Source: Telmatospirillum sp.
Lineage (GTDB): Bacteria > Pseudomonadota > Alphaproteobacteria > CACIAM-22H2
Assembly: GCA_020248985.1 (NCBI GenBank)
Contig: JADCGL010000013.1
Coordinates: forward strand, 1 to 64,000
DNA length: 64,000 bases
Reading direction: 5' to 3'
The position numbers were made by a program, and so were the translations under genes. Shown here in pieces: positions 1 to 64,000 of this stretch. Numbering within the stretch: position 1 is the stretch's first letter; each line of letters begins with the position of its first letter. A model generated the notes under the pieces. The model did not search any database and was not told the origin of the DNA. It worked only from the letters and a program-made list of their open reading frames with translations.

Positions 1-738
1 GGCGTTGCGGGTATCGGCTGGGTCGGCGTGCGCGGCGGCAATCATGCGGGGCCGGCGGCGCTCTATGTGCGCCCGCAGGCAACCGCGAACATGATTGGGC
101 TGTGTGCGGCCGTCGGCAGCGCCAACCACGTCGCCCCGTTCGGCGGCAGCGACATTTTGCTTGGCACGAACCCCATCGCTATCGCCGCTCCTAGCGGCGG
201 GCCGGACCCGTTTGTGCTCGACATGGCGACCACGGTTGCGGCGATGGGCAAGATCAAGACATTGGCCCAGCGCGGCGAGAAAATGCCGGAAGGCTGGATG
301 GTCGGCCGAGACGGCAAGCCGCTGACAGATCCCGCCAAACGCGACGACGGGTTCCTGCTGCCGATCGGCGGCGCCAAGGGCTACGGCCTGTCGCTTGCCA
401 TCGGCCTTCTCGCTGGCGTTCTGAACGGGGCTGCCTTCGGCGCCGACGTCGTCGACTTCACGAACGACACGAAGAGCCCGACGAATACGGGCCAGTTCGT
501 CGCCGCTATCGACGTCTCAGCGTTCGTCGGGAGGGCTGCGTTCGAGGCGCATTGTCGGCGAACGTTCGACACATTGAAGGCATCGACGCCGTTACCTGGC
601 CATGATTTGGTGCGCATCCCCGGCGAGGGGCGCGCCGCGAGACGTGCCGCTGCTGACGCGGACGGCATCGCACTGGCACCAGCCCTGCGCGTCGAACTCG
701 ACCGCATCGCCGATGAATTCGGCGTGGCGCGGCTCTGA
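1..738 (+). CDS. Ldh2/malate-L-lactate dehydrogenase family oxidoreductase, 5'-truncated by window edge
   Basis: About 245 residues of an NAD(P)-dependent Ldh2-family (YlbC/AllD/YiaK-type) oxidoreductase, which reduces or oxidises small 2-keto/2-hydroxy acids. The reading frame is open from base 1, so the N-terminus, including the usual catalytic His, lies outside the window; family members are about 340-350 residues. Visible family motifs are the NH pair in VRGGNHAG near the left edge and the Gly-rich GGAKGYGL segment near residue 125. Given the sugar-acid genes downstream it probably handles a keto or hydroxy acid from such a pathway, but the true substrate cannot be read from the sequence. 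No clear terminator follows. Family assignment is firm, specificity is not. Confidence 0.85.
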   Translation, partial: GVAGIGWVGVRGGNHAGPAALYVRPQATANMIGLCAAVGSANHVAPFGGSDILLGTNPIAIAAPSGGPDPFVLDMATTVAAMGKIKTLAQRGEKMPEGWMVGRDGKPLTDPAKRDDGFLLPIGGAKGYGLSLAIGLLAGVLNGAAFGADVVDFTNDTKSPTNTGQFVAAIDVSAFVGRAAFEAHCRRTFDTLKASTPLPGHDLVRIPGEGRAARRAAADADGIALAPALRVELDRIADEFGVARL

Positions 739-886
739 TAGCGAAAATTTGGCTACCGCTCGTCGTTGATTTTCGTCGTCGAGAACGGCTGAATGTTTGG
801 TGCGAGGCGTCAAGAATCTTCAGTATTTAGAGGAAATACTTATTTCTCATGAATTTACAATAGGTGGGATTCTTCCGCGACCTCGA
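739..886. other. Intergenic, AT-richer, no gene seen
   Basis: Non-coding sequence between the Ldh2-family gene and the first dispersed repeat. It is markedly richer in A and T than the flanking genes and contains AT-rich runs such as the stretch around 820-870. No promoter, RNA or terminator could be called with confidence. Confidence 0.4.
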
Positions 887-1178
887 TCCAAAGGTTCTCA
901 TTTACAGCGACTACGGCACGCCATAAGTGAATTTAAATTCGGGTTACGGGAAACCGGTTCGTTCGATCGGTGCCGCTAAACCATCGCCAAGATTTCGAAA
1001 CGAAAAGCGAGGGTAGGCGTTGCATTCGACGGGGTTTAAATGCCCTTGGTTTCCACTCAATTCCTTTTGTTGCCGGAAGAAGCGGAAACCAGATTTGAAA
1101 TCATTCGGTTTTTAAAGATCTGGGGGACTGGGGCGCGAGGCATTGCCTCGCGGGGTTCGAATCCTGTCGCTCCGACCA
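887..1178 (+). repeat. Dispersed repeat, copy 1 (tRNA T-arm-like 3' end)
   Basis: About 290 bp that recur, diverged but collinear, at 15650-15929 and 26836-27126. Shared anchors in order are CCAAAGGTTCTCA near 888, a CGGGAAACCGGTTCGTTCG block near 947, CCATCGCCAAGATTTCGAAA near 981, GAGGGTAGGCGTTGCATT near 1009, TGGTTTCCA near 1048 and GGGGGACTGGGG near 1122. The 3' end holds a perfect inverted repeat, GCGAGGCA-T-TGCCTCGC (1135-1151), followed by GGTTCGAATCC and CGCTCCGACCA, which look like a tRNA T-loop and acceptor 3' strand. No 5' tRNA half is present, so this is not a functional tRNA. It may be a remnant of an element integrated at a tRNA, or an attachment-like site; no integrase is visible. 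Confidence 0.7.
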
Positions 1179-1279
1179 CTAAAGAAGACATCTATATCAA
1201 TGGTCTAGCGGTCTCTTTCATTGACCGGCCCCCACCGGGTGGCCCGCTACGGATGTTAGTTTAGTCGTGCTGTTTGCGC

Positions 1280-2264
1280 CATTGGCGCGGTTGCCCGCAA
1301 GACCAGTGCCTCTGGCGCAGGCGGTTGATAGCCAAGCGACGAGTGCGGGCGGATGTTGTTTTAATGCCGCCTCCAGCACTCAATAGCGGTCTTGGCCTCC
1401 TTCAGGCTGTAGAAGATTTCCCCGTTGAGCAGCTTGTCTCTCAGCTTGCCTTTAGCTTTCGCAGTAGCCGTTCTCCCAGGGGCTACCTGGTTCGATGTAG
1501 GCAGTCTTTGCGCCAACGGCAGCAATCCATTCGCGCAGTGACAACGCGACGAACTCCGGGCCAATATCTGAATGAATGTGCGCCGGCGCGCCGCGCAGGA
1601 TGAACATATCCGCCAGCGCCTCGATGACGTCCGCAGATTTGATCTTGCGGGCTATCCGGATGGCGAGGGCTTCACGCGTGAACTCGTCGACGATACAGAG
1701 CATCCGGAAGACCTTCCCGTCATGCGTGCGGTCCGCGACGAAGTCATGGGACCACACGTGGATTGGTTGCCCGGGCCGCAGACGGACGCACGAGCCGTAG
1801 TTGAGTCATAGACGCCCACGCTTTGGCTGTTTGGCTGGTACTTTGAGCCCCTCACACCGCCAGATACGCTCGACACGCTTTTTGTTCACCACCCAACCGG
1901 CCCTGCGGAGCATTGCCGTGATCCGGCGGTATCCGTAGGGGCCATATTGGCCGGCAAGCTCGATGATGTCGGACGTCAGAGCCGCTTCGTCGTCGGGGGC
2001 GGCCCTTACTTTGCGCTGTGTGGATCGATGCTGCCCAAGAGCCCGGCATGCCCGCCTCTCGGACACGCCCAATTCGTCCACGACCTGATCCACACAAGCG
2101 CGGCGGCGTGCGGGGCTTAGAAGTTTCCCTTTGCGGCCTCGACCAAAGTCAGCTTGTCGAGCGTCAGGTCGGAGACCGCACGACGCAGCCGTGTGTTCTC
2201 TGTCTCGAGCTCCTTCAACCGCTTGACCTGATCGCCTTTCAGCTCGCCGTACTCGTTGCGCCAC
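1280..2264 (-). pseudogene. IS3-family OrfB transposase with two nonsense codons and a frameshift
   Basis: Integrase-core (DDE) transposase broken into at least three pieces: 2264-1806, 1757-1452 and about 1450-1280. The pieces read continuously as one protein if a TGA is restored to TGG after the RGRL motif, about 2 nt are restored after GYCES, and a TAA is restored to TAC after WRRH. The catalytic-core motifs (HSDxGPEF-like and the Glu in WENGYCES) are still recognisable, but the protein cannot be made as one chain. Confidence 0.8.
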
Positions 2265-2389
2265 CGATAGTACGTAACTTCCGTTACCCCTATCGATCGC
2301 ACGGCCTCTGCGACCGATCGCCCCTGAGCCATCAGCTCACTTCCTTGCGCTCGAGCAAACTGCCGCCGAAGCCGCAAAACGGCTTGCAA
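2117..2389 (-). pseudogene. IS3-family OrfA (5'-truncated)
   Basis: Ninety residues corresponding to the C-terminal two-thirds of a typical IS3 OrfA: a helix-turn-helix core (SVAEAVRSIGVTEVTYYRW) followed by an Asn/Glu/Arg-rich zipper segment ending in LVEAAKGNF. The first 25 or so codons do not match a normal OrfA start. The end overlaps the beginning of OrfB in another frame, the arrangement used for programmed frameshifting in this family. Confidence 0.7.
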
Positions 2390-2528
2390 CCGATGTGCCC
2401 AATGCGCGACCGCAGACTGCCTGTCGCACGGCTTTGCGCATCGTTTTCGGCTTGCTTCTGCCGATTGACGCGCAGTCGTCCCGGATGTCAGAATTCTGAT
2501 TGTTCAGACGATTTATTGGGGAGATGTC

Positions 2529-2554
2529 GGTCTATTGTGTGTATTCAATAGACC
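2529..2554. promoter_or_regulatory. Perfect inverted repeat upstream of the aldonate dehydratase
   Basis: GGTCTATTG and CAATAGACC form 9-bp perfect arms separated by 8 bp, centred about 66 bp upstream of the dehydratase start. The size and position fit an operator for a dimeric repressor or activator. The cognate regulator is not identified; the ArsR-type gene at 13608 is a candidate. Confidence 0.5.
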
Positions 2555-2607
2555 ATCAAACATAGGCCACACGCCAGCGGCCCCATAACATCTCGACGGA
2601 GGAAGCC

Positions 2608-4392
2608 TTGAAGCGCCCGCTACGGTCCCGCCAGTGGTTCAACAATCCTGAGAACCCCGGCATGACCGCTCTGTATCTCGAGCGGTATCTCAATTTCGGC
2701 ATGACGCTCGACGAGCTCAAGTCGGGCAAGCCGATCATCGGGATCGCGCAGACGGGGTCCGACCTGTCGCCGTGCAACCGCCACCATCTCGAGCTTGCCA
2801 AGCGCGTGCGCGAGGGCATCCTCGCGGCCGGCGGCGTTTGCTTCGAGTTCCCGTGCCATCCGATCCAGGAGACCGGCAAGCGCCCAACCGCTAGTCTCGA
2901 CCGGAACCTTTCCTACCTTTCGCTCGTTGAGGTGCTGTTCGGCTATCCGATCGACGGCGTCGTGCTGACGACGGGCTGCGACAAGACAACGCCCGCCCTG
3001 CTAATGGCAGCCGCCACCGTCAACATTCCGGCGATCGGCCTCAATGTGGGCCCGATGCTGAACGGCTGGAACGGCAAGGAACGCGTGGGCTCGGGCATGG
3101 TCGTCTGGAAGGCGCGCGAGCGCCACGCAGCCGGCGAAATCACCTACGAGCAGTTCATCGATATCGTCAGCTCGTCCGCCCCGTCGAACGGCCATTGCAA
3201 CACGATGGGTACCGCCTCAACGATGAACGCGCTTTCCGAAGCGCTCGGCATGTGCCTGCCCGGTTCGGCGGCGATCCCGGCTCCCTACCGCGAACGCGGC
3301 CAAATCGCCTACGAGACCGGCCGGCGCATCGTCGCGATGGTCGCAGAGGACCTGAAGCCGTCGGACATCATGACGCGCGAAGCGTTCGAGAACGCGATCG
3401 TTGCCAGTACGGCGATCGGTGGCTCTACCAACGCACCCGTGCATGTCAATGCGATCGCCAAACATATGGGTGTGCCGCTCGATATTGGCGACTGGGAAAA
3501 GTACGGCTTCGAGATCCCGCTTCTCGTCAACCTGCAGCCGGCGGGTGAGTATCTTGCTGAAGAGTATTACCGCGCGGGCGGCCTGCCTGCGGTGATTGCC
3601 GAACTGATGAGGCACGGCAAGATCCGCGAGAATGCGATGACGGTTTCCGGCAGGACCATCGGCGAAAACTGCAAGGGTGCGAAGTCCGGCGATCCTGACG
3701 TAATCCGAAGCTGGGACAATCCGCTGCGCAAGAACGCGGGCTTCCTCAACCTCAAAGGCACGCTCTTCGACAGCGCCATCATGAAGACGAGCGTCATCTC
3801 GAAAGAGTTCCAGGACCGCTATCTCTCGAACCCGAAGGACCCCAATGCCTTCGAAGGCAAGGTCGCCGTGTTCGAAGGGCCGGAGGACTATCACCACCGG
3901 ATCGACGATCCGTCCCTCGGCATCGACGAGCACACGATCCTGATCATTCGCGGCGTCGGTCCCATCGGCTATCCCGGTGCGGCCGAGGTCGTGAACATGC
4001 AGCCGCCGGCAGCGCTCATCCGGCGCGGCGTGCTGTCGCTGCCTTGCATCGGCGACGGACGGCAGTCCGGCACGTCCGGCACGCCCTCAATTCTAAACGC
4101 CTCGCCCGAGGCGGCTGTCGGCGGCGGCCTCGCGATCCTTAGGACCGGCGACCGCATCCGCATCGATCTCAACAAGCGCACGGCTGATATCCTGCTGCCG
4201 CCCGAAGAGATCAGGAAGCGGCACGCCGATCTGGCCGCCAAGGGCGGCTTCTCCTACCCGGCCAGTCAGACGCCGTGGCAGGAGATCCAGCGTTCGATGG
4301 TCGATCAGCTTTCTGAAGGCATGACGCTGAAGCCTGCGGTCAAATATCAGAAGATCGCCCAGACCTCGGGTACGCCGCGCGACAACCATTGA
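2608..4392 (+). CDS. xylD: IlvD/Edd-family aldonate dehydratase, xylonate dehydratase type
   Basis: A 594-residue dehydratase that converts a sugar acid to its 2-keto-3-deoxy derivative in the cytoplasm using an Fe-S cluster. Cysteines for the cluster lie in TGSDLSPCN (about residue 55), [10 protein letters not shown] (about 118) and [11 protein letters not shown] (about 197). The sequence from the RSRxWF-like N-terminus through the GDGRQSG motif to the C-terminal PRDNH is very close in recall to Caulobacter-type xylonate dehydratase, which also accepts L-arabonate-like acids. It precedes a DapA-family gene and an arabinoside cassette, so L-arabonate is a plausible natural substrate. Start chosen at ATG 2608, preceded by a GACGGAGG Shine-Dalgarno. 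An operator-like inverted repeat lies upstream. Confidence 0.85.
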
Positions 4393-4410
4393 TGCCAGCT
4401 CGGTTCTTGA

Positions 4411-4446
4411 GTCGCGGTCCGATTCTTCACAAGTCGCGACCGCGAC
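4411..4446 (+). terminator. Possible hairpin downstream of the dehydratase
   Basis: GTCGCGGTC (4411-4419) and GACCGCGAC (4438-4446) pair perfectly over 9 bp around an 18-base loop, starting 19 bases after the stop codon. There is no T-tract directly after it, so intrinsic termination is doubtful; it may instead protect the 3' end of the message. Confidence 0.3.
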
Positions 4447-4993
4447 GATGCCTTGATTTTCATATGTGGACGATGAAGTTCTGCATTCTTCGTCGTCCGA
4501 ACGTCACGGCCGACTCACCGTCGGGAATACGGCGGCACGCTCGAACAGAAGAAGCGCGAGGATGATTTCTGATGAGGCGAGGCGATGATTGTCCTTACAG
4601 AAAAACCGTCGCGGTTCTGGCTACCATGCATAGAAAAGAGCGCGCGACCGCGTCGGTCCTGAAGGAAGGACTTGGACTGATGGTGCGCCTAGCCGCGGGC
4701 GTGGATACAGATGCTTTTGGCACGTTCAGCCGAGACGTTGAGCGCACGGGCTCCCAGCTTGATGCGGCGAAGGTAAGATCGCAGCAGCTTTCGAGTACGC
4801 TCCCCAAGCTCGCGTTGGCCTTGCCAGCGAAGGCTGCTTTGGCTCGCATCCTTTTATCCCCTTCCTCGCTCTCGGCCGGGAACTGGTCATGCTGATCCGC
4901 CGTGCCAGCTGGATCACATAGCCTTCACCGCGACGGGACTCGCGGACATGCGCGTGCTTCGCCCGTCGTGGATTTCCATGCCGCTAGAGCACG
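4447..4993. other. Long intergenic gap with short unconvincing ORFs
   Basis: No gene can be supported here. A 107-codon plus-strand frame at 4572-4895 has no recognisable domain and atypical composition. A short frame ending at 4571 reads YGGTLEQKKREDDF before a stop and could be the tail of an eroded protein. The stretch may be degraded coding sequence left from rearrangement. Confidence 0.35.
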
Positions 4994-5083
4994 GTGCCCA
5001 ATCTCGGACTCCACGAGGTCGTCACCGAAGATCCGTTGGGCGTGACGTTCGATCTCAACAATCCGGCAACCGAAGCGCGCTAG
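4994..5083 (+). pseudogene. Possible 3' remnant of an unidentified gene
   Basis: A 29-codon plus-strand frame, VPNLGLHEVVTEDPLG followed by VTFDLNNPATEAR and a TAG, ends exactly one base before the stop codon of the convergent DapA-family gene. The composition looks like protein tail rather than random frame, and there is no ribosome binding site, so it may be the surviving C-terminus of a lost enzyme. No family can be assigned. Confidence 0.25.
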
Positions 5084-5995
5084 TCACTTCGCCCAGCGCA
5101 GCACAAGCGGATCGAGACCACGCGCGATGTCGATCAATTCGGCGCGGGTCTGTGGATGCAGCGGCATCAGCGGCTTACGCGTCGCCGCTGACTTGATCAC
5201 GCCGCCCGCTTCCATCAGCACTTTGGCGGCGATCAAGCCGCATTGACGATTCTCGAAGTTGATGAGCGGCAGCCAACGCGTATAGGCCGCACTCGCGGCA
5301 TCGCGATCGCCCGCAGCGTGGGGGTCGAAGATCGCACGAACGCCGTCCGGATAACCGCCGCCGGGCATTGTGCCGGTCGCGCCGGCGTTGAGATCGGGGA
5401 GCAGCGTGATGCCTTCCTCGCCGTCCCACGGGCCGACGATCGAATCCCCGCCCTCGGCGATCAACGCGCGCAGCTTGTTGGCGGCCTGCGGCACTTCGAT
5501 CTTGAAATAGCTGATATTTGCGATCTCGCGCGCCATGCGCGCCAGCAGCGGCACTGACAACGGCGTGCCGGCGACGGGGGCGTCCTGAATCATGATCGGA
5601 ATCGTGATCGCATCGGACACACGCTTGAAGAATTCGTAGATCGCGGGTTCGGTCGCGCGGATCGTGGCGCCGTGATAGGGCGGCATGATCATCACCATCG
5701 AAGCGCCTGCTTCCTGCGCGCGCATGCTGCGTTCCGCGCATGCATCGGCGGAGAAGTGCGTCGTCGTCACGATGATCGGCACGCGACCGGCATTGTGCTT
5801 GAGCACGCAGTCCATCACGGTTTCGCGTTCGACGTCGGTCAACGCGAATTGCTCCGACCAGTTGGCGAGAATGCAGATGCCGTGCGAGCCCGCGTCGATC
5901 ATGAAGTCGATGCACCGCTTCTGCCCGTCTAGATCGAGACGCCCGTGCGTGTCGAACACCGTGGGCGCCACCGGAAACACGCCGCGATAAATCAT
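5084..5995 (-). CDS. DapA/NAL-superfamily protein, 2-keto-3-deoxy-sugar-acid dehydratase-like
   Basis: A 303-residue class I aldolase-fold protein. The Schiff-base lysine is K165 in SYFKIE. The usual YNxP catalytic-tyrosine motif is replaced by IQDAP (about 136-140), as I recall for L-2-keto-3-deoxyarabonate dehydratases rather than for dihydrodipicolinate synthase. With the neighbouring aldonate dehydratase this fits the L-arabinose route to alpha-ketoglutarate semialdehyde. The start is ATG 5995, where AAGGGAGAA lies 6 bases upstream; the frame stays open further upstream but that part has no family similarity. It is divergent from the ABC operon at 6333, sharing a 337-bp control region. 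KDG-type aldolase is the main alternative. Confidence 0.8.
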   Translation of the reverse strand: MIYRGVFPVAPTVFDTHGRLDLDGQKRCIDFMIDAGSHGICILANWSEQFALTDVERETVMDCVLKHNAGRVPIIVTTTHFSADACAERSMRAQEAGASMVMIMPPYHGATIRATEPAIYEFFKRVSDAITIPIMIQDAPVAGTPLSVPLLARMAREIANISYFKIEVPQAANKLRALIAEGGDSIVGPWDGEEGITLLPDLNAGATGTMPGGGYPDGVRAIFDPHAAGDRDAASAAYTRWLPLINFENRQCGLIAAKVLMEAGGVIKSAATRKPLMPLHPQTRAELIDIARGLDPLVLRWAK

Positions 5996-6332
5996 CGTTT
6001 TCTCCCTTTGATATCGTGCCTGTTCGAATATGCCGACATAACGATATGTACGCGGCGACTTCGTACATCGTGCCGATGTAACAATAACAGCAATTGCGAA
6101 CGATGCGCGACGCGAAGCGATGAGATTCTGTTGCTGCACTGCGCACATAGGTATCGCGACCATTTCATATCGTAGATTTGGATATAAACCGGCTCTTTGA
6201 TTGTAAGCCGCTTGACGCGCCTCTATCATCCGTCTGGTCGTCGAAATTCGTTCACGGGTTCCGTGACGGAGGGCGGCTGAAAAGAATGCGCGAGCAAAAA
6301 TAATTCGCGCCGAAAAAATACGGGAGGATGGG
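5996..6332. promoter_or_regulatory. Divergent control region with several short dyads
   Basis: Shared upstream region of the minus-strand DapA-family gene and the plus-strand ABC operon. ACATA-ACGA-TATGT (6036-6049) is a perfect short dyad, and ATGTACG (6046-6052) pairs with CGTACAT (6062-6068). Related words (GATATCG near 6010, CATATCGTAG near 6166) recur. This density of dyads suggests one or more operators controlling both directions, for example by a GntR- or IclR-type protein, but no regulator can be named. Confidence 0.45.
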
Positions 6333-8234
6333 ATGAAATCCGCCGCACGATGGCTTGCCGCCGGTGTTCTCGCCGGCTCCACCTTTTGGGGACTGACGCA
6401 GCCCGCCGAGGCCCAGGGCATTCCGAGGGATATTCCGCGAAAGGAATTGTTGATCCTCGAGAACCCCGAAGGGACCGTCAAGAACGCCGCCTGGTTCAAT
6501 ATCTGGGCGATCAACGCCAACAGCCAGTCTAACGGACTGCAGCAGGCGGCCCTCGACACGCTTTGGTACATCGATCCCGATAGCGGCATCGACGGTGTGT
6601 GGGACAACTCCCTCGCTGCGGCGAAGCCGATCTACAACGCCAATTTCACCGAGATGCGGGTGAAGTTGCGCCGCGGTATCTTCTGGAGCGACGGCGTCGA
6701 GTTCACGTCGGCGGACGTTAAGTTCACCGTCGACATGATGGTAAAGACGCCGGGCATGCGCTGGAGCGCCGTGCTCGCCAACGCGGTCGAAACGGTCGAG
6801 GCTCCCGACGCCGAAACCGTTATCTTCAAATTGAAGCGCCCGAATTCGCGCTTCCATTCGCTGTTCACGGTACGCTGGAACGCCGTCTGGATCGCGCCCA
6901 AGCACGTTTTCGAGAAGGTCGAGGATCCGAACAAATTCGCCTTCGACAAGCCGATCTCGCTGTCGTCCTACGTGCTGCACAGCCATGACCCGGACGGCAA
7001 GTGGTATATCTGGCAGCGCCGCGAGGATTGGCAGCGCACATCTTTGGCCCGCTTCGGCCAGCCCGCACCGCGTTATCTCGCTTACGTCGATCCCGGCCCG
7101 CCGGATAAGCGCGTGATCGCGCAGATGAACAAGGAACTGGACGTCGTCCACGATATCGCGCCCGAAGGCATGTTCACGCTGGCGCGGCAGAACCCGACGT
7201 CGAAGGCGTGGTTTAAGGGCTTCCCGTTCGGGCATCCCGATCCAACGCTGCCGGCGGCGATCTTCAACACTCAGCTCGACATGTTCAAGAACAAGGACGT
7301 GCGCTGGGCGTTGGCGTTGCTGATCGACATCAAGGCAGTGTCGATGGCGTCCTATCGCGGTGCTGCGACGATCTCGCCGATCGCCGTTCCCCCGACCGGA
7401 CGTCATCCGGAGTTCTATCACGGGCCGATGCAGGATTGGCTGGCCGAGTTCGAGATCGATACGGGCAAGCGCAAGATCAAGCCCTACGACCGGACGATGG
7501 CGCGTCAGATCGCGGATAGTCTGCGTCCGTCGATGGGCAACCAGATCCCGTCCGATCCGGCCGACGTCGCGAAGGCTTTCGGCACGGGCTGGTGGAAGCC
7601 TGATCCGCAGGCGGCAACGGAGTTGCTGGAGCGCGCGGGTTTCCGCAAGCAAGGCAACCAGTGGCTGAAGCCTGACGGCACGCCCTTTGTCATCCGCGTG
7701 GTGGTCGAAGGCGACGCGCGTCCGATCATGACCCGCGCGGGGTCGATGATCGCGCAGAACTGGCGTCAGTTCGGCATCGACGCGCGCGTTGACGTAGCCG
7801 CTGGCACGTTGCTGACGCGCCGTGCGGCAGGCGATTTCGACGTGATCTTGAGTTGGAGCGTCGAGACTTGGGGTGGCCATCAGGACCTGTCCTTCTTCAT
7901 GGACAGCTGGCACTCCGCCTTTGTGGCCCCGCCCGGCCAGTCGCAGCCGTTACGCAACTGGCAGCGCTGGTCGCATCCCGATCTCGACAAGATCATCGAG
8001 CAGATCCGCACGATCGACTTCGACGATCCCAAGGGTATCGAGCTGGGCAAGGAGTTTATCAAGCTCACGACGCGGGAAATGCCGTTGATCCCGCTGATGG
8101 CCTACAACGTGTTCACCGTCGCCGATGAGACCTATTGGACCGGTTTCCCCAGCGCGGACAACCCGTACGCCAACCCGGTCACGAATTGGGGCAACTCCCG
8201 CTACATGTTCGTGAAGATCAAGCCTAAGCAGTAA
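6333..8234 (+). CDS. ABC transporter substrate-binding protein, family 5 (peptide/opine/oligosaccharide type)
   Basis: A 633-residue periplasmic binding protein that delivers ligand to the permeases encoded next. An N-terminal signal peptide is clear: MKSAAR, a hydrophobic core, then cleavage after the AEA of QPAEAQG (about residue 28). The body has the SBP_bac_5 layout, including the FWSDGVEFTSADVKFT segment near residue 115. Length is a little above the family norm. It starts with ATG after a GGGAGG ribosome binding site and heads a five-gene importer operon. Because GH51 arabinofuranosidase follows the operon, oligosaccharides or arabinosides rather than peptides are the likely ligand; that is inference from context. 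Confidence 0.9.
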   Translation: MKSAARWLAAGVLAGSTFWGLTQPAEAQGIPRDIPRKELLILENPEGTVKNAAWFNIWAINANSQSNGLQQAALDTLWYIDPDSGIDGVWDNSLAAAKPIYNANFTEMRVKLRRGIFWSDGVEFTSADVKFTVDMMVKTPGMRWSAVLANAVETVEAPDAETVIFKLKRPNSRFHSLFTVRWNAVWIAPKHVFEKVEDPNKFAFDKPISLSSYVLHSHDPDGKWYIWQRREDWQRTSLARFGQPAPRYLAYVDPGPPDKRVIAQMNKELDVVHDIAPEGMFTLARQNPTSKAWFKGFPFGHPDPTLPAAIFNTQLDMFKNKDVRWALALLIDIKAVSMASYRGAATISPIAVPPTGRHPEFYHGPMQDWLAEFEIDTGKRKIKPYDRTMARQIADSLRPSMGNQIPSDPADVAKAFGTGWWKPDPQAATELLERAGFRKQGNQWLKPDGTPFVIRVVVEGDARPIMTRAGSMIAQNWRQFGIDARVDVAAGTLLTRRAAGDFDVILSWSVETWGGHQDLSFFMDSWHSAFVAPPGQSQPLRNWQRWSHPDLDKIIEQIRTIDFDDPKGIELGKEFIKLTTREMPLIPLMAYNVFTVADETYWTGFPSADNPYANPVTNWGNSRYMFVKIKPKQ

Positions 8235-8314
8235 GCCGTCCTCCGCGCCTTCCGGCCGGCGTGCCTTCATGCGCCGGCCGGATCGGCCGGATTTCACCCG
8301 GGAAAGCACACGAC

Positions 8315-9319
8315 ATGCGCGTTTACGCCCGATACGCCGCCGGACGTTTTCTGCAGTTCCTTCTGGTCGTGTTCATCGGCATCAATCTCGCTTACGTGAT
8401 CACGCATGCGACGCCGATCGATCCGGTGGAGCATACGGTGTCGGTCGCCACGGCGTTCGGCCAAACCGCACCAGACGCGATCGAGTCAATGCGTCAGTCC
8501 TTGCGCGAGCTTTACGGGCTGACGGGCTCGCCCATCGAGCAATACGTGAATTTCTGGCGCCGCGTGATCGTGGCCGATTTCGGCCCGTCGCTGTCGGCCT
8601 TTCCCACACCCGTATCGTCGCTGATCGGCCGCGCGACACCCTGGACGGTCGGCCTGCTCGGCGTCGCCACATTGATCACCTGGGTGATCGGCAATTCGTT
8701 GGGCGGCCTCGCCGGTTACTACCGCCGCAGCCGCACGCTGAAGGCGTTCGGCATCCTGGCGATGGCGCTGCATCCCATGCCCTATTACATCGCCGCGATT
8801 GTGCTGTTGATCGTGTTCGGCTTCGTGTGGCCGATCCTTCCGATCTCGGGCGGTTCGCAGATGAATGTACCGCGCGGATGGTCCGCGGATTACATGCTAT
8901 CGGTCGCGCGCCACTCGGTGCTGCCGATGCTCTCGCTCATCCTCGTAGGGCTCGGCGGCTGGTTTGTGGGCATGCGCAGCCTCGTCTCCAACATCGTGAC
9001 CGAGGATTATGTGACCTATGCCGAACTCGCCGGCGTGAACAAGACGCGCATCCTGACGACCTACGTCATGCGCAACGCCATCGTGCCGCAGGTCACGGGT
9101 CTTGCGATCTCGCTCGGCCACATCTTCTCCGGCGCTTTGATCACCGAACGCGTGTTCGGCTATCCCGGCATCGGTTCGCTGTTGGTCGATGGCGTGCACG
9201 CGGGCGATTACAGCCTCGTGCTTGGCGTCACGACGATCTCGATTCTGGGCGTGTCGATCGCGGTGCTGGTGATCGACCTGATCTATCCGCTGCTCGATCC
9301 CCGCGTCACGGTGGGTTGA
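8315..9319 (+). CDS. ABC importer permease, DppB type
   Basis: A 334-residue inner-membrane permease, first of the pair forming the translocation pore for the binding protein just upstream. It shows the N-terminal membrane segment, a long periplasmic loop (HATPIDPVEH...) and the C-terminal BPD_transp_1 region with the DppB-like coupling motif DYVTYAELAGVNKTRIL and the ending DLIYPLLDPRV. ATG 8315 is chosen because family similarity begins there; a frame extending to 8261 adds a stretch with no membrane or family character. The stop is followed after 2 bases by the next permease. Confidence 0.9.
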   Translation: MRVYARYAAGRFLQFLLVVFIGINLAYVITHATPIDPVEHTVSVATAFGQTAPDAIESMRQSLRELYGLTGSPIEQYVNFWRRVIVADFGPSLSAFPTPVSSLIGRATPWTVGLLGVATLITWVIGNSLGGLAGYYRRSRTLKAFGILAMALHPMPYYIAAIVLLIVFGFVWPILPISGGSQMNVPRGWSADYMLSVARHSVLPMLSLILVGLGGWFVGMRSLVSNIVTEDYVTYAELAGVNKTRILTTYVMRNAIVPQVTGLAISLGHIFSGALITERVFGYPGIGSLLVDGVHAGDYSLVLGVTTISILGVSIAVLVIDLIYPLLDPRVTVG

Positions 9320-9321
9320 GC

Positions 9322-10188
9322 ATGTTCGTCGTTCTCCGCGATCTCCTGCGGTACAACGGCGAGTTCCTCGCCGGTATCCTGTTGACAGGCATCGTCGTCG
9401 TGATGGCGTTGCTATCGTTCTTTTCACCCTATCCGCCGATGGATCAATTCGTGGCGCCGATGGACGTGCCGCCTTCCGCCGCGCATTGGTTCGGCACCAC
9501 GTCGCGGGGCCAGGATCTGTTCTGGCTGCTGACTTATTCGATCCGCAACACGCTCGCTTTCGGTCTGCTGGTTGCGATCCTCAGCCGCATCCTGTCGCTG
9601 TCGATCGGCCTGCTCGCGGGCTATCGCGGCGGGTGGGTCGACCGCGTGCTGATGTCGATCAACGATACCTTTATCGTCATCCCGCTGTTTCCGATCCTGG
9701 TGCTGTTCTACTTCGTCATGCGCGACAACATGTCGTGGGTGATGTTGGCGGTGCTGACGGCGTCGCTGGGCTGGTCCTACGACGCGCGCCTGATCCGCTC
9801 AGTGGCGCTTAGTCTGCGGCACCGCGAATTCACCCAAACGGCCGTGTTCTCGGGCATGCGTACGCACGAGATTCTATCGAAGGAGCATCTGCCCTTTGTC
9901 CTGCCGATCGTGTTTTCGACTTCGCTCAACAACATGAATTGGTCGATCGGGCTGGAAGTGACGCTCGCCGTGCTCGGCTTCACCGACATCAACCGGCCCA
10001 GCGTAGGCGGGATGATCTATTGGGCCAATCAGCATAGCGCCGTCGTCGCGGGGATCTGGTGGTGGATCGCCTTCCCGGTCGGCTTGGTGGTGATGCTGTT
10101 CATTGGGCTCTATCTGCTCGCAGTGTCGATGAACGAGTATATCGATCCGCGTTCACGTCTCGAGCGCGGCGGAGGGCGTAAAGAATGA
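9322..10188 (+). CDS. ABC importer permease, DppC type
   Basis: A 288-residue inner-membrane permease partnering the DppB-type protein. Features are the N-terminal transmembrane helix, the HWFGTTSRGQDLFWLLTYSIRN region typical of DppC proteins (GTD/TSRGQD), several hydrophobic segments and the cytoplasmic coupling loop around AVFSGMRTHEILSKEHLP. The C-terminus ends NEYIDPRSRLERGG, again family-typical. ATG 9322 is 2 bases after the previous stop, and its own stop overlaps the next start in ATGA, indicating translational coupling. Confidence 0.9.
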   Translation: MFVVLRDLLRYNGEFLAGILLTGIVVVMALLSFFSPYPPMDQFVAPMDVPPSAAHWFGTTSRGQDLFWLLTYSIRNTLAFGLLVAILSRILSLSIGLLAGYRGGWVDRVLMSINDTFIVIPLFPILVLFYFVMRDNMSWVMLAVLTASLGWSYDARLIRSVALSLRHREFTQTAVFSGMRTHEILSKEHLPFVLPIVFSTSLNNMNWSIGLEVTLAVLGFTDINRPSVGGMIYWANQHSAVVAGIWWWIAFPVGLVVMLFIGLYLLAVSMNEYIDPRSRLERGGGRKE

Positions 10189-11225
10189 GCGCCGCCATGC
10201 AAAACTTCGCCGCCCGGCCCGAAGCAGCCGAAGGTCCCGTCGTCGCGGTGCGTGACTTGCGCGCCTGGTATCGCTTGCGGCTATTCGGCGTCGATCGGGA
10301 AGTGAAGGCCGTCGATGGCATCACTTTCGAAGTGCGCCGCGATGAGATTTACGGCCTGGCCGGTGAATCGAGTTCGGGCAAGTCGACGCTGGTGAAGACC
10401 ATCGCCGGCGCCATCAAGCCGCCGCTCGAAATTGTCGACGGCGAGATCAAATTCAGCTTCATGCCGGGTACGAAAGGGCTTAGCCGCGCGCCGCCCGAAA
10501 TCGCCGCGCGCGTGCGCTGGCGTCACCTGTCCTATGTCATGCAGGGTTCGATGAGCGTGCTGAACCCCGTGCGGCGGGTCGGCGCCTCGTTCGTCGATTT
10601 CGCCGCGCGCCATATGGGGCTCGACAAGGCCGGGTTCGAAGCGGCGGTGATCGCGCATCTGGCCCGAGTCAATCTGCCGGGGTCGGTATTGATGGCCTAT
10701 CCGCACGAATTGTCCGGCGGCATGCGCCAGCGCGTGGCGATCGCACTCGCCACGATCTGCCGTCCGGACTTCGTCATCGCCGATGAGCCGACGACGGCGC
10801 TCGACGTAGTTGTGCAGAAGGACGTGCTGGGCATGTTCCGTTCTATCCAGCGCGAAATGGGATCGTCGGTGCTGTTCGTCACCCACGATATGGGCGTGCA
10901 CGCGCATCTGACTGACCGCCTCGGGATCATGTACGCCGGCCGTCTGGTAGAGGAGGCGCGCACGCCTGATCTGTTCGCGCGGCCGCGCCATCCTTATACG
11001 CGCCACCTGATCCATTCGCTGCCGAGCATCGGCGACGACAAACCGCGAATCGGGCTGGAAGGTTCTCCGCCCAGTCTCGCCAGTCCGCCGTCGGGTTGCC
11101 GCTTCCACCCGCGCTGCGCCTTCGCGGCCGAACGCTGCCGCGTGGAAGTGCCGCCGATGGAATCGGTCGGTCCCGACCATCGCGTCGCCTGTTTCGAGAA
11201 AGACCGCGTGGAGGTGACGCCATGA
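10185..11225 (+). CDS. ABC importer ATPase, DppD type
   Basis: A 346-residue cytoplasmic ATPase of the importer. Walker A is GESSSGKST (about 60-68), the ABC signature ELSGGMRQR lies near 180, Walker B is [12 protein letters not shown] near 200, and the C-terminal oligopeptide-transporter extension with a Cys-containing SGCRFHPRCAFAAERC segment near 302-320 is present. Start ATG 10185 overlaps the upstream stop by 4 bases and its own stop overlaps the next ATG, so it is mid-operon. The Walker A loop has a Ser in place of the more usual Gly at its third position, which should be harmless. Confidence 0.92.
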   Translation: MSAAMQNFAARPEAAEGPVVAVRDLRAWYRLRLFGVDREVKAVDGITFEVRRDEIYGLAGESSSGKSTLVKTIAGAIKPPLEIVDGEIKFSFMPGTKGLSRAPPEIAARVRWRHLSYVMQGSMSVLNPVRRVGASFVDFAARHMGLDKAGFEAAVIAHLARVNLPGSVLMAYPHELSGGMRQRVAIALATICRPDFVIADEPTTALDVVVQKDVLGMFRSIQREMGSSVLFVTHDMGVHAHLTDRLGIMYAGRLVEEARTPDLFARPRHPYTRHLIHSLPSIGDDKPRIGLEGSPPSLASPPSGCRFHPRCAFAAERCRVEVPPMESVGPDHRVACFEKDRVEVTP

Positions 11226-12049
11226 TCGGGGCCTTGCTCGAACTCGACCGTGTGTCGATGACCTATACGCGCGGCGGCCTGTTGTCGCGTACGCGCGTCG
11301 AAGCAGTGATAGATGTCAGCTTCCGCCTGGAAGCCGCGAAGCCAGAGATATTTTCGATCATCGGGGAGTCTGGCTCGGGCAAATCGACGCTCGCGCGGAT
11401 CGTCCTGGCGCTTCAGGCGCCAACCCAAGGAGCTGTGCGCTTCAAGGGCAAGGATTTGGCGCAGATGCGCGGCGATGTCGAACGTCACGCCTTCATGGCG
11501 GCGGTACAGCCAGTGTTCCAGAACCCGTTCGAGGTGTTCAATCCGCTCAAGCGCCTCGACCGCTATCTCTACGCAACGTGCAAGCGATTCGCCGGCGCGC
11601 AAGGCGAAACCGCGGTCCAGGCGGCGGCCGACACGGCTTTGCGCCAGGTTGGTCTGTCGCTCGCCGAAGTGCGCGGCCGCTATCCCCATGAATTGTCCGG
11701 CGGTCAATTGCAACGTGTGGCGATCGCGCGCGCCTTGGCGTCCGGCCCATCGTTGCTGATCGCGGACGAACCGGTATCGATGGTCGACGCGTCGCTGCGC
11801 GCTTCGATTGTCAATCTGTTCCGCAAGCTGCGCGACGAGCTGGGTTTGTCGATCGTTTACATCACGCACGATCTGGCGACCGCGTATTCGATTTCCGACC
11901 GCATCATCATTATGCAGAAGGGCCGGGTAGTCGAAAGCGGCGCGGCGCGGACCGTGCTCGCGAACCCGCAACACCCTTATTCGAAGACGCTCAAAGACGC
12001 CGTTCTCGAACCGCTCGCCCCCGGCGCGCGGCCGCTCTTCGCGCGGTGA
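11222..12049 (+). CDS. ABC importer ATPase, DppF type
   Basis: A 275-residue ATPase forming the heterodimer with the preceding gene product. It has Walker A GESGSGKST (about 48-56), a Q-loop with VFQNPFEVFNP, signature ELSGGQLQR, and Walker B LLIADEPVSMVD. It lacks the C-terminal Cys-rich extension of its partner. The true start is ATG 11222 overlapping the upstream TGA; the longer open frame reaching back to 11096 is the antisense-free overlap of the previous gene. The arabinofuranosidase gene starts 39 bases after its stop, probably in the same transcript. Confidence 0.92.
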   Translation: MIGALLELDRVSMTYTRGGLLSRTRVEAVIDVSFRLEAAKPEIFSIIGESGSGKSTLARIVLALQAPTQGAVRFKGKDLAQMRGDVERHAFMAAVQPVFQNPFEVFNPLKRLDRYLYATCKRFAGAQGETAVQAAADTALRQVGLSLAEVRGRYPHELSGGQLQRVAIARALASGPSLLIADEPVSMVDASLRASIVNLFRKLRDELGLSIVYITHDLATAYSISDRIIIMQKGRVVESGAARTVLANPQHPYSKTLKDAVLEPLAPGARPLFAR

Positions 12050-12088
12050 CGAAATGCAGCATCACTTCCAGATAGGCAAGGGAAAGCC

Positions 12089-13636
12089 ATGAGAAAAGCA
12101 AAAGTTCTTCTCGACCGCGACTTCACGATCGGACGTACCGACCCCCGGCTGTTCGGGGCGTTCATCGAACATTTGGGCCGGTGCGTCTATGGCGGCATTT
12201 ACGAGCCCGGTCATAAGACGGCGGACAAGAACGGCTTCCGCGGCGACGTGCTGGCGCTGGTTCGCGAACTCGCACCCACGATCATGCGCTATCCCGGCGG
12301 CAATTTCGTCTCCGGCTACAATTGGGAGGACGGCGTGGGGCCGGTCAAGGACCGGCCCGCGCGCTTGGACCTCGCCTGGTTTTCGACCGAGCCGAACACC
12401 TTCGGTACCAACGAATTCGTCGATTGGTGCAAGGCCGCGAATATCGAGCCGATGCTTGCGGTCAATCTCGGTACGCGAGGCGGAGATGCCGCGCGCAATC
12501 TCGTTGAGTACTGCAACCATCCTGGCGGCACCTATTACTCGGACCTGCGCAAGAAGCACGGGTGGCCGAAGCCGCACGAAATCAAGTTTTGGTGTCTGGG
12601 CAACGAGATGGACGGGCCCTGGCAGATGGAAACCAAGACAGCGCGTCAGTACGGCGCCGTCGCGCGCGAAGCCGCCAAGATGATGCGCTGGATCGATCCG
12701 TCGATTGAATTGGCGGCGTGCGGTTCGTCGGGCCGCACTATGCCGACCTACGGCAAGTGGGAGGAGGAGGTGCTCGACGAGACTTTCGAGCATGTGGAGT
12801 TCATTTCCCTCCATACCTATCTCAACAACTACAATGGTGATACAGCGGCGATGCTCGCCAGCCCTGACTTGATGGACAGTTTCATCGACGAGGTCGTCGC
12901 GATCGCGGACTCGGTTTCGGCCAGACGCCGCTCCCCGAAGCGCATCATGCTGTCCTTCGACGAATGGAACGTCTGGTACCGCACGCGCCGACCGCGCGCC
13001 AACCGGATCAAGCCGGGCTGGCCGGTGGCGCCGGAGATCCTGGAGGAAATCTACGATATGGCCGACGCGCTGGCGTTTGGCGGAGCGTGCATTTCGCTGC
13101 TGAACCATGCCGACCGCGTCAAGGCCGCGTGCTTGGCCCAGCTCGTCAACGTGATCGCGCCGATTATGACCGAGACGGGCGGTCCCGCCTGGCGCCAGAC
13201 GATCTTTCACCCCTTTGCTCAGATGAGCCGCTACGGACGCGGCGACGTGCTGCGCACCCGGATCGAAAGCGATATCTACGACGCGTCGTATTATGATCCG
13301 CGCGGCGATCAGGACATCTATTACCCGGTCAAGGCGCCGTATTTGAAGCTATCGGCCGTGGCGGGCGAGGGCGGCAAGTCGCTGACCTTGTTCGCGCTCA
13401 ACCGCGACTTGAAGGGCGAAATGCAGGTCCAGGTCGATGTGCGCGGTTTCGGCGGCTTGAAGGTCGCGGTCGCCGAAGAATTGCGCCATGATAAGCTCGA
13501 CGCGGTGAACGACAAGAACGCGCCCGATCGCGTTTCGCCCCAGCGGCTGGACGGGATCTCGGTCGCCGATGGGACAGTAACGATGACGCTGAAACCGGCA
13601 TCCTGGAATGTCATCCGACTCGAATCGTCGAAATAG
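12089..13636 (+). CDS. GH51 alpha-L-arabinofuranosidase
   Basis: A 515-residue glycoside hydrolase that removes terminal L-arabinofuranosyl units with retention. Family landmarks are the N-terminal GAFIEHLGRCVYGGIYEP, the general acid/base Glu in CLGNEMDG (E173) and the nucleophile Glu in SFDEWNVW (E292), with a C-terminal beta-sandwich ending in MTLKPASWNVIRL. No signal peptide is present, so it acts in the cytoplasm on imported arabinosides. This ties the preceding ABC importer to arabinose-containing oligosaccharides. The start is ATG 12089 with a GGGAAAG site just upstream. Its last 29 bases overlap the next gene. Confidence 0.93.
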   Translation: MRKAKVLLDRDFTIGRTDPRLFGAFIEHLGRCVYGGIYEPGHKTADKNGFRGDVLALVRELAPTIMRYPGGNFVSGYNWEDGVGPVKDRPARLDLAWFSTEPNTFGTNEFVDWCKAANIEPMLAVNLGTRGGDAARNLVEYCNHPGGTYYSDLRKKHGWPKPHEIKFWCLGNEMDGPWQMETKTARQYGAVAREAAKMMRWIDPSIELAACGSSGRTMPTYGKWEEEVLDETFEHVEFISLHTYLNNYNGDTAAMLASPDLMDSFIDEVVAIADSVSARRRSPKRIMLSFDEWNVWYRTRRPRANRIKPGWPVAPEILEEIYDMADALAFGGACISLLNHADRVKAACLAQLVNVIAPIMTETGGPAWRQTIFHPFAQMSRYGRGDVLRTRIESDIYDASYYDPRGDQDIYYPVKAPYLKLSAVAGEGGKSLTLFALNRDLKGEMQVQVDVRGFGGLKVAVAEELRHDKLDAVNDKNAPDRVSPQRLDGISVADGTVTMTLKPASWNVIRLESSK

Positions 13637-14666
13637 GCCCGAACCGGCCGGAACCGCAGCGGGTACGCCCGCAGCCGGTTCCGGCTATTCCGGCCACACC
13701 GCCGATTTGGCGGCGCAAGGAGGCGTGCGCGAAGCGTCGCACAATTTCCTCGCGGTCGATCCCGCACGACAATTCGCCGTCGTGCGCGGCTTGGCTTCGC
13801 CGATCCGCGTGCGCATACTGCAATTGCTGCGGCGCAGCGGACCGCTCAACGTCAATCAGATCGCCGAGACGCTAGAACTGCCGCAATCGACCGTGGCGAC
13901 CAATGTGCAGATCCTGACCGACGCGGATCTGATCGAAACCTCGCTCGGCAAGGCGAGCAAGGGGCAGCAGAAGATTTGCTGGGCGCGGTTCGACGAGATC
14001 GTCATCCAGCTTGCCCCGGAACGGCCCAGCCGCGACAGCAACGTCGTCGAAGTCGAAATGCCGCTCGGCCTCTATACGAGCTGCGAGGTGACCGCCCCCT
14101 GCGGCATGTGCTCGACCGAGCGGATCATGGGCGTGCTCGACGTGCCGGATCTTTTCCTCGATCCCGCGCGCGTGCAGGCGGCGCTGATTTGGTTCGGGCG
14201 CGGCTTCATCGAGTATAAATTCCCCAACAACGCGAAACTGATGAACCGTATGGTCGAGGCGTTGGAATTCGAACTCGAGCTGTCTTCGGAAGTACCAGGC
14301 ACCAACAAGAACTGGCCTTCGGATATCTCGCTATGGGTCAATCACGCCCACGTCGGCGTGTGGACGGCGCCGGGCGATTACGGTGACCGGCGCGGTCGCT
14401 TCACGCCGCGCTGGTGGAAGCTCGAAGGCTCGCAATACGGCGATTTGACGAGTTGGCGCATCGGCCGCGACGGCACTTTCGTCAACGGCAAACGGATTTC
14501 CGGCATCGGTTTATCGAAGCTCGACCTGCCGAAACACCATTCGATCCGCCTGCGCATAGGCATCCACGAGAAGGCCAAGCGGCCCGGCGGCGTGAATATC
14601 TTCGGTAAGGGATTCGGCAATCACGGGCGCGACATCATCATGCGCCTGAAGCTCGCCTCGAGTTGA
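13608..14666 (+). CDS. ArsR-like winged-helix regulator with a large C-terminal domain
   Basis: A 352-residue protein. Residues about 55-125 form a winged-helix DNA-binding domain (ASPIRVRILQLLRRSGPLNV, then a QSTVATNVQILTDADLIET recognition region). The remaining 220 or so residues, from LYTSCEVTAPCGMC to the end, are not a standard ArsR extension; they contain a CGMC pair and a Trp-rich SDISLWVNHAHVGVWTAP segment that suggests a beta-rich ligand-binding fold. It overlaps the GH51 gene by 29 bases in another frame, so it is co-translated with it and probably regulates this cassette in response to an arabinose derivative. The target site is unknown; the dyads at 2529 and 6036-6068 are candidates. 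Confidence 0.75.
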   Translation: MSSDSNRRNRPEPAGTAAGTPAAGSGYSGHTADLAAQGGVREASHNFLAVDPARQFAVVRGLASPIRVRILQLLRRSGPLNVNQIAETLELPQSTVATNVQILTDADLIETSLGKASKGQQKICWARFDEIVIQLAPERPSRDSNVVEVEMPLGLYTSCEVTAPCGMCSTERIMGVLDVPDLFLDPARVQAALIWFGRGFIEYKFPNNAKLMNRMVEALEFELELSSEVPGTNKNWPSDISLWVNHAHVGVWTAPGDYGDRRGRFTPRWWKLEGSQYGDLTSWRIGRDGTFVNGKRISGIGLSKLDLPKHHSIRLRIGIHEKAKRPGGVNIFGKGFGNHGRDIIMRLKLASS

Positions 14667-15096
14667 ATGCGGGCGGCATCGGGGCTTCTTTGTTCCGGGA
14701 GATGGACTTCGTGAGGGAGGCGGAACGCCCACACCTTTTCTCTAAGTGAGGGCTCTAGCTGTTTGGGCGATGCTGGGACGCCGTCAGTTCGCGCCCTCGA
14801 TCGCCCGCCTTCGGCGCGCACGGGAACGAGCGGGTTCCGCGTGACGCTTGAAGTCCTTCAAGAATGACGAGATCGCCGGCGAGCGAAGCGTCTAACATGA
14901 GGCCTTCGCGCGAACGCCACGGGTGGTGCATCATTCGTTGTCGGGGTAGGCGCATTCGCGCTGGGGCGACTCAGTGCGCGTCGAGCAGCACATCGGGCCT
15001 GATCGTGAAGGCGAGAGCAGGTTGTGCCGGCCCGTCGATCTCGAGATCGTGTCACGTCGCCGAGTTGCCCCGGCCGCCGGCGAAGACGGCACCGCA
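14667..15096. other. Intergenic, no supported gene
   Basis: No convincing coding frame. Minus-strand frames here give short stretches with protein-like pieces (for example FTIRPDVLLDAH near 15000) interrupted by stops, so this may be eroded coding sequence continuous with the minus-strand frame at 15097-15576. No terminator is obvious behind the ArsR-type gene. Confidence 0.35.
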
Positions 15097-15576
15097 TCAG
15101 GCCTGATCGGCCAGCCAATCGGCGAGTGTCCCGTCGGCATCCGCACCCGGCATCGCGCGAAAGACGAAGGCACCGGACCCGGGCACCAGCATGATTTCCC
15201 CGATACCGGGTGCGCCCCCCGCCACGCGCTCGCCGCCTTCACCGAACAGTGCCGTCGTATCGAGCTTTCTCCGCCCGGTGATGTGCCCGTGACCGGAAAG
15301 CGCGAACCCCGCCGCATGATGGGCTTCGCCCGCCCGATCGAGGCAATCGAGAATGCCGCCGAAGGCGGCGTAAGCCGCCTGCTCCGCCGCGGCGGCTTCG
15401 GGCGACCCGATGCCGCGATAGTGATAGGCGGAATACGGCTTGTCGCTCCAGAACAGGGCGACGTTGGCGCCGAAACTGTCGCGCGCGGCTGGTCGTGCTG
15501 TCCGCAGCGACTGCGTGACACGGCTTCCCTGCCCGAACTTCTGCGCCACGCCGATTTGAAGCGCGAGTTGCACCAA
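15097..15576 (-). pseudogene. Unrecognised minus-strand ORF, possibly an eroded gene
   Basis: An open frame of 159 codons with protein-like composition in its C-terminal half (SAYHYRGIGSPEAAAAEQ, HAAGFALSGHGHITGRRK, ADGTLADWLADQA) but no recognisable domain, signal peptide or membrane segment. The first 30 codons look like spurious extension. The same strand continues for another 100 bases as protein-like sequence after the stop, consistent with a nonsense or frameshift lesion. It sits alone between the arabinoside cassette and repeat copy 2. It may also be a chance frame in GC-rich DNA. Confidence 0.3.
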
Positions 15577-15649
15577 GACCCGTAAGCATTAAACTGGAAC
15601 TGAACGAATCTTCAGTTTGCTATGGAGAAATTCAAGATTCGTGAGTCTA

Positions 15650-15929
15650 GAACCAAAGGTTTTTACCTACATTCACTATAAAAAGTTGTAGGAGAGATGA
15701 GCTTCGGGCTACGGGAAATCAGTTCGTTCGGCCGGTGCCGCCAAACCATCGCCAAGATTTCGAAATGAAAGGTGAGGGTAGGCGCTGCATTTGAAGTGCA
15801 TTCATTGCCCGTGGTTTCCAATAAACTCCCTTTGTTGCTTGAATATCCGGAAACTGACATTGAAATTGTTATAGTTTTGAAAGACTGGGGGGCTGAGGGC
15901 CGTTGGTTCGAATCCCGCCGCTCAGACCA
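15650..15929 (+). repeat. Dispersed repeat, copy 2 (tRNA T-arm-like 3' end)
   Basis: Second copy of the repeat at 887-1178 and 26836-27126, same orientation. Clear matches are CTACGGGAAATCAGTTCGTTCG, CCATCGCCAAGATTTCGAAA, GAGGGTAGGCGCTGCATT, GTGGTTTCCA and GACTGGGG, in the same order and spacing. The 3' end reads GGTTCGAATCCCGCCGCTCAGACCA, again like a tRNA T-arm and acceptor strand without a 5' half; here the GCGAGGCA hairpin is replaced by GCTGAGGGCCGT. A further partial copy of the 3' part lies at about 16007-16052. An intrinsic terminator follows directly. Confidence 0.7.
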
Positions 15930-15946
15930 AATAGATAAGACGAAAG

Positions 15947-15983
15947 AAGGCCTCGGCGATTTATCGTCGGGGCCTTGCTTTTT
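15947..15983 (+). terminator. Strong intrinsic terminator
   Basis: A 13-bp stem (AAGGCCTCGGCGA pairing with TCGTCGGGGCCTT, two G-T wobbles) with a TTTA loop, followed by GCTTTTT. It lies 18 bases after the CCA-like end of repeat copy 2, exactly where a terminator would follow a tRNA gene, suggesting the repeat carries the 3' flank of a tRNA locus. Confidence 0.8.
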
Positions 15984-16006
15984 GGAAAATGCGCGCAGCA
16001 AATGGA

Positions 16007-16052
16007 TTGGGGACGCGAGGCATCGCATCGCGAGGTTCGAATGCAGCCGCCC
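16007..16052 (+). repeat. Partial extra copy of the repeat's T-arm-like end
   Basis: GGGGACGCGAGGCATCGCATCGCGAGGTTCGAATGC resembles the GCGAGGCATTGCCTCGCGGGGTTCGAATCC end of copies 1 and 3. It lies 24 bases beyond the terminator of copy 2. Only the 3' segment is present, so the locus contains one and a fraction of the repeat. Confidence 0.5.
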
Positions 16053-16372
16053 CTCTTCGAGCGGACGCGTTTGTTGGAGACGTGAGCAAAGGCCTTGCGA
16101 TCCCTTGGTCAACTATTCGAGGCTTCTTCGGCACGCCAACGGCGACGAAAGCGAGGACCGCCATCTATCCGATTGCGGTTCTCGACTGATATCGATAAGG
16201 CCAATAGATCGGAACAAGTAAAGAAGCATCGCCAAGTTCCGGGGTAGGGCGTGTCCCTTTCCGATCACAGGCAGGCAAAAAGATCGGCGGACCTCCTTAT
16301 CGAGAACAAAAGAATAGGGATCAAGGTTCCAAACCGAATTAGGCTTTGTTCTTTCTTTGCTGGAGGGCCGCT
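16053..16372. other. Intergenic leader of the amidohydrolase, no gene seen
   Basis: About 320 bases downstream of repeat copy 2 without a supportable coding frame. The last part (16280-16370) is AT-richer and should contain the amidohydrolase promoter, but no hexamer pair stands out. Confidence 0.4.
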
Positions 16373-17845
16373 TTGACCTTTCTTCTCGTCACCGCCCGCC
16401 TGATTGCCACGATGGACGAGGCGCATCGTACGATCGAGGACGGCGCGATCGCCATTGAAGACGGCGCCATCGTCGCGGTCGGTCCGCGCGAGGAGATTCA
16501 GCGGCGCTTCCCCAACCCGAAGCGACGTATCGGCGGTGCAAGGTTCGTGGCGCTGCCCGGCTTCGTCGATGGGCATTCGCACGCCGGCCACGCTCTTGTA
16601 CGCACGTTGGGCGGCGACGATTTCCCAGCGTGGCGTCAAGCTTGCCGCGACATCTACATGCTAGGCGCCACCCCCGAATTCTGGGCGGCGGAGGCGCGCC
16701 TCGCGTCCATCGAGAGATTGAAAGCGGGTGTTACAACGGCTGTTGCGTATCTGGGCGGCGGGGACGAAAACAACCGCTCCGACGGAACCGACGTGGCCAC
16801 GGCCTATGCGGCTTCGTACGGCGAGGCGGGCGGACGGTTAGTGCTGGGCATCGGCCCGACGCGTCCGCCTTATCCCAAGACTTTTGCGCGATACGCCTGC
16901 GGTGTGCGGAGCGAGGTCGAAGTCGACTTTGCGGCGCAGCACGAAACCTGTCGTCGCCTGTTGCGCGATCTGCCGTCTGGACGGATCGGCGTAGCGCTGA
17001 CGACGCCGACCGTGAATCCCGAAATCCATTGCGGGCCTCATTTCGACGAACTGTGCGAGGTGGCGCGCCGGATGAAGCGTCTCGCCTTGGATCACGGTGC
17101 GATACTGATGATGGACGGGCAGCGGCGCGGCACTGTCGAGTTCGCCGTGAATGCACTGGGAATCGTCGATGCCAAAACCTTGCTGTCGCACGCCCTGGAT
17201 TTGACGGCCGACGAGGTGCGTCTGGTAGCCAAGAGCGGCGCCACGGTCGCCAACAATCCGCTATCGGGTAGCGCGGTTTGGGGCCGATGCCCTGTGCCCG
17301 AACTGCTCGACGCCGGCGCACGCGTAATCATGTGTTCGGACGGCCTCGCCCCCGATTGCGGTGCGGACATGTTTCGCGTCATGCGAATGGGCGGGCAGTA
17401 TCACCGCGCGATGCTGCGCGACCCGCATGTGCTGCCGCCCGGTCGTTTGCTGCGGATGACGACCAGCGAACCGGCAGCGTTCTTCGGCCTTGCTGATCGC
17501 GGCACACTCGAAGCAGGCAAGCGCGCAGACTTGATTCTCGTTGATCTCGACAAGCCGCATCTGGCCCCCGCGACGATGCCGCTTTTCCATTTGCACTATG
17601 CGGCGACGGGCCAGGACGTCGATACAGTCGTGGTCGATGGCGAGGTGGTGATGGAGGGCCGAACGTTGCTGCGCGTCGATGAAGCCGAGATCGTCGCGGT
17701 GGCGAAGCGCGAAGCACAGGCGATGCTCGATCGCACGGGCTTGCGCGCAATGACCGCGACGCCGGAAAGCTTCTGGGCGAATCGGTACGACCGCGCGGCG
17801 TATTCCGGCCCGCATCAGAAGAACTCGGCGCCAACGAGGACTTGA
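16373..17845 (+). CDS. Metal-dependent amidohydrolase (TRZ/ATZ or cytosine/guanine deaminase-like)
   Basis: A 490-residue cytoplasmic amidohydrolase of the type that deaminates or dechlorinates purines, pyrimidines, triazines or related amines. It shows the metal-binding HxH in GFVDGHSHAGHAL (about 64-72), a downstream His in LLSHALDLT and the conserved Asp in CSDGLAPD (about 325). The C-terminal ADLILVDLDKPHL plus DTVVVDGEVVMEGRTLL is the standard composite-domain ending. TTG 16373 is chosen as start because GGAGGG lies 5 bases before it and the protein then begins at the usual first strand. It is isolated: repeat copy 2 upstream, IS remnant downstream. Substrate unknown. Confidence 0.85.
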   Translation: MTFLLVTARLIATMDEAHRTIEDGAIAIEDGAIVAVGPREEIQRRFPNPKRRIGGARFVALPGFVDGHSHAGHALVRTLGGDDFPAWRQACRDIYMLGATPEFWAAEARLASIERLKAGVTTAVAYLGGGDENNRSDGTDVATAYAASYGEAGGRLVLGIGPTRPPYPKTFARYACGVRSEVEVDFAAQHETCRRLLRDLPSGRIGVALTTPTVNPEIHCGPHFDELCEVARRMKRLALDHGAILMMDGQRRGTVEFAVNALGIVDAKTLLSHALDLTADEVRLVAKSGATVANNPLSGSAVWGRCPVPELLDAGARVIMCSDGLAPDCGADMFRVMRMGGQYHRAMLRDPHVLPPGRLLRMTTSEPAAFFGLADRGTLEAGKRADLILVDLDKPHLAPATMPLFHLHYAATGQDVDTVVVDGEVVMEGRTLLRVDEAEIVAVAKREAQAMLDRTGLRAMTATPESFWANRYDRAAYSGPHQKNSAPTRT

Positions 17846-17894
17846 AATCATGTCCATCACCCCAGTTGGGCGCAAACGCCATAATTAGTGACAA

Positions 17895-18560
17895 ACCCTC
17901 CGCTGCTCGATGATGATCCGGGCTCCCTTCAGGCTGTAGAAGATCTCGCGGTTGAGCAGCCCGTCTCTGAGCCTGCCGGTGAAGCTCTTGCAGTAGCCGA
18001 AGTTGAACGCACGAACCGTCATTCAGCCACAGCCGACCCCTCGGACGCTGCTATCTGGATGCTTTGAGGCCTTCACGCCGCCGTCGGCGTATACGCCGAC
18101 TGCTGGAGCCGGTCCTTGCCAAGTTGTCGGCCGCCAGACCGACGCAACGCGGTGATCAGGCGGTAGCCGTAGTTTCCGTACTCGTACGCCAGGGTGACAA
18201 CGGCTTTGGTCAACACATCCTCGTCAACCCGGACAGTAGAGACGTATCGCTGTGTCCCCCGCGACTGCTTGACGGTCCGGCAGGCATGGCATTCCGACAC
18301 TCGGTACTTCCGTCGGATCGCCTCGACCGCCTACCGGCGTCGATTGGGCGCTGTAAGTTTAGCTGCACTGGAATAAGGCTCCTTCGGCGACGCCCTTCAA
18401 GATCTGCTTCTCGAGCGACAGACAGGCCACCATCCTTTTCAGCTGGCATTCTCGCGCTCGAACTCCTTGAACTGCTTCGCTTGTTCGATCTCAAGGTCGC
18501 CCTACTCGTTGCGACTGAACTTGTCACTCGGATATCGGTCGCATGTGATGTTCACTCCAT
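17895..18560 (-). mobile_element. Second IS3-family remnant with internal deletion
   Basis: Minus-strand remains of a different IS3/IS407-type element. Reading leftward there is an OrfA zipper piece (KQFKEFEREN, near 18470), a degraded junction, then an OrfB N-terminus (RRKYRVSECHACRTVKQSRG, YGNYGYRLITAL). The frame then jumps from RGRLWLNDGSC (about 18035) directly to GYCKSFTGRLRDGLLNREIFYSL (about 17990-17925). The whole catalytic core between these motifs, some 400 bp in an intact element, is missing, and stops interrupt the rest. The C-terminal RPHSALGY part is also lost. No terminal inverted repeats were found. Confidence 0.75.
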
Positions 18561-18703
18561 CAGCAGGCGTCGATGATCGCTTGCCGGTCGGCAGTCGTGC
18601 GGCGCGAGTTTACTCACCCAATTGTCTTTAGAATAATACAAAAAGAGAACGCGAGAATCGCGCGTCGTGATGCATTTTTTCGATCGTTCATCTGGCCTTC
18701 GGC

Positions 18704-18733
18704 TTGACCCAATGGCGCCAATGAAAGTATCGT
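18704..18733 (+). promoter_or_regulatory. Candidate sigma70-type promoter of the 18.8-26.7 kb operon
   Basis: TTGACC (18704-18709) and TATCGT (18728-18733) are separated by 18 bases and lie about 36 bases upstream of the solute-binding-protein start, with an AAGGGAGGG ribosome site between. No operator-like dyad is evident. Confidence 0.4.
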
Positions 18734-18768
18734 GGTCAAAATTTGAATAAAAAAGGGAGGGAAACCAA

Positions 18769-20124
18769 ATGGCGATTGTCTCGACTCGTCTGTTCGGCTT
18801 GTGCTTGGCCTCGGCATTGCTGGCCTCGGCCGGCACCGCGATGGCGCAGGGCGTGAAGGTCGTGAGGTTTCTGCACAACGAAACCGATCCTCCCAGCATG
18901 GCGTTCTTCAACAAGGCCATCGCCGATTTCGAGAGGCTCAACCCCAACATCAAAATCGAAATGGAGTCGGTGAGCACCGACGGGCGGCTGCAGAAGGTCA
19001 CGGCGTCAATGAACGCCAAGACGATGCCAGAAGTGTTCAAGATCCTGGCCGAAGAGCGCATGCAGTTCGCGCGCAAAGGCTATTTGGTGCCGCTCGACAA
19101 TATGGTGGCGAGCATCGGCGCCAACGATTATCTCGACGATCTCATCGTCAAGGTGGACGGCAAAATCTACGACGTCCCTTACACGATCAACAATTTCAGC
19201 GTTCTTTTCTACCGCGACGACCTGCTCAAGGCCGCCAATCTGACGCCGCCCAAGAATTGGAACGAACTCAAGGCCGCCGCCCAGGCGCTCAACAAGGGCG
19301 ACGTCAATGGCTTCGTTCTGCCGGCGGGCCAGAACCGCGCCACCAGCCTCTATCTGGCTTCGCTCGTGTGGAGTGCGGGGGGCACCTTCTTCGACAAAGA
19401 CCTCAAAGTGACCTTCAACAGCCCGGCCACCGTCGCGGCATTGGCTTTCATGAAGGATATGGCGGCCGTGTCGCCCAAAGGGATCGCGGCCTACTCGTAC
19501 GGCGACATGATCAATGTCTATCTGACCGGCAAGGTCGCGCTCGATCTGTATGCGCCGCGCCTGGTCGCCACCGGCTACGATACCGTGCCGGCTGTCGCGA
19601 CGCAGACGAAGGCCGTGGTGATGCCCGTAGGTCCGTCGGGGCATGCGGTGAAGTTCATCAGCCCCAACAGTTTTGCCATCGCGAGCCCGGCGGTCGGCGC
19701 CAAGAACACCGCGGAGGCGCAGAAATTTCTCGAGTTCATCGTCTCGGGTGAGCGCTTGCGCGACCTCTCCCTCACTGTGTTCCCGCACATGATCCCGCCG
19801 CTCAAAAGCGTCCAGGCGATGGTTATCGACGCCGCCAAAGACAAGCTCGGCGGCGGCAGCAATCCGGCCGAGCTCGGCAAAGTCTCCTTCGACCTCTCCA
19901 ATTCGATGAGCTTCGAAGACGAGGCGGGGGCTTCGTGGGTCGACGGCAAACTCGTCAAGGCCGGCTTGGACAACCCCTATATCGGCGCCATCGTTGCACG
20001 TCACATTCCCGCCCAAGTCGTCCAGCGCGTGCTTATCAACGGCGAGGCGCCAGCTGCCGCGGCCGCCTGGGGTGCCCAGGAAATGCAGAAGATTGTCGAC
20101 GACCTCAAACGCAGCGCCAGATAG
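18769..20124 (+). CDS. ABC transporter substrate-binding protein, family 1 (sugar/glycerol-3-phosphate type)
   Basis: A 451-residue periplasmic binding protein. It has a signal peptide (MAIVSTRLFG, hydrophobic stretch, cleavage after TAMA at about residue 26) and an SBP_bac_1 fold with the family segments VPYTINNFSVLFYRDDLLKAA (about 143) and PKNWNELKAAAQAL. It starts at ATG 18769 after AAGGGAGGG, and is first in an eight-gene operon with ATPase, two permeases, two enzymes and an MFS carrier. The ligand is probably a carbohydrate or small polyol/acid that the following enolase-superfamily enzyme and lyase act on; this is inference. Confidence 0.9.
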   Translation: MAIVSTRLFGLCLASALLASAGTAMAQGVKVVRFLHNETDPPSMAFFNKAIADFERLNPNIKIEMESVSTDGRLQKVTASMNAKTMPEVFKILAEERMQFARKGYLVPLDNMVASIGANDYLDDLIVKVDGKIYDVPYTINNFSVLFYRDDLLKAANLTPPKNWNELKAAAQALNKGDVNGFVLPAGQNRATSLYLASLVWSAGGTFFDKDLKVTFNSPATVAALAFMKDMAAVSPKGIAAYSYGDMINVYLTGKVALDLYAPRLVATGYDTVPAVATQTKAVVMPVGPSGHAVKFISPNSFAIASPAVGAKNTAEAQKFLEFIVSGERLRDLSLTVFPHMIPPLKSVQAMVIDAAKDKLGGGSNPAELGKVSFDLSNSMSFEDEAGASWVDGKLVKAGLDNPYIGAIVARHIPAQVVQRVLINGEAPAAAAAWGAQEMQKIVDDLKRSAR

Positions 20125-20139
20125 GGGCTGGTGCACGCA

Positions 20140-21186
20140 ATGGCGGATCTCGAACTTCGGCAAATCTCCAAGCAATTCGATCGACAGTTTGCCGTCAAGG
20201 ACGTCAATCTGCACGTTCAGGACGGCGAGCTGGTGGTGCTGCTGGGCCCGTCAGGGTGCGGCAAATCCACCTTGATGCGGCTGATCGCGGGGCTCGAATC
20301 GCCGACGCAAGGGCAGGTGCTGATCGGCGGGCAAGACAAAACGCCGCTGCGCCCGAAAGACCGGAATGTGGCGCTGGTGTTCCAGAGCTACGCCTTGTAT
20401 CCGCATCTGTCGATCTACGAGAACATCGCCTTCCCGTTGCGCGTGCGCGGCGTGCCGTCGAAAACCGTGGACGCAAAAGTGATGTGGGCAGCGCGCTTGC
20501 TCGATATCGAGCGCCTGTTGCAGCGCAAGCCGCGCCATACATCCGGCGGCGAGCGCCAACGTACGGCGCTGGCGCGCTCGCTCGTTCGCGATCCTGCCGT
20601 GTTCCTGCTCGACGAGCCGTTGTCGAACCTCGACGCCAAAATGCGCCATGCCGCGCGCGAAGAGTTGCGCAGCTTCCAGCACCAGGTGAAAGCAACCTGG
20701 ATCCACGTCACCCACGACCAAACCGAGGCGATGGGCTTGGGCGACCGCATTGTCGTAATGGACAAGGGTCGGGTCCGCCAAATCGGCACGCCTGGCGAGA
20801 TCTACCGCTATCCTGCGGACACGTTCGTGGCGACGTTTGTGGGCAGCCCGCCGATGAATCTGATCGCAATGGACGATCACATCCTCGGATTTCGTCCCGA
20901 ATCGTGCTTGCCGACAGCGTATTTCGAAAACGAGATCGATCTTTTCAAGGTCGCTTTCCGGCTCCAGCGCGCCGAGTATCTCGGCAACGAGACGCTGCTC
21001 TATGCTATTGCCGACGCGCCCTTGCCGAGCACCAAGATGATTGCGCGCATTCCAAGCACCTTGCGCCTCGACGTGGCGCAGGGCGAACGCTACGAGTTTG
21101 CTGTGCGGCGCAGCGATCTGCGTTATTTCGGCACGGACGAGCTCGGCGCGCATATCGATCGGCACCTCGACGCGATACGGGCCTGA
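20140..21186 (+). CDS. Sugar ABC importer ATPase (UgpC/MalK type)
   Basis: A 348-residue ATPase energising the importer. Walker A is GPSGCGKST (about 37-45), the Q-loop is VFQSYALYPHLS, Walker B VFLLDEPLSNLDAKMR, and a C-terminal regulatory OB-like (TOBE) domain follows residue 235. The signature reads TSGGERQR rather than the usual LSGGQ, an unusual substitution at the first and last positions. ATG 20140 is preferred; an in-frame GTG at 20131 is possible. It begins 15 bases after the binding-protein stop. Confidence 0.9.
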   Translation: MADLELRQISKQFDRQFAVKDVNLHVQDGELVVLLGPSGCGKSTLMRLIAGLESPTQGQVLIGGQDKTPLRPKDRNVALVFQSYALYPHLSIYENIAFPLRVRGVPSKTVDAKVMWAARLLDIERLLQRKPRHTSGGERQRTALARSLVRDPAVFLLDEPLSNLDAKMRHAAREELRSFQHQVKATWIHVTHDQTEAMGLGDRIVVMDKGRVRQIGTPGEIYRYPADTFVATFVGSPPMNLIAMDDHILGFRPESCLPTAYFENEIDLFKVAFRLQRAEYLGNETLLYAIADAPLPSTKMIARIPSTLRLDVAQGERYEFAVRRSDLRYFGTDELGAHIDRHLDAIRA

Positions 21187-21187
21187 C

Positions 21188-22081
21188 ATGCGAAATCTGA
21201 CCAGCGAAACCGAGAACCGGGCCATTGCCGCATTGGCTTTGCTGCCGAGTTTCGCGATTCTGCTGGTTCTCGTCGCTTTGCCAACCTTTTCGGTCGCTCT
21301 CTACAGCCTTCAAGACGTGCAGATGGGCGAAGCGGCGCACCCGTTTGTCGGCTTCGAGAATTTTCTGTGGGCGTGGAACTACGCGCCGTTCTGGAACGCG
21401 CTGAACAACACGCTGGTCTGGGTCTTCGGCAGCGTGAGCCTGGAGATGGTAATCGGCGTGGCAGTCGCCCTCATGCTCAACCGGAATTTCGTGGGAAGGG
21501 GCATTGCTCGGGCCGTGGTGTTTGCGCCCTATCTCATTCCCACCGTCGTGGCGGTTCTGGTCTGGCGCTACATGTTCCACGACGTATTGGGTGTGGTTAA
21601 CTACTTTCTCCTCAAGGCAGGCTTGATCGAAACGCCCGTCAATTGGCTCAGCAGCCCGCGCGTTGCGATGACGACGGTGATCATCGTCGGCGTATGGAAG
21701 TTTTTTCCGTTTGTGGTGTTGGCGATCCTGGGCGTGCTGCAGGCCATCCCCCAGGACCAGTACGAAGCCGCCAAGATTGACGGTGCGAGCGAATGGCAGC
21801 AGTTCTGGCGCATCACCTTGCCGCATTTGATGCCGATTTTCCTGCTGACCGCATTGCTGCGCTCGATCTGGACCTTCCACAAATTCGACATCATCTATCT
21901 GCTCACGGGCGGCGGCCCGGTCGGCTCGACCACCACATTGCCGGTGCTGGTCTATCAGAAGGCGTTCGCCGATTTCGAAATCGGCCGAGCCGCGGCCTTG
22001 GCGCTCATCACCGCTTTCGTGCTGACACTGCTGCTGCTGCTCTATTTCTATCTGTCGAAACAGGTAGAGGCGCGCCAATGA
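21188..22081 (+). CDS. Sugar ABC importer permease (UgpA/MalF type)
   Basis: A 297-residue inner-membrane permease with about six hydrophobic segments and the cytoplasmic coupling motif EAAKIDGASEWQQFWRITLP near residue 195. It starts at ATG 21188, one base after the ATPase stop, and its TGA overlaps the next ATG. The frame extends upstream to 21041 but that part lies inside the ATPase gene in another frame. It pairs with the next permease. Confidence 0.9.
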   Translation: MRNLTSETENRAIAALALLPSFAILLVLVALPTFSVALYSLQDVQMGEAAHPFVGFENFLWAWNYAPFWNALNNTLVWVFGSVSLEMVIGVAVALMLNRNFVGRGIARAVVFAPYLIPTVVAVLVWRYMFHDVLGVVNYFLLKAGLIETPVNWLSSPRVAMTTVIIVGVWKFFPFVVLAILGVLQAIPQDQYEAAKIDGASEWQQFWRITLPHLMPIFLLTALLRSIWTFHKFDIIYLLTGGGPVGSTTTLPVLVYQKAFADFEIGRAAALALITAFVLTLLLLLYFYLSKQVEARQ

Positions 22082-22962
22082 GCCGCCCCGACGCAGGTCC
22101 CGATGGCTATATGTTCGCGGTCACACGCCTCAACGATTTCTCGCGCAGCTTGACGCATGCATTGCTCGTGCTGGTCGTGTGCACGGTCGTCGGATTCCCG
22201 CTGTTCTGGATGGTGGCCTCCTCGTTCAAGCCCGCGTCCGAGTTCTATTCGACGGTGCCGACGTTTTTCCCGCAAGTTTGGACCCTTGCAAACTACCGGC
22301 TGCTGTTCGAGCAGACGAGTTTCGCCAAATATTTCGTCAACAGCTTGATCGTTGCGTTCGGGGCCACCGGCCTGTCGTTGGTGATCGGCGGTCTTGGGGC
22401 GTATGCTTTGAGCCGCTTCCAGTTCCGCATCGTGCGCGTGTTCTCGCAGCTGACGCTGCTGGGTTACATGCTGCCCGAGGTGCTGATCGTCATTCCGCTC
22501 TACATGTACGTGATCGAATTGGGTTTGGCCGACACGCTGTTCGCTTTGATTGTCAGCAACATGGCCTTCACCTTGCCGCTGACGCTTTGGTACATGCGCG
22601 CCTACTTCAACGCAATCCCGGTCACGCTCGAAGAGAGCGCGATGGTCGAGGGTTGCACGCGGCTGCAGGCCTTTCGCCGCGTCGTTATTCCGCTGGCACT
22701 GCCCGGGTTGGTGTCGACCGGCGTGTTCGCGTTCAACCACGCTTGGAACGAGTTTCTGTTTGCTCTCGTCTTTACTTCCTCGGAGCGCAACAAAGTGCTC
22801 ACGCTCGGGCTTGCGACTTGGATCGGGCAAGACGCGATTTTCTCGTGGGGCATGCTGCTGTCTGCGGCGGTACTCGTGACCATTCCGGTGGTGCTGTTCT
22901 ATTTCCTCGTCCAGAAGCAACTGGTGGTGGGGCTGACGGCGGGTGCGACCAAGGGCGAATGA
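22078..22962 (+). CDS. Sugar ABC importer permease (UgpE/MalG type)
   Basis: A 294-residue permease with the MalG-type coupling motif EESAMVEGCTRLQAFRRVVIPLALPG near residue 182 and five to six membrane spans. ATG 22078 overlaps the upstream TGA (ATGA), indicating coupling. It completes a canonical CUT1-type importer. The next gene starts 61 bases downstream after its own GGGAGGGG ribosome site. Confidence 0.9.
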   Translation: MSRPDAGPDGYMFAVTRLNDFSRSLTHALLVLVVCTVVGFPLFWMVASSFKPASEFYSTVPTFFPQVWTLANYRLLFEQTSFAKYFVNSLIVAFGATGLSLVIGGLGAYALSRFQFRIVRVFSQLTLLGYMLPEVLIVIPLYMYVIELGLADTLFALIVSNMAFTLPLTLWYMRAYFNAIPVTLEESAMVEGCTRLQAFRRVVIPLALPGLVSTGVFAFNHAWNEFLFALVFTSSERNKVLTLGLATWIGQDAIFSWGMLLSAAVLVTIPVVLFYFLVQKQLVVGLTAGATKGE

Positions 22963-23023
22963 ACCGCTGCTGTTTGCGCGCGGTCCTTCGAGGGTCTTTA
23001 TTTTCTTTTTGGGAGGGGCTGAA

Positions 23024-24133
23024 ATGCGCATAGAAAAAGTCGAAGCCATCGCGATCGAAATTCCGTTGACCAAGGATTTCGGCGGCAGCACCTACCATGT
23101 GCTCAAGCGCTCGACCATCGTCACGCGCATCCGAACGGACAGCGGCATCGTAAGTGAAGTCTACAACGGCGACAACCGCCAGGACGGGCTCGAGATCGTG
23201 CGCATCATCCACGAGGAGCTCGCACCGCTGCTGATCGGCCAGGACCCCTTGCGCCTCGAAGCACTTTGGGAGCGCATGTGCACCATCAACAAGCGCACCC
23301 GCGATCGCAAGCTGGTGATGGAGGCGATCGCCTGCTGCGACACCGCTTTGTGGGACATTTTCGGCAAGTCCTGCAACATGAGCGTCAACAAACTGCTCGG
23401 TGGCTACCGCGACCGGCTGCAGATCATTACTATCGCGGGCTACTACGAAAAAGACAAAACCCTGGCCGATCTCTCGCGTGAGATGGAGCATCTGCGCAAG
23501 GTCGGCATGGCGGGCTGCAAGGTGAAGGTCGGCGGCTTGTCGCCCGAGGAAGACGCCAAGCGCGTTGCGGCGGCGCGCGCGGGCGGCGGCGACGATTTCG
23601 TGCTTGTGGTCGACGCCAATCGCGGCTGGGACGTTGCCAATGCGATCCGCTTCTCCCATTTGATCGAGCATCTCAACATCGAATGGTTCGAGGAGCCGTG
23701 CTGGTGGGTCGACGACGTGGCGATGATGGCGCGGGTGCGCCAAGCCACGCGCATCCCGGTCAATGCCGGGCAAAGCGAATACACCGCCTATGCGGTCAAG
23801 CGTCTGCTCGAAGCCCGCGCGGTCGATTTCGTGAACTTCGACGCTTCCGAGTCCGGCGGCATCACCGAGTGGCGCCGTGCTGCCGGCATGTGCGCCTTGC
23901 ACCATGTGCGCATGGCGCATCACGAGGAGCCGCAGATCGCGACCCACATGCTGACCGGCATTCCGCACGGCAGCTACGTCGAGTGCTTCGCCAATCCCGA
24001 GCGCGATCCGCTGTGGGATCGCTTCATCCTCAATCGCGCAACTATCAAAGACGGCTGGATCGAAACGCCCAAGGGTCCCGGTTTCGATCTGGTGCTCGAT
24101 CAGAAAATGATTCAGAAATATCGGATCAACTGA
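23024..24133 (+). CDS. Enolase-superfamily enzyme, MLE/MR-like subgroup
   Basis: A 369-residue enzyme that abstracts the proton alpha to a carboxylate, giving racemisation, cycloisomerisation or dehydration. The capping domain spans about residues 1-125 and the barrel follows. A KVK pair (K166/K168) supplies the general base, metal ligands are D197 (VDAN), E223 (FEEP) and E252 (NAGQSE), and a His in MAHHEEP (299/300) faces them. The KxK motif places it in the muconate-lactonising-enzyme subgroup rather than glucarate or mannonate dehydratases. It lies between a sugar-type importer and a PcaB-like lyase, so it is probably an early catabolic step. The product and substrate are unknown. Confidence 0.85.
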   Translation: MRIEKVEAIAIEIPLTKDFGGSTYHVLKRSTIVTRIRTDSGIVSEVYNGDNRQDGLEIVRIIHEELAPLLIGQDPLRLEALWERMCTINKRTRDRKLVMEAIACCDTALWDIFGKSCNMSVNKLLGGYRDRLQIITIAGYYEKDKTLADLSREMEHLRKVGMAGCKVKVGGLSPEEDAKRVAAARAGGGDDFVLVVDANRGWDVANAIRFSHLIEHLNIEWFEEPCWWVDDVAMMARVRQATRIPVNAGQSEYTAYAVKRLLEARAVDFVNFDASESGGITEWRRAAGMCALHHVRMAHHEEPQIATHMLTGIPHGSYVECFANPERDPLWDRFILNRATIKDGWIETPKGPGFDLVLDQKMIQKYRIN

Positions 24134-24134
24134 C

Positions 24135-25484
24135 ATGACCGACACGCTGTCGACGGCCGGGCGCGTCAAAGACCCGGGTATTCGCGCCCTCTACACGCAA
24201 GACAGCCGCTGGCAGGCGTGGCTGGACGTCGAAGCCGCTCTGGCGAAGGCGCAGGCCGAACTCGGCATCATCCCCAAAGAGGCCGCGACGGCGATCGCCG
24301 CTGCCGCGCATCTGCATCTGTTCGATCGCGCGCGCGTGCGCGAAGGGTTCGAGCGCACGGCGCATACTTTGGTGCCGTTGGTGTGGGAGTTGGGGCGCGT
24401 CGTGGGCGAGCCGCACGGCGGCTGGGTGCATTGGGGGGCGACCACCCAGAACATCACCACTACCGGCGATCTGCTGCTGCTGCGCAAGGCGCATGGGATC
24501 TTCCGCGCGCATATTCTCGAACTGCTGCAGGGGTTGGCGGCGTTGGCCGAGCGCAGTGCGGACATGCTGATGCCGGGGCGCACCCACGGGCAGCACGCGG
24601 TACCCATCACTTTCGGCTTCAAGGTCGCGGGGTGGATCGACGAGATGCTGCGCCATCTCGAGCGCTTCGAACAGGCCGCACCTCGTATCTTCTGCGCGGT
24701 CAACGGCGGTGCAGCCGGCACGTACGCGTCGCTGGGAGCGATCGGCCCTGCCGTGCAAGAAGCGCTCGCGCGCCATCTGCAGATGACGTCGATGACCGTT
24801 CCGTCGCGCGCCATTGGGGATGCGTTGACAGAGAACATCTGTTTGCTGGGCATGCTCGCGGCCAGCAGCAGCCGCATGGCCCGCGAGATCTACATGCTGA
24901 TGAAAACCGAATTCGGCGAGGTCGAAGAGCCAGTACCGCCCGGCACGGTGGGCAGCTCAACCATGCCGCAGAAGCGCAATCCCAAACTTTGCCAGGACAT
25001 TGTCGGCTTTGCCGCGGAGATTCGCTCGCTTGTGCCGCTGGCGTTGGAAGCGATGCAGACCGAGCACGAAGCCGACCGCACCACGACCGTTATGCTGGAT
25101 GCGGCCGAATCGCGGGCCTGCATCGCGACGGGCGACATGTTGGCGCGCTTGGTGGTGGTGATACGCGGGCTCAAGCTCAATCCTGCGCGCATGCGTGCGA
25201 ACTTGGACCAGGGCGGGGGGCTCATCATGGCCGAGGCGGTGATGCTCGATCTCGGCAAGATCATCGGCCGCCAGCATGCGCACGACGTCGTCTACGACGC
25301 GGCGCAGACGGCGTTTATCGAAAGCCGTTCCTTTGCGACGCTGTTGTGCGACGACCCGCGCGTGCGCTCGCACCTCGAGCCTGACGCCGTGCGAGCATTG
25401 CTCGACCCGCAGAATTATACCGGCCTGTGCGCGCAGATGGCGCGCGATGCGGCGCGTCGGGCGCGCAGCATCGCGGGCGGATGA
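24135..25484 (+). CDS. Fumarase/aspartase-superfamily lyase, PcaB/adenylosuccinate-lyase-like
   Basis: A 449-residue lyase that forms or breaks a C-N, C-O or C-C bond beta to a carboxylate, releasing fumarate or closing a lactone. The superfamily signature GSSTMPQKRNPK lies at about residues 272-284, GRTHGQHAVPITFG at about 150, and HWGATTQNITTTGD at about 98. It follows the enolase-superfamily gene by one base after the stop and overlaps the MFS gene in ATGA, so the three are co-translated. Argininosuccinate-, adenylosuccinate- and carboxymuconate-type relatives all fit; purine biosynthesis is unlikely here because the neighbours are catabolic. An amino-polycarboxylate lyase (EDDS-lyase-like) is one attractive reading. 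Confidence 0.8.
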   Translation: MTDTLSTAGRVKDPGIRALYTQDSRWQAWLDVEAALAKAQAELGIIPKEAATAIAAAAHLHLFDRARVREGFERTAHTLVPLVWELGRVVGEPHGGWVHWGATTQNITTTGDLLLLRKAHGIFRAHILELLQGLAALAERSADMLMPGRTHGQHAVPITFGFKVAGWIDEMLRHLERFEQAAPRIFCAVNGGAAGTYASLGAIGPAVQEALARHLQMTSMTVPSRAIGDALTENICLLGMLAASSSRMAREIYMLMKTEFGEVEEPVPPGTVGSSTMPQKRNPKLCQDIVGFAAEIRSLVPLALEAMQTEHEADRTTTVMLDAAESRACIATGDMLARLVVVIRGLKLNPARMRANLDQGGGLIMAEAVMLDLGKIIGRQHAHDVVYDAAQTAFIESRSFATLLCDDPRVRSHLEPDAVRALLDPQNYTGLCAQMARDAARRARSIAGG

Positions 25485-26695
25485 GCTTCGGCGTCCTGCA
25501 CCGCATCCTGCTCGCGCGCGCGTTTCGCGCGTTGGGCGACGGATGCATGTGCATTCTGCTGCCTGCCTATCTCACTTTGTTGGGTCTAAGTCTCGTCGAA
25601 GTCGGCTGGGTCATCACGGCAACGGTCCTCGGGTCGGGCACGCTGTCGTTGGCGCTGAGTTTTCACGCGTGGCGGTGGGGCTTCCGCGCGTTGTTGCTCT
25701 GCGCCAGTGCGGCCATGATCGCGACCGGACTGACGATGACCCAGATCGTCGATTTTTGGCCGTTGATGGCGGTTGGGTTCGTCGGCACGCTCAACGCGTC
25801 GATGGATGATGTCAGCGTCTTTCTGCCGCTCGAACATGCGTTGATCAGCCAGACGACGAATTTGAGCACGCGAACGCGCGCTTTCGCGCGCTATGCCATG
25901 GTGGGGTCGCTGGTGGGCGCGTTGGGCGCTTTGGGTGCGCAGGCGCCGGACTTGCTTGTGGCGCATGTCGGCATCGACATGAAAACCGCTTTGCAGGGCA
26001 TGTTCGCGGTCTATGCCGCGTTGGGCGTTCTGTGTGCCGCAGCGTATTGGGGTTTGCCCCGGCATGTCGCGGCCAAAGCGCGCGTTGCGGCTCCGCCTTT
26101 GGCGCATTCGCGAACGCATGTGATGCGGCTGACGGCTCTCTTTTCGCTCGATGCGTTGGGTGGAGGAATGGTCGTGCACTCGATGATGAGCGTCTATCTC
26201 ATGTCGCTTTTTGGCCTGTCGGTGTCGCAGGTGAGCCTCGTGTTCGTCGGCATGGGCACGATAAACGCCGCGTCGTTTCTGGCGGTGCCGTTGCTAAGCC
26301 GCACGATCGGGCTGCTCAATACCATGCTGGCGTTCCACGTGCCTGCGAGCCTGCTGCTAGTGGCGATCGCGCTGGCGCCGTCCCCGGCCTGGGCCGTCGG
26401 TTTGCTGCTCGCCCGCAGCTTGATTTCGAGCTTGGACGTTCCGGCCCGTGCCGCCTACGTGATGGGCTTGGTTCCGCCCGAAGAAAGACCGGCCGCAGCC
26501 TCTCTCACCAGCATGCCGCGCAGCTTCGCCACTTCTGCGGGCCCCTGGATCTCGGGCGCGTTGCTGAGTCTCTCTGGTTTCGGCTGGCCGTTGATTTTGG
26601 CGGGGAGCCTCAAACTCGTCTATGCCGCCTTGCTCTGGAGAAGCTTCCAGAACGTGCCGTTGCTGGACGATTCCGTGACGGGCGAGAAGGCTTAA
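25481..26695 (+). CDS. Major facilitator superfamily transporter
   Basis: A 404-residue membrane protein with about twelve hydrophobic segments, beginning MSFGVLHRILLARAFRALGDG and including the MFS-like loop between helices 2 and 3. The start is ATG 25481, overlapping the lyase stop. As last gene in an operon that already encodes an ABC importer, it may export a by-product or take up a related monomer. No specific subfamily can be named. Confidence 0.8.
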   Translation: MSFGVLHRILLARAFRALGDGCMCILLPAYLTLLGLSLVEVGWVITATVLGSGTLSLALSFHAWRWGFRALLLCASAAMIATGLTMTQIVDFWPLMAVGFVGTLNASMDDVSVFLPLEHALISQTTNLSTRTRAFARYAMVGSLVGALGALGAQAPDLLVAHVGIDMKTALQGMFAVYAALGVLCAAAYWGLPRHVAAKARVAAPPLAHSRTHVMRLTALFSLDALGGGMVVHSMMSVYLMSLFGLSVSQVSLVFVGMGTINAASFLAVPLLSRTIGLLNTMLAFHVPASLLLVAIALAPSPAWAVGLLLARSLISSLDVPARAAYVMGLVPPEERPAAASLTSMPRSFATSAGPWISGALLSLSGFGWPLILAGSLKLVYAALLWRSFQNVPLLDDSVTGEKA

Positions 26696-26705
26696 ACGCT
26701 CCCCG

Positions 26706-26729
26706 TCGGGTTGACCGGCCCGAGTTTTT
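26706..26729 (+). terminator. Weak intrinsic terminator
   Basis: TCGGG (26706-26710) pairs with CCCGA (26719-26723) around an 8-base loop, followed by GTTTTT, 11 bases after the MFS stop codon. The stem is short, so efficiency is doubtful, but the position suits the end of the 18.8-26.7 kb operon. Confidence 0.4.
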
Positions 26730-26835
26730 GAACCAAGTCGCAAGGAAGAAACGGGTTAAACAGGCAAAATCAGGGCCTGATCAAAAACAAATTTACATCA
26801 GTAGGTTAGCGGCATGTATCGACATAGTACGTCTC

Positions 26836-27126
26836 GGACCAAAGGTTCTCACCTACATCCACTACAGCACGCCGGAGGGGACTCGAACTGCGTGCTAAGG
26901 GAAGCCAATTGGTTGAGTCGTTTCCGTTCAACTATCGCCGATATTTCGAATTGAAAGGCGAGGGGAGGCCTAGCATTCGACTGGCCTAAGTTGTCTTTGG
27001 TTTCCATTCAATTCCCTTGATTGCCAGAAATTCTGGAAATCAACATTGAAAACACTGGAGTTCTAGAATTCTGGGGGACTGGGGCTCGAGGCATTGCCTC
27101 GCGGGATTCGAATCCCGCTAGATCAA
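26836..27126 (+). repeat. Dispersed repeat, copy 3 (tRNA T-arm-like 3' end)
   Basis: Third copy, same orientation as copies 1 and 2. Matches in order: ACCAAAGGTTCTCACCTAC, an AAGGGAAGCCAATTGGTTG block, ACTATCGCCGATATTTCGAA, AAGGCGAGGGGAGGC, TGGTTTCCATTCAATTCCCTTG, and CTGGGGGACTGGGG. The 3' end has the CGAGGCATTGCCTCG dyad (27087-27101) and CGGGATTCGAATCCCG, a perfect 16-bp palindrome resembling a T-arm. This copy also contains GGGGACTCGAAC near 26877, which on the other strand again looks like a tRNA T-loop. It lies between the MFS gene and the end of the convergent minus-strand operon. Confidence 0.7.
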
Positions 27127-27489
27127 CGGTCTGTCGGAATTTTTTCTCAAGTAACTTGAAAGTGATTGAGTCCGCGGTTGGTCCGCAGGCTTTGTGGTCA
27201 GAGACCGGCATTCTGTCCGACGCCTGCTTTGGAATAAACGTCTTCTGGGCGTCCGAAACCTTCTATGCCTTCACTGACTTCCGCTCCCATAGCCGGGGAA
27301 CTCATCGCGGAAACGCTACTCAAGAACAATCGGATTTTCCGGTCTCGGACCACGGCCTCTAGCAGCCCAGGCTCGAGTGCGAATGCGGAGCGTTCCCCAG
27401 CGAATTGCAGCGTGCCGCCTGCGGATTCAACGCGGCTTCGCTTGCTGAAATCGACCAACAGTTTTGGATAGCGTACTCGAACCACCTTG
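27127..27489. other. Intergenic between convergent units, no gene seen
   Basis: About 360 bases between repeat copy 3 and the 3' end of the deacylase gene. Open frames on both strands here extend out of the repeat and have no recognisable domain. No clear terminator for the minus-strand operon could be found. Confidence 0.4.
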
Positions 27490-28539
27490 TTATGTCGTTT
27501 CGAACTTCTGTATTCGGCCAACGACCAGAATGTGCTCACCCTGCTGGACGGGCGCGCGCCAGGCCTGTGCGATCACGATGCCATCCACACCTGCGCGCAC
27601 CCCTAAAGGCGGTAGGTCGAGGCGGTCGAAATCGTGCAGCAGGCCGACCGGCGTTCCGGCACGCACTTCCGTTCCGCATTCGAGCAAGGATTCGTAATGA
27701 CCTGCAAAGGGCGCCGGTGTGAAGCAAGCGCGGTCGACCATTGCCGCACAGCGCTGCGTGCCGGCCGCATGGTGCGCAAAGCGCGCGACGGGCCCTTCCA
27801 TCTGGCCGTGATTGACGGCTGCAGCACGAATGCCCTGCTTGCCGTACGAGACGCCGGCGGCCTGCACGGCCTCGCCCCAGCCGAGCTCGCAGCCGACCGT
27901 GATTTTGCCGAGCCGCTCGGCTTCGCTTGTCAGCAGGCCCGGCGTTTCGTTCTGGTAGGTGATCACCAAGGGTGTCCCAAACCAGCGCGCGGCTTCTTCG
28001 ACCTGGCGGCCCTGCACGGGATCGGCGATCGGGTGGTAGCTCGTGCAGGGCATGTAGCGCTTCATGATGCCGCCGGCATGCAGATCAAGTACGACATGCA
28101 CCTGCGGCCAAATCGTCTCGCGGACGAAACGCGCGATGCGATGCGTGATGCCGCGCATGGACGGCGCAATGCCCGCCCCGTCCACGAAGGCGCGGTTGAG
28201 ATTGACGCCATCGTCTTGCGAGGAGTCGCGCGTGCCCGCGCGGAACGCGGCCACGTTGAGCACGGGCACCAGGATGATGCGCCCGCGCACTTTGGCGAGG
28301 TCGATCTCGCGCAGCATGCCGACGATCGCCATCGGGCCTTCATATTCGTTGCCGTGGTTCGAGCCGAAGGCGACGAGGCCTTTGCCTTTCTCGGCCTCGG
28401 GGCCGACGAAGATCGTCAGCGGAATGAGATGGTCGCCCCAGAGCGTGTCGTGCTCGAGGGCGACGTAGTAGTCGCGCCGTCCGGGCGTTTGGAAGTCGAT
28501 TTCGTCTTGCTTCACGATAAGGCGCTGCGGCGAGGTCAT
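27490..28539 (-). CDS. Succinylglutamate desuccinylase/aspartoacylase-family zinc deacylase
   Basis: A 349-residue M14-like zinc hydrolase that removes an acyl group from an N-acylated or amide substrate. Zinc ligands are visible as H62 and E65 in GSNHGNEYEG and H154 in LDLHAGG; the NLNRAF motif (about 113-118) binds the carboxylate. The start is ATG 28539 with GAGGAGAG upstream; a longer open frame to 28662 overlaps the neighbouring gene. It is the last gene of the minus-strand operon and follows an enolase-superfamily gene by 10 bases. In this context it may release an acyl or amino moiety from the imported compound. Confidence 0.85.
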   Translation of the reverse strand: MTSPQRLIVKQDEIDFQTPGRRDYYVALEHDTLWGDHLIPLTIFVGPEAEKGKGLVAFGSNHGNEYEGPMAIVGMLREIDLAKVRGRIILVPVLNVAAFRAGTRDSSQDDGVNLNRAFVDGAGIAPSMRGITHRIARFVRETIWPQVHVVLDLHAGGIMKRYMPCTSYHPIADPVQGRQVEEAARWFGTPLVITYQNETPGLLTSEAERLGKITVGCELGWGEAVQAAGVSYGKQGIRAAAVNHGQMEGPVARFAHHAAGTQRCAAMVDRACFTPAPFAGHYESLLECGTEVRAGTPVGLLHDFDRLDLPPLGVRAGVDGIVIAQAWRAPVQQGEHILVVGRIQKFETT

Positions 28540-28549
28540 GGGTCTCTCC

Positions 28550-29724
28550 TCAATTGACGCGATGGTGGGCAATGAAATCTTCGTCGACTGCAACGCCGAT
28601 CCCGACCGCGTCGGGGATGGCGATCGTGCCGTCCGCGGCCAGCTTGAAGGGCGCTTGTGCAATCCCCCGCGTCAAGGCGCTCTGGCTTACATTGAACTCG
28701 ACCAGCGGAGCGCGGGGCAAGGTCGCGATGAGCTGCAGGCTGTAGCCCGTCAGCAGATGGGTGAGCCAGGAATGCGGCACGAGATCGATATTGGCCTTGG
28801 CGGCCATGTGCACCACTTCGCGCGCCACGGTGAGGCCGCCGCAACGCGACAGGTCTGGTTGGATGATGTCGACCGCCCCCATGCCGATGAAGCGCTCGAA
28901 ATCCCACACCGTCGCCACCTGTTCGCCAGCCGCGAGCGGGACCGGGCTTGCCGCGCGCACGGCGGTGTATTCCTCGAAGCGTTCGGGATGGATGAAATCT
29001 TCGACCCAACCGACTTTGTAGTCGGCAAGCCATTCGCACAGGTGGATCGCGTCGCGCCGCGAGCGCGGACGGAAACGCTCGGGCTCGCGCCAGCCGGCCG
29101 GATACCAGCCCGGATCGACGAGCAACTGGCGCGAGGGGCCGAGGGCGGCGCGGGCCGCTGCCACAAGTTCGCGGTCGCGCCCTTCGTCTTCGCCGAACAC
29201 GCCCCAGCCGAATTTGACGGCCGTGAAACCTTTTTCGACGTAGCCGCGCGCGGCCTCTTCCATGCCCAGCGGCGTCTCGCGGAACAAGGTGGAGGCATAG
29301 GCCGTCACGCGATCGTGGCGGCGCCCGCCGAGCAATTGGGCAAGCGACACGCCGGCGGCCTGGGCGCGGATGAGCCACAGCGCATTGTCGATCGCCGAGA
29401 TGCATTGCATGGCGATGCCGCGGCGCCCGTAATAGGCGCTGCCGACATAGAGCCGCTCCCACACGCGGTCGGTGTCCAGCGGATCCTGGCCGATCAGCAA
29501 TTCGCCGAGCGTCTTGAAACCCATGATCGACATGCCATGTCCCGCGATGATGGCAACGGCGGCAGGCCCCAAGGTTTCAATGTCGGCCCAGCCAGTGAGC
29601 CCCGCATCGGTCGAGATTTTGACGATGAGCTGCCAATCGCCGTTGTCGGTCGCTTCCTGGGCACCGCTGCCGGCATCATAGCTTTGCGTGCCGCGCAGCA
29701 GGATCGGATCGACGTGCGTAATCT

Positions 29725-29728
<4 letters not shown>
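28550..29728 (-). CDS. Enolase-superfamily sugar-acid dehydratase-like enzyme
   Basis: A 392-residue mandelate-racemase-type enzyme. Lys is K172 in TAVKFGWG, metal ligands are D205 (LLVDPGW), E243 (WVED) and E269 (AAGEQ), and the catalytic His is H319 in VPHSW, preceded by D292 in QPDLSRCGG. The single Lys followed by FGWG and the HSW motif resemble rhamnonate/galactonate-type dehydratases rather than the MLE subgroup. GTG 29728 is the start, with GGAGGA 8 bases upstream; the open frame runs on into the ABC ATPase gene. Substrate is probably a six-carbon or deoxy aldonate, but this is inference. Confidence 0.85.
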
Positions 29729-31703
<1,975 letters not shown>

Positions 31704-31705
31704 GG

Positions 31706-32578
31706 TCAGCTCTGCTCGATCTTCATGCGCGGGTCGAGCACGTCGCGCAAACCGTCGCCCAGCAGATTGAGTCCGAGTACGGTTATCGCAATCGCCGTGC
31801 CGGGCAGCACGGTGAGCCACCATGCTTCGCGAATATAGGAGCGCCCCTCGGCGATGAGGATGCCCCAGCTTGGCACCGTGGGCGGCGCACCCAGCCCCAG
31901 AAAACTCAGTACGGCCTCGGAGAGCACGGCATAGGCGAACACGAAGCTCAGCTGCACCAGCAGGGGCGCCATGCAATTGGGCAGCACGTGGCGGAACAGA
32001 ATATGCCAGTCGTTGGCACCCGCAGCGCGCGACGCGTGCACATAGTCGAGCTCGCGCACCACGAGCACGCTCGCGCGCAGAATGCGCGCCGTGCGCGGGA
32101 TATAGACGACGGCGAGTGCAATGACGGCCGTCGTCGCCGATGCGCCAAGGGCAGCGGCAATTCCGATCGCGAGCAGAACCGACGGGAAGGCCATCAACGC
32201 GTCGGCCAAGCGCATCAGCGGCCCGTCCAGGCGCTGGAAATAGCCGGCTAGCGCCCCCAGCAGAATGCCGAACACGGCGTTCAGCACCACGACCCACAGC
32301 CCGATTTCGAGCGACAGGCGCCCGCCATAGAGCACGCGCGCGAACATGTCGCGGCCGAGATTGTCCGTACCGAACGGAAAATCGCCCGACGGCGGGCGAA
32401 AGCGCATGCGGATCGCAAGCCGGTTGGGTTCGCCGTTCGTGAGCACGGGTGCCAGCAGGATCGCGAGCAGCACGATCGCGACGAGGGTCGCCCCGACGAC
32501 GAAGGCGCGGTTGCGCAGCAAGCGGCGCACGAGGAACCGGTTCTGTTCGGACAGAAACAAACCGCTTGCCGTTGCCAT
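31706..32578 (-). CDS. ABC importer permease, DppC type
   Basis: A 290-residue inner-membrane permease with an N-terminal helix, the FPFGTDNLGRDMFARVLYG motif near residue 68 typical of DppC proteins, further spans, and the coupling loop ASRAAGANDWHILFRHVLP near residue 185. The C-terminus GDGLRDVLDPRM is family-typical. It lies one base after the DppB-type gene. Confidence 0.92.
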   Translation of the reverse strand: MATASGLFLSEQNRFLVRRLLRNRAFVVGATLVAIVLLAILLAPVLTNGEPNRLAIRMRFRPPSGDFPFGTDNLGRDMFARVLYGGRLSLEIGLWVVVLNAVFGILLGALAGYFQRLDGPLMRLADALMAFPSVLLAIGIAAALGASATTAVIALAVVYIPRTARILRASVLVVRELDYVHASRAAGANDWHILFRHVLPNCMAPLLVQLSFVFAYAVLSEAVLSFLGLGAPPTVPSWGILIAEGRSYIREAWWLTVLPGTAIAITVLGLNLLGDGLRDVLDPRMKIEQS

Positions 32579-32579
32579 G

Positions 32580-33524
32580 CTACTGCACCCGCACGCGCGG
32601 ATCGAAATAGGCGTAGAGCATGTCGACCGCGAGATTGAGCATCATCAACGCGGCCGCGACGAACAGCAGGCCGCCTTGGATCATCGGATAGTCGCGCCGC
32701 AGGATCGCGTTGCCGAGCAGCGAGCCCATGCCGGGAACGGTGAAGACCGTCTCGATCACGATCGAGCCCGAAATCAGCACCGAGAAGATGAGGCCGATCA
32801 CCGTCACGACCGGGATCATGGCGTTGGCGAGCGCATGTTTCATCACGACGGACCATTCCGAAAGGCCCTTGGCGCGCGCCGTGCGCACATAGTCTTGGCG
32901 CAGCACTTCGAGCATGGCCGAGCGCGTGATGCGCGTAAGCAAGCCGATCTGCAGCAGCGCCAAGGCCGTTGCGGGCATCGTCGCCGTGCGGAAGAAGCCC
33001 GCAAGATCGTCGGTGGGGGCGACATAGCCGCTGGTCGGCAGCCATCCCAGATGCACCGAGAACACGACGATCATGACGAGCCCGAGCCAGAAATTCGGTA
33101 GTGAGACGCCGATCAGCGCAATGCCGGTCGCAACTTGGTCGATCCAGGTATTGTGCTGAAGGGCGGCGATGATTCCCGTCGCAAGCCCGAGCACGATCGT
33201 GAGGGCCAGCGCGTAGCTTGCGAGCCACAAGGTGACCGGCAGACGTTCGACGATGGCGCCGACGACCGGCTGGCCCAGCAGCAGCGAGTTGCCGAGATCG
33301 CCCTGCAGCAGATTCCAGTAGAAGGCGCCGATCTGCACATAGACCGGCCGGTCGAGGCCGAGATTGCGCCGTATCTGTTCGATTTCTTCGAAGGTCGCTG
33401 TCGTACCGCCCATCACGACGGCGGGGTCGCCGGGGACGAGTTTGATGAGGCCGAACGACAGCAAGCTCACGATCGCGAGGATCGGGATTGCCTGCAGCAG
33501 TCGTTTGACGAGATAGGCCAGCAT
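32580..33524 (-). CDS. ABC importer permease, DppB type
   Basis: A 314-residue permease with an N-terminal membrane helix, the LNLDRPVY-like region (LGLDRPVYVQ, about 55) and the coupling motif RTARAKGLSEWSVVMKHALANA near residue 210. It ends LYAYFDPRVRVQ. It follows the binding-protein gene by 61 bases, the only sizeable gap inside the importer operon. Confidence 0.92.
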   Translation of the reverse strand: MLAYLVKRLLQAIPILAIVSLLSFGLIKLVPGDPAVVMGGTTATFEEIEQIRRNLGLDRPVYVQIGAFYWNLLQGDLGNSLLLGQPVVGAIVERLPVTLWLASYALALTIVLGLATGIIAALQHNTWIDQVATGIALIGVSLPNFWLGLVMIVVFSVHLGWLPTSGYVAPTDDLAGFFRTATMPATALALLQIGLLTRITRSAMLEVLRQDYVRTARAKGLSEWSVVMKHALANAMIPVVTVIGLIFSVLISGSIVIETVFTVPGMGSLLGNAILRRDYPMIQGGLLFVAAALMMLNLAVDMLYAYFDPRVRVQ

Positions 33525-33585
33525 CGAGCGGCTCCGGATCGGCGGAAGCGCGGACCCGGCCTTGCGGCCGGGCCCGCCTTTGCCG

Positions 33586-35172
33586 TTACGGACGCATCCA
33601 AACGTTCGAGAAGCGCGTGATGTAGTAGGGCTTGTAGTTCTCGACGTTCGTGCGCACGGCGTGCGTCTTGGGGCCGACGCCGAACGGGATCGCCATCACC
33701 TGCTCGATGGCGATGCGCTGGGCGCGCGCGAAGGCGGCCTGGCGCTGGGCAAGTTCGGGGGCCGTGTTGAGATCGTTGAACGCGGCCATGAAGGCCGGAT
33801 CGACGACGTTGTTCGGCGATTTGTAGACCGGGTTGGGTTCGGCAAGCTGGCGCAGCGTCTGCGGCCCGCCTTGCGCCACCACGCCGCTCCAGAAGGTGAA
33901 GAAGAAGTTCCAGCCCGCGGTTTCGCGCTGGCTCTTCTGGAGAGCCGCCGGCCAGTCCAGCACCTCGAGTTCGGCGTTGATGCCGGCAGCCTTGAGCTGT
34001 TCGGCCATCACGAGCGAGGTGTTGTACATCAGCGGGAACTGCCGGTTCGTCAGCAGCACCACTTTTTCGCCGCGATATCCCGCTTCGCGCAGAAGCTCGC
34101 GCGCGCGCGCCGGGTTCTTCTGGTTCAAGAGTTCCTTGCCGGCGTCGGTGAAATACTGCATGCCCGGATACTGGAAGCCGGGATTGAGCTTGTACTGGCC
34201 TTCGGTCGCGGCATCCATGATCTCTTCGAAATTCATGGCCGCCAGGATCGCCTGCCGGACTTTGAGATTGTCGGTCGGCGGGGCCGAGAAGTTCGGATAG
34301 GTCACGTTCGTCATGAAGGTTTCCATGCGCGATATCTTGATCGCGCGATTTTCGGCCACGCGCTTCTGCGAGGCGGCCGGCACGTCTTCCACGCCGTGCA
34401 CTTCGCCCAATTCGAGCGCCGCCGTGCGCGCGGCGGGTTCGCTCATCATGCGCAAGGTCACGCTGTCCACGCACGCGCGCTTGCTGCCGCCGAAGCCGAG
34501 CATCTCGCTGTAGCGCGTGTCGGTGCGGTAGCCGTCGAAGCGGCGCAGACGCACGAAACTGTCCGCACGGAACTCGTCGAGCCGGAAGGGGCCGGTTCCC
34601 ACGGCCGGCAGTTGGCCGGGTGCGGCCGAAGCGTTTTCGGCCGGCACGATCACGATGGGGACGGCGAACGACGACAGCGTTTCGATGAAGAGCGGCCGGC
34701 GTTCCTTGAGATGGATCACGAAGGTCGAGGCGTCGGGCGCTTCCCAGCGGTCGACCGGGTCGAGCACCGAGCGGTCGAGGCCGATGCGCTTGTAGCGGTC
34801 GTAGGACGCCACGACGTCGGCCGAGCTCAGCGTCTTGCCGTTGTGGAACTGCACGCCCTGGCGAATCTTGAATGTCAGCACGAGCCCGTTGGGGCTGATA
34901 TCGACGCTCTCGGCGAGTTCGAGCGTCGGGTTCATGTTCTCGTCGCGCGTGACGAGCGATTCGTAGATGTTGAGCAGCACGTTGCGCGAGGCGGTCGAGT
35001 TCGAGGTGTGCTGGTCGAGGCCCGGCACTTGGCTTTCGAGCGCGAAGACAAGATCGCCGCCGGTGCGCGGACATTGGAAGCCTTGCGCGTCGGCGGCGTT
35101 CGGCAATGCCGCAAGCAGGCCCGCGACCAGCGAGGCCGCGGCGAGTTTCGAGGCGGAGTTGATGCTGGTCAT
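33586..35172 (-). CDS. ABC transporter substrate-binding protein, family 5
   Basis: A 528-residue periplasmic protein. Its signal peptide is MTSINSASK, a hydrophobic core and cleavage after AADA (about residue 29). The SBP_bac_5 core shows TFKIRQGVQFHNGKTLSSADV near 105 and GTGPFRLDEF near 195. The start is ATG 35172 with GGGAGAG 8 bases upstream; the long upstream open frame is a shadow of the regulator gene. With no peptidase nearby and many sugar-acid enzymes around it, the ligand is more likely a glycoside, oligosaccharide or acylated sugar than a peptide. Confidence 0.9.
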   Translation of the reverse strand: MTSINSASKLAAASLVAGLLAALPNAADAQGFQCPRTGGDLVFALESQVPGLDQHTSNSTASRNVLLNIYESLVTRDENMNPTLELAESVDISPNGLVLTFKIRQGVQFHNGKTLSSADVVASYDRYKRIGLDRSVLDPVDRWEAPDASTFVIHLKERRPLFIETLSSFAVPIVIVPAENASAAPGQLPAVGTGPFRLDEFRADSFVRLRRFDGYRTDTRYSEMLGFGGSKRACVDSVTLRMMSEPAARTAALELGEVHGVEDVPAASQKRVAENRAIKISRMETFMTNVTYPNFSAPPTDNLKVRQAILAAMNFEEIMDAATEGQYKLNPGFQYPGMQYFTDAGKELLNQKNPARARELLREAGYRGEKVVLLTNRQFPLMYNTSLVMAEQLKAAGINAELEVLDWPAALQKSQRETAGWNFFFTFWSGVVAQGGPQTLRQLAEPNPVYKSPNNVVDPAFMAAFNDLNTAPELAQRQAAFARAQRIAIEQVMAIPFGVGPKTHAVRTNVENYKPYYITRFSNVWMRP

Positions 35173-35174
35173 GT

Positions 35175-36296
35175 TCACTCTCCCTGTTGGGTTTGGCCCT
35201 GTTTGGAATGAAACGCGCGAGGCGGCCGCTTCTTGTCGGACGAGCGGTCCGCGTCGATTTGCGAGGAACGGTTTGCGACGAACTGGACGGGCAGCACCTT
35301 GCGTCGCCATTCGAAGGTGCCGGTCTTGAGGCGCGCCACAAGCGCGCTTGCGGCTTCCTCGCCCAAGCGAAAGGCGGGGGAGACGACGGTCGTGAGTGCC
35401 GGGTCGGCGTAGAGATGGTTTTCGAGCCCGTTGAAGCCGGTCACGCGCACGCGGCCCGGAACGTCGATGTTGCGATGGGCCAGCAGCTTCAACGCGGCGA
35501 GCGCCATGCGGTCGTTGCCGCCGACGATCGCGTCGGGCAAGCCGCTGCGGTCGATCTGGCCCGCGAGTTCGTGCTGCGTGGCTTCGAAACCTTCGGCCGC
35601 ACAGCGCAGCACCGTGAAGGCGGGCGGCTCGGGCAAGGACGACAGCACGCGGCGCACGGCTTCCTCGCGCCGCACCATGGCCGGCCATTCGACGGCGGGT
35701 ACCAGCATCACCACGCTGCGCAAATGCCGTTCGCACAGATGGGCCGCGACCGCGCGCGCACCGCCGGAATCGTCGAGCAGGATCGCGCAGGAATCGTCGA
35801 GGTCGGCGGCGGCTTCGTCCTGCACGACCACGACGGGCTGCCCCAGCCCCGCGATGCGCGACAGGATTTTTCGTCGTTCTTTGGCCGAGCCGGAGGCGAC
35901 GACGCAGAGGCCGTCGCTCTCGATGTGGCGCAGCATTGGCACGGTGCCGAGATCGCGCGCCTGCACGCCCTGCAGAATGAGGCTGTAGCCGTGGCGGCCC
36001 AGCGTTTCGTTGAGGCCCGCAAGCATCGCCGCCGTGAACGGGTCCGAGAGATAGTAGGGCGAGGGATCGACGATGACGACGCCGACCGCCATGCGCTTGG
36101 CCGCGCGCAGATGCCGGGCGGCCGCATGCGGGCGGTAGCCGAGCCGGTCGCTTGCGGCGATCACGCGGCGCGCGGTTTCCGCACTCACCTGGCTGCTGCG
36201 CCCGTTGATGACGTTCGAGACCGTCATCGTCGTGGTCCCGGCGGCTTCGGCGACGTCGCGAAGCGTGGTGCGGCGCGGCTGTGCGGGCCCGACCAT
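35175..36296 (-). CDS. LacI-family transcriptional regulator (operon-internal)
   Basis: A 373-residue regulator. The N-terminal HTH and hinge occupy about residues 9-65 (TTLRDVAEAAGTTTMTVSNVINGRSS, then GYRPHAAARHLRAAKR), followed by a periplasmic-binding-protein-like sensor domain (GVVIVDPSPYYLSDPF to VTGFNGLENHLYADPALTTV). The C-terminal 40 residues are a basic tail. It is encoded within the operon, its stop 2 bases before the binding-protein start and its start at the end of the dehydratase gene. The perfect palindrome at 41624-41639 ahead of the operon is the natural candidate operator. Confidence 0.9.
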   Translation of the reverse strand: MVGPAQPRRTTLRDVAEAAGTTTMTVSNVINGRSSQVSAETARRVIAASDRLGYRPHAAARHLRAAKRMAVGVVIVDPSPYYLSDPFTAAMLAGLNETLGRHGYSLILQGVQARDLGTVPMLRHIESDGLCVVASGSAKERRKILSRIAGLGQPVVVVQDEAAADLDDSCAILLDDSGGARAVAAHLCERHLRSVVMLVPAVEWPAMVRREEAVRRVLSSLPEPPAFTVLRCAAEGFEATQHELAGQIDRSGLPDAIVGGNDRMALAALKLLAHRNIDVPGRVRVTGFNGLENHLYADPALTTVVSPAFRLGEEAASALVARLKTGTFEWRRKVLPVQFVANRSSQIDADRSSDKKRPPRAFHSKQGQTQQGE

Positions 36297-38023
36297 CAGT
36301 GCGACACGCGCGGCGGGACAGCACCCGAGCCGCCGACTAGAAAATCGAGATCGGCCCCGCGATCGGCCTGCAGCACATGTTCGATATAGAGCTTTTCCCA
36401 GCCGCGCGCATAGGCGTGCACAAACGGTGCGAGCGCGGCGCGCCGCCGCGCGAGTTCGGCTTCGGCGACGTCGAGATGCAAGCGCCGCGCTTCGACGTCG
36501 AGTTCGATCATGTCGCCGTCGCGCACAAGCGCAAGCGGCCCGCCGGCAGCTGCTTCCGGGGCCACGTGCAAGACGACGGTTCCGAACGCCGTACCGCTCA
36601 TGCGCGCGTCTGAAATGCGCACTATGTCGTCAATACTTTGGCGCAGCAGCTTGGCCGGGATCGGCATGTTGCCGACCTCGGCCATGCCCGGATAGCCCTT
36701 GGGCCCGCAATTGCGCAGCACCAGCACCGACGCCGCGTCGACGTCGAGCGCGGGATCGTCGATGCGCTTTTTGAGATCGTCGGGCCCGTCGAACACGCAC
36801 GCACGCCCGCGATGGCGCAGCAGATGCGCCGACGCGGCCGACGGTTTCAGCACGGCCCCGTCCGGTGCGAGATTGCCGCGCAAGACGGCAATGCCGCCAT
36901 TCGGCTTGAAAGGTTCTGAAAACGGATGGATCACGGCAGGATCGAAGATCTCGGTATCTGCGATCGCGGTGCCGAGGCTGGTTCCGGCAACCGTCGTTGC
37001 GTCGAGTTCGAGATGGCCCGCGATCTCCTTGAGCACGGCGGGCACGCCGCCGGCATGGAAAAAATCTTCCATGAGATAGGTGCCGGACGGCATCAGATTG
37101 GCAAGGCACGGTATGTCGCGCCCATAACGATCCCAGTCTGCAAGATCGAACGGAACGCCGAGCCTGCCGGCGATCGCCAAGAGATGCACGACCGCATTCG
37201 TCGAACCGCCAAGGGCGGCACAAAGCCGAACGGCGTTAGCGAACGCGCTCTTGGTCAGGATCTTCGATATGCGCAGATCTTCATCGACCATCGCAACCGC
37301 GCGTCGCCCGGATTCGAAGGCCAGAACTTGGCGACGCGCATCTACGGCGGGCGTGGCCCCGTTGCCCGGCAAGGCGACGCCAAGCGCTTCGCACAGGCTT
37401 GCCATCGTCGAGGCCGTACCCATCGTCATGCAGGAGCCGGCACTTGGCGAATTCGCCGCCTCGGCCGCCATGAATTCGTCCTGCGTCATGCGGCCCGCGC
37501 GCAGATCGGCATCGAACTTGATCAGGCTGGTGCCGGAGCCCAGGCGCGTGCCGCGCCAGCGTCCCGACAGCATCGGCCCACCGGACACGACGATGGTCGG
37601 CAGATCGGTGCTGGCAGCCCCCATCAAAGCGGCTGGCGTGGTCTTGTCGCAGCCGACGAGCAGGACGACCGCATCCATCGGCTGGCCGCGGATCGCGGCT
37701 TCCACGTCCATGCTCGCGAGATTGCGGTAGAGCATCGTCGTGGGCCGCATCAGCGGCTCGGACAGCGACGACACCGGAAACTCGAGCGGAAAGCCGCCCG
37801 CCTCGTAGACGCCGCGCTTCACATGCTCAGCCAGCATGCGCAGATGGCCGTTGCACGGCACGAACTCCGACCAGCTGTTGCAAATGCCGACGACCGGGCG
37901 GCCGTCGAACATGCGCGCCGCATGGCCCTGATTCTTCATCCAGCTGCGCGCGATGAATCCGTATTTGTCCGCCGTGCCGAACCACGCGGCGCTGCGCCGT
38001 TTGCGGGGCGGTTCGTCGGCCAT
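36296..38023 (-). CDS. IlvD/Edd-family aldonate dehydratase, L-arabonate dehydratase-like
   Basis: A 575-residue Fe-S dehydratase converting an aldonate to a 2-keto-3-deoxy acid. The N-terminus RRSAAWFGTADKYGFIARSWMKNQG closely resembles Azospirillum-type L-arabonate dehydratase. Cluster cysteines are in NSWSEFVPCN (about 58), [10 protein letters not shown] (about 125) and GSCMTMGTAST (about 193). The start is ATG 38023; the stop shares a base with the regulator start. It is a different branch from the xylonate-type protein at 2608. Its place in an operon with RraA aldolase and two enolase-superfamily enzymes suggests a pentonate or hexonate intermediate. Confidence 0.85.
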   Translation of the reverse strand: MADEPPRKRRSAAWFGTADKYGFIARSWMKNQGHAARMFDGRPVVGICNSWSEFVPCNGHLRMLAEHVKRGVYEAGGFPLEFPVSSLSEPLMRPTTMLYRNLASMDVEAAIRGQPMDAVVLLVGCDKTTPAALMGAASTDLPTIVVSGGPMLSGRWRGTRLGSGTSLIKFDADLRAGRMTQDEFMAAEAANSPSAGSCMTMGTASTMASLCEALGVALPGNGATPAVDARRQVLAFESGRRAVAMVDEDLRISKILTKSAFANAVRLCAALGGSTNAVVHLLAIAGRLGVPFDLADWDRYGRDIPCLANLMPSGTYLMEDFFHAGGVPAVLKEIAGHLELDATTVAGTSLGTAIADTEIFDPAVIHPFSEPFKPNGGIAVLRGNLAPDGAVLKPSAASAHLLRHRGRACVFDGPDDLKKRIDDPALDVDAASVLVLRNCGPKGYPGMAEVGNMPIPAKLLRQSIDDIVRISDARMSGTAFGTVVLHVAPEAAAGGPLALVRDGDMIELDVEARRLHLDVAEAELARRRAALAPFVHAYARGWEKLYIEHVLQADRGADLDFLVGGSGAVPPRVSH

Positions 38024-38028
38024 TGCCG

Positions 38029-38889
38029 TCAGCCCGGATACCCGCCGTGCCACCAATGGGCCAGCGGGTTCGAGTGGAGAATGCGATCGATCGTCTCGTC
38101 GGCGATGCACGGCAGCTTCGTGCCCTCGATCTGGTCGTTGACGCGCTTGAAGCCCGCGATCGAATCCGCAACCGTCGTGAAGGGGAAATCCGTGCCCCAG
38201 AAGATCTTGTCGCGCGCGACGATGCCGTATTCCTGCGCGCAGACGAGGATGTTGTAGAACTGCCAGGGCCGGTAATAGAGCGCCGACACTTCGCAATAGA
38301 CGTTCGCGTTTTTGCGCGCGACGACGATGCATTCCTCGTACCAAGGATGGCCCATATGGGCCATGATCATCTTGAGGTCGGGATGGCGGCGCGCCACCGC
38401 GTCGACGTCGAGCGGGCGGCCATATTCGATGGGCGCGTTCTGGCCGAACGTCGTGCCCATATGCATCGTCAGCGGCAGGTTCTTTTTGACGAGATAGCGG
38501 TAGACGGGCTCGAGGCGCGGATCGAGCAGCGACACGCCGTTGTAGATCGGCCCGAACTTGACGCCCTTGAGGCCGAGATCTTCGACCGCGTGCACGAGCA
38601 GATCCATGCAGTTGGGCATGCGCGGATCGAGGCAGGCGAAGCCGACGAATTTTTTGGGATCGCGCGCGACGAGGCGGGCGGTCACCTCGTCGTCGCCGTC
38701 GATCCCGATCGAATCGGCATAGCGCAGCGAGAAGACGATGGCGCGGTCGACGTCGCGCATCGCCGCTTCGACGGTCGCGGGATCGGCTTGGATCTTGAAC
38801 CCGCCCGCGCGCGCGATTCCGGCGATCTGGCCGTATAGCGGCAGGATCTGGCTGTCTTCGTAGACGTTGACGTGGCAATCGACGATCAT
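38029..38889 (-). CDS. Amidohydrolase-2-family (TIM-barrel) protein
   Basis: A 286-residue protein of the family that includes lactonases and decarboxylases. Conserved pieces are the N-terminal DCHVN, a TMHMGTTFG segment (about 163), IMAHMGHPWYEE (about 198) and FWGTDFPF (about 252) with the active-site Asp. The first metal motif is H6-V-N8 rather than the usual HxH, an unusual change of a metal ligand. The start is ATG 38889 with GAGGAACC upstream; the frame further upstream overlaps the RraA gene. A sugar-lactone hydrolase role would fit, since lactones precede aldonates; that is inference. Confidence 0.8.
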   Translation of the reverse strand: MIVDCHVNVYEDSQILPLYGQIAGIARAGGFKIQADPATVEAAMRDVDRAIVFSLRYADSIGIDGDDEVTARLVARDPKKFVGFACLDPRMPNCMDLLVHAVEDLGLKGVKFGPIYNGVSLLDPRLEPVYRYLVKKNLPLTMHMGTTFGQNAPIEYGRPLDVDAVARRHPDLKMIMAHMGHPWYEECIVVARKNANVYCEVSALYYRPWQFYNILVCAQEYGIVARDKIFWGTDFPFTTVADSIAGFKRVNDQIEGTKLPCIADETIDRILHSNPLAHWWHGGYPG

Positions 38890-38896
38890 GGGTTCC

Positions 38897-39553
38897 TCAC
38901 AGAATGCCGTAGCGGGCGAAGACGTCGGCGAGTTTGTCGCCGCGCTGCAGATCGCTGAGCGTGTTGCGCTCGCCTGTGATCTTCGCAAAAGCAAGGTCGA
39001 GCACTTGCGTTTCGACGCGCTGCGGGATCACGACCACGCCGTCGGCGTCGCCGAACACGAGATCGCCCGTCGCGACTTTCACGCCGCCGCATTCGATCGG
39101 CACGTCGATCGCCATGATCTTGCCGCGGCCTTTTGAATCGAGCGGCGCGATGCCGCCGTGGAACACCGGAAAGCCCATTTTTTTGATCGCCTTGATGTCG
39201 CGCACGCAGCCATCCATGAGGGCGCCGGCACTGCCGCGCGCATGTGCGGCCGTCGACAGCAATTCGCCCCACGGTGCCACGCGCACCGGATTGGAGCAGG
39301 CGAAGACCGGGATCTGCCCCGGCTTCAGGCTGTCGATCAGTGCTATCTCGAGCTCGTACGGGTTGGAGCCCTCCGGCACGTCGTAGACTTCCATGAACGC
39401 CGCCGTGCGCGCGCGGCCGACCATCACGCTGCTTTCGTCGAGCGGCCTTATGCGCGACGGCAAGGCTTGGTCCATGATGCCGGCCTGATCGAGCGAGTCC
39501 GACAGAACGGACGTGAAGAGCTTCGCGCGGACGTCTTCCAAACGATGTGTCAT
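38897..39553 (-). CDS. RraA-family aldolase/regulator (HMG aldolase-like)
   Basis: A 218-residue RraA-fold protein. In catabolic operons such proteins are class II pyruvate aldolases acting on 4-hydroxy-2-oxo acids. The DGCVRD motif (about 112-117) carries the Arg and Asp that bind substrate and metal, and GDLVFGDADGVVVIP is the second family signature (about 169). ATG 39553 overlaps the stop of the dioxygenase gene. It is a little longer than RNase-E inhibitor RraA, and the context favours an aldolase that would split the keto-deoxy product of the dehydratases. Confidence 0.85.
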   Translation of the reverse strand: MTHRLEDVRAKLFTSVLSDSLDQAGIMDQALPSRIRPLDESSVMVGRARTAAFMEVYDVPEGSNPYELEIALIDSLKPGQIPVFACSNPVRVAPWGELLSTAAHARGSAGALMDGCVRDIKAIKKMGFPVFHGGIAPLDSKGRGKIMAIDVPIECGGVKVATGDLVFGDADGVVVIPQRVETQVLDLAFAKITGERNTLSDLQRGDKLADVFARYGIL

Positions 39554-40386
39554 TTTGTTGCCTCGGATTTGCGGTTCGCCAGACGCTGCACATGGATCAA
39601 TTGGTCGGCCGTGCTCGTCCCCTGCGGCAGGTCGCGCGGCTTGCGCCCCACGCCGTCCACGATTTCGCGCACGCTCGCCTTGGCATAGAGCGATGCGGGC
39701 AAGTACGGCGCTTTGCGTTGCGCCAGACGCGCGGGGATCGTCGTCCATTCCGACGTGCGCGGCAAAGCGGCCGAGCCGAAATAAAGATGCAGCGTGCGCC
39801 GCTCGCGCGAGCCGAGCTTCAATTTGCCGGCGTGGATGCAGCGCGCGTGGAAGATGAAGGCCGTACCGGCGGGCCCGAGCGCGTCGAACTCCATGCCGGG
39901 TTCGATGTCTTCGGGGCGCAGATCGGCGCGCCGCCCGTGCGTGCCGGGCACGATGCTGAAACAATGATCGCCGGGCCCGACATCGGTGAGGTAGTACACG
40001 ACCGAGATCACGTCGATCTCGAAGCGCCGCTCGAAGCTGCGGATGATGTCGCGATGCCAGCCTTTGAGTTCGCCGACATTGTCGGTCGGCTTGCGCTGGA
40101 TCAGCGAAAGCTCCTCGAACGCAAAATCCGGCCCGACCAGGCGTTCGAGCAGCGGATAGAGCAGCGCATTCTCGATCGCCGGGTCGAAGGAATCGGTTCG
40201 CGGCAGCACGTCGGGGGCGGTGATGAAGCCGTCGCTGAAATTCGCGAAATCCTGCGGCTGGTCGCGCAGATGCGCGAGGAACGCCGTGTCGAGGGCGCGC
40301 ACCTTGTCCGGGGTCAGCGCATTGGGCACCACGACGAAGCCGTCGCGCTCGAAATCGGATGCGGCCTTGTCGAGATCGGCGATCAT
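39550..40386 (-). CDS. Phytanoyl-CoA dioxygenase (PhyH)-family Fe(II)/2-oxoglutarate oxygenase
   Basis: A 278-residue oxygenase of the PhyH family, which hydroxylates a substrate while turning 2-oxoglutarate into succinate. The iron triad is visible as H111-R-D113 in KGWHRD and H185 in CIHAGKLK, with Arg in SRERRTLHLYF for 2-oxoglutarate. The start is ATG 40386, overlapping the upstream enolase-superfamily stop; its stop overlaps the RraA start. An oxygenase inside a sugar-acid operon is unusual and suggests that the substrate carries a methyl, ether or amine group that must be oxidatively removed. Confidence 0.85.
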   Translation of the reverse strand: MIADLDKAASDFERDGFVVVPNALTPDKVRALDTAFLAHLRDQPQDFANFSDGFITAPDVLPRTDSFDPAIENALLYPLLERLVGPDFAFEELSLIQRKPTDNVGELKGWHRDIIRSFERRFEIDVISVVYYLTDVGPGDHCFSIVPGTHGRRADLRPEDIEPGMEFDALGPAGTAFIFHARCIHAGKLKLGSRERRTLHLYFGSAALPRTSEWTTIPARLAQRKAPYLPASLYAKASVREIVDGVGRKPRDLPQGTSTADQLIHVQRLANRKSEATK

Positions 40387-41597
40387 GTTGCGGTTCCTGC
40401 CTGCGAGCGCCGCCGCAGCGTGGTCGGGCTTGCGAGAAACGCGGGCTTCAACGTCGTGCCGAGCCCCGGCCCGTCGAGCGGGCACAAGCGCCCGTTCGCG
40501 ATCGGCGGAAGTTCGGTCACGACATCCGCGTACCAGCCGCGCGTATAGGCGCGCACGGTTTCCTGGATCATCGCTGTGGGGGCATGGATCGACAGATGCG
40601 TGCCCGCCACGTAGCCGATCGGCCCCGTGCAATCGTGCACGGCGACCGGCAATTGGGCGGCGGCCGCCATGTCGCAAATCGCGCGCGCTTGGGAAATGCC
40701 GCCGCACCAGCCCGGATCGAGCGAGACGATTCCGACGGCGCGCGATGCAATCAAGCTCGCGAAGGACGAGGCGGGGGCGAGCGTTTCGCTCGCCAGCAGC
40801 GGAATGCGCGTGTCGTTTGCGAGCGTCGCAAGCGCCGCGTTGTCGTCCATGCGCACCGGATCTTCGATCCAGAGCGGCGACAACGGTTCGATCGCGCGGA
40901 CGATGCGCCGCGCACTGGCGAGATCCCACAGCGCATGCAGCTCGACCATGAGATCCATGGCGGAACCGACGGCGTCGCGAATGCGCCGGAAGGGGGCGAG
41001 GCCCGCTTCGAGCTGTGCAGGCGTGATATCGACGCCGCCATTTGCAAAAGCGGCCCTGTCGAAGGGCCAAATCTTCATGCCCGTAATGCCCTCCGCCAGA
41101 AGCTCGCGCGCCAATCTCTCGGGCTCTTCTTCGAACGCGTGCAGATCGTCGAGCGGATGGGGTTTTTGGTTGGTGCCGAACCAAGTGTCGACGTCGGTGC
41201 CGCGCCGTTTGGCGACGTAGTGGGGGCCGGCACAAGTGTTGTAGATACGAATATCCTTGCGCGCCCGCCCGCCGAGCATCGCATGCAACGGCCGGCCTAC
41301 GCTGCGCCCGAACAGGTCCCACAAGGCGATATCGACGGCCGAAGCCGCGCGCATTTCCACGCCGGACGAGGCGTAGCCGACGGGATAGCGAATGAGCTGA
41401 CGGTTGATGGCGCCTATGTCGGCGGCATCGCGGCCGAGCACGAGCGGGGCAACGACTTCGTGAAGATAGGCCTCGACGGTGGCAGGTGCGAAGAAGGTTT
41501 CGCCGAGACCTTCGAGGCCGGATTCAGTCTCTACCCGCACCCAGAGCAGGTTTTCGTTGATTTGCGTGCGAACCGTTTCAAGCGCGCAGAGCTTCAT
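40383..41597 (-). CDS. Enolase-superfamily enzyme, first gene of the minus-strand operon
   Basis: A 404-residue mandelate-racemase-type protein. Active-site residues: K175 in GMKIWPFD, E219 in MVELHALW (where most relatives have Asp), E245 (WIED), E271 (ASET) and H321 in VAVHDCTGP. The KIWPFD and HDCTGP motifs define a subgroup distinct from the enzyme at 28550, so the operon has two non-redundant acid sugar dehydratases or isomerases. The start is ATG 41597. A perfect 16-bp palindrome lies 27 bases upstream. Its product cannot be predicted. Confidence 0.85.
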   Translation of the reverse strand: MKLCALETVRTQINENLLWVRVETESGLEGLGETFFAPATVEAYLHEVVAPLVLGRDAADIGAINRQLIRYPVGYASSGVEMRAASAVDIALWDLFGRSVGRPLHAMLGGRARKDIRIYNTCAGPHYVAKRRGTDVDTWFGTNQKPHPLDDLHAFEEEPERLARELLAEGITGMKIWPFDRAAFANGGVDITPAQLEAGLAPFRRIRDAVGSAMDLMVELHALWDLASARRIVRAIEPLSPLWIEDPVRMDDNAALATLANDTRIPLLASETLAPASSFASLIASRAVGIVSLDPGWCGGISQARAICDMAAAAQLPVAVHDCTGPIGYVAGTHLSIHAPTAMIQETVRAYTRGWYADVVTELPPIANGRLCPLDGPGLGTTLKPAFLASPTTLRRRSQAGTAT

Positions 41598-41623
41598 CGC
41601 ATTTCCTCAGCGAGGATGCTCGA

Positions 41624-41639
41624 CCTTTATCGATAAAGG
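41624..41639. promoter_or_regulatory. Perfect 16-bp palindrome, candidate LacI-type operator
   Basis: CCTTTATCGATAAAGG is fully palindromic with a central CG step, typical of LacI-family operators. It sits directly downstream of a TTGACT hexamer (minus strand, 41645-41640) and 27 bases before the first gene of the minus-strand operon. The likely ligand is the LacI-family protein encoded at 35175-36296 within that operon. Confidence 0.6.
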
Positions 41640-41761
41640 AGTCAAGGGGGTTGTTATGAGGGGGGGCAAAATTTTTTGCTATCGCACTTTTTATCGGGCT
41701 CTATGCCTGGCGGCAGAAGAGTCACGGCAGCTAAGTGTGCCTTCAATTTTGGGGTTTCAAG

Positions 41762-42676
41762 ATGCTTGTACCAAGACAAAAGCTTCACGCACGCGGTCCC
41801 GAAGTCTCCCGCCTTGCGTGGGGTGTTTGGCGCGCGCTGAAGGGCGACGCGACGAATACGCCGGCCAAGTTGGCCACATTCATCGATCAATGCGTCGAGA
41901 TCGGCATCACGACCTTCGACCTGGCCGACATCTACGGCAACTACGAGATCGAAGGGCTTTTCGGCGCCGCTTTGCGCGCGCGTTCGGCCGGGCGCAAGGG
42001 CATAGAAATCGTATCGAAGTTCGGGGTCTGCAATGTCGGGGCTGCGCGACCGCTCAATCGGGTCAAGCACTACAACAATAGTCGGGCGCACATCGAAGCC
42101 ACTGTCGAGAATTCGCTGCGGGCAATCGGCACCGACCATCTCGACCTGCCGCTCGTGCATCGATCCGATTTCCTGGCGCCCGCCGAGGAAACCGCGCTTG
42201 CCCTCGAAGATCTCGTTGCCGCGGGCAAGGTTCGCCATGTCGGCGTCTCGAACCACGCACCGCATCAGCTTTCGTTGCTGCAGTCCAAGCTCGTACTGCC
42301 GATCGTCACGAACCAGATCGAGCTATCGGTTCTAGCGTGCGCACCACTCTTCGATGGAACGCTTGCGCAGGCGCAGGAAGCCGCTGCCGCTCCGATGATC
42401 TGGTCGCCGCTCGGCGGGGGCCGGCTTTTCGACGCGGCGGACGCAGCCACGCGACCGATCCGCGAAGCATTGCACGAGGTGGGCTTGCGTCGCGGCACCG
42501 ACGATGTCGGCGCCGTTGCGCTCGCTTGGCTGCTCTGCCTGCCGAGTCGACCGATCCCGGTGCTTGGCTCGACGCAGTTCGCGCGTCTGCGATTGCTTGC
42601 CAAAGCTGTGCAGCTCCAACTCGGCCGGCAGGACTGGTACCAGATCCTCGCGGCCGCACGGGGCAAGCTTGCCTGA
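41762..42676 (+). CDS. Aldo/keto reductase
   Basis: A 304-residue NADPH-dependent (beta/alpha)8 oxidoreductase. The catalytic tetrad appears as Asp in FDLADIYG, Tyr in IYGNYEIE, Lys in IVSKFG and His in PLVHRSD; VTNQIELSVL and the PVLGST phosphate-binding motif are also present. It resembles the E. coli YdhF type. ATG 41762 is chosen for its match to family N-termini; GTG 41735 is in frame. It is divergent from the minus-strand operon and 99 bases ahead of the Ssu-type importer promoter. It could serve either unit by oxidising or reducing a sugar or keto intermediate. Confidence 0.88.
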   Translation: MLVPRQKLHARGPEVSRLAWGVWRALKGDATNTPAKLATFIDQCVEIGITTFDLADIYGNYEIEGLFGAALRARSAGRKGIEIVSKFGVCNVGAARPLNRVKHYNNSRAHIEATVENSLRAIGTDHLDLPLVHRSDFLAPAEETALALEDLVAAGKVRHVGVSNHAPHQLSLLQSKLVLPIVTNQIELSVLACAPLFDGTLAQAQEAAAAPMIWSPLGGGRLFDAADAATRPIREALHEVGLRRGTDDVGAVALAWLLCLPSRPIPVLGSTQFARLRLLAKAVQLQLGRQDWYQILAAARGKLA

Positions 42677-42710
42677 CAGGCCTTGGCGGTGCGTCATGCG
42701 CGCCGATCTA

Positions 42711-42752
42711 TTGACCGGGCTCCGTCGGCATGTATTATGTAAGCGGTTTCAT
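42711..42752 (+). promoter_or_regulatory. Promoter and LacI-type operator (site A) of the Ssu-type importer operon
   Basis: TTGACC (42711-42716), 16 bases, then TATTAT (42733-42738) give a good sigma70-type promoter. The operator ATGTAAGCGGTTTCAT (42737-42752) overlaps the end of the -10, and shares its first 14 bases with the site at 49519. Binding there would block RNA polymerase. Confidence 0.7.
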
Positions 42753-42775
42753 AGAAACGCTTGGGAGGGCGCCGC

Positions 42776-43552
42776 TTGCGTAAGCGCCAATTTCTGGACG
42801 CGGTCGGCCCGCTTTTAGCCCTCGCTGTGCTTTTTGCAGGCTGGGAAGCCGCGGTCGTACTGTTCGGCGTCTCCGAGATTATGCTGCCGAAGCCGAGCCG
42901 CATCTTCGTCGAGATTCTTGATCGGGCGCCGATGCTCGCCCTGCATGCGGCTTCGACGGTCACGATCATTCTTTCCGGCTTCATGATGTCGGTTGCCGTC
43001 GCCATTCCGCTCGCGTTGGCGATCTCGTTCATTCCGATCGTGCGCCGGGTCGTCTACCCGATCGTCGTCTTTTCGCAGCTCATCCCGAAAATCGCGATCG
43101 CACCGCTTTTCATCATCTGGTTCGGATTCGGTGTGTTGCCGAAGGTACTGATCACCTTTCTGATCTCGTTCTTCCCCATCCTTATCCAGGCGATCGTAGG
43201 CTTTACCTCGATCCGGCCGGAGCCGATCCGCGTTGCGCGATCGATGGGTGCAGGGGCGTTCGACATGTTTTTGCGCATCCGGCTCCCGCATGCACTGCCC
43301 AATCTTTTTGCCGGCCTTAAAATGTCGATGGCCGCCGCCGCGATCGGCGCCATCGTCAGCGAGTTCATCGCGTCCAGTCGCGGGCTCGGCTATCTGGTGC
43401 TCGTCGCCAATGGCGAGATGAACTCGCCGCTCGCCTTCGCGGGCATGATGCTGCTCAGCCTGATCGGCATCGTCCTGTATTTCGCGGTCGAACTGATTCA
43501 GCGCGTCGCAACGCCCTGGGACATCGCACAACGGCGATCAACGCCGAACTGA
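42776..43552 (+). CDS. ABC importer permease, SsuC/TauC type
   Basis: A 258-residue inner-membrane permease of the nitrate/sulfonate/taurine family. About six spans and the coupling segment RVARSMGAGAFDMFLRIRLPHALP near residue 152 are seen. The start is TTG 42776, 7 bases after GGGAGG; no ATG fits the family N-terminus. It opens an operon running through binding protein, ATPase, dehydratase and oxidoreductase, behind operator site A. In this context the ligand is more probably a sugar acid or small carboxylate than a sulfonate. Confidence 0.88.
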   Translation: MRKRQFLDAVGPLLALAVLFAGWEAAVVLFGVSEIMLPKPSRIFVEILDRAPMLALHAASTVTIILSGFMMSVAVAIPLALAISFIPIVRRVVYPIVVFSQLIPKIAIAPLFIIWFGFGVLPKVLITFLISFFPILIQAIVGFTSIRPEPIRVARSMGAGAFDMFLRIRLPHALPNLFAGLKMSMAAAAIGAIVSEFIASSRGLGYLVLVANGEMNSPLAFAGMMLLSLIGIVLYFAVELIQRVATPWDIAQRRSTPN

Positions 43553-43575
43553 AACCGACTTTTGGAGGAACCAAG

Positions 43576-44547
43576 ATGATCAAACGCCGCACATTCCTTG
43601 CTTCAGCCGCCGCGACTTTGGCGGCCCCCGCCATCGCGCAGGCCCCGGACCGCGTCTCGTTTCGATTCAATTGGTCGTGGATCGGCAACTATTCGCCGCC
43701 GATCCTGGGGCTCCAGCGCGGCTACTACCGCGATGTCGGCATCGACCTTCGCCCCGACCAGGGCAAGGGCTCGGGCGTGACCGTGCGCCAGGTCGGATCG
43801 AAAGGCGACATGTTCGCGTGGGCCGATACCAGCGCGCTTCTGTTGGCCGCAGCACAGGGCGTTCCGGTGAAGCAGATCATGACGATGGCGATCAGCACGC
43901 TCGCTGTCGTGTGGATCGAAGGCCGCACGAAGTTCGAAACCGCGCGCGACGTAGTCGGCAAGAAAGTGTGCGGCACGGCTGGCGACGGTGCGACGCAGCT
44001 CTGGCCGGCCGTGCTGGCGGCAAACGGCATCAAGTCGACCGACTACGAGATGTTCAATGTCGACAGCACGGCAGGCGTTGCCGCCCTTCGCGAAGGGCGC
44101 TGCGACATACTGCTGGGGAGTGCGGCCGATCAGCCCGTGTCGTTGCAGAATGCGGGGTTTGCGGCGAAGTACAAAACCTACCGGGATCTTGGCGTGCCCA
44201 CGCTCGGCTCGGGCATTTCGGCGCATCCCGATCTCATCCGCGACAATCCGGGCCTTGTGCGCCGTTTCGTGCAGGCAACGCAACGCTCCTGGCAAGCGGC
44301 CATCGACGACCCGGAAGCGTCGGTGCAAGCGCTCGTCAAGCATGCCGAAACGCCGCTCGACCCGAAAGTCGTGCGCGGCAATCTTGCCGTTTTCACGACG
44401 CTGCTTACGGGCACCAAGCCGCTTGGCCTCACGGATCCGGCGGCGATGGAGAAGAACATCGCCCTTTTGAAGGAATATACGGGCTTCAAGACCGATCTGC
44501 CCGCGACCCATTTCTACACCAACGACTTCGTCGGGCAGTCGGCCTGA
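43576..44547 (+). CDS. ABC importer substrate-binding protein, SsuA/NMT1 type
   Basis: A 323-residue periplasmic binding protein. The N-terminus MIKRRTFLASAAATLAAPAIAQA has a twin-arginine RRTFL motif and an AQA cleavage site, so export may be by Tat. The mature part has the family layout (FNWSWIGNYSPPILGLQRGYY, then DVVGKKVCGTAGDGATQLW). It lies between the SsuC-type permease and the ATPase with short gaps. Confidence 0.88.
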   Translation: MIKRRTFLASAAATLAAPAIAQAPDRVSFRFNWSWIGNYSPPILGLQRGYYRDVGIDLRPDQGKGSGVTVRQVGSKGDMFAWADTSALLLAAAQGVPVKQIMTMAISTLAVVWIEGRTKFETARDVVGKKVCGTAGDGATQLWPAVLAANGIKSTDYEMFNVDSTAGVAALREGRCDILLGSAADQPVSLQNAGFAAKYKTYRDLGVPTLGSGISAHPDLIRDNPGLVRRFVQATQRSWQAAIDDPEASVQALVKHAETPLDPKVVRGNLAVFTTLLTGTKPLGLTDPAAMEKNIALLKEYTGFKTDLPATHFYTNDFVGQSA

Positions 44548-44548
44548 C

Positions 44549-45343
44549 ATGGACGCGACGGCGGCGGTGCCCAGCGACGCGATCGTCTTCGACGGCCTGC
44601 GCAAGACCTACGAGGCCCTCGAAGGATCGATCGAGGCGCTGGGCCCGCTCTCGTTCGGCATCAAAAAGGGCGAGTTCGTCTCGGTCCTGGGGCCGAGCGG
44701 CTGCGGCAAGAGCACGCTGATGCTCGTCGCCGCCGGGCTCGACGACGCGACGGCGGGTGCCGTGATCATCGACGGCCGCCCGATCAAGCAGGCCTTCACC
44801 GATCTCGGCATCGTCTTCCAGGACCACGCCCTGCTGGAGTGGCGCACGATCCTCCAGAACGTGATGCTGCATTCCGATCTGCGCAAAATTCCAGCAAAAG
44901 AGTTGCTGCCGCGGGCGATGGATCTGCTCAAGAAGGTAGGGCTCGAAGGCTTCGAAAATCGCTATCCGTTCGAACTCTCCGGCGGGATGCGCCAGCGTGC
45001 GGCGATCTGCCGCGCCCTCGTCCACGCGCCGCCGTTCCTCTTCTTCGACGAGCCGTTCGGCGCGCTCGATGCGCTGACGCGCGAGCAGATGCGCGTCGAT
45101 CTCGAAAAGCTCTGGCTCGACCGTCGGCAGACCGTCTTGTTCATCACGCACGGTATTGCCGAGGCGGTAGCTCTTTCCGATCGTGTTGTGGTGATGACGT
45201 CGCGGCCGGGGCGCGTCGAGCGGATCATCGACATCGATTTGCCGCGCCCGCGTAGCAGCGCCGTTCTCGCGTCGCCCGAATTCGTGGGCTATTGCGCGAC
45301 AATCAAAGACATCTTCAGCGCGACCGGCATCCTCAAGGATTGA
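44549..45343 (+). CDS. ABC importer ATPase, SsuB/TauB type
   Basis: A 264-residue ATPase with Walker A GPSGCGKST (about 49-57), Q-loop VFQDHALLEWRT, signature ELSGGMRQR and Walker B LFFDEPFGALDALTR. The ALLEWRT segment is typical of nitrate/sulfonate-type ATPases. It starts one base after the binding-protein stop and is followed after 27 bases by the dehydratase. Confidence 0.92.
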   Translation: MDATAAVPSDAIVFDGLRKTYEALEGSIEALGPLSFGIKKGEFVSVLGPSGCGKSTLMLVAAGLDDATAGAVIIDGRPIKQAFTDLGIVFQDHALLEWRTILQNVMLHSDLRKIPAKELLPRAMDLLKKVGLEGFENRYPFELSGGMRQRAAICRALVHAPPFLFFDEPFGALDALTREQMRVDLEKLWLDRRQTVLFITHGIAEAVALSDRVVVMTSRPGRVERIIDIDLPRPRSSAVLASPEFVGYCATIKDIFSATGILKD

Positions 45344-45370
45344 CGGCACAACAGGTTTGGTAGGCACTCC

Positions 45371-47089
45371 ATGAAGGGCATGAAAAAGGGTTTGGCGCAG
45401 TACGGCGATGCGGGCTTCTCGCTGTTCCTGCGCAAGGCGTTCATCAAGGCGATGGGCTATTCGGACGACGCGCTCGATCGCCCGATCATCGGCATCACCG
45501 ATACCTATTCGGCCTACAATGCGTGCCACCGCAACGTCCCCGAACTGATCGACGCGATCAAGCGCGGCGTCATGCTTGCGGGCGGCTTGCCGATCGAGTT
45601 TCCGATCATCTCGATCCACGAGGCCTTCTCGCATCCCACGAGCATGTTCCTGCGCAATTTGATGGCGATCGCGGCCGAAGAGATGGTGCGCGCCCAGCCG
45701 ATGGATGCCGTCGTGATGATCGGGGGGTGCGACAAGACGGTGCCGGCCTTGCTGATGGCGGCCGCCAGCGCCGACGTGCCCGCGATCCTGACCGTGACGG
45801 GCCCGATGATCACCGGCAGCCACAAAGGCGAGCGCCTCGGTGCCTGCACCGACTGCCGCCGCCTGTGGGGCAAGCACCGCGCCGGTGCGATCGACGCGGC
45901 CGAGATCGACGAAATCAACGAACAACTCGCACCCGGCCCCGGCACCTGCATGGTCATGGGCACGGCGAGCACGATGGCGCTGTGCGCCGAAGCGATGGGC
46001 ATGATGCTGCCGGGCGGGGCGTGCATTCCGGCCGTTCATGCCGACCGTCTGCGCCACGCCGAGGCGACGGGCGCGCGTGCCGTCGCAATGGCAAAAGAAG
46101 ATTTGCGTCCGTCGCGCATCATGACGCCGCCTGCGCTCAACAACGCGCTGCGCGTGCTGCAGGCCATCGGCGGCTCGACGAACGGCCTTGTCCATCTGGC
46201 GGCGGTTGCCGGGCGGCTCGGCATCGACATCGACTACGCCGCGTTCGACCGGATGGGCGTCGAGACGCCGGTGCTGGTCGATCTGAAGCCCTCCGGCCAG
46301 CATTATATGGAGGATCTCCACAAGGCGGGCGGGCTTGGCCCGATCCTGCGCGAGATCCGCGACCAGTTGGACCTCGATTGCCTGACTGTGACCGGCGGCA
46401 CGCTCGGTTCGACGATCCCGCCGGTTGCGACCTGGCAGCAGGATGTCGTGCGCACCGCTGCGAACCCGATCCACAAGGGCGGCGGACTTCGCATGCTCTA
46501 CGGCAACCTGGCGCCGAACGGTGCGGTCATCAAACAAGCGGCGGCGACCCAAAGACTCCTCAAGCATACGGGCCGCGCCGTCGTGTTCGAATCGCTCGCC
46601 GACCTTGCAGCACGGATCGACAGTCCCGATCTCGACGTGACAGCCGACGATGTTCTGGTACTCAAGAACGCTGGCCCCAAAGGCGCGCCGGGCATGCCGG
46701 AGGCGGGCTATCTGCCGATTCCGAAGAAACTCGCTGCGGCCGGCGTCACCGATATGGTCCGCATATCCGACGCGCGCATGAGCGGAACCGCGTTCGGCAC
46801 GATCGTGCTCCATGTGAGCCCGGAATGTGCGGCCGGCGGGCCGCTGGCCTTGGTCCGGAACGGCGACCGGATATCGCTCGACGTGGCGGCCGGCAAGATC
46901 GAGCTCCACGTGGACGAGGCCGAACTCGTGCGGCGTCGGCGCGATTGGGCGCCGCCGGCGCATCCCGAGCGCGGCTACTACAAGCTCTATTTCGACGAGG
47001 TTCTGCAGGCCGAATACGGCTGCGACTTCGATTTTCTGCGCAAGGTTCCGCTCGGCAAAAGCGGGAACCGGGAAGCATCGGGTACATAG
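45371..47089 (+). CDS. IlvD/Edd-family dehydratase, third paralogue
   Basis: A 572-residue Fe-S dehydratase. Cluster cysteines lie in TDTYSAYNACHRN (about 54), IGGCDKTVPA (about 121) and GTCMVMGTAST (about 193); GDRISLDV and ISDARMSGTAFGT close the family pattern. It differs from the two other dehydratases of the window in the N-terminal KGLAQYGDAGFSLFLRKAF segment, which is typical of uncharacterised sugar-acid dehydratases rather than of valine/isoleucine biosynthesis. It lies in the operon controlled by operator site A, which suggests that the imported ligand is an aldonate. Confidence 0.85.
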   Translation: MKGMKKGLAQYGDAGFSLFLRKAFIKAMGYSDDALDRPIIGITDTYSAYNACHRNVPELIDAIKRGVMLAGGLPIEFPIISIHEAFSHPTSMFLRNLMAIAAEEMVRAQPMDAVVMIGGCDKTVPALLMAAASADVPAILTVTGPMITGSHKGERLGACTDCRRLWGKHRAGAIDAAEIDEINEQLAPGPGTCMVMGTASTMALCAEAMGMMLPGGACIPAVHADRLRHAEATGARAVAMAKEDLRPSRIMTPPALNNALRVLQAIGGSTNGLVHLAAVAGRLGIDIDYAAFDRMGVETPVLVDLKPSGQHYMEDLHKAGGLGPILREIRDQLDLDCLTVTGGTLGSTIPPVATWQQDVVRTAANPIHKGGGLRMLYGNLAPNGAVIKQAAATQRLLKHTGRAVVFESLADLAARIDSPDLDVTADDVLVLKNAGPKGAPGMPEAGYLPIPKKLAAAGVTDMVRISDARMSGTAFGTIVLHVSPECAAGGPLALVRNGDRISLDVAAGKIELHVDEAELVRRRRDWAPPAHPERGYYKLYFDEVLQAEYGCDFDFLRKVPLGKSGNREASGT

Positions 47090-47102
47090 CGAGGGCGGGG
47101 AC

Positions 47103-48176
47103 GTGAAAAAACTGAAAGTGGCGATCGTCGGGTGCGGTTGGGTTGCGGGGAACCAATTCGAAAACGGGTTCGCGCAATTGCGCGATCTCTTCGATGTCGT
47201 GGCCTGCTGCGAGATCGACGAAGCGCGCCTCGCGGCGTTTGCGGCAAAATACGGAGTAGCGAAAACAGTGTCGCGTTATGCCGACCTGCTCGACATGGCC
47301 GACATCGACGTCGTCAGTATCTGCACGCCGCCGTCCGAGCACCATGCGATGGTCCGGGCGGCACTTGCGGCGGGAAAGCACGCGCTCTGCGAGAAGCCGT
47401 TTACGAGCTCGCTCGAATTGATGGACGACATCATCGCCGCCCAGAAATCTTCGTCCGCGCGCGTGATGCCGATCTTCCAGTACAGATACGGGCCCGGCTT
47501 CGAACGCGCGCGTGCACTCGTGCGCTCGGGGCTCGGCGGCAAGCTCTACGTCTCGGCGATCGAAACGGCGTGGCTGCGCGGTGCCGTCTACTATCAGGTC
47601 CCGTGGCGGGGCAAATTCGCGACCGAACTGGGCGGCGTTCTCGTCACGCAGTCGATCCACATACACGACTTGTTCATGTGCCTGGCCGGGCCCGTCGCCA
47701 AAGTCGCGGCGTTCAAGGCGACGCGCGTGAACCCCATCGAGGTCGAGGATTGCGCCGTCGCGAGCCTGCAGATGTCCGACGGCTCGCTCGCTTCGCTGAC
47801 GGCGACCCTGGGGTCGGCGCGGCCATCGACCCGGATGCGGTTCTGTTTCGAGAATTTCACGATCGAACGCCACTGCTTCGACCTCGACGCGCCCAAGCCG
47901 GCGCTGGAGCCCTGGACCGTCGTGCCGATGCGTCCGGAACTCCAGCGCGATATTGACGCGGCGACGGCTGGCCTGCAGCCGGGCGATCTGTTCTTTGCCG
48001 GCCAGTTTCGGTCGTTCCACCGGTCGGTAGTGGAGCAAGCGCCGTTCGACATCACGCTCGAGGATTCGCGCCGGTCGCTGGAGCTGATCACCGCGATCTA
48101 TTCGGCGGCGGAGACGGGCACGGTCGAGAGCCTGCCGATCGACCGGCGGCATGCACGCTATAAGGGTTGGTCTTGA
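47103..48176 (+). CDS. Gfo/Idh/MocA-family oxidoreductase
   Basis: A 357-residue NAD(P)-dependent dehydrogenase. The Rossmann motif is VGCGWVAGNQ (about 8-17), the EKP motif is ALCEKPF (about 95-101), and the C-terminal substrate domain contains TQSIHIHDLFMCL near residue 187 with His residues in the usual catalytic place. The start is GTG 47103, 7 bases after GGCGGGG. It follows the dehydratase by 13 bases. It probably oxidises a sugar or cyclitol hydroxyl. Confidence 0.88.
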   Translation: MKKLKVAIVGCGWVAGNQFENGFAQLRDLFDVVACCEIDEARLAAFAAKYGVAKTVSRYADLLDMADIDVVSICTPPSEHHAMVRAALAAGKHALCEKPFTSSLELMDDIIAAQKSSSARVMPIFQYRYGPGFERARALVRSGLGGKLYVSAIETAWLRGAVYYQVPWRGKFATELGGVLVTQSIHIHDLFMCLAGPVAKVAAFKATRVNPIEVEDCAVASLQMSDGSLASLTATLGSARPSTRMRFCFENFTIERHCFDLDAPKPALEPWTVVPMRPELQRDIDAATAGLQPGDLFFAGQFRSFHRSVVEQAPFDITLEDSRRSLELITAIYSAAETGTVESLPIDRRHARYKGWS

Positions 48177-48274
48177 GCGCGTGATTGTTTTGGATTGAAG
48201 TGAAACCGCGGCATGGCTTAAGAATAAGAGAGAAAAGGCTTTAGTTTCAAAGCAGATAAAGCGGGGCGCGCAGG

Positions 48275-49375
48275 GTGGCCAAGAAGTCGAAGTCGGCGGT
48301 AAATACGGCGCGCGCCAAGCCGATCAAGCGCCGTATCCGCAAGCAGAGCCCGTCGTCGGCAAAGCTCGAGGATGTCGCGCGCGCCGCCGGCGTATCGACC
48401 GCGACCGCATCGCGCGTTCTGAACACGCCGGACAAAGTCCAGCCCGCCACGCGCGAACGCGTCGAAGCCGCAATCCGGGCGTTGAACTGGATCCCGCACG
48501 GGGCCGCGAAAGCGCTTGCCTCGCTGCGGACGCGGACGGTGGGCGCGCTTATTCCCACGCTCGGCCACCAAGCGATCATGGCGATGGTGGAGGCGATCCA
48601 GCAGGATCTGAGCGACGCCGGCTATACGCTGTTTCTCGGCAAGCCGGAACTCCAGCCGGATCGAACGCTGCGGCAGGCATCCAAGATGCTGGAAAACGGC
48701 ATCGAGTGCCTGATCCTGATGGGTGAGGAGCAGCCGCCGGGCCTCATCGACTTCCTCGAGAGCCGCAACGTGTTCTACGTGACCGCCTATACGAGCGGGC
48801 GCTACGGCGGACGAAATTGCATCGGCTTTGACAATTTCGTCGAGATGTCGCGGCTCACCGAATATCTGCTGAGCCTCGGCCATCGCGACTTTGCGATCGT
48901 GTCGCGCAGCTACGAGGGCAATGATCGCATTCGCCAACGCATCGAAGCCGTCAAAGCGGTGCTCGCCAATGTCGGACTTGCCGTGCGGCCGCAGCACGAG
49001 ATCATCGTCGAGAAATATCTGATTGGCGCAGGTCGCGAAGGGATGCAGCGGTTGCTGAAATCCGAGGGCGTACGTCCAACCGCGGTCATATGTGCCAACG
49101 ACTATCTCGCCGCCGGCGCCGTCATCGAGGCCAAGGCCGCCGGCCTTTCGGTACCGCGTGACATTAGCGTGACGGGTTTTGACGATCTCGAAATGTCGGC
49201 GCAGATCGAACCGCCGCTGACGACCGTGCGCGTGCCGGCGATCGCCATCGGCCATGCGATCGCGCGCTTCATCGTTGGCACGCTCGAAAAACAGCCCGAT
49301 GCGCGTCTGCCCGAGCGCTTCAATGCGGAGCTGATGATTCGCGGCAGTACGGCGGCCGCACCCGCAAAGGCCTGA
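48275..49375 (+). CDS. LacI-family transcriptional regulator of the 42.7-64 kb region
   Basis: A 366-residue regulator with a basic 30-residue leader, an HTH and hinge at about 31-90 (KLEDVARAAGVSTATASRVLNTPDKVQ, then HGAAKALASLRTRT) and a sensor domain (GALIPTLGHQAIMAMVEAIQQ to VTGFDDLEMSAQIEPPLTTVRVP). The start is GTG 48275. It is encoded between the Ssu-type operon and the TRAP operon. Seven copies of a LacI-type pseudo-palindrome lie in nearby intergenic regions, so it is the natural regulator for them. One copy begins on the last base of its own stop codon. Confidence 0.9.
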   Translation: MAKKSKSAVNTARAKPIKRRIRKQSPSSAKLEDVARAAGVSTATASRVLNTPDKVQPATRERVEAAIRALNWIPHGAAKALASLRTRTVGALIPTLGHQAIMAMVEAIQQDLSDAGYTLFLGKPELQPDRTLRQASKMLENGIECLILMGEEQPPGLIDFLESRNVFYVTAYTSGRYGGRNCIGFDNFVEMSRLTEYLLSLGHRDFAIVSRSYEGNDRIRQRIEAVKAVLANVGLAVRPQHEIIVEKYLIGAGREGMQRLLKSEGVRPTAVICANDYLAAGAVIEAKAAGLSVPRDISVTGFDDLEMSAQIEPPLTTVRVPAIAIGHAIARFIVGTLEKQPDARLPERFNAELMIRGSTAAAPAKA

Positions 49376-49390
49376 CTTAATCGCTTACAT
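49375..49390 (-). promoter_or_regulatory. LacI-type operator (site B2) at the end of the regulator gene
   Basis: On the minus strand ATGTAAGCGATTAAGT, sharing the ATGTAAGCG core with sites A, B, E and F. It lies 144 bp centre to centre from site B, a distance suited to repression by DNA looping. Confidence 0.55.
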
Positions 49391-49491
49391 GACACTCGAT
49401 ATTCGGCGATCGCATCGTCGGTCGATCGTGTCCGGATCGCTTTTCACTTTTACGTTTTCCCATATTTTTTCGGAATGAAGCATCGTTCCGC

Positions 49492-49534
49492 TTGACAGCT
49501 TCGGCTTCGATACGCACGATGTAAGCGGTTTCTC
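49492..49534 (+). promoter_or_regulatory. Promoter and LacI-type operator (site B) of the TRAP operon
   Basis: TTGACA (49492-49497) is followed 17 bases later by a weak CACGAT -10. The operator ATGTAAGCGGTTTCTC (49519-49534) overlaps it and is identical to site A over 14 bases. The transcript leader to the dctP start is about 125 bases and includes a small TCCGC/GCGGA hairpin near 49602-49616. Confidence 0.65.
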
Positions 49535-49650
49535 AAATCCCTGGTTCGGCGCTCTTCCGGACCAAGGGACGGGCGACTCAAAGAAAATGCCCGCATCGGC
49601 TTCCGCGGAAAGCGGACCGAGCGGCCAAAAATTTAGGGAAGGAAATCGCA

Positions 49651-50652
49651 ATGAACTCTCGTCGTAAATTTCTGGCCGGTGGCGCCGCAGCGGTCGGCGC
49701 CATGACCATCGTTGGCCGCGCATCGGCGCAGGCCGTGTCGGTTCGGGTCGGCAACGTCTATCCCGCTACGCACACGATTCCGGTCGCCACGGGTCGCTTC
49801 AAGCAGCTCGCCGAGCAGAAATCGGGCGGCAGATTGTCGGTAACCATCTTCAACAACAGCGAACTCGGTTCGGAACGCGAGATGGCCGAGATGGTGCGCG
49901 GCGGCTCGCTCGAGATGGTGCTGAGCGGTCTTCCGGGTACGGGCGCCTACGCGCCCGAGATCGAGGTGATGGAGGCATTCTACGTCTATCGCAATGTCGA
50001 GGACCTGAAGCTCATCACCGACGCCATTTTCGGCGACCTCCAGGGGTTCGTCCAGCCCAAGGGCTTCCAACTCGTCGGGCTCATGTACCAAGGGCCGCGC
50101 AACGTGCTCTCGAACCGGTCGCTCAAGACGCTGGCGGATTTCCGGGGCCTTCGGCTCCGCATCCCTAACACGCCGCTCTTCGTCGGCCTCGCGCGCAGCT
50201 GGGGTGCCGTGCCGACGGCGATCGCGCTCGCCGAGGTCTATACCTCGTTCGAGTCGGGCGTCATCAACGCCATGGAAGCGACCCATGAGACGATGGTGAC
50301 GAGCAATTTCCACGAAAAGGCCAAGTTCCTGCTGACCACGCGGCACAACCACTATCCCCAGCCGATCGTCGCCAACAAGGCTTGGTTCGACCGCCTGCCC
50401 AAGGATCTGCAGGATATCATCACGTCTTCGGCGCAGGAAGCCGGTGCCTATCAGCTGACGCTGCACAAGGCCGCCGACGACCAGGCGCTTGCGACGATGC
50501 GGGCGGCGGGCGTGACGATCACGGAACTGACGGATGCCGAAATCCAGACGTTCCGTGCGCCGCTGATCGAAATGAACCGGCAGCATTTCACCAATCGCGG
50601 GCCGAAGGTGGTCGAGGTCTACGAAAAGATGCTGAAGCTCAGCAAGTATTGA
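49651..50652 (+). CDS. dctP: TRAP transporter substrate-binding protein
   Basis: A 333-residue DctP-type periplasmic protein that binds an organic acid for a sodium-driven TRAP carrier. The leader MNSRRKFLAGGAAAVG has a classical twin-arginine SRRKFL motif and a cleavage site after ASA (about 27). The family core SLEMVLSGLPGTGAYAPEIEV, LADFRGLRLRIPNTPLF (with the carboxylate-binding Arg) and TSFESGVINAMEA is clear. ATG 49651 follows AGGGAAGGA. It is the first of dctPQM and then enoyl-CoA hydratase. Confidence 0.93.
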   Translation: MNSRRKFLAGGAAAVGAMTIVGRASAQAVSVRVGNVYPATHTIPVATGRFKQLAEQKSGGRLSVTIFNNSELGSEREMAEMVRGGSLEMVLSGLPGTGAYAPEIEVMEAFYVYRNVEDLKLITDAIFGDLQGFVQPKGFQLVGLMYQGPRNVLSNRSLKTLADFRGLRLRIPNTPLFVGLARSWGAVPTAIALAEVYTSFESGVINAMEATHETMVTSNFHEKAKFLLTTRHNHYPQPIVANKAWFDRLPKDLQDIITSSAQEAGAYQLTLHKAADDQALATMRAAGVTITELTDAEIQTFRAPLIEMNRQHFTNRGPKVVEVYEKMLKLSKY

Positions 50653-50679
50653 TCCGACCGTCCGTCGCCGAGGGAAGCC

Positions 50680-51177
50680 ATGTTCGATCGTCTCTACGTC
50701 AAAGTCATCGAGATCCTTGTCTTCGTCGCGCTCGCGGCGATGGTCGGGATCGGTTTTCTCTCGACGGCGCTGCGTTCCGTCCCCGGTTGGGGCGGTCTCT
50801 ACTGGGCCGAGGAGATCATCCGCTATGCATGCATCTGGATGGTCTTTCTCTGCTCGGGTCTCACTATTCGCTACGGGATCCATTTTCGGGTCGATCTCGT
50901 GCTCGCCAGGTTGCCGCGGCGGGCCGGGATCGCACTCGCTCTCTTCGCCATCGCCGTCATGATTTGGTTCGAGGCCGTTCTGATTTGGTTCGGATCGAAG
51001 GTGACGATCATGAACATGGAACAGCAATCGACCTCGCTCGAATTCCCGATGGGATACGTCTATGTCGCCATCCCCATCGGCGGCGCGCTGATGCTCTTCG
51101 AGACGTTGCGGCTCGCCTGGACTATCTGGAACCGCGGCGAACCGATTCCGGCTAGCGAACAGCCATTGGTTGATTGA
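50680..51177 (+). CDS. dctQ: TRAP transporter small membrane subunit
   Basis: A 165-residue protein with four hydrophobic spans, the DctQ fold. WAEEIIRYACIWMVFLCSGLTIRYGIHFRVD near residue 46 is the family signature. It begins 28 bases after the dctP stop and ends 13 bases before dctM. Confidence 0.92.
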   Translation: MFDRLYVKVIEILVFVALAAMVGIGFLSTALRSVPGWGGLYWAEEIIRYACIWMVFLCSGLTIRYGIHFRVDLVLARLPRRAGIALALFAIAVMIWFEAVLIWFGSKVTIMNMEQQSTSLEFPMGYVYVAIPIGGALMLFETLRLAWTIWNRGEPIPASEQPLVD

Positions 51178-51189
51178 AGGAGTTCCATT

Positions 51190-52476
51190 TTGCTTCCCAC
51201 ACTGATCTCGGTCTTCTTTGTTTTGCTGATTCTCGGCGTTCCCATCGCATTTTCGATCGGTGCGGCGACCTTCATCCCGCTCATGCTCGACGGCCGGCTA
51301 CCCTTCACGCTGGTGATCACGCGCCTGTTCGGCGGCATGGATTCGTTCCCGCTGATGGCCATTCCGTTTTTCGTGCTGACGGGAACGCTCGCAAGTGCGT
51401 GCAATCTGGTCGATCGGATCATGCAGCTTGCGAGCTTCATGGTCGGTCGCATGCGCGCCGGGCTTGCGCAGGTCGATATCGTGACGTCGATGCTCTTCGG
51501 CGGCGTGTCCGGATCGGCGGTCGCCGACTGTGCCGCCACCGCCGGAATTCTCATTCCAAGCATGACCAACAAGGGTTATCCCGCATCCTATGCGGTCGGC
51601 GTCTGCGCCACGTCGTCGACGATCGGCGCTCTGATCCCGCCGAGCATCCCGATGATCATCTACGGCTTCCTCACCGGCGTTTCGACCGGGCAGCTGTTCT
51701 TGGCCGGTGCGTTGCCAGGCGTTCTGGTCGGAATCTTGCTGATGATCGCGGCTTATGTCCTCTCGGTTAGGGGCGGTTTTGGCAAAAACGACGACGCGCC
51801 GCCGCGGACGATGATCGGATTCGTCCATGTGATGAAAGAGTCGGGACCCGCTATGACGATCCCGTTCATCATCATCGGCGGCATCGTCGGCGGCGTCTTC
51901 ACGCCGACCGAAGCCGGCATCGTCGCGGCGGTCGCGGTCCTCGTCATCGGCCATTTCTTCTATGGCGGCTTCACGTGGCGCCGGCTGCGCGAGGCTGTCA
52001 TGGGAGCGGCACTGACAACCTCGATGGTCATGCTAATCCTGGCGGCATCGACCGTCTTTGCCAATCTCCTGACGCGCGCGCAGTTCCAGTCGGAAGCCAT
52101 TGTCCTACTCAACGCGATCACGAGCGTGGCCGAACTCCAGCTGCTGCTGGTCGTCATCATGCTGCTGATCCTCGGCTGCTTCATCGACGGCACGGCCATC
52201 CTGATCATGTTCGCAGCACCCCTCTTCGGCGTCGGCCAGGCGCTCGGCTACGATCCACTGCAGTTCGGCACGGTCATCGTGATGTGCTGCCTCATCGGCG
52301 GCGTAACGCCGCCGGTGGGTACATTGATGTTCATCAGCGCTGCCGTTGCGCGCATCGGTCTTGGGGAAGCCTCGCGCGGAATCTTCCCCTTCTTCCTGGC
52401 GCTTTGCGTTGCACTCTTTTTGGTCGCGGCAATCCCGCCGCTGACGACGTTCCTGCCCCGCTTGTTGCTGGGTTGA
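51190..52476 (+). CDS. dctM: TRAP transporter large membrane subunit
   Basis: A 428-residue carrier with about a dozen spans, the DctM fold. Landmarks are GAATFIPLM, the MAIPFFVLTG loop, LFGGVSGSAVADCAATAGI near residue 102 and IPPSIPMIIYG near 149. The start is TTG 51190, 7 bases after AAGGAG; the first Met would remove the first helix. An acid ligand is implied for this system. Confidence 0.93.
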   Translation: MLPTLISVFFVLLILGVPIAFSIGAATFIPLMLDGRLPFTLVITRLFGGMDSFPLMAIPFFVLTGTLASACNLVDRIMQLASFMVGRMRAGLAQVDIVTSMLFGGVSGSAVADCAATAGILIPSMTNKGYPASYAVGVCATSSTIGALIPPSIPMIIYGFLTGVSTGQLFLAGALPGVLVGILLMIAAYVLSVRGGFGKNDDAPPRTMIGFVHVMKESGPAMTIPFIIIGGIVGGVFTPTEAGIVAAVAVLVIGHFFYGGFTWRRLREAVMGAALTTSMVMLILAASTVFANLLTRAQFQSEAIVLLNAITSVAELQLLLVVIMLLILGCFIDGTAILIMFAAPLFGVGQALGYDPLQFGTVIVMCCLIGGVTPPVGTLMFISAAVARIGLGEASRGIFPFFLALCVALFLVAAIPPLTTFLPRLLLG

Positions 52477-52493
52477 CCCCGGGGTCCGTGAGC

Positions 52494-53279
52494 ATGATCG
52501 ATCTTTCCCACCTGATCGCCCGCGAGACGCCGGCACCGCATGTCGTGCTGCTGCGGATCAACAGGCCCGAAAAGAAAAACGCGCTGCACAGCACGATGGT
52601 GATCGAACTTGCGCGACGCCTCGACGAGGCGGCCGCCGACATCGACGTTCGCGTGGTCGTCCTGACGGGCACCGAAGAGACGTTCGCTGCTGGTGCGGAC
52701 ATTGCCGAGATGCTCGAGCGCGGCCCGGCCGGAACCTCGAACAATCCCGATCGCGTCAAGGCGTGGCGCCGGCTCGAGAAGTTTCCGAAGCCGATCATCG
52801 CCGCGGTCAACGGCGTTGCATTCGGTGCGGGCAACGAGCTTGCGTTGACCTGCGACTTCATCATCGCAGGCAAAAACGCGCAGTTCGGCCAGCCGGAGGT
52901 GAAAATCGGCGGCATGGCCGGCGACGGCGGCACGCAGCGCTTGCCGCGCAAGATCGGCCCGAACATGGCGTCCTACATGCTCATGACGGGCGATCCGATC
53001 GACGCCGAGACCGCGTGGCGGCTCGGTTATGTGATCGAAATCTGCGAAACGTCGAAGACGGTTGCGCGGGCGGTTGAAATCGCCGCGACGATCGCCTCGC
53101 GTGCACCGCTCGCGGTTCAATACACGAAAGCCTGCATCGGCGTGGCTGTCGGCGCCACGCACGAAAACGGCATTGCCTACGAGCGCGATTCTCTGTGGCG
53201 CAACTCGATGGCCGAAGATCGCCGCGAAGGCATGTCGGCCTTCGTCGAGAAACGTGCCCCGAAATTCACCGGCAGATAG
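52494..53279 (+). CDS. Enoyl-CoA hydratase/isomerase family (crotonase)
   Basis: A 261-residue crotonase-fold enzyme acting on acyl-CoA thioesters. The oxyanion-hole segments are ETFAAGADIAEM (about 62-73) and VNGVAFGAGNELALTCDF (about 104-121), and GQPEVKIGGMAGDGGTQRLPR carries a Gly where hydratases usually have the second catalytic Glu. ATG 52494 is chosen; GTG 52488 is also possible. It follows dctM by 17 bases, so uptake is linked with CoA chemistry. It converges with the CoA-transferase gene 10 bases downstream. Confidence 0.88.
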   Translation: MIDLSHLIARETPAPHVVLLRINRPEKKNALHSTMVIELARRLDEAAADIDVRVVVLTGTEETFAAGADIAEMLERGPAGTSNNPDRVKAWRRLEKFPKPIIAAVNGVAFGAGNELALTCDFIIAGKNAQFGQPEVKIGGMAGDGGTQRLPRKIGPNMASYMLMTGDPIDAETAWRLGYVIEICETSKTVARAVEIAATIASRAPLAVQYTKACIGVAVGATHENGIAYERDSLWRNSMAEDRREGMSAFVEKRAPKFTGR

Positions 53280-53289
53280 ACGGGGCCGG

Positions 53290-54474
53290 TCAGGCGGCGG
53301 GCTTGGTTCCGTCGCCGACGACGCCGCGCTTGATGAGGTCGTCGATCTTTTCCTTCGAGTAGCCGAGTTCGCTCAAGGCCTCGCGCGTATTCTCGCCGAT
53401 ACCGTAGGCGCGGATGCGCAGCGGCAGTGTTGCGTCGTCGTACTTGACCGGATGGTTGACCAGAACCGCCTTCTCGCCGCGGATATCGATCTCGGTGAAC
53501 GCGTCGACCGCTTTGGCTTGCGGGTCGTCGGCGACGTCGTCGAAATCGTAGATCTTGCTGTACCAGAGTCCGGCCGCGTCGAACGCCTTTGCGACGTCGG
53601 CGTATTTTTTCGTCGCGACGACTTTGGCGAAAACCTGCGCGTAGCGGTCGCGCTCCTTGAAGCGGTCGATATGCGCGATCTCGCGCAACTCGTCGCTGTC
53701 GAGCGCGTCGGCGACCTTCATCGGGTCGTTGACGGACATCGCGATCGCAGCGTCGAGCAGTTTGAACTGGCCGTAGGGCGCTTGGTGGTACCAAGTCGCC
53801 AAATGGGCATCGCGTTTGAGGATCTTGCGATCCGGGCGCGTCGACAGATAAACCGTCAGCGGTTCGGTCTGCAGATCGAGCCCCGCCGTGTAGAGCGAGC
53901 TTTCGACCTTCGTGCCTTTTCCCGTCGTGAGTTTCTTGACGAAGGCCGCGATGATCCCCATGGCGAGCACGGCACCGCCATGTTGGTCGATCACCGCCGA
54001 GCCGACGGCGCGCGGTTCGTCGTTGCCGGTCGCAGCCATGAGGCCGGTGCGCGCCTGGACGATGATGTCCTGGCTCGCCTTCGAGATCATCGGACCCTTG
54101 CTGCCCCAGCCGGTGCCGCTCGCATAGATGATGTCCGGCTTTACCTTCTTGAGTTCTTCGTAGCCGAGGCCGAGGCGGTCCATGACGCCCGCCCGGTAGT
54201 TCTCGACCACGACGTCGGACTTCGCGACCATCTCTTTGATGATCGCGAGGCCTTCCGGACTTTTGAGATTCACCGCGAACGTCTTTTTGTTGCGGAAGGC
54301 GCAAAGATAGAGGCCCGCCACACCGCCGATATGCGGCCCCGCCCAGCGGCGTGCGCGTTCTCCTTCGATCGGTTCGACCTTCGTCACGTCCGCGCCGAGG
54401 TCGCCCAGATACTGCGTGCAGGCGGGTCCCTGGAGCACGTGGCAGAAGCTTAGGACTTTCATTTTCTCGAGCAT
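53290..54474 (-). CDS. Family III CoA-transferase (CaiB/BaiF)-like
   Basis: A 394-residue protein of the family that moves CoA between carboxylic acids. GPACTQYLGDLGADVTKVE (about 16-34), NLKSPEG, VVVENYRAGVMDRLGLGYE (about 88-106) and IIYASGTGWG are standard. The catalytic aspartate normally found in a VDVSxxDA motif corresponds to T196 in KVESSLYTAGLD; a nearby D200 is the only acid. So either the Asp is shifted or the enzyme works differently. The start is ATG 54474, 37 bases after the aldehyde dehydrogenase stop, probably one transcript with it. Confidence 0.85.
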   Translation of the reverse strand: MLEKMKVLSFCHVLQGPACTQYLGDLGADVTKVEPIEGERARRWAGPHIGGVAGLYLCAFRNKKTFAVNLKSPEGLAIIKEMVAKSDVVVENYRAGVMDRLGLGYEELKKVKPDIIYASGTGWGSKGPMISKASQDIIVQARTGLMAATGNDEPRAVGSAVIDQHGGAVLAMGIIAAFVKKLTTGKGTKVESSLYTAGLDLQTEPLTVYLSTRPDRKILKRDAHLATWYHQAPYGQFKLLDAAIAMSVNDPMKVADALDSDELREIAHIDRFKERDRYAQVFAKVVATKKYADVAKAFDAAGLWYSKIYDFDDVADDPQAKAVDAFTEIDIRGEKAVLVNHPVKYDDATLPLRIRAYGIGENTREALSELGYSKEKIDDLIKRGVVGDGTKPAA

Positions 54475-54511
54475 GTCGGTCTCCGGTGTCGTGCTGCGCG
54501 TCGGAACGGGT

Positions 54512-55993
54512 TCAATTGAGCTGAAGGTGGATCGTCTTGAGTTCGGTGAATTCCTCGACGGCGAAGCGGCCACGCTCGTGGCCGCTGCCGCTTTCCTTGT
54601 GGCCCGTGAGCGGAAGCTCCGGCGTGCCGGCCATGTAAGTATTGACCTCGATCGTGCCCGCCTTGAGCCCGCGCCCGAAGCGGAACGCCTTGTCGAGATC
54701 GCGAGTCCACACGCCGGCCGACAAGCCGTAGGGCGTGCCGTTTGCGATCGCAATCGCCTGGTCGACCGTTTCGAATTCGATCGCCGACAGGACGGGCCCG
54801 AAGATTTCCTCCTGGGCGATCGACATCTTCGGATCGACCGCGGTGAAGAGACCCGGCTGCACGTAATTCTTGCGATCAGGACCGTCCGACGGCCGGCTCC
54901 AATAAGTCGCACCGTCGCGCTGGCCGGCCCCGATGTAGCTGTTCACGCGATCGAACTGTGCCGTACTGATAAGCGGCCCCATCTCGGTCGCCGGATCGAG
55001 TGTGTCGCCAACGCGAACGGCACGCATGCCGGCTTTGACGCGTTCGAGGAATTCGCGCGCGATCGAGCGCTCGACCAGGAGACGCGATCCGCTCACGCAA
55101 GCCTGTCCGGCATTGCGCGTGGCGCCGATCACGACTTTCTGCGCTGCGGTTTCAAGATCGGCGTCGGCGCACACGATATGCGCGGACTTGCCGCCGAGTT
55201 CGAGCGACAGCTTCTTGAGGGCCGCCCCGGCCTTGCCGGCGATTTCCTTGCCGACCCGGGTCGATCCGGTGAAGGAGATCATGTCGACGCGCGGATCGGC
55301 GCACAAAGCGGCGCCGACATCGTGGCCGAAGCCGGGCAGAACGCTGACCACGCCCGGCGGCACGCCCGCCTCGAGCAGAATGCGGCCGAGAAGAAGCGTG
55401 GTACCGGACGTGAGTTCGCTGGGTTTGATGACCGCACAGCAGCCGACCGCCAAAGCGAAGGGCAGCTTCTGGCTGATGATGAGCAGCGGATAGTTCCACG
55501 GCGTGATCATCGCCACGACGCCGTAGGGCTCGCGCAGGATCAGGCCCATCTGGCCGCCGCCGAGATTGTCGTAGGTGTCGCCATAGGTGTGGCGGGCGAG
55601 GGTGGCTGCGTATTCCCAATGCGCAATGGCGCCGCGGATTTCGCGCTCCGCGTTGGTGACGGGCTTGCCGCATTCGAGGCACTCGATGCGTCGGAATTCG
55701 TCGAGGTTGTCTTCGATGCGGCGCGCGACATCGAGCAGGATCTTGGCGCGCTGTGCGCCGGACAATCCGCTCCAGACGCGTTTCTCGGCTGCGGCTGCTG
55801 CGGCCGCGACGGCCTCACCGACGTCGGCAGTCGTCGCGCGGGGATAGCGGCTGACCGCGATGTCGAATGTGGGATGGCGCCGTCCGATAACCTCTCGGCT
55901 TCGCGTCTCGACAAGATTGCCGCCGACGATTGCCGGCAACTCGATCGGCGTTTCGGGCAGTTTCACGGGCCAGGCAGTCGAGGGCGTAGACAT
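54512..55993 (-). CDS. NAD(P)-dependent aldehyde dehydrogenase
   Basis: A 493-residue aldehyde dehydrogenase. The catalytic Cys is C299 in NAGQACVSGSRL, the general base E265 in LELGGKSAH, and the oxyanion Asn N167 in TPWNYPL; FTGSTRVGKE binds the nucleotide. It resembles betaine/glycolaldehyde or alpha-ketoglutarate-semialdehyde dehydrogenases, and no closer assignment is safe. Operator site C lies 27 bases upstream of the start, so it and the CoA-transferase belong to the LacI regulon. Confidence 0.9.
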   Translation of the reverse strand: MSTPSTAWPVKLPETPIELPAIVGGNLVETRSREVIGRRHPTFDIAVSRYPRATTADVGEAVAAAAAAAEKRVWSGLSGAQRAKILLDVARRIEDNLDEFRRIECLECGKPVTNAEREIRGAIAHWEYAATLARHTYGDTYDNLGGGQMGLILREPYGVVAMITPWNYPLLIISQKLPFALAVGCCAVIKPSELTSGTTLLLGRILLEAGVPPGVVSVLPGFGHDVGAALCADPRVDMISFTGSTRVGKEIAGKAGAALKKLSLELGGKSAHIVCADADLETAAQKVVIGATRNAGQACVSGSRLLVERSIAREFLERVKAGMRAVRVGDTLDPATEMGPLISTAQFDRVNSYIGAGQRDGATYWSRPSDGPDRKNYVQPGLFTAVDPKMSIAQEEIFGPVLSAIEFETVDQAIAIANGTPYGLSAGVWTRDLDKAFRFGRGLKAGTIEVNTYMAGTPELPLTGHKESGSGHERGRFAVEEFTELKTIHLQLN

Positions 55994-56019
55994 GATGTTT
56001 CTCCAATTGGATAGCGATG

Positions 56020-56035
56020 ATGTAACCGCTTTCTT
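56020..56035 (-). promoter_or_regulatory. LacI-type operator (site C) ahead of the aldehyde dehydrogenase
   Basis: On the plus strand ATGTAACCGCTTTCTT; on the minus strand AAGAAAGCGGTTACAT. It matches the site-A consensus except for a C in place of the first G. It lies between the GMC stop and the aldehyde dehydrogenase start. Confidence 0.6.
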
Positions 56036-56073
56036 TTTATGTCAATCGCAACGGAGCTGCCGACTGTCGGCGG

Positions 56074-57801
56074 CTAGCGACCGGCGCGGATGAGATCGGC
56101 GACGCGCTCGGCAACCATGATCGTCGGCAGGTTGATGTTGGCGCGCGGGATGGCGGGGAAGATCGACGCATCGACGACGCGCAAGCCGTCGATGCCGTGG
56201 ACGCGACCGGACGAATCCGTGACAGCCATGGGATCGTCGGCACGGCCCATGCGGCACGAACACGATGCGTGCCACACGCCGACGGCCGCCTTGCGCACGA
56301 ACGCTTCGAGTTTGTCGTCGTCGGCGAGCAGCACGTCGAGCGGCTCGGATTCGACGACGAAGTTTTTGAACATGAACCGACGCAGCGGGGCAGGGCCGTC
56401 GAGGATCGTGGCGAGGATGCGCGTGAGAATGCGATTCTTCGTGTTGACCTCGCTGACCTGGCGGATCTTCTCGCTGAAGCTCGCCGCGAACGGATCGGTC
56501 ACGGCCGCGCGCATCTCGGGCGCGTCGAAAACGGCGCGCAGCCGCCGCATCGCCGCCATCAGGCGCACGAGGTCGCGACGGTCATGCAGCAGCTTGAAAT
56601 CGACTTTGGGCTGGTCGCGCCAATCGGCCGAATTGAGGCGAACTTCGCCGGCCTCGGAGAACGTCTTGTTGACCCATGTCGTGACCGAACAAATCTGCTC
56701 GCCGACATGATGCCATGCGGCCTTCGTCGAAACCGACACGGCCATGTCCGACACCGGCATGCCCGGAATGTCGGACGTGAAGCGTAGCCCGACGAGAAGA
56801 TGGCGCCGCGTTTTCTCCTGCAATCGCGCATGCGGATGGATGAAGCCGGCGAGTGCGACCGACGGATGGTCCATCAGCCGCTGGCCGACGCCCGCAAGCG
56901 CTTGCCGCAGTTCGATCCCGTGCGTGTGCAGCTCGCCGACGGGACCAATTCCCGCCCGCATCAGCATCGGCGGCGAGTAGATGGCCCCACACGAAAGGAT
57001 GACTTCGCGCGCGCGGAACTCGCGCAGTTCGCCGTCGACCAAAGCGCGCACGCCGACGCAGCGGCGCCCCTCGAAGATGAGATCGCGAACATGGCTATCG
57101 GTCTGGATCGTAAGGTTCGCGCGCGCGCGTACCGTGCTCGTCAGGTAGGCGATTGCCGTCGGCACGCGCCGGTCGTAGAGGTTTGAGATCGTGAAGGGGT
57201 GGTATCCGTCGATGAATTCGCCGTTCTGGTCGGCGAGGTATCTGAAGCCCATCCGCTCGAAGCCGGCCGCGATCGCCTTGGCTTGTCCCGCCCACATATC
57301 CGGAAAGATGCGGCGGATCGGCAGCGGACCATCCTTGCCGTGGAGCGGGCCGTCGAAGTCGTTGTCGCGTTCGAGCTTGCGGAAATAGGGAAGGACCGCG
57401 TTCCAGTTCCAGCCCTCGGCCCCGAGCGTTTCCCACTCGTCGTAGTCGACGGGACCACCGCGGTTGGCGAGCTGCCCGTTGATCGAAGAGCCGCCGCCCA
57501 GGACACGCGCTTGTTCGTATTTGCGCAGGCGCGGCCGCGGCGCGTCCGGCTGGTTGTGCGGAATCGTCTCCGTCGTAACGCGCAGGTCATTCCAGAGGAA
57601 TCGGCGGTCGAGGAAGGCGTAAGCGGCGAAGCTATCGAGAATGCGCTCCGGTGTGGCCCCGTCCTTGATGTTGGGACCGGCTTCGAACAGGAGCACCGAG
57701 GTTGCACTGCGCTCGGTCAATCGGCTCGCGAGAACCGAACCGGCGGATCCACCGCCGACGATGATGAAATCGTGTGACGTCATTGCGCTTTGAGTATCCA
57801 T
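56074..57801 (-). CDS. GMC-family FAD oxidoreductase (choline/alcohol dehydrogenase type)
   Basis: A 575-residue flavoenzyme that oxidises an alcohol to an aldehyde. The dinucleotide motif is IIVGGGSAGSVLASRL (about 11-26), GGSSINGQLANRG is GMC signature 1, and the C-terminal active-site His and Asn are in WHASCSCRMG and ANINLPTIMVAE. ATG 57801 is preferred; an in-frame ATG at 57783 lacks a ribosome site. It ends in a separate small unit upstream of the aldehyde dehydrogenase, with operator site D 48 bases ahead. Together the two could turn an alcohol into an acid. Confidence 0.9.
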   Translation of the reverse strand: MDTQSAMTSHDFIIVGGGSAGSVLASRLTERSATSVLLFEAGPNIKDGATPERILDSFAAYAFLDRRFLWNDLRVTTETIPHNQPDAPRPRLRKYEQARVLGGGSSINGQLANRGGPVDYDEWETLGAEGWNWNAVLPYFRKLERDNDFDGPLHGKDGPLPIRRIFPDMWAGQAKAIAAGFERMGFRYLADQNGEFIDGYHPFTISNLYDRRVPTAIAYLTSTVRARANLTIQTDSHVRDLIFEGRRCVGVRALVDGELREFRAREVILSCGAIYSPPMLMRAGIGPVGELHTHGIELRQALAGVGQRLMDHPSVALAGFIHPHARLQEKTRRHLLVGLRFTSDIPGMPVSDMAVSVSTKAAWHHVGEQICSVTTWVNKTFSEAGEVRLNSADWRDQPKVDFKLLHDRRDLVRLMAAMRRLRAVFDAPEMRAAVTDPFAASFSEKIRQVSEVNTKNRILTRILATILDGPAPLRRFMFKNFVVESEPLDVLLADDDKLEAFVRKAAVGVWHASCSCRMGRADDPMAVTDSSGRVHGIDGLRVVDASIFPAIPRANINLPTIMVAERVADLIRAGR

Positions 57802-57848
57802 CCCGCGATCGTGCGGCATAGATGCGCCGCATTTGTTGTTCGTTAGAT

Positions 57849-57864
57849 TTATAAACGCTTTCAT
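57849..57864 (-). promoter_or_regulatory. LacI-type operator (site D) ahead of the GMC gene
   Basis: On the minus strand ATGAAAGCGTTTATAA, with the ATGAAAGCG half matching the inverted half of sites A and C. It is 48 bases upstream of the GMC start and 130 bp from site E, which serves the divergent gene. Confidence 0.5.
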
Positions 57865-57974
57865 GTCGGCGACGCAATCGGCAAGACGCCGCATTAATTC
57901 TCTTTATAGCATTGAATTTAAATACAATATGCATGGCAGCAATACGCTCTATGCATCGCCGAGCGGGCGTTTTA

Positions 57975-58010
57975 TTGACATCTTGGCAAGATTGATGTAA
58001 GCGCTTAACC
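57975..58010 (+). promoter_or_regulatory. Promoter and LacI-type operator (site E) of the DapA-family gene
   Basis: TTGACA (57975-57980) is followed by operator ATGTAAGCGCTTAACC (57995-58010), whose centre TAAGCGCTTA is perfectly palindromic. The expected -10 falls inside the operator, so repressor binding would exclude RNA polymerase. Confidence 0.65.
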
Positions 58011-58038
58011 AAGAATCAACAACACAAGGAAACGTGCC

Positions 58039-58998
58039 ATGGCGTTCGACCTCACGCAGGGCGTTATTGCGGCTCCCGTCACCCCGTTCAACCCCGACGA
58101 ATCGGTCGATTGGGCCACGCTCGACCGCTACATGGCCGAGGTCGCCGCGGGCGGCCCTCAGGGCATTGCCATGAACATGGCGGCAAGCGAAGGCGGATCG
58201 CTGACAATCGACGAGCAACTCGACGTCATTCGCCGCACCAAGAAAGCGGTTGGCGGCGCATGCGCGGTCCTTTCCGGCGTGGTTGCCGCAAGCACGACGA
58301 AGGCGGCCGAACTCGGCAAGCGTCTGGTCGATGCGGGTGCCGATGGCCTTGTGATCTTCCCGCCGCTGCCGACTTTCATTTCCAAGCCGCTGCCGGTCGA
58401 TGTCGTCGTCGATTTCCACAAGGCGATCGCCGATGCCGCGGGCGTGCCGATCATCGCGTTCCACACGCCGTTCGTCGACTATCCGCACGGCACGATCAAA
58501 GGCCTCGCCAAGCTGAAATCCGTCGTGGCGCTGAAAGACGCCGCCTTCAATGTCGACCGCACGGTCGAGATCGTCGAAGAAGCGGAAGACACGCACATCA
58601 AGATTCTCACCGGCAACGACACCTTCATTCTCGAAGCGATGCTGATGGGCTGCTCGGGCGCGCTCATCGGTTTTGCTGGCACGGCAACGGCCAAGATCGT
58701 CGAGATGCACAATCTCGCCAAGGCCGGCAAGATCACCGAGGCCTACCAGATTTGGAATGCGATCGGGCCGCTCGCGCGCATCTGCTGGCGCGCCCCGCTC
58801 CGCGACTATCGCGTGCGCATGAAGTACGCGCTGGTGCGTCAGGGCGTCATTCCGCACGCGACCGCGCGTTTGCCGCAGCCGGCGATCACGGACCAGGACA
58901 AGGCCGATCTCGATCGCTGCTTCGATCGTTTCGGCCTCGATGCGCCGGCCTATCTCCCGGCAGGCCGCAAGTTCCAGCGTTCGCGCGCGGCCGAGTAG
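58039..58998 (+). CDS. DapA/NAL-superfamily lyase or dehydratase
   Basis: A 319-residue class I aldolase-fold protein with Schiff-base K166 in VVALKDAAF. The DapA-type YNxP tyrosine motif is replaced by FHTP (141-144), so it is not dihydrodipicolinate synthase. The GIAMNMAASEGGSLT loop replaces the usual GTTGE keto-acid-binding motif, another departure. It is expected to act on a 2-keto-3-deoxy acid made by the dehydratase at 45371. The ADH gene follows after 12 bases. Confidence 0.83.
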   Translation: MAFDLTQGVIAAPVTPFNPDESVDWATLDRYMAEVAAGGPQGIAMNMAASEGGSLTIDEQLDVIRRTKKAVGGACAVLSGVVAASTTKAAELGKRLVDAGADGLVIFPPLPTFISKPLPVDVVVDFHKAIADAAGVPIIAFHTPFVDYPHGTIKGLAKLKSVVALKDAAFNVDRTVEIVEEAEDTHIKILTGNDTFILEAMLMGCSGALIGFAGTATAKIVEMHNLAKAGKITEAYQIWNAIGPLARICWRAPLRDYRVRMKYALVRQGVIPHATARLPQPAITDQDKADLDRCFDRFGLDAPAYLPAGRKFQRSRAAE

Positions 58999-59010
58999 TT
59001 CCGCTTCGCC

Positions 59011-60039
59011 ATGCTGGCGCTTCGCAAGCTCGGTGCTGCACCCGGTGTTGCCCTCGTCGATGTCGTCGAGCCCGAGATATCGGGTTCGGACGATGTGAAG
59101 ATCGAGGTGGCGGCCGCGGGCATCTGCGGCTCCGATCTGCATATCGATCACTGGTCGCCGGGCTACCACCATCTCGGGCCGTCGCTGCCCTTGACGCTTG
59201 GGCACGAGTTTGTCGGCCGCGTCGTCGATCGGGGCTCGTCTGCACAAAGCCCGGCTATCGGCAGCCGCGTGACGGTCGTGCCGGCAACGACCTGCGGCCA
59301 TTGCGCCGCATGTGTCGCGGCCGATTTCGATGCGTGCCGCGAGCGGCGCGGGATCGGTGTGATGCGCAATGGCGGGTTCGCACGTTATGTCGTCGTGCCC
59401 GCTCGCAATTGCATTCCGATTCCGGATGCGCTGCCCGACGAGGTCGCCGCACTCACCGAGCCCGTCGCGATCGGCGTCAACGCTGTCATGACGGCAGCGC
59501 TGAAAGCAGGCGAAAAGGTCGTTGTATTTGGGCCGGGAACGATCGGTCAGGCAATCGCCGTCGAAGCCCGTCGCGCCGGTGCGGACGTGACCGTGGTCGG
59601 GTTCCGCGACGAAAGCCGCATCGCCGTGCTGCGGGCGCTCGGCTTCAGCCAACTTGTCGATCTCGACAATTCGGCACAGGCCGCGACGCTTTCAGCTCTC
59701 GCAGACTCTATCGACTGCGTCTTCGAAGCGTCGGGTGCCGCGTCCGCGTTCAAAGCGGCCTTGGGTCTGCTGCGTCCAAAGGGACGGCTTGTCGTCGTCG
59801 GCATCCACTCAGCTCCCGGCGAGATCGATCTTGTCCGCCTCGTACGCAAGCGCCTTCAAGTGCTGGGTTCATTCAGTTCGCCCGGGACGATTTGGCCCGA
59901 TGTCGTCAAGCGCTTGGCGGCGGACCCGATGATGTATGCGAAGTTCGTGACCCACCGCTATTCGCTTGAAAACATCCTCGCGGGCTTCGATGTGGGGCAC
60001 CGTCGTGCTGCGTCGAAGGTCATCGTTCGGCCGACCTGA
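59011..60039 (+). CDS. Zinc-dependent medium-chain alcohol/polyol dehydrogenase
   Basis: A 342-residue NAD(P) dehydrogenase. Catalytic zinc ligands are C39 (GICGSD), H65 and E66 (GHE); the structural zinc site has C95, C98, C101 and C109. The nucleotide motif is VVFGPGTIGQAIAVEA (about 171-186). It resembles sorbitol, threonine and galactonate dehydrogenases. It is the second gene of the site-E unit and converges with the MmgE/PrpD gene 21 bases downstream. Confidence 0.9.
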   Translation: MLALRKLGAAPGVALVDVVEPEISGSDDVKIEVAAAGICGSDLHIDHWSPGYHHLGPSLPLTLGHEFVGRVVDRGSSAQSPAIGSRVTVVPATTCGHCAACVAADFDACRERRGIGVMRNGGFARYVVVPARNCIPIPDALPDEVAALTEPVAIGVNAVMTAALKAGEKVVVFGPGTIGQAIAVEARRAGADVTVVGFRDESRIAVLRALGFSQLVDLDNSAQAATLSALADSIDCVFEASGAASAFKAALGLLRPKGRLVVVGIHSAPGEIDLVRLVRKRLQVLGSFSSPGTIWPDVVKRLAADPMMYAKFVTHRYSLENILAGFDVGHRRAASKVIVRPT

Positions 60040-60060
60040 AGGGCGCCGCATCGGACGTTG

Positions 60061-61452
60061 TCAGAGGCGCGGAACCGTCAGGGCCACGAGGCGGCGTATG
60101 TCGACGACCTCTTCGATCCGATCGACCATGTCGATGAGTTCGCGCGCTGCATCGGCCGCAAGCACGGTTGTCAGCAGATCGAGCGCCTTCTCCTGGACCT
60201 GTGCCTTCGACATCGGGTTCTCCGCGCGGCCCAGCACATTGCGGTCCTGATCCGCGACGAACGTGCCGCGGCTGGTTTCGACTTCGACTTGCGCGTCGAA
60301 GCGGGCGAGATGCGGCTTCGGCCCGAGAAAGTCGATGCGCTGGCCCACGGCAACGACGGCCAGATCCTGCATTCTTTCGGCGTCGTGCGCCGCGTCGAAT
60401 GTCAGTCTGCCGTCGATCAGCGTCACGGCCATGCAATAGCGCAGATTGACGTCCGGCATCTGGGTCTTGTCGCCGATGACCTTGTACCAATCTTCGTTGT
60501 AGTAGATGCGCACGCGCTTGGTTTCTCCGGCACCCACGCCGTGCTTGCCGATGATCTTCTCGAGGGCCGCGAGCGGTGCCGCGATCGGGTAGCCGACCGG
60601 ATAGCATTTGATGTCGGTCTCGAGGATTTCGTGGCGCACGCCGAGTGCGTCCGTAAGGCAAGCAGGCCGCGGATGGGAAGTGATGGCGTCGAGCATGTTG
60701 CGGTCGCTCATCTCCAGCACGTCGCCGCCGCCCGAGAAACCGGCGCGCACGAGGGCCGCGCATTTGGCGCCGTTCATTGCCGGCATGCCCGCGAAGACGT
60801 AGCTCTTGAGCGTATGGCGCGCGTCGCGCCGCCAAGTCGTGAGGCCGGACGCTTCTTGTGCGAGATAGTTGAGCAGGATCTTGAAGCGCTCGGCATCGAA
60901 GCCCATCAGCGACCCGGCAGCGTAGCCCGCACCGAACAACGGGCCGTAGGCGTGGCTCGACATGGAAGATTGTTTGAACGTCATTCCGGCGCCGAAGGCC
61001 TTGGCGAAGCGGATCGTCGTCTCGTACCCGAGGATTGTCGCTCGCAGCAAGCGCGCACCGTTCGCACCCAACGCTTCGGCGACCGATATCGCCGACGGAA
61101 CCACGCCGCAGCCCGGATGCGTCTGGCTTTCTTCGTGCGAATCGTCCGACTCGTCGGCATGTGCCGCCATGCCGTTGGCGAGTACGGCTTCCGAAAGTGG
61201 TGCGCGCAGTGCCGTGCCAAGGATTGTTGCATCCGGACGGCCGTCCAGCGACGCGGCATAACGCTGGCCGGCAATGCCCGCCTCGAGGGCGGCACCCGAG
61301 ACGATCGCGGCCAGCGTGTCGAGCAGTTGCAGCTTGCCCTTTTCGAGCACGTCGCGCGGATAGTCGGTGGCCGCGGCGGCCGCAGCGTGGGCGGCGACAA
61401 TGCCGCCATAATCGTGGCTCCGATCGATATTGCCCGGTTCCATGCGCATCAT
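60061..61452 (-). CDS. MmgE/PrpD-family protein
   Basis: A 463-residue protein of the family that includes 2-methylcitrate dehydratase and cis-aconitate decarboxylase, which eliminate water or CO2 from tricarboxylates without a metal cluster. Family pieces are GTALRAPLSEAVLANGMAAHADESDDSH (about 75-102), HPGCGVVPSA and the KCYPVGYP segment near residue 265. ATG 61452 is chosen by family length; the frame is open to 61530, where an alternative ATG exists. It is divergent from the Gfo/Idh gene and shares the region with operator site F. Confidence 0.85.
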   Translation of the reverse strand: MMRMEPGNIDRSHDYGGIVAAHAAAAAATDYPRDVLEKGKLQLLDTLAAIVSGAALEAGIAGQRYAASLDGRPDATILGTALRAPLSEAVLANGMAAHADESDDSHEESQTHPGCGVVPSAISVAEALGANGARLLRATILGYETTIRFAKAFGAGMTFKQSSMSSHAYGPLFGAGYAAGSLMGFDAERFKILLNYLAQEASGLTTWRRDARHTLKSYVFAGMPAMNGAKCAALVRAGFSGGGDVLEMSDRNMLDAITSHPRPACLTDALGVRHEILETDIKCYPVGYPIAAPLAALEKIIGKHGVGAGETKRVRIYYNEDWYKVIGDKTQMPDVNLRYCMAVTLIDGRLTFDAAHDAERMQDLAVVAVGQRIDFLGPKPHLARFDAQVEVETSRGTFVADQDRNVLGRAENPMSKAQVQEKALDLLTTVLAADAARELIDMVDRIEEVVDIRRLVALTVPRL

Positions 61453-61509
61453 CTCGCCGCGTATCGCGACGCTCCCACGCTTGTCTTTTTGCCTGCCGTC
61501 CGATGCCGG

Positions 61510-61555
61510 TTGACAGGTTGCCGCTTTCATTCATAGTTTATGAGAGCGCTTACAT
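61510..61555 (+). promoter_or_regulatory. Promoter and LacI-type operator (site F) between MmgE/PrpD and Gfo/Idh genes
   Basis: TTGACA (61510-61515) and TAGTTT (61534-61539, 18-base spacing) lie just before operator ATGAGAGCGCTTACAT (61540-61555), which read inversely is ATGTAAGCGCTCTCAT. It is 40 bases upstream of the Gfo/Idh start and could also control the divergent MmgE/PrpD gene. Confidence 0.65.
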
Positions 61556-61594
61556 CAATGCCAAACATGAGACCCGAAAAGAGGGCGAGACGGG

Positions 61595-62479
61595 ATGGAA
61601 ACGAAGTTCGGAGTCGTCGGCACCGCGCATTGGGCGACAAACGTCCATTCGATCGGCCTGCAGCAGACGCCGGGTGTGCGCCTTGTCGGCATCTGGGGGC
61701 GCGATCCCGAGAAAACACGCGCCTTGGCCGCCGCGCGCGGTGTTGCTGCGTTCGTGCGTTTCGAGGACATGCTGGCCGAGGTCGACGCGGTCAGCTTTGC
61801 GGTCCCGCCGCAGATCCAAGAGGAACTTGCCTTGCAGGCCTTTCGCGCGGGCAAACACGCGCTGCTCGAAAAGCCGATCGCGACGACGACCCTCGCGGCC
61901 CAGGCGCTGGCCGAGGCGGCCGCGCGTGCTGATGTTGCGACCGTTGTCTTCTTCATGCGGCGTTTCGTTCCGGAGATCGCCGAGTTCGTTGACCGACATG
62001 CCGCCGGCGGCTGGCAGGCGGCGGAGGTCGAAGTCCGCTCGGCTACTTTTGCGCCCGACAGCCCTTATCGCAACTCGGTCTGGCGTCAAGTTGCCGGATC
62101 CGAAATCTGGGATGTTGGGCCCCACATCCTCTCGATCCTGCTGCCGCTGCTCGGCCCGGTTACGGCAGCGCGTGCACTTGCTCCCGACGGGAACTTCACG
62201 CAGTTCGAAACGATTCATTTCGGCGGCGGCCGTGCGCTGAGCCGCATCAATCAGCGCGCCGCTCCTGCCGACACGTGCAACCTCTATCGATTCCGCGGAC
62301 CGGCCGGCGAGGTGAGCGCCCCGGAGCCGGTGCTCGACAGAACAGCCAACTATGTGCGCGCCGCAACCGCCCTGGTCGCGCGCGTCCGCGACAAAGCGCG
62401 GGTTCATCCGTGCGACGTTGTGCTCGGCGTCGAAACCGTTCGCATTCTCGAACAAATCGCGCCATGGCGCGCGGCGTGA
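61595..62479 (+). CDS. Gfo/Idh/MocA-family oxidoreductase, short variant
   Basis: A 294-residue dehydrogenase, shorter than the usual 330-380. The Rossmann loop reads VVGTAHWATNVH (a GTAHWA in place of GxGxxG), the EKP motif LLEKPIA is intact, and WDVGPHILSILLPLLG carries the usual active-site Asp and His region. The C-terminal domain appears trimmed. It overlaps the permease start and lies behind operator site F. Confidence 0.85.
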   Translation: METKFGVVGTAHWATNVHSIGLQQTPGVRLVGIWGRDPEKTRALAAARGVAAFVRFEDMLAEVDAVSFAVPPQIQEELALQAFRAGKHALLEKPIATTTLAAQALAEAAARADVATVVFFMRRFVPEIAEFVDRHAAGGWQAAEVEVRSATFAPDSPYRNSVWRQVAGSEIWDVGPHILSILLPLLGPVTAARALAPDGNFTQFETIHFGGGRALSRINQRAAPADTCNLYRFRGPAGEVSAPEPVLDRTANYVRAATALVARVRDKARVHPCDVVLGVETVRILEQIAPWRAA

Positions 62480-64000
62480 CGAAGCGGGCCATCCTCGATC
62501 GACCCGCGATCGCGTGGGCGATCGCGGCTTTGTGGCTCGCCTATCTCGTCGCGATTCCGATCGGCTACATGACGGTCGACAGCCTGACCGACGACGGGCT
62601 GACGCTCGCCGCCTATGTCGATTTTTTCGAAGATCCGAAGCTGCGTACGGCCATGCGCAACAGCTTGACCGTCGCGGCCGGCGTGGCGGTCTTGAGCGTG
62701 CTGGTGGGGGCGCCGCTTGCTTTCGGCGTCGCGCGCACGCAGATGCGCGGCCGTTCGCTCGTGAGTGCCGCGATGATCGTGTGCCTCGTCAGCCCCGATT
62801 TTCTTCTGGCGATGGCCTATATCGCGCTGGCCGGGCCGAATGCCGGATATTTCAACCAGGCCCTTCGCGCCGTTTTTGAGCTCAAGACCGAATCCGGTCC
62901 ACTCAATATCTTCACGCTCTGGGGACTGGTGCTGACAGCTCTGCCGCACGGCGTTTCGTACTTCTTTCTCGCACTTGTGCCCGCACTCCGGAACGTCGAT
63001 CCGGCACTCGAAGAAGCTTCGCGCGTGCAGGGGGCCGGGCCCATCGAGACGATCCGCGACGTCACACTTCCGCTGATGCGGCCGGCCCTGCTTTCGGGCG
63101 CACTGCTCGCCTTCTCCGGCAGCCTTGCGATGTACGGGCCGCCGCACATGCTGCGGCTCAACGTGTTGACGATTTCGATCCGCGAATCGCTCGTCCGTCT
63201 CGACTTCAAGGCCGCCTCCGCCGCCTCGATGGTGCTGATCTTGATGTCGCTGGCGGCCCTCGTGCTCTATCGGCACTCCACGCGGCAAGCGGAGCGATTC
63301 CGCACGGTCGGCGGCAAGTCGTTCTCCGAGCGCGCCGGTGCCGAGGGGCGCATCGCGGCCGCCTTCACGGTTCTCGGCATCGTCTATGTGCTCGCCGTGC
63401 TCGTCGTGCCCTATGGCGGCATGACGGTTATCTCGCTCATGAAGAGCGTGGGGATGGGTTTCTCGGCCGGCAACTGGTCGTTCGACAATTATCGCGCGGT
63501 CCTTGGCGACCCTGCCGTGCGCAAAGCGGCAACCCTCAGCGTTTCGCTCGCTGCCGCGACTGCCACGCTCGTCACGGTCATGGGGTTCGTCGTCGCCTAT
63601 GTCGTCATACGTTTGAAGCTTCGCGGGCGCTGGCTGCTCGACTATATGTCGATCATCCCGCTCGCCGTGCCGGGGACGGCGCTGGCGATCGCACTCGCCG
63701 TCGTCTATTTGAATCCGCCGCTGAATGCCCTCGGGCTCTATGGCGGGTTCGGAATCCTGTTCGTCGCCTACCTCACGCGCTTCATCACGTTCGGCGTGCG
63801 CACAAGCCAGAGCTCGTTGATCCAGCTGTCGCCCGAGTTCGAAGAAGCTTCGCGCGTCGGCGGTGCAAGCGGGCTCAAGACCGTCGCTCTCATCACCTTG
63901 CCGATGATGCGCCAAGCGCTCGTCTATGCGTGGTTGCTCGTGTTCGTGCTGGCTTTGCCGGAATTGAGCGCTTCGATCATCCTCAAGGGCATCCACACCC
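62464..64000 (+). CDS. ABC transporter permease, Fbp/Afu (two-domain) type, 3'-truncated by window edge
   Basis: At least 512 residues of a double permease with two BPD_transp_1 domains, typical of iron- or polyamine/phosphonate-type importers. Coupling loops are LEEASRVQGAGPIETIRDVTLPLM (about 182-205) and FEEASRVGGASGLKTVALITLPMM (about 458-482). The frame is open to the last base. ATG 62464 lies inside the end of the Gfo/Idh gene; GTG 62476, overlapping its TGA, is the other choice. It is the region's third importer type and is likely to belong to the site-F unit; binding protein and ATPase should follow outside the window. Confidence 0.88.
   Translation, partial: MARGVTKRAILDRPAIAWAIAALWLAYLVAIPIGYMTVDSLTDDGLTLAAYVDFFEDPKLRTAMRNSLTVAAGVAVLSVLVGAPLAFGVARTQMRGRSLVSAAMIVCLVSPDFLLAMAYIALAGPNAGYFNQALRAVFELKTESGPLNIFTLWGLVLTALPHGVSYFFLALVPALRNVDPALEEASRVQGAGPIETIRDVTLPLMRPALLSGALLAFSGSLAMYGPPHMLRLNVLTISIRESLVRLDFKAASAASMVLILMSLAALVLYRHSTRQAERFRTVGGKSFSERAGAEGRIAAAFTVLGIVYVLAVLVVPYGGMTVISLMKSVGMGFSAGNWSFDNYRAVLGDPAVRKAATLSVSLAAATATLVTVMGFVVAYVVIRLKLRGRWLLDYMSIIPLAVPGTALAIALAVVYLNPPLNALGLYGGFGILFVAYLTRFITFGVRTSQSSLIQLSPEFEEASRVGGASGLKTVALITLPMMRQALVYAWLLVFVLALPELSASIILKGIHT

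Follow-up and report, generated by a model that had tools for sequence, protein, structure and literature searches.

Seven LacI-type palindromes predicted to be the operators of a regulon for a sugar-acid-like compound in Telmatospirillum sp.

When near-identical palindromes recur between the genes of one locus, are they the operators of a single regulon, and if so, which regulator would read them and what would the genes be for? This question is raised by a locus of Telmatospirillum sp. (contig JADCGL010000013.1 of assembly GCA_020248985.1), examined here in a stretch of 64,000 nucleotides (hereafter the window), in which seven near-identical 16-bp palindromes with a central CG (consensus ATGTAAGCGCTTACAT) are found at 42,711–61,555. 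We put at about 0.9 the probability that a LacI-family repressor, encoded at 48275, has these palindromes as its operators and controls through them about 23 genes in seven units (Table 1). A preliminary description of this DNA had proposed LacI-type operators of one regulon, and each of the seven 16-mers it quoted is located exactly where it had placed them; its proposal survived chance models, a genome search, footprinting in three relatives and prediction in two other orders.

Table 1. Predicted operators and genes of the regulon in the window. G019, G015 and G013 are relatives from the same order; scores are from the weight matrix described in the text.
Feature	Positions	Strand	Description	Promoter elements and conservation
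Operator 1 (predicted)	42737..42752	+	ATGTAAGCGGTTTCAT; 25.3 bits; predicted to control ABC1-IlvD-Gfo1-LacI unit	TTGAC 26 bp upstream; site identical in G019, conserved in G015 and G013
ABC transporter 1	42761..45343	+	Permease 42761-43552, NMT1-type binding protein 43576-44547, ATPase 44549-45343; Pfam	Syntenic in G019, G013 and G015
IlvD/Edd-family sugar-acid dehydratase	45371..47089	+	Pfam and NCBIfam PRK06131, above cut-off	
Gfo/Idh/MocA oxidoreductase 1	47103..48176	+	Pfam; start assigned	
LacI-family repressor (proposed regulator)	48275..49375	+	366 aa; Pfam LacI and Peripla_BP_3	
Operator 2 (predicted)	49375..49390	-	ATGTAAGCGATTAAGT on minus strand; 20.3 bits; predicted distal operator of TRAP unit	Half-site CGCTTACAT conserved in four genomes
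Operator 3 (predicted)	49519..49534	+	ATGTAAGCGGTTTCTC; 20.2 bits; predicted to control DctPQM-ECH	TTGACA 27 bp upstream; site and its GCTTGAC box conserved in four genomes
TRAP transporter and enoyl-CoA hydratase (ECH)	49651..53279	+	DctP 49651-50652, DctQ 50680-51177, DctM 51190-52476, ECH 52494-53279; Pfam	Syntenic in three relatives
Aldehyde dehydrogenase (ALDH) and type III CoA-transferase	53290..55993	-	ALDH 54512-55993, CoA-transferase 53290-54474; Pfam	
Operator 4 (predicted)	56020..56035	+	ATGTAACCGCTTTCTT; 23.1 bits; predicted to control minus-strand ALDH-CoA-transferase unit	TTGAC on minus strand; 15/16 bases invariant (three genomes)
GMC oxidoreductase	56074..57777	-	HMF oxidase is nearest relative with a solved structure; start set from G019 and G015 counterparts	
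Operator 5 (predicted)	57849..57864	-	ATGAAAGCGTTTATAA on minus strand; 19.1 bits; predicted to control GMC (minus)	Counterparts 22.2 bits in G019, 19.8 bits in G015
Operator 6 (predicted)	57995..58010	+	ATGTAAGCGCTTAACC; 19.5 bits; predicted to control DHDPS-ZnADH	TTGACA 20 bp upstream; ATGTAAGCGCT and TTGACA conserved in three genomes
DHDPS-family lyase and zinc alcohol dehydrogenase (ZnADH)	58039..60039	+	Lyase 58039-58998, ZnADH 59011-60039; Pfam	
MmgE/PrpD-family protein	60061..61530	-	Pfam	
Operator 7 (predicted)	61540..61555	+	ATGAGAGCGCTTACAT; 22.8 bits; between PrpD (minus) and Gfo2-ABC2-MLE unit (plus)	TTGACA 30 bp upstream; 14/16 bases invariant (three genomes)
Gfo/Idh/MocA oxidoreductase 2 and fused ABC permease	61595..64000	+	Oxidoreductase 61595-62479; Pfam	

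A symmetric weight matrix built from the seven sites, a step proposed in the preliminary description, gives them the top scores in the window (19.1–25.3 bits vs 12.2 for the next best match), and Markov-1 simulations predict that 64 kb would contain 0.03 places scoring 19 bits or more. When each site is left out in turn the scores are 12.8–24.3, and the weakest site (57849) rests mainly on conservation because it falls to 12.8. One 9-mer had been said to occur five times in 19 kb, beyond chance, and indeed dinucleotide shuffles yield 0.19 expected occurrences and never five (0/100); the earlier estimate of 0.5, made under equal base use, was too high for GC-rich DNA. Across the 4.30-Mb genome the 9-mer occurs 14 times, including the five in this 19 kb. 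Rarity at the genome scale was assessed by searches with the consensus and with a degenerate pattern, ATGWRASCGNTTWH, that covers all seven sites by construction. Places with at most three mismatches to the consensus number seven in the 4.30-Mb genome, five of them in this block, one 57 bp upstream of another lacI gene (C20) and one inside a gene on C9. Matches of equal quality within random genes, which had been named beforehand as the outcome that would speak against a regulon, did not appear, the degenerate pattern having one other match in 4.3 Mb and its reversed control none. Promoter regions are AT-richer than genes and give more matches to AT-containing motifs, which is what a non-regulatory similarity, arising by chance or as a dispersed repeat, has in its favor, but almost no copies exist elsewhere in the 4.3 Mb, other promoters included.

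The central CG is present in 7/7 sites, giving even palindromes of the LacI-family type, and the position left of the center is C in 98% of 66 half-sites from six genomes. The sites at 49375 and 57849 have one poor half each, and the former starts, as had been described, on the last base of the lacI stop codon, with one base in common. A weak extra match (10.5 bits; 8.9 bits for the G019 counterpart) lies at 61515-61530, 25 bp from operator 7 and overlapping the PrpD start codon, so that coding may explain its conservation. Spacing within paired operators is nearly equal within each genome, at 144 bp (49375/49519) and 146 bp (57849/57995) in the window and in G019, and at 107 bp (L088:9181/9288) and 104 bp (L088:17549/17653) in G015. 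These spacings are not consistently phased, and we make no claim of looping between paired operators.

With gene starts assigned, intergenic DNA makes up 5.4% of the segment and holds all seven sites. The earlier claim that every site is intergenic thus stands, given that we moved the GMC start from 57894 to 57777; the longer reading frame would enclose operator 5 and was rejected because its additional N-terminal part is frame-shifted in G019 and lacks conservation in G015. Five sites, rather than the four first counted, have a TTGAC 9 to 30 bp upstream, oriented toward the controlled gene. The majority of operators either overlap the -35/-10 region or come directly after it, an arrangement that suits repression, but some lie upstream of or inside the promoter spacer and not over the start, as might be expected if the 48275 protein owned the operators and worked by activation or jointly with a global regulator, its genes serving more than one pathway. 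No operator directly precedes lacI, which is separated from the gene before it in its unit by a 98-bp gap, and autoregulation would therefore depend on read-through from operator 1 across this gap. No Rfam match to an RNA element was found in 42–62 kb.

Comparison with relatives of the order indicates that the predicted operators are islands of conservation amid diverged intergenic DNA. Gene order in G019 (LacI ortholog 90% identical) matches that of the window, and none of the seven sites is missing. In G015 (78%) all seven sites are kept in a rearranged locus, and no unit is without an operator; the Gfo2 gene has been relocated there and is accompanied by an operator of its own. In G013 (91%) three sites are on a short contig and two more on other contigs. 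Over five intergenic regions, 67/111 operator bases are invariant vs 166/653 flanking bases (odds ratio 4.5); because two sites are misaligned in G015, the operator figure is an underestimate. The 16-mers with the strongest conservation either coincide with operators or overlap them. That flanks diverge while sites persist also argues against a chance or repeat origin.

Other features of these genomes bear on individual genes. In G013 the IlvD/Edd gene is absent between the ABC ATPase gene and Gfo1 of an otherwise syntenic locus (L090, G013:C244, ~7930-7981), which may be either a real loss or an assembly artefact. Beside the regulon in G015 (C7) is a LacI paralog, 40% identical, with sites of a slightly different type (ATGTATCCGGTTACAT and TTGTAACCGGTTACAG; L087:4013, 5962). 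A one-mismatch match, ATGTTAGCGCTTACAT, occurs at G007:C167:3486-3501; the G007 genome has no close 48275 LacI ortholog.

Which LacI protein would bind these sites? The 48275 protein has an N-terminal LacI helix-turn-helix (HTH; PF00356, 67 bits) and a periplasmic-binding-protein-like core (PF13377, 104 bits), both above cut-off, and its orthologs have the recognition-helix string VSTATASRV in common. An ortholog is present in 4/23 genomes of the order, and sites with at most two mismatches occur in 4/4 of these vs 1/19 of the others. Because a regulator is linked to its targets, such co-occurrence alone cannot single out the 48275 protein; together with the distribution of two other LacI proteins, however, it argues against these two. 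The genome encodes nine LacI-type HTH proteins, and the sites might belong to another of them. Two are in the window, and the second, missed in the preliminary description, lies 12 kb upstream of the regulon (35175-36296, minus strand, recognition helix TTTMTVSNV). Its orthologs (67–68%) are in G011, G015 and G016, with none in G019 or G013. This distribution does not match that of the sites, which are present in G019 and G013 and, at up to two mismatches, absent from G011 and G016, and we rejected this protein as the regulator. The gene for the C20 LacI is preceded, at 57 bp, by a similar site, ATGTTAGCGCATACAT, but this site has T/A at positions 5 and 12, as none of the seven does, and the C20 ortholog is in the site-less G011 and was not found in the site-bearing G013 (84% complete); it was rejected as well. 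We consider it very improbable that the operators belong to either of these proteins. The operators are confined to co-functional units and conserved together with the 48275 regulator, and the presence and absence of orthologs and motif across the 23 genomes make its product, as first suggested, the best candidate.

We applied the matrix, trained on the window only, to homologous loci in two other alphaproteobacterial orders, represented by Devosia and Roseicitreum, which were found through genome and plasmid collections; class-wide and phylum-wide samples yielded no 48275 LacI ortholog besides the window's own. On plasmid pRA01 of Roseicitreum antarcticum (Rhodobacterales), a LacI 58.5% identical to the 48275 protein is surrounded by homologs of most regulon genes in a different order. 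This 41-kb island has four matches that reach 17 bits or more, and each falls between genes: a pair in the divergent CoA-transferase/DHDPS region, a single match upstream of IlvD and larB, and another between DctP and MLE. In 170 kb of the same plasmid no match reaches 17 bits, the best scoring 13.6. In Devosia enhydra (LacI 61%), matches lie upstream of IlvD, around a gene for an ABC binding protein and where MLE2 ends. The window's IlvD/Edd protein is 77% identical to its counterparts in Devosia and Roseicitreum. The motif is thus predicted beside homologous genes in other orders, and chance or a dispersed repeat is left with a negligible probability.

The homologous operons of Devosia (L026:6008-7330) and Roseicitreum (L100:15983-17305) also encode a nickel-pincer (NPN) isomerase of NCBIfam group 22, barely recognised by Pfam; larB is its neighbor, and Roseicitreum additionally has LarC- and LarE-like genes. 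In this respect the pathway version of the window's genus differs, as none of its 11 genomes has a group 22 gene. No substrate for group 22 was found in PMC11770544.

The unit behind operator 7 continues beyond the window with a binding protein, an ATPase, two MR/MLE enzymes and an FMN dehydrogenase, in the same gene order as in G019, to ~69.8 kb of contig 5. The proposed extent of 20 kb was accordingly too small: the block measures 27 kb, reaching ~8 kb further, and the regulon would comprise about 23 genes in seven units from 42.76 to ~69.8 kb. The joining of three transporters and the enzymes into one regulon is supported, but to call them one pathway, as had been done, was an overstatement. 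In a survey of LacI regulons (Ravcheev et al. 2014, PMC4052901), the operators were palindromes of 16-22 bp centered on CG, 93% of regulons had at most 20 genes and 72% showed autoregulation, and a global regulon was one with more than 15 genes in at least seven operons. The present regulon resembles local catabolic regulons of the survey in its 16-bp CG-centered intergenic palindromes, in having the regulator gene inside it and in combining carbohydrate-type enzymes with transporters, but it is larger than most, and we found no match to a named regulon. It reaches the global threshold, which would again fit activation or a global regulator serving several pathways. Its genes nevertheless stay clustered across three orders, as suits one pathway, and together with the position of most operators this leads us to regard that possibility as unlikely.

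Under the preferred reading, repression by the 48275 protein, dimers of the repressor would bind over or next to the -35/-10 region when no inducer is present and would block about 23 genes, namely those for two ABC transporters, a TRAP transporter and dehydratases, dehydrogenases, oxidases and aldolase/CoA enzymes for a sugar-acid-like compound. As the last gene of the first unit, lacI itself would also be repressed. The imported compound or an early intermediate would then bind the periplasmic-binding-protein-like domain and release the repressor. Binding, control by repression rather than activation, and such a ligand are most likely in view of how LacI-family proteins are known to behave.

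The gluconate and idonate repressors GntR and IdnR are members of the LacI family. The NCBIfam model nearest to the 48275 protein is the P. aeruginosa-type GntR (NF052440), although its score of 204 bits is half the cut-off of 400, so that the protein falls outside this group. The nearest solved chain, 3h5o, is annotated as GntR, and sugar-acid enzymes are likewise among the targets. In contrast to GntR/IdnR systems, however, the targets include no gluconate kinase or gluconate permease.

The presence of IlvD/Edd, MR/MLE, DHDPS-family, Gfo/Idh, GMC and ALDH enzymes points to a substrate that is sugar-acid-like, or to a sugar that is oxidised to a sugar acid. Of the models for sugar-acid enzymes that were applied, the general IlvD/Edd subfamily PRK06131 is the only one whose cut-off is reached; the model nearest to MR/MLE, talarate/galactarate dehydratase, scores below cut-off. 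Relatives with solved structures were too distant for the substrate to be named from the TRAP binding protein, the dehydratases or the GMC enzyme. With its IlvD/Edd, DHDPS-family, ALDH and MR/MLE enzymes and its TRAP binding protein of the organic-acid type, the locus is similar to non-phosphorylative pathways for sugar acids such as arabinonate and galactarate, but it has in addition a GMC oxidase, MmgE/PrpD, a CoA-transferase and an enoyl-CoA hydratase. Literature searches returned no paper describing this gene set.

As a gene switch the system is well supported and conventional for bacteria, and its interest lies in the undefined pathway. LacI, IlvD/Edd, Gfo/Idh, GMC oxidase, ALDH and MR/MLE are common to the three orders, while the transporters are exchanged. 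At slightly less than even odds, the regulon may mark a modular pathway, not described before, that Alphaproteobacteria use for a sugar acid or a related carbohydrate, with a core in three orders and the group 22 isomerase in two of the three lineages. The predicted operators group about 23 genes, three transporters among them, into one unit that would respond to a substrate, and this grouping does not depend on annotation. Learning from a growth or ligand screen what one repressor responds to would therefore give the substrate of the whole set. The core that extends across three orders also provides a definite set of genes in which to seek the function of nickel-pincer isomerase group 22.
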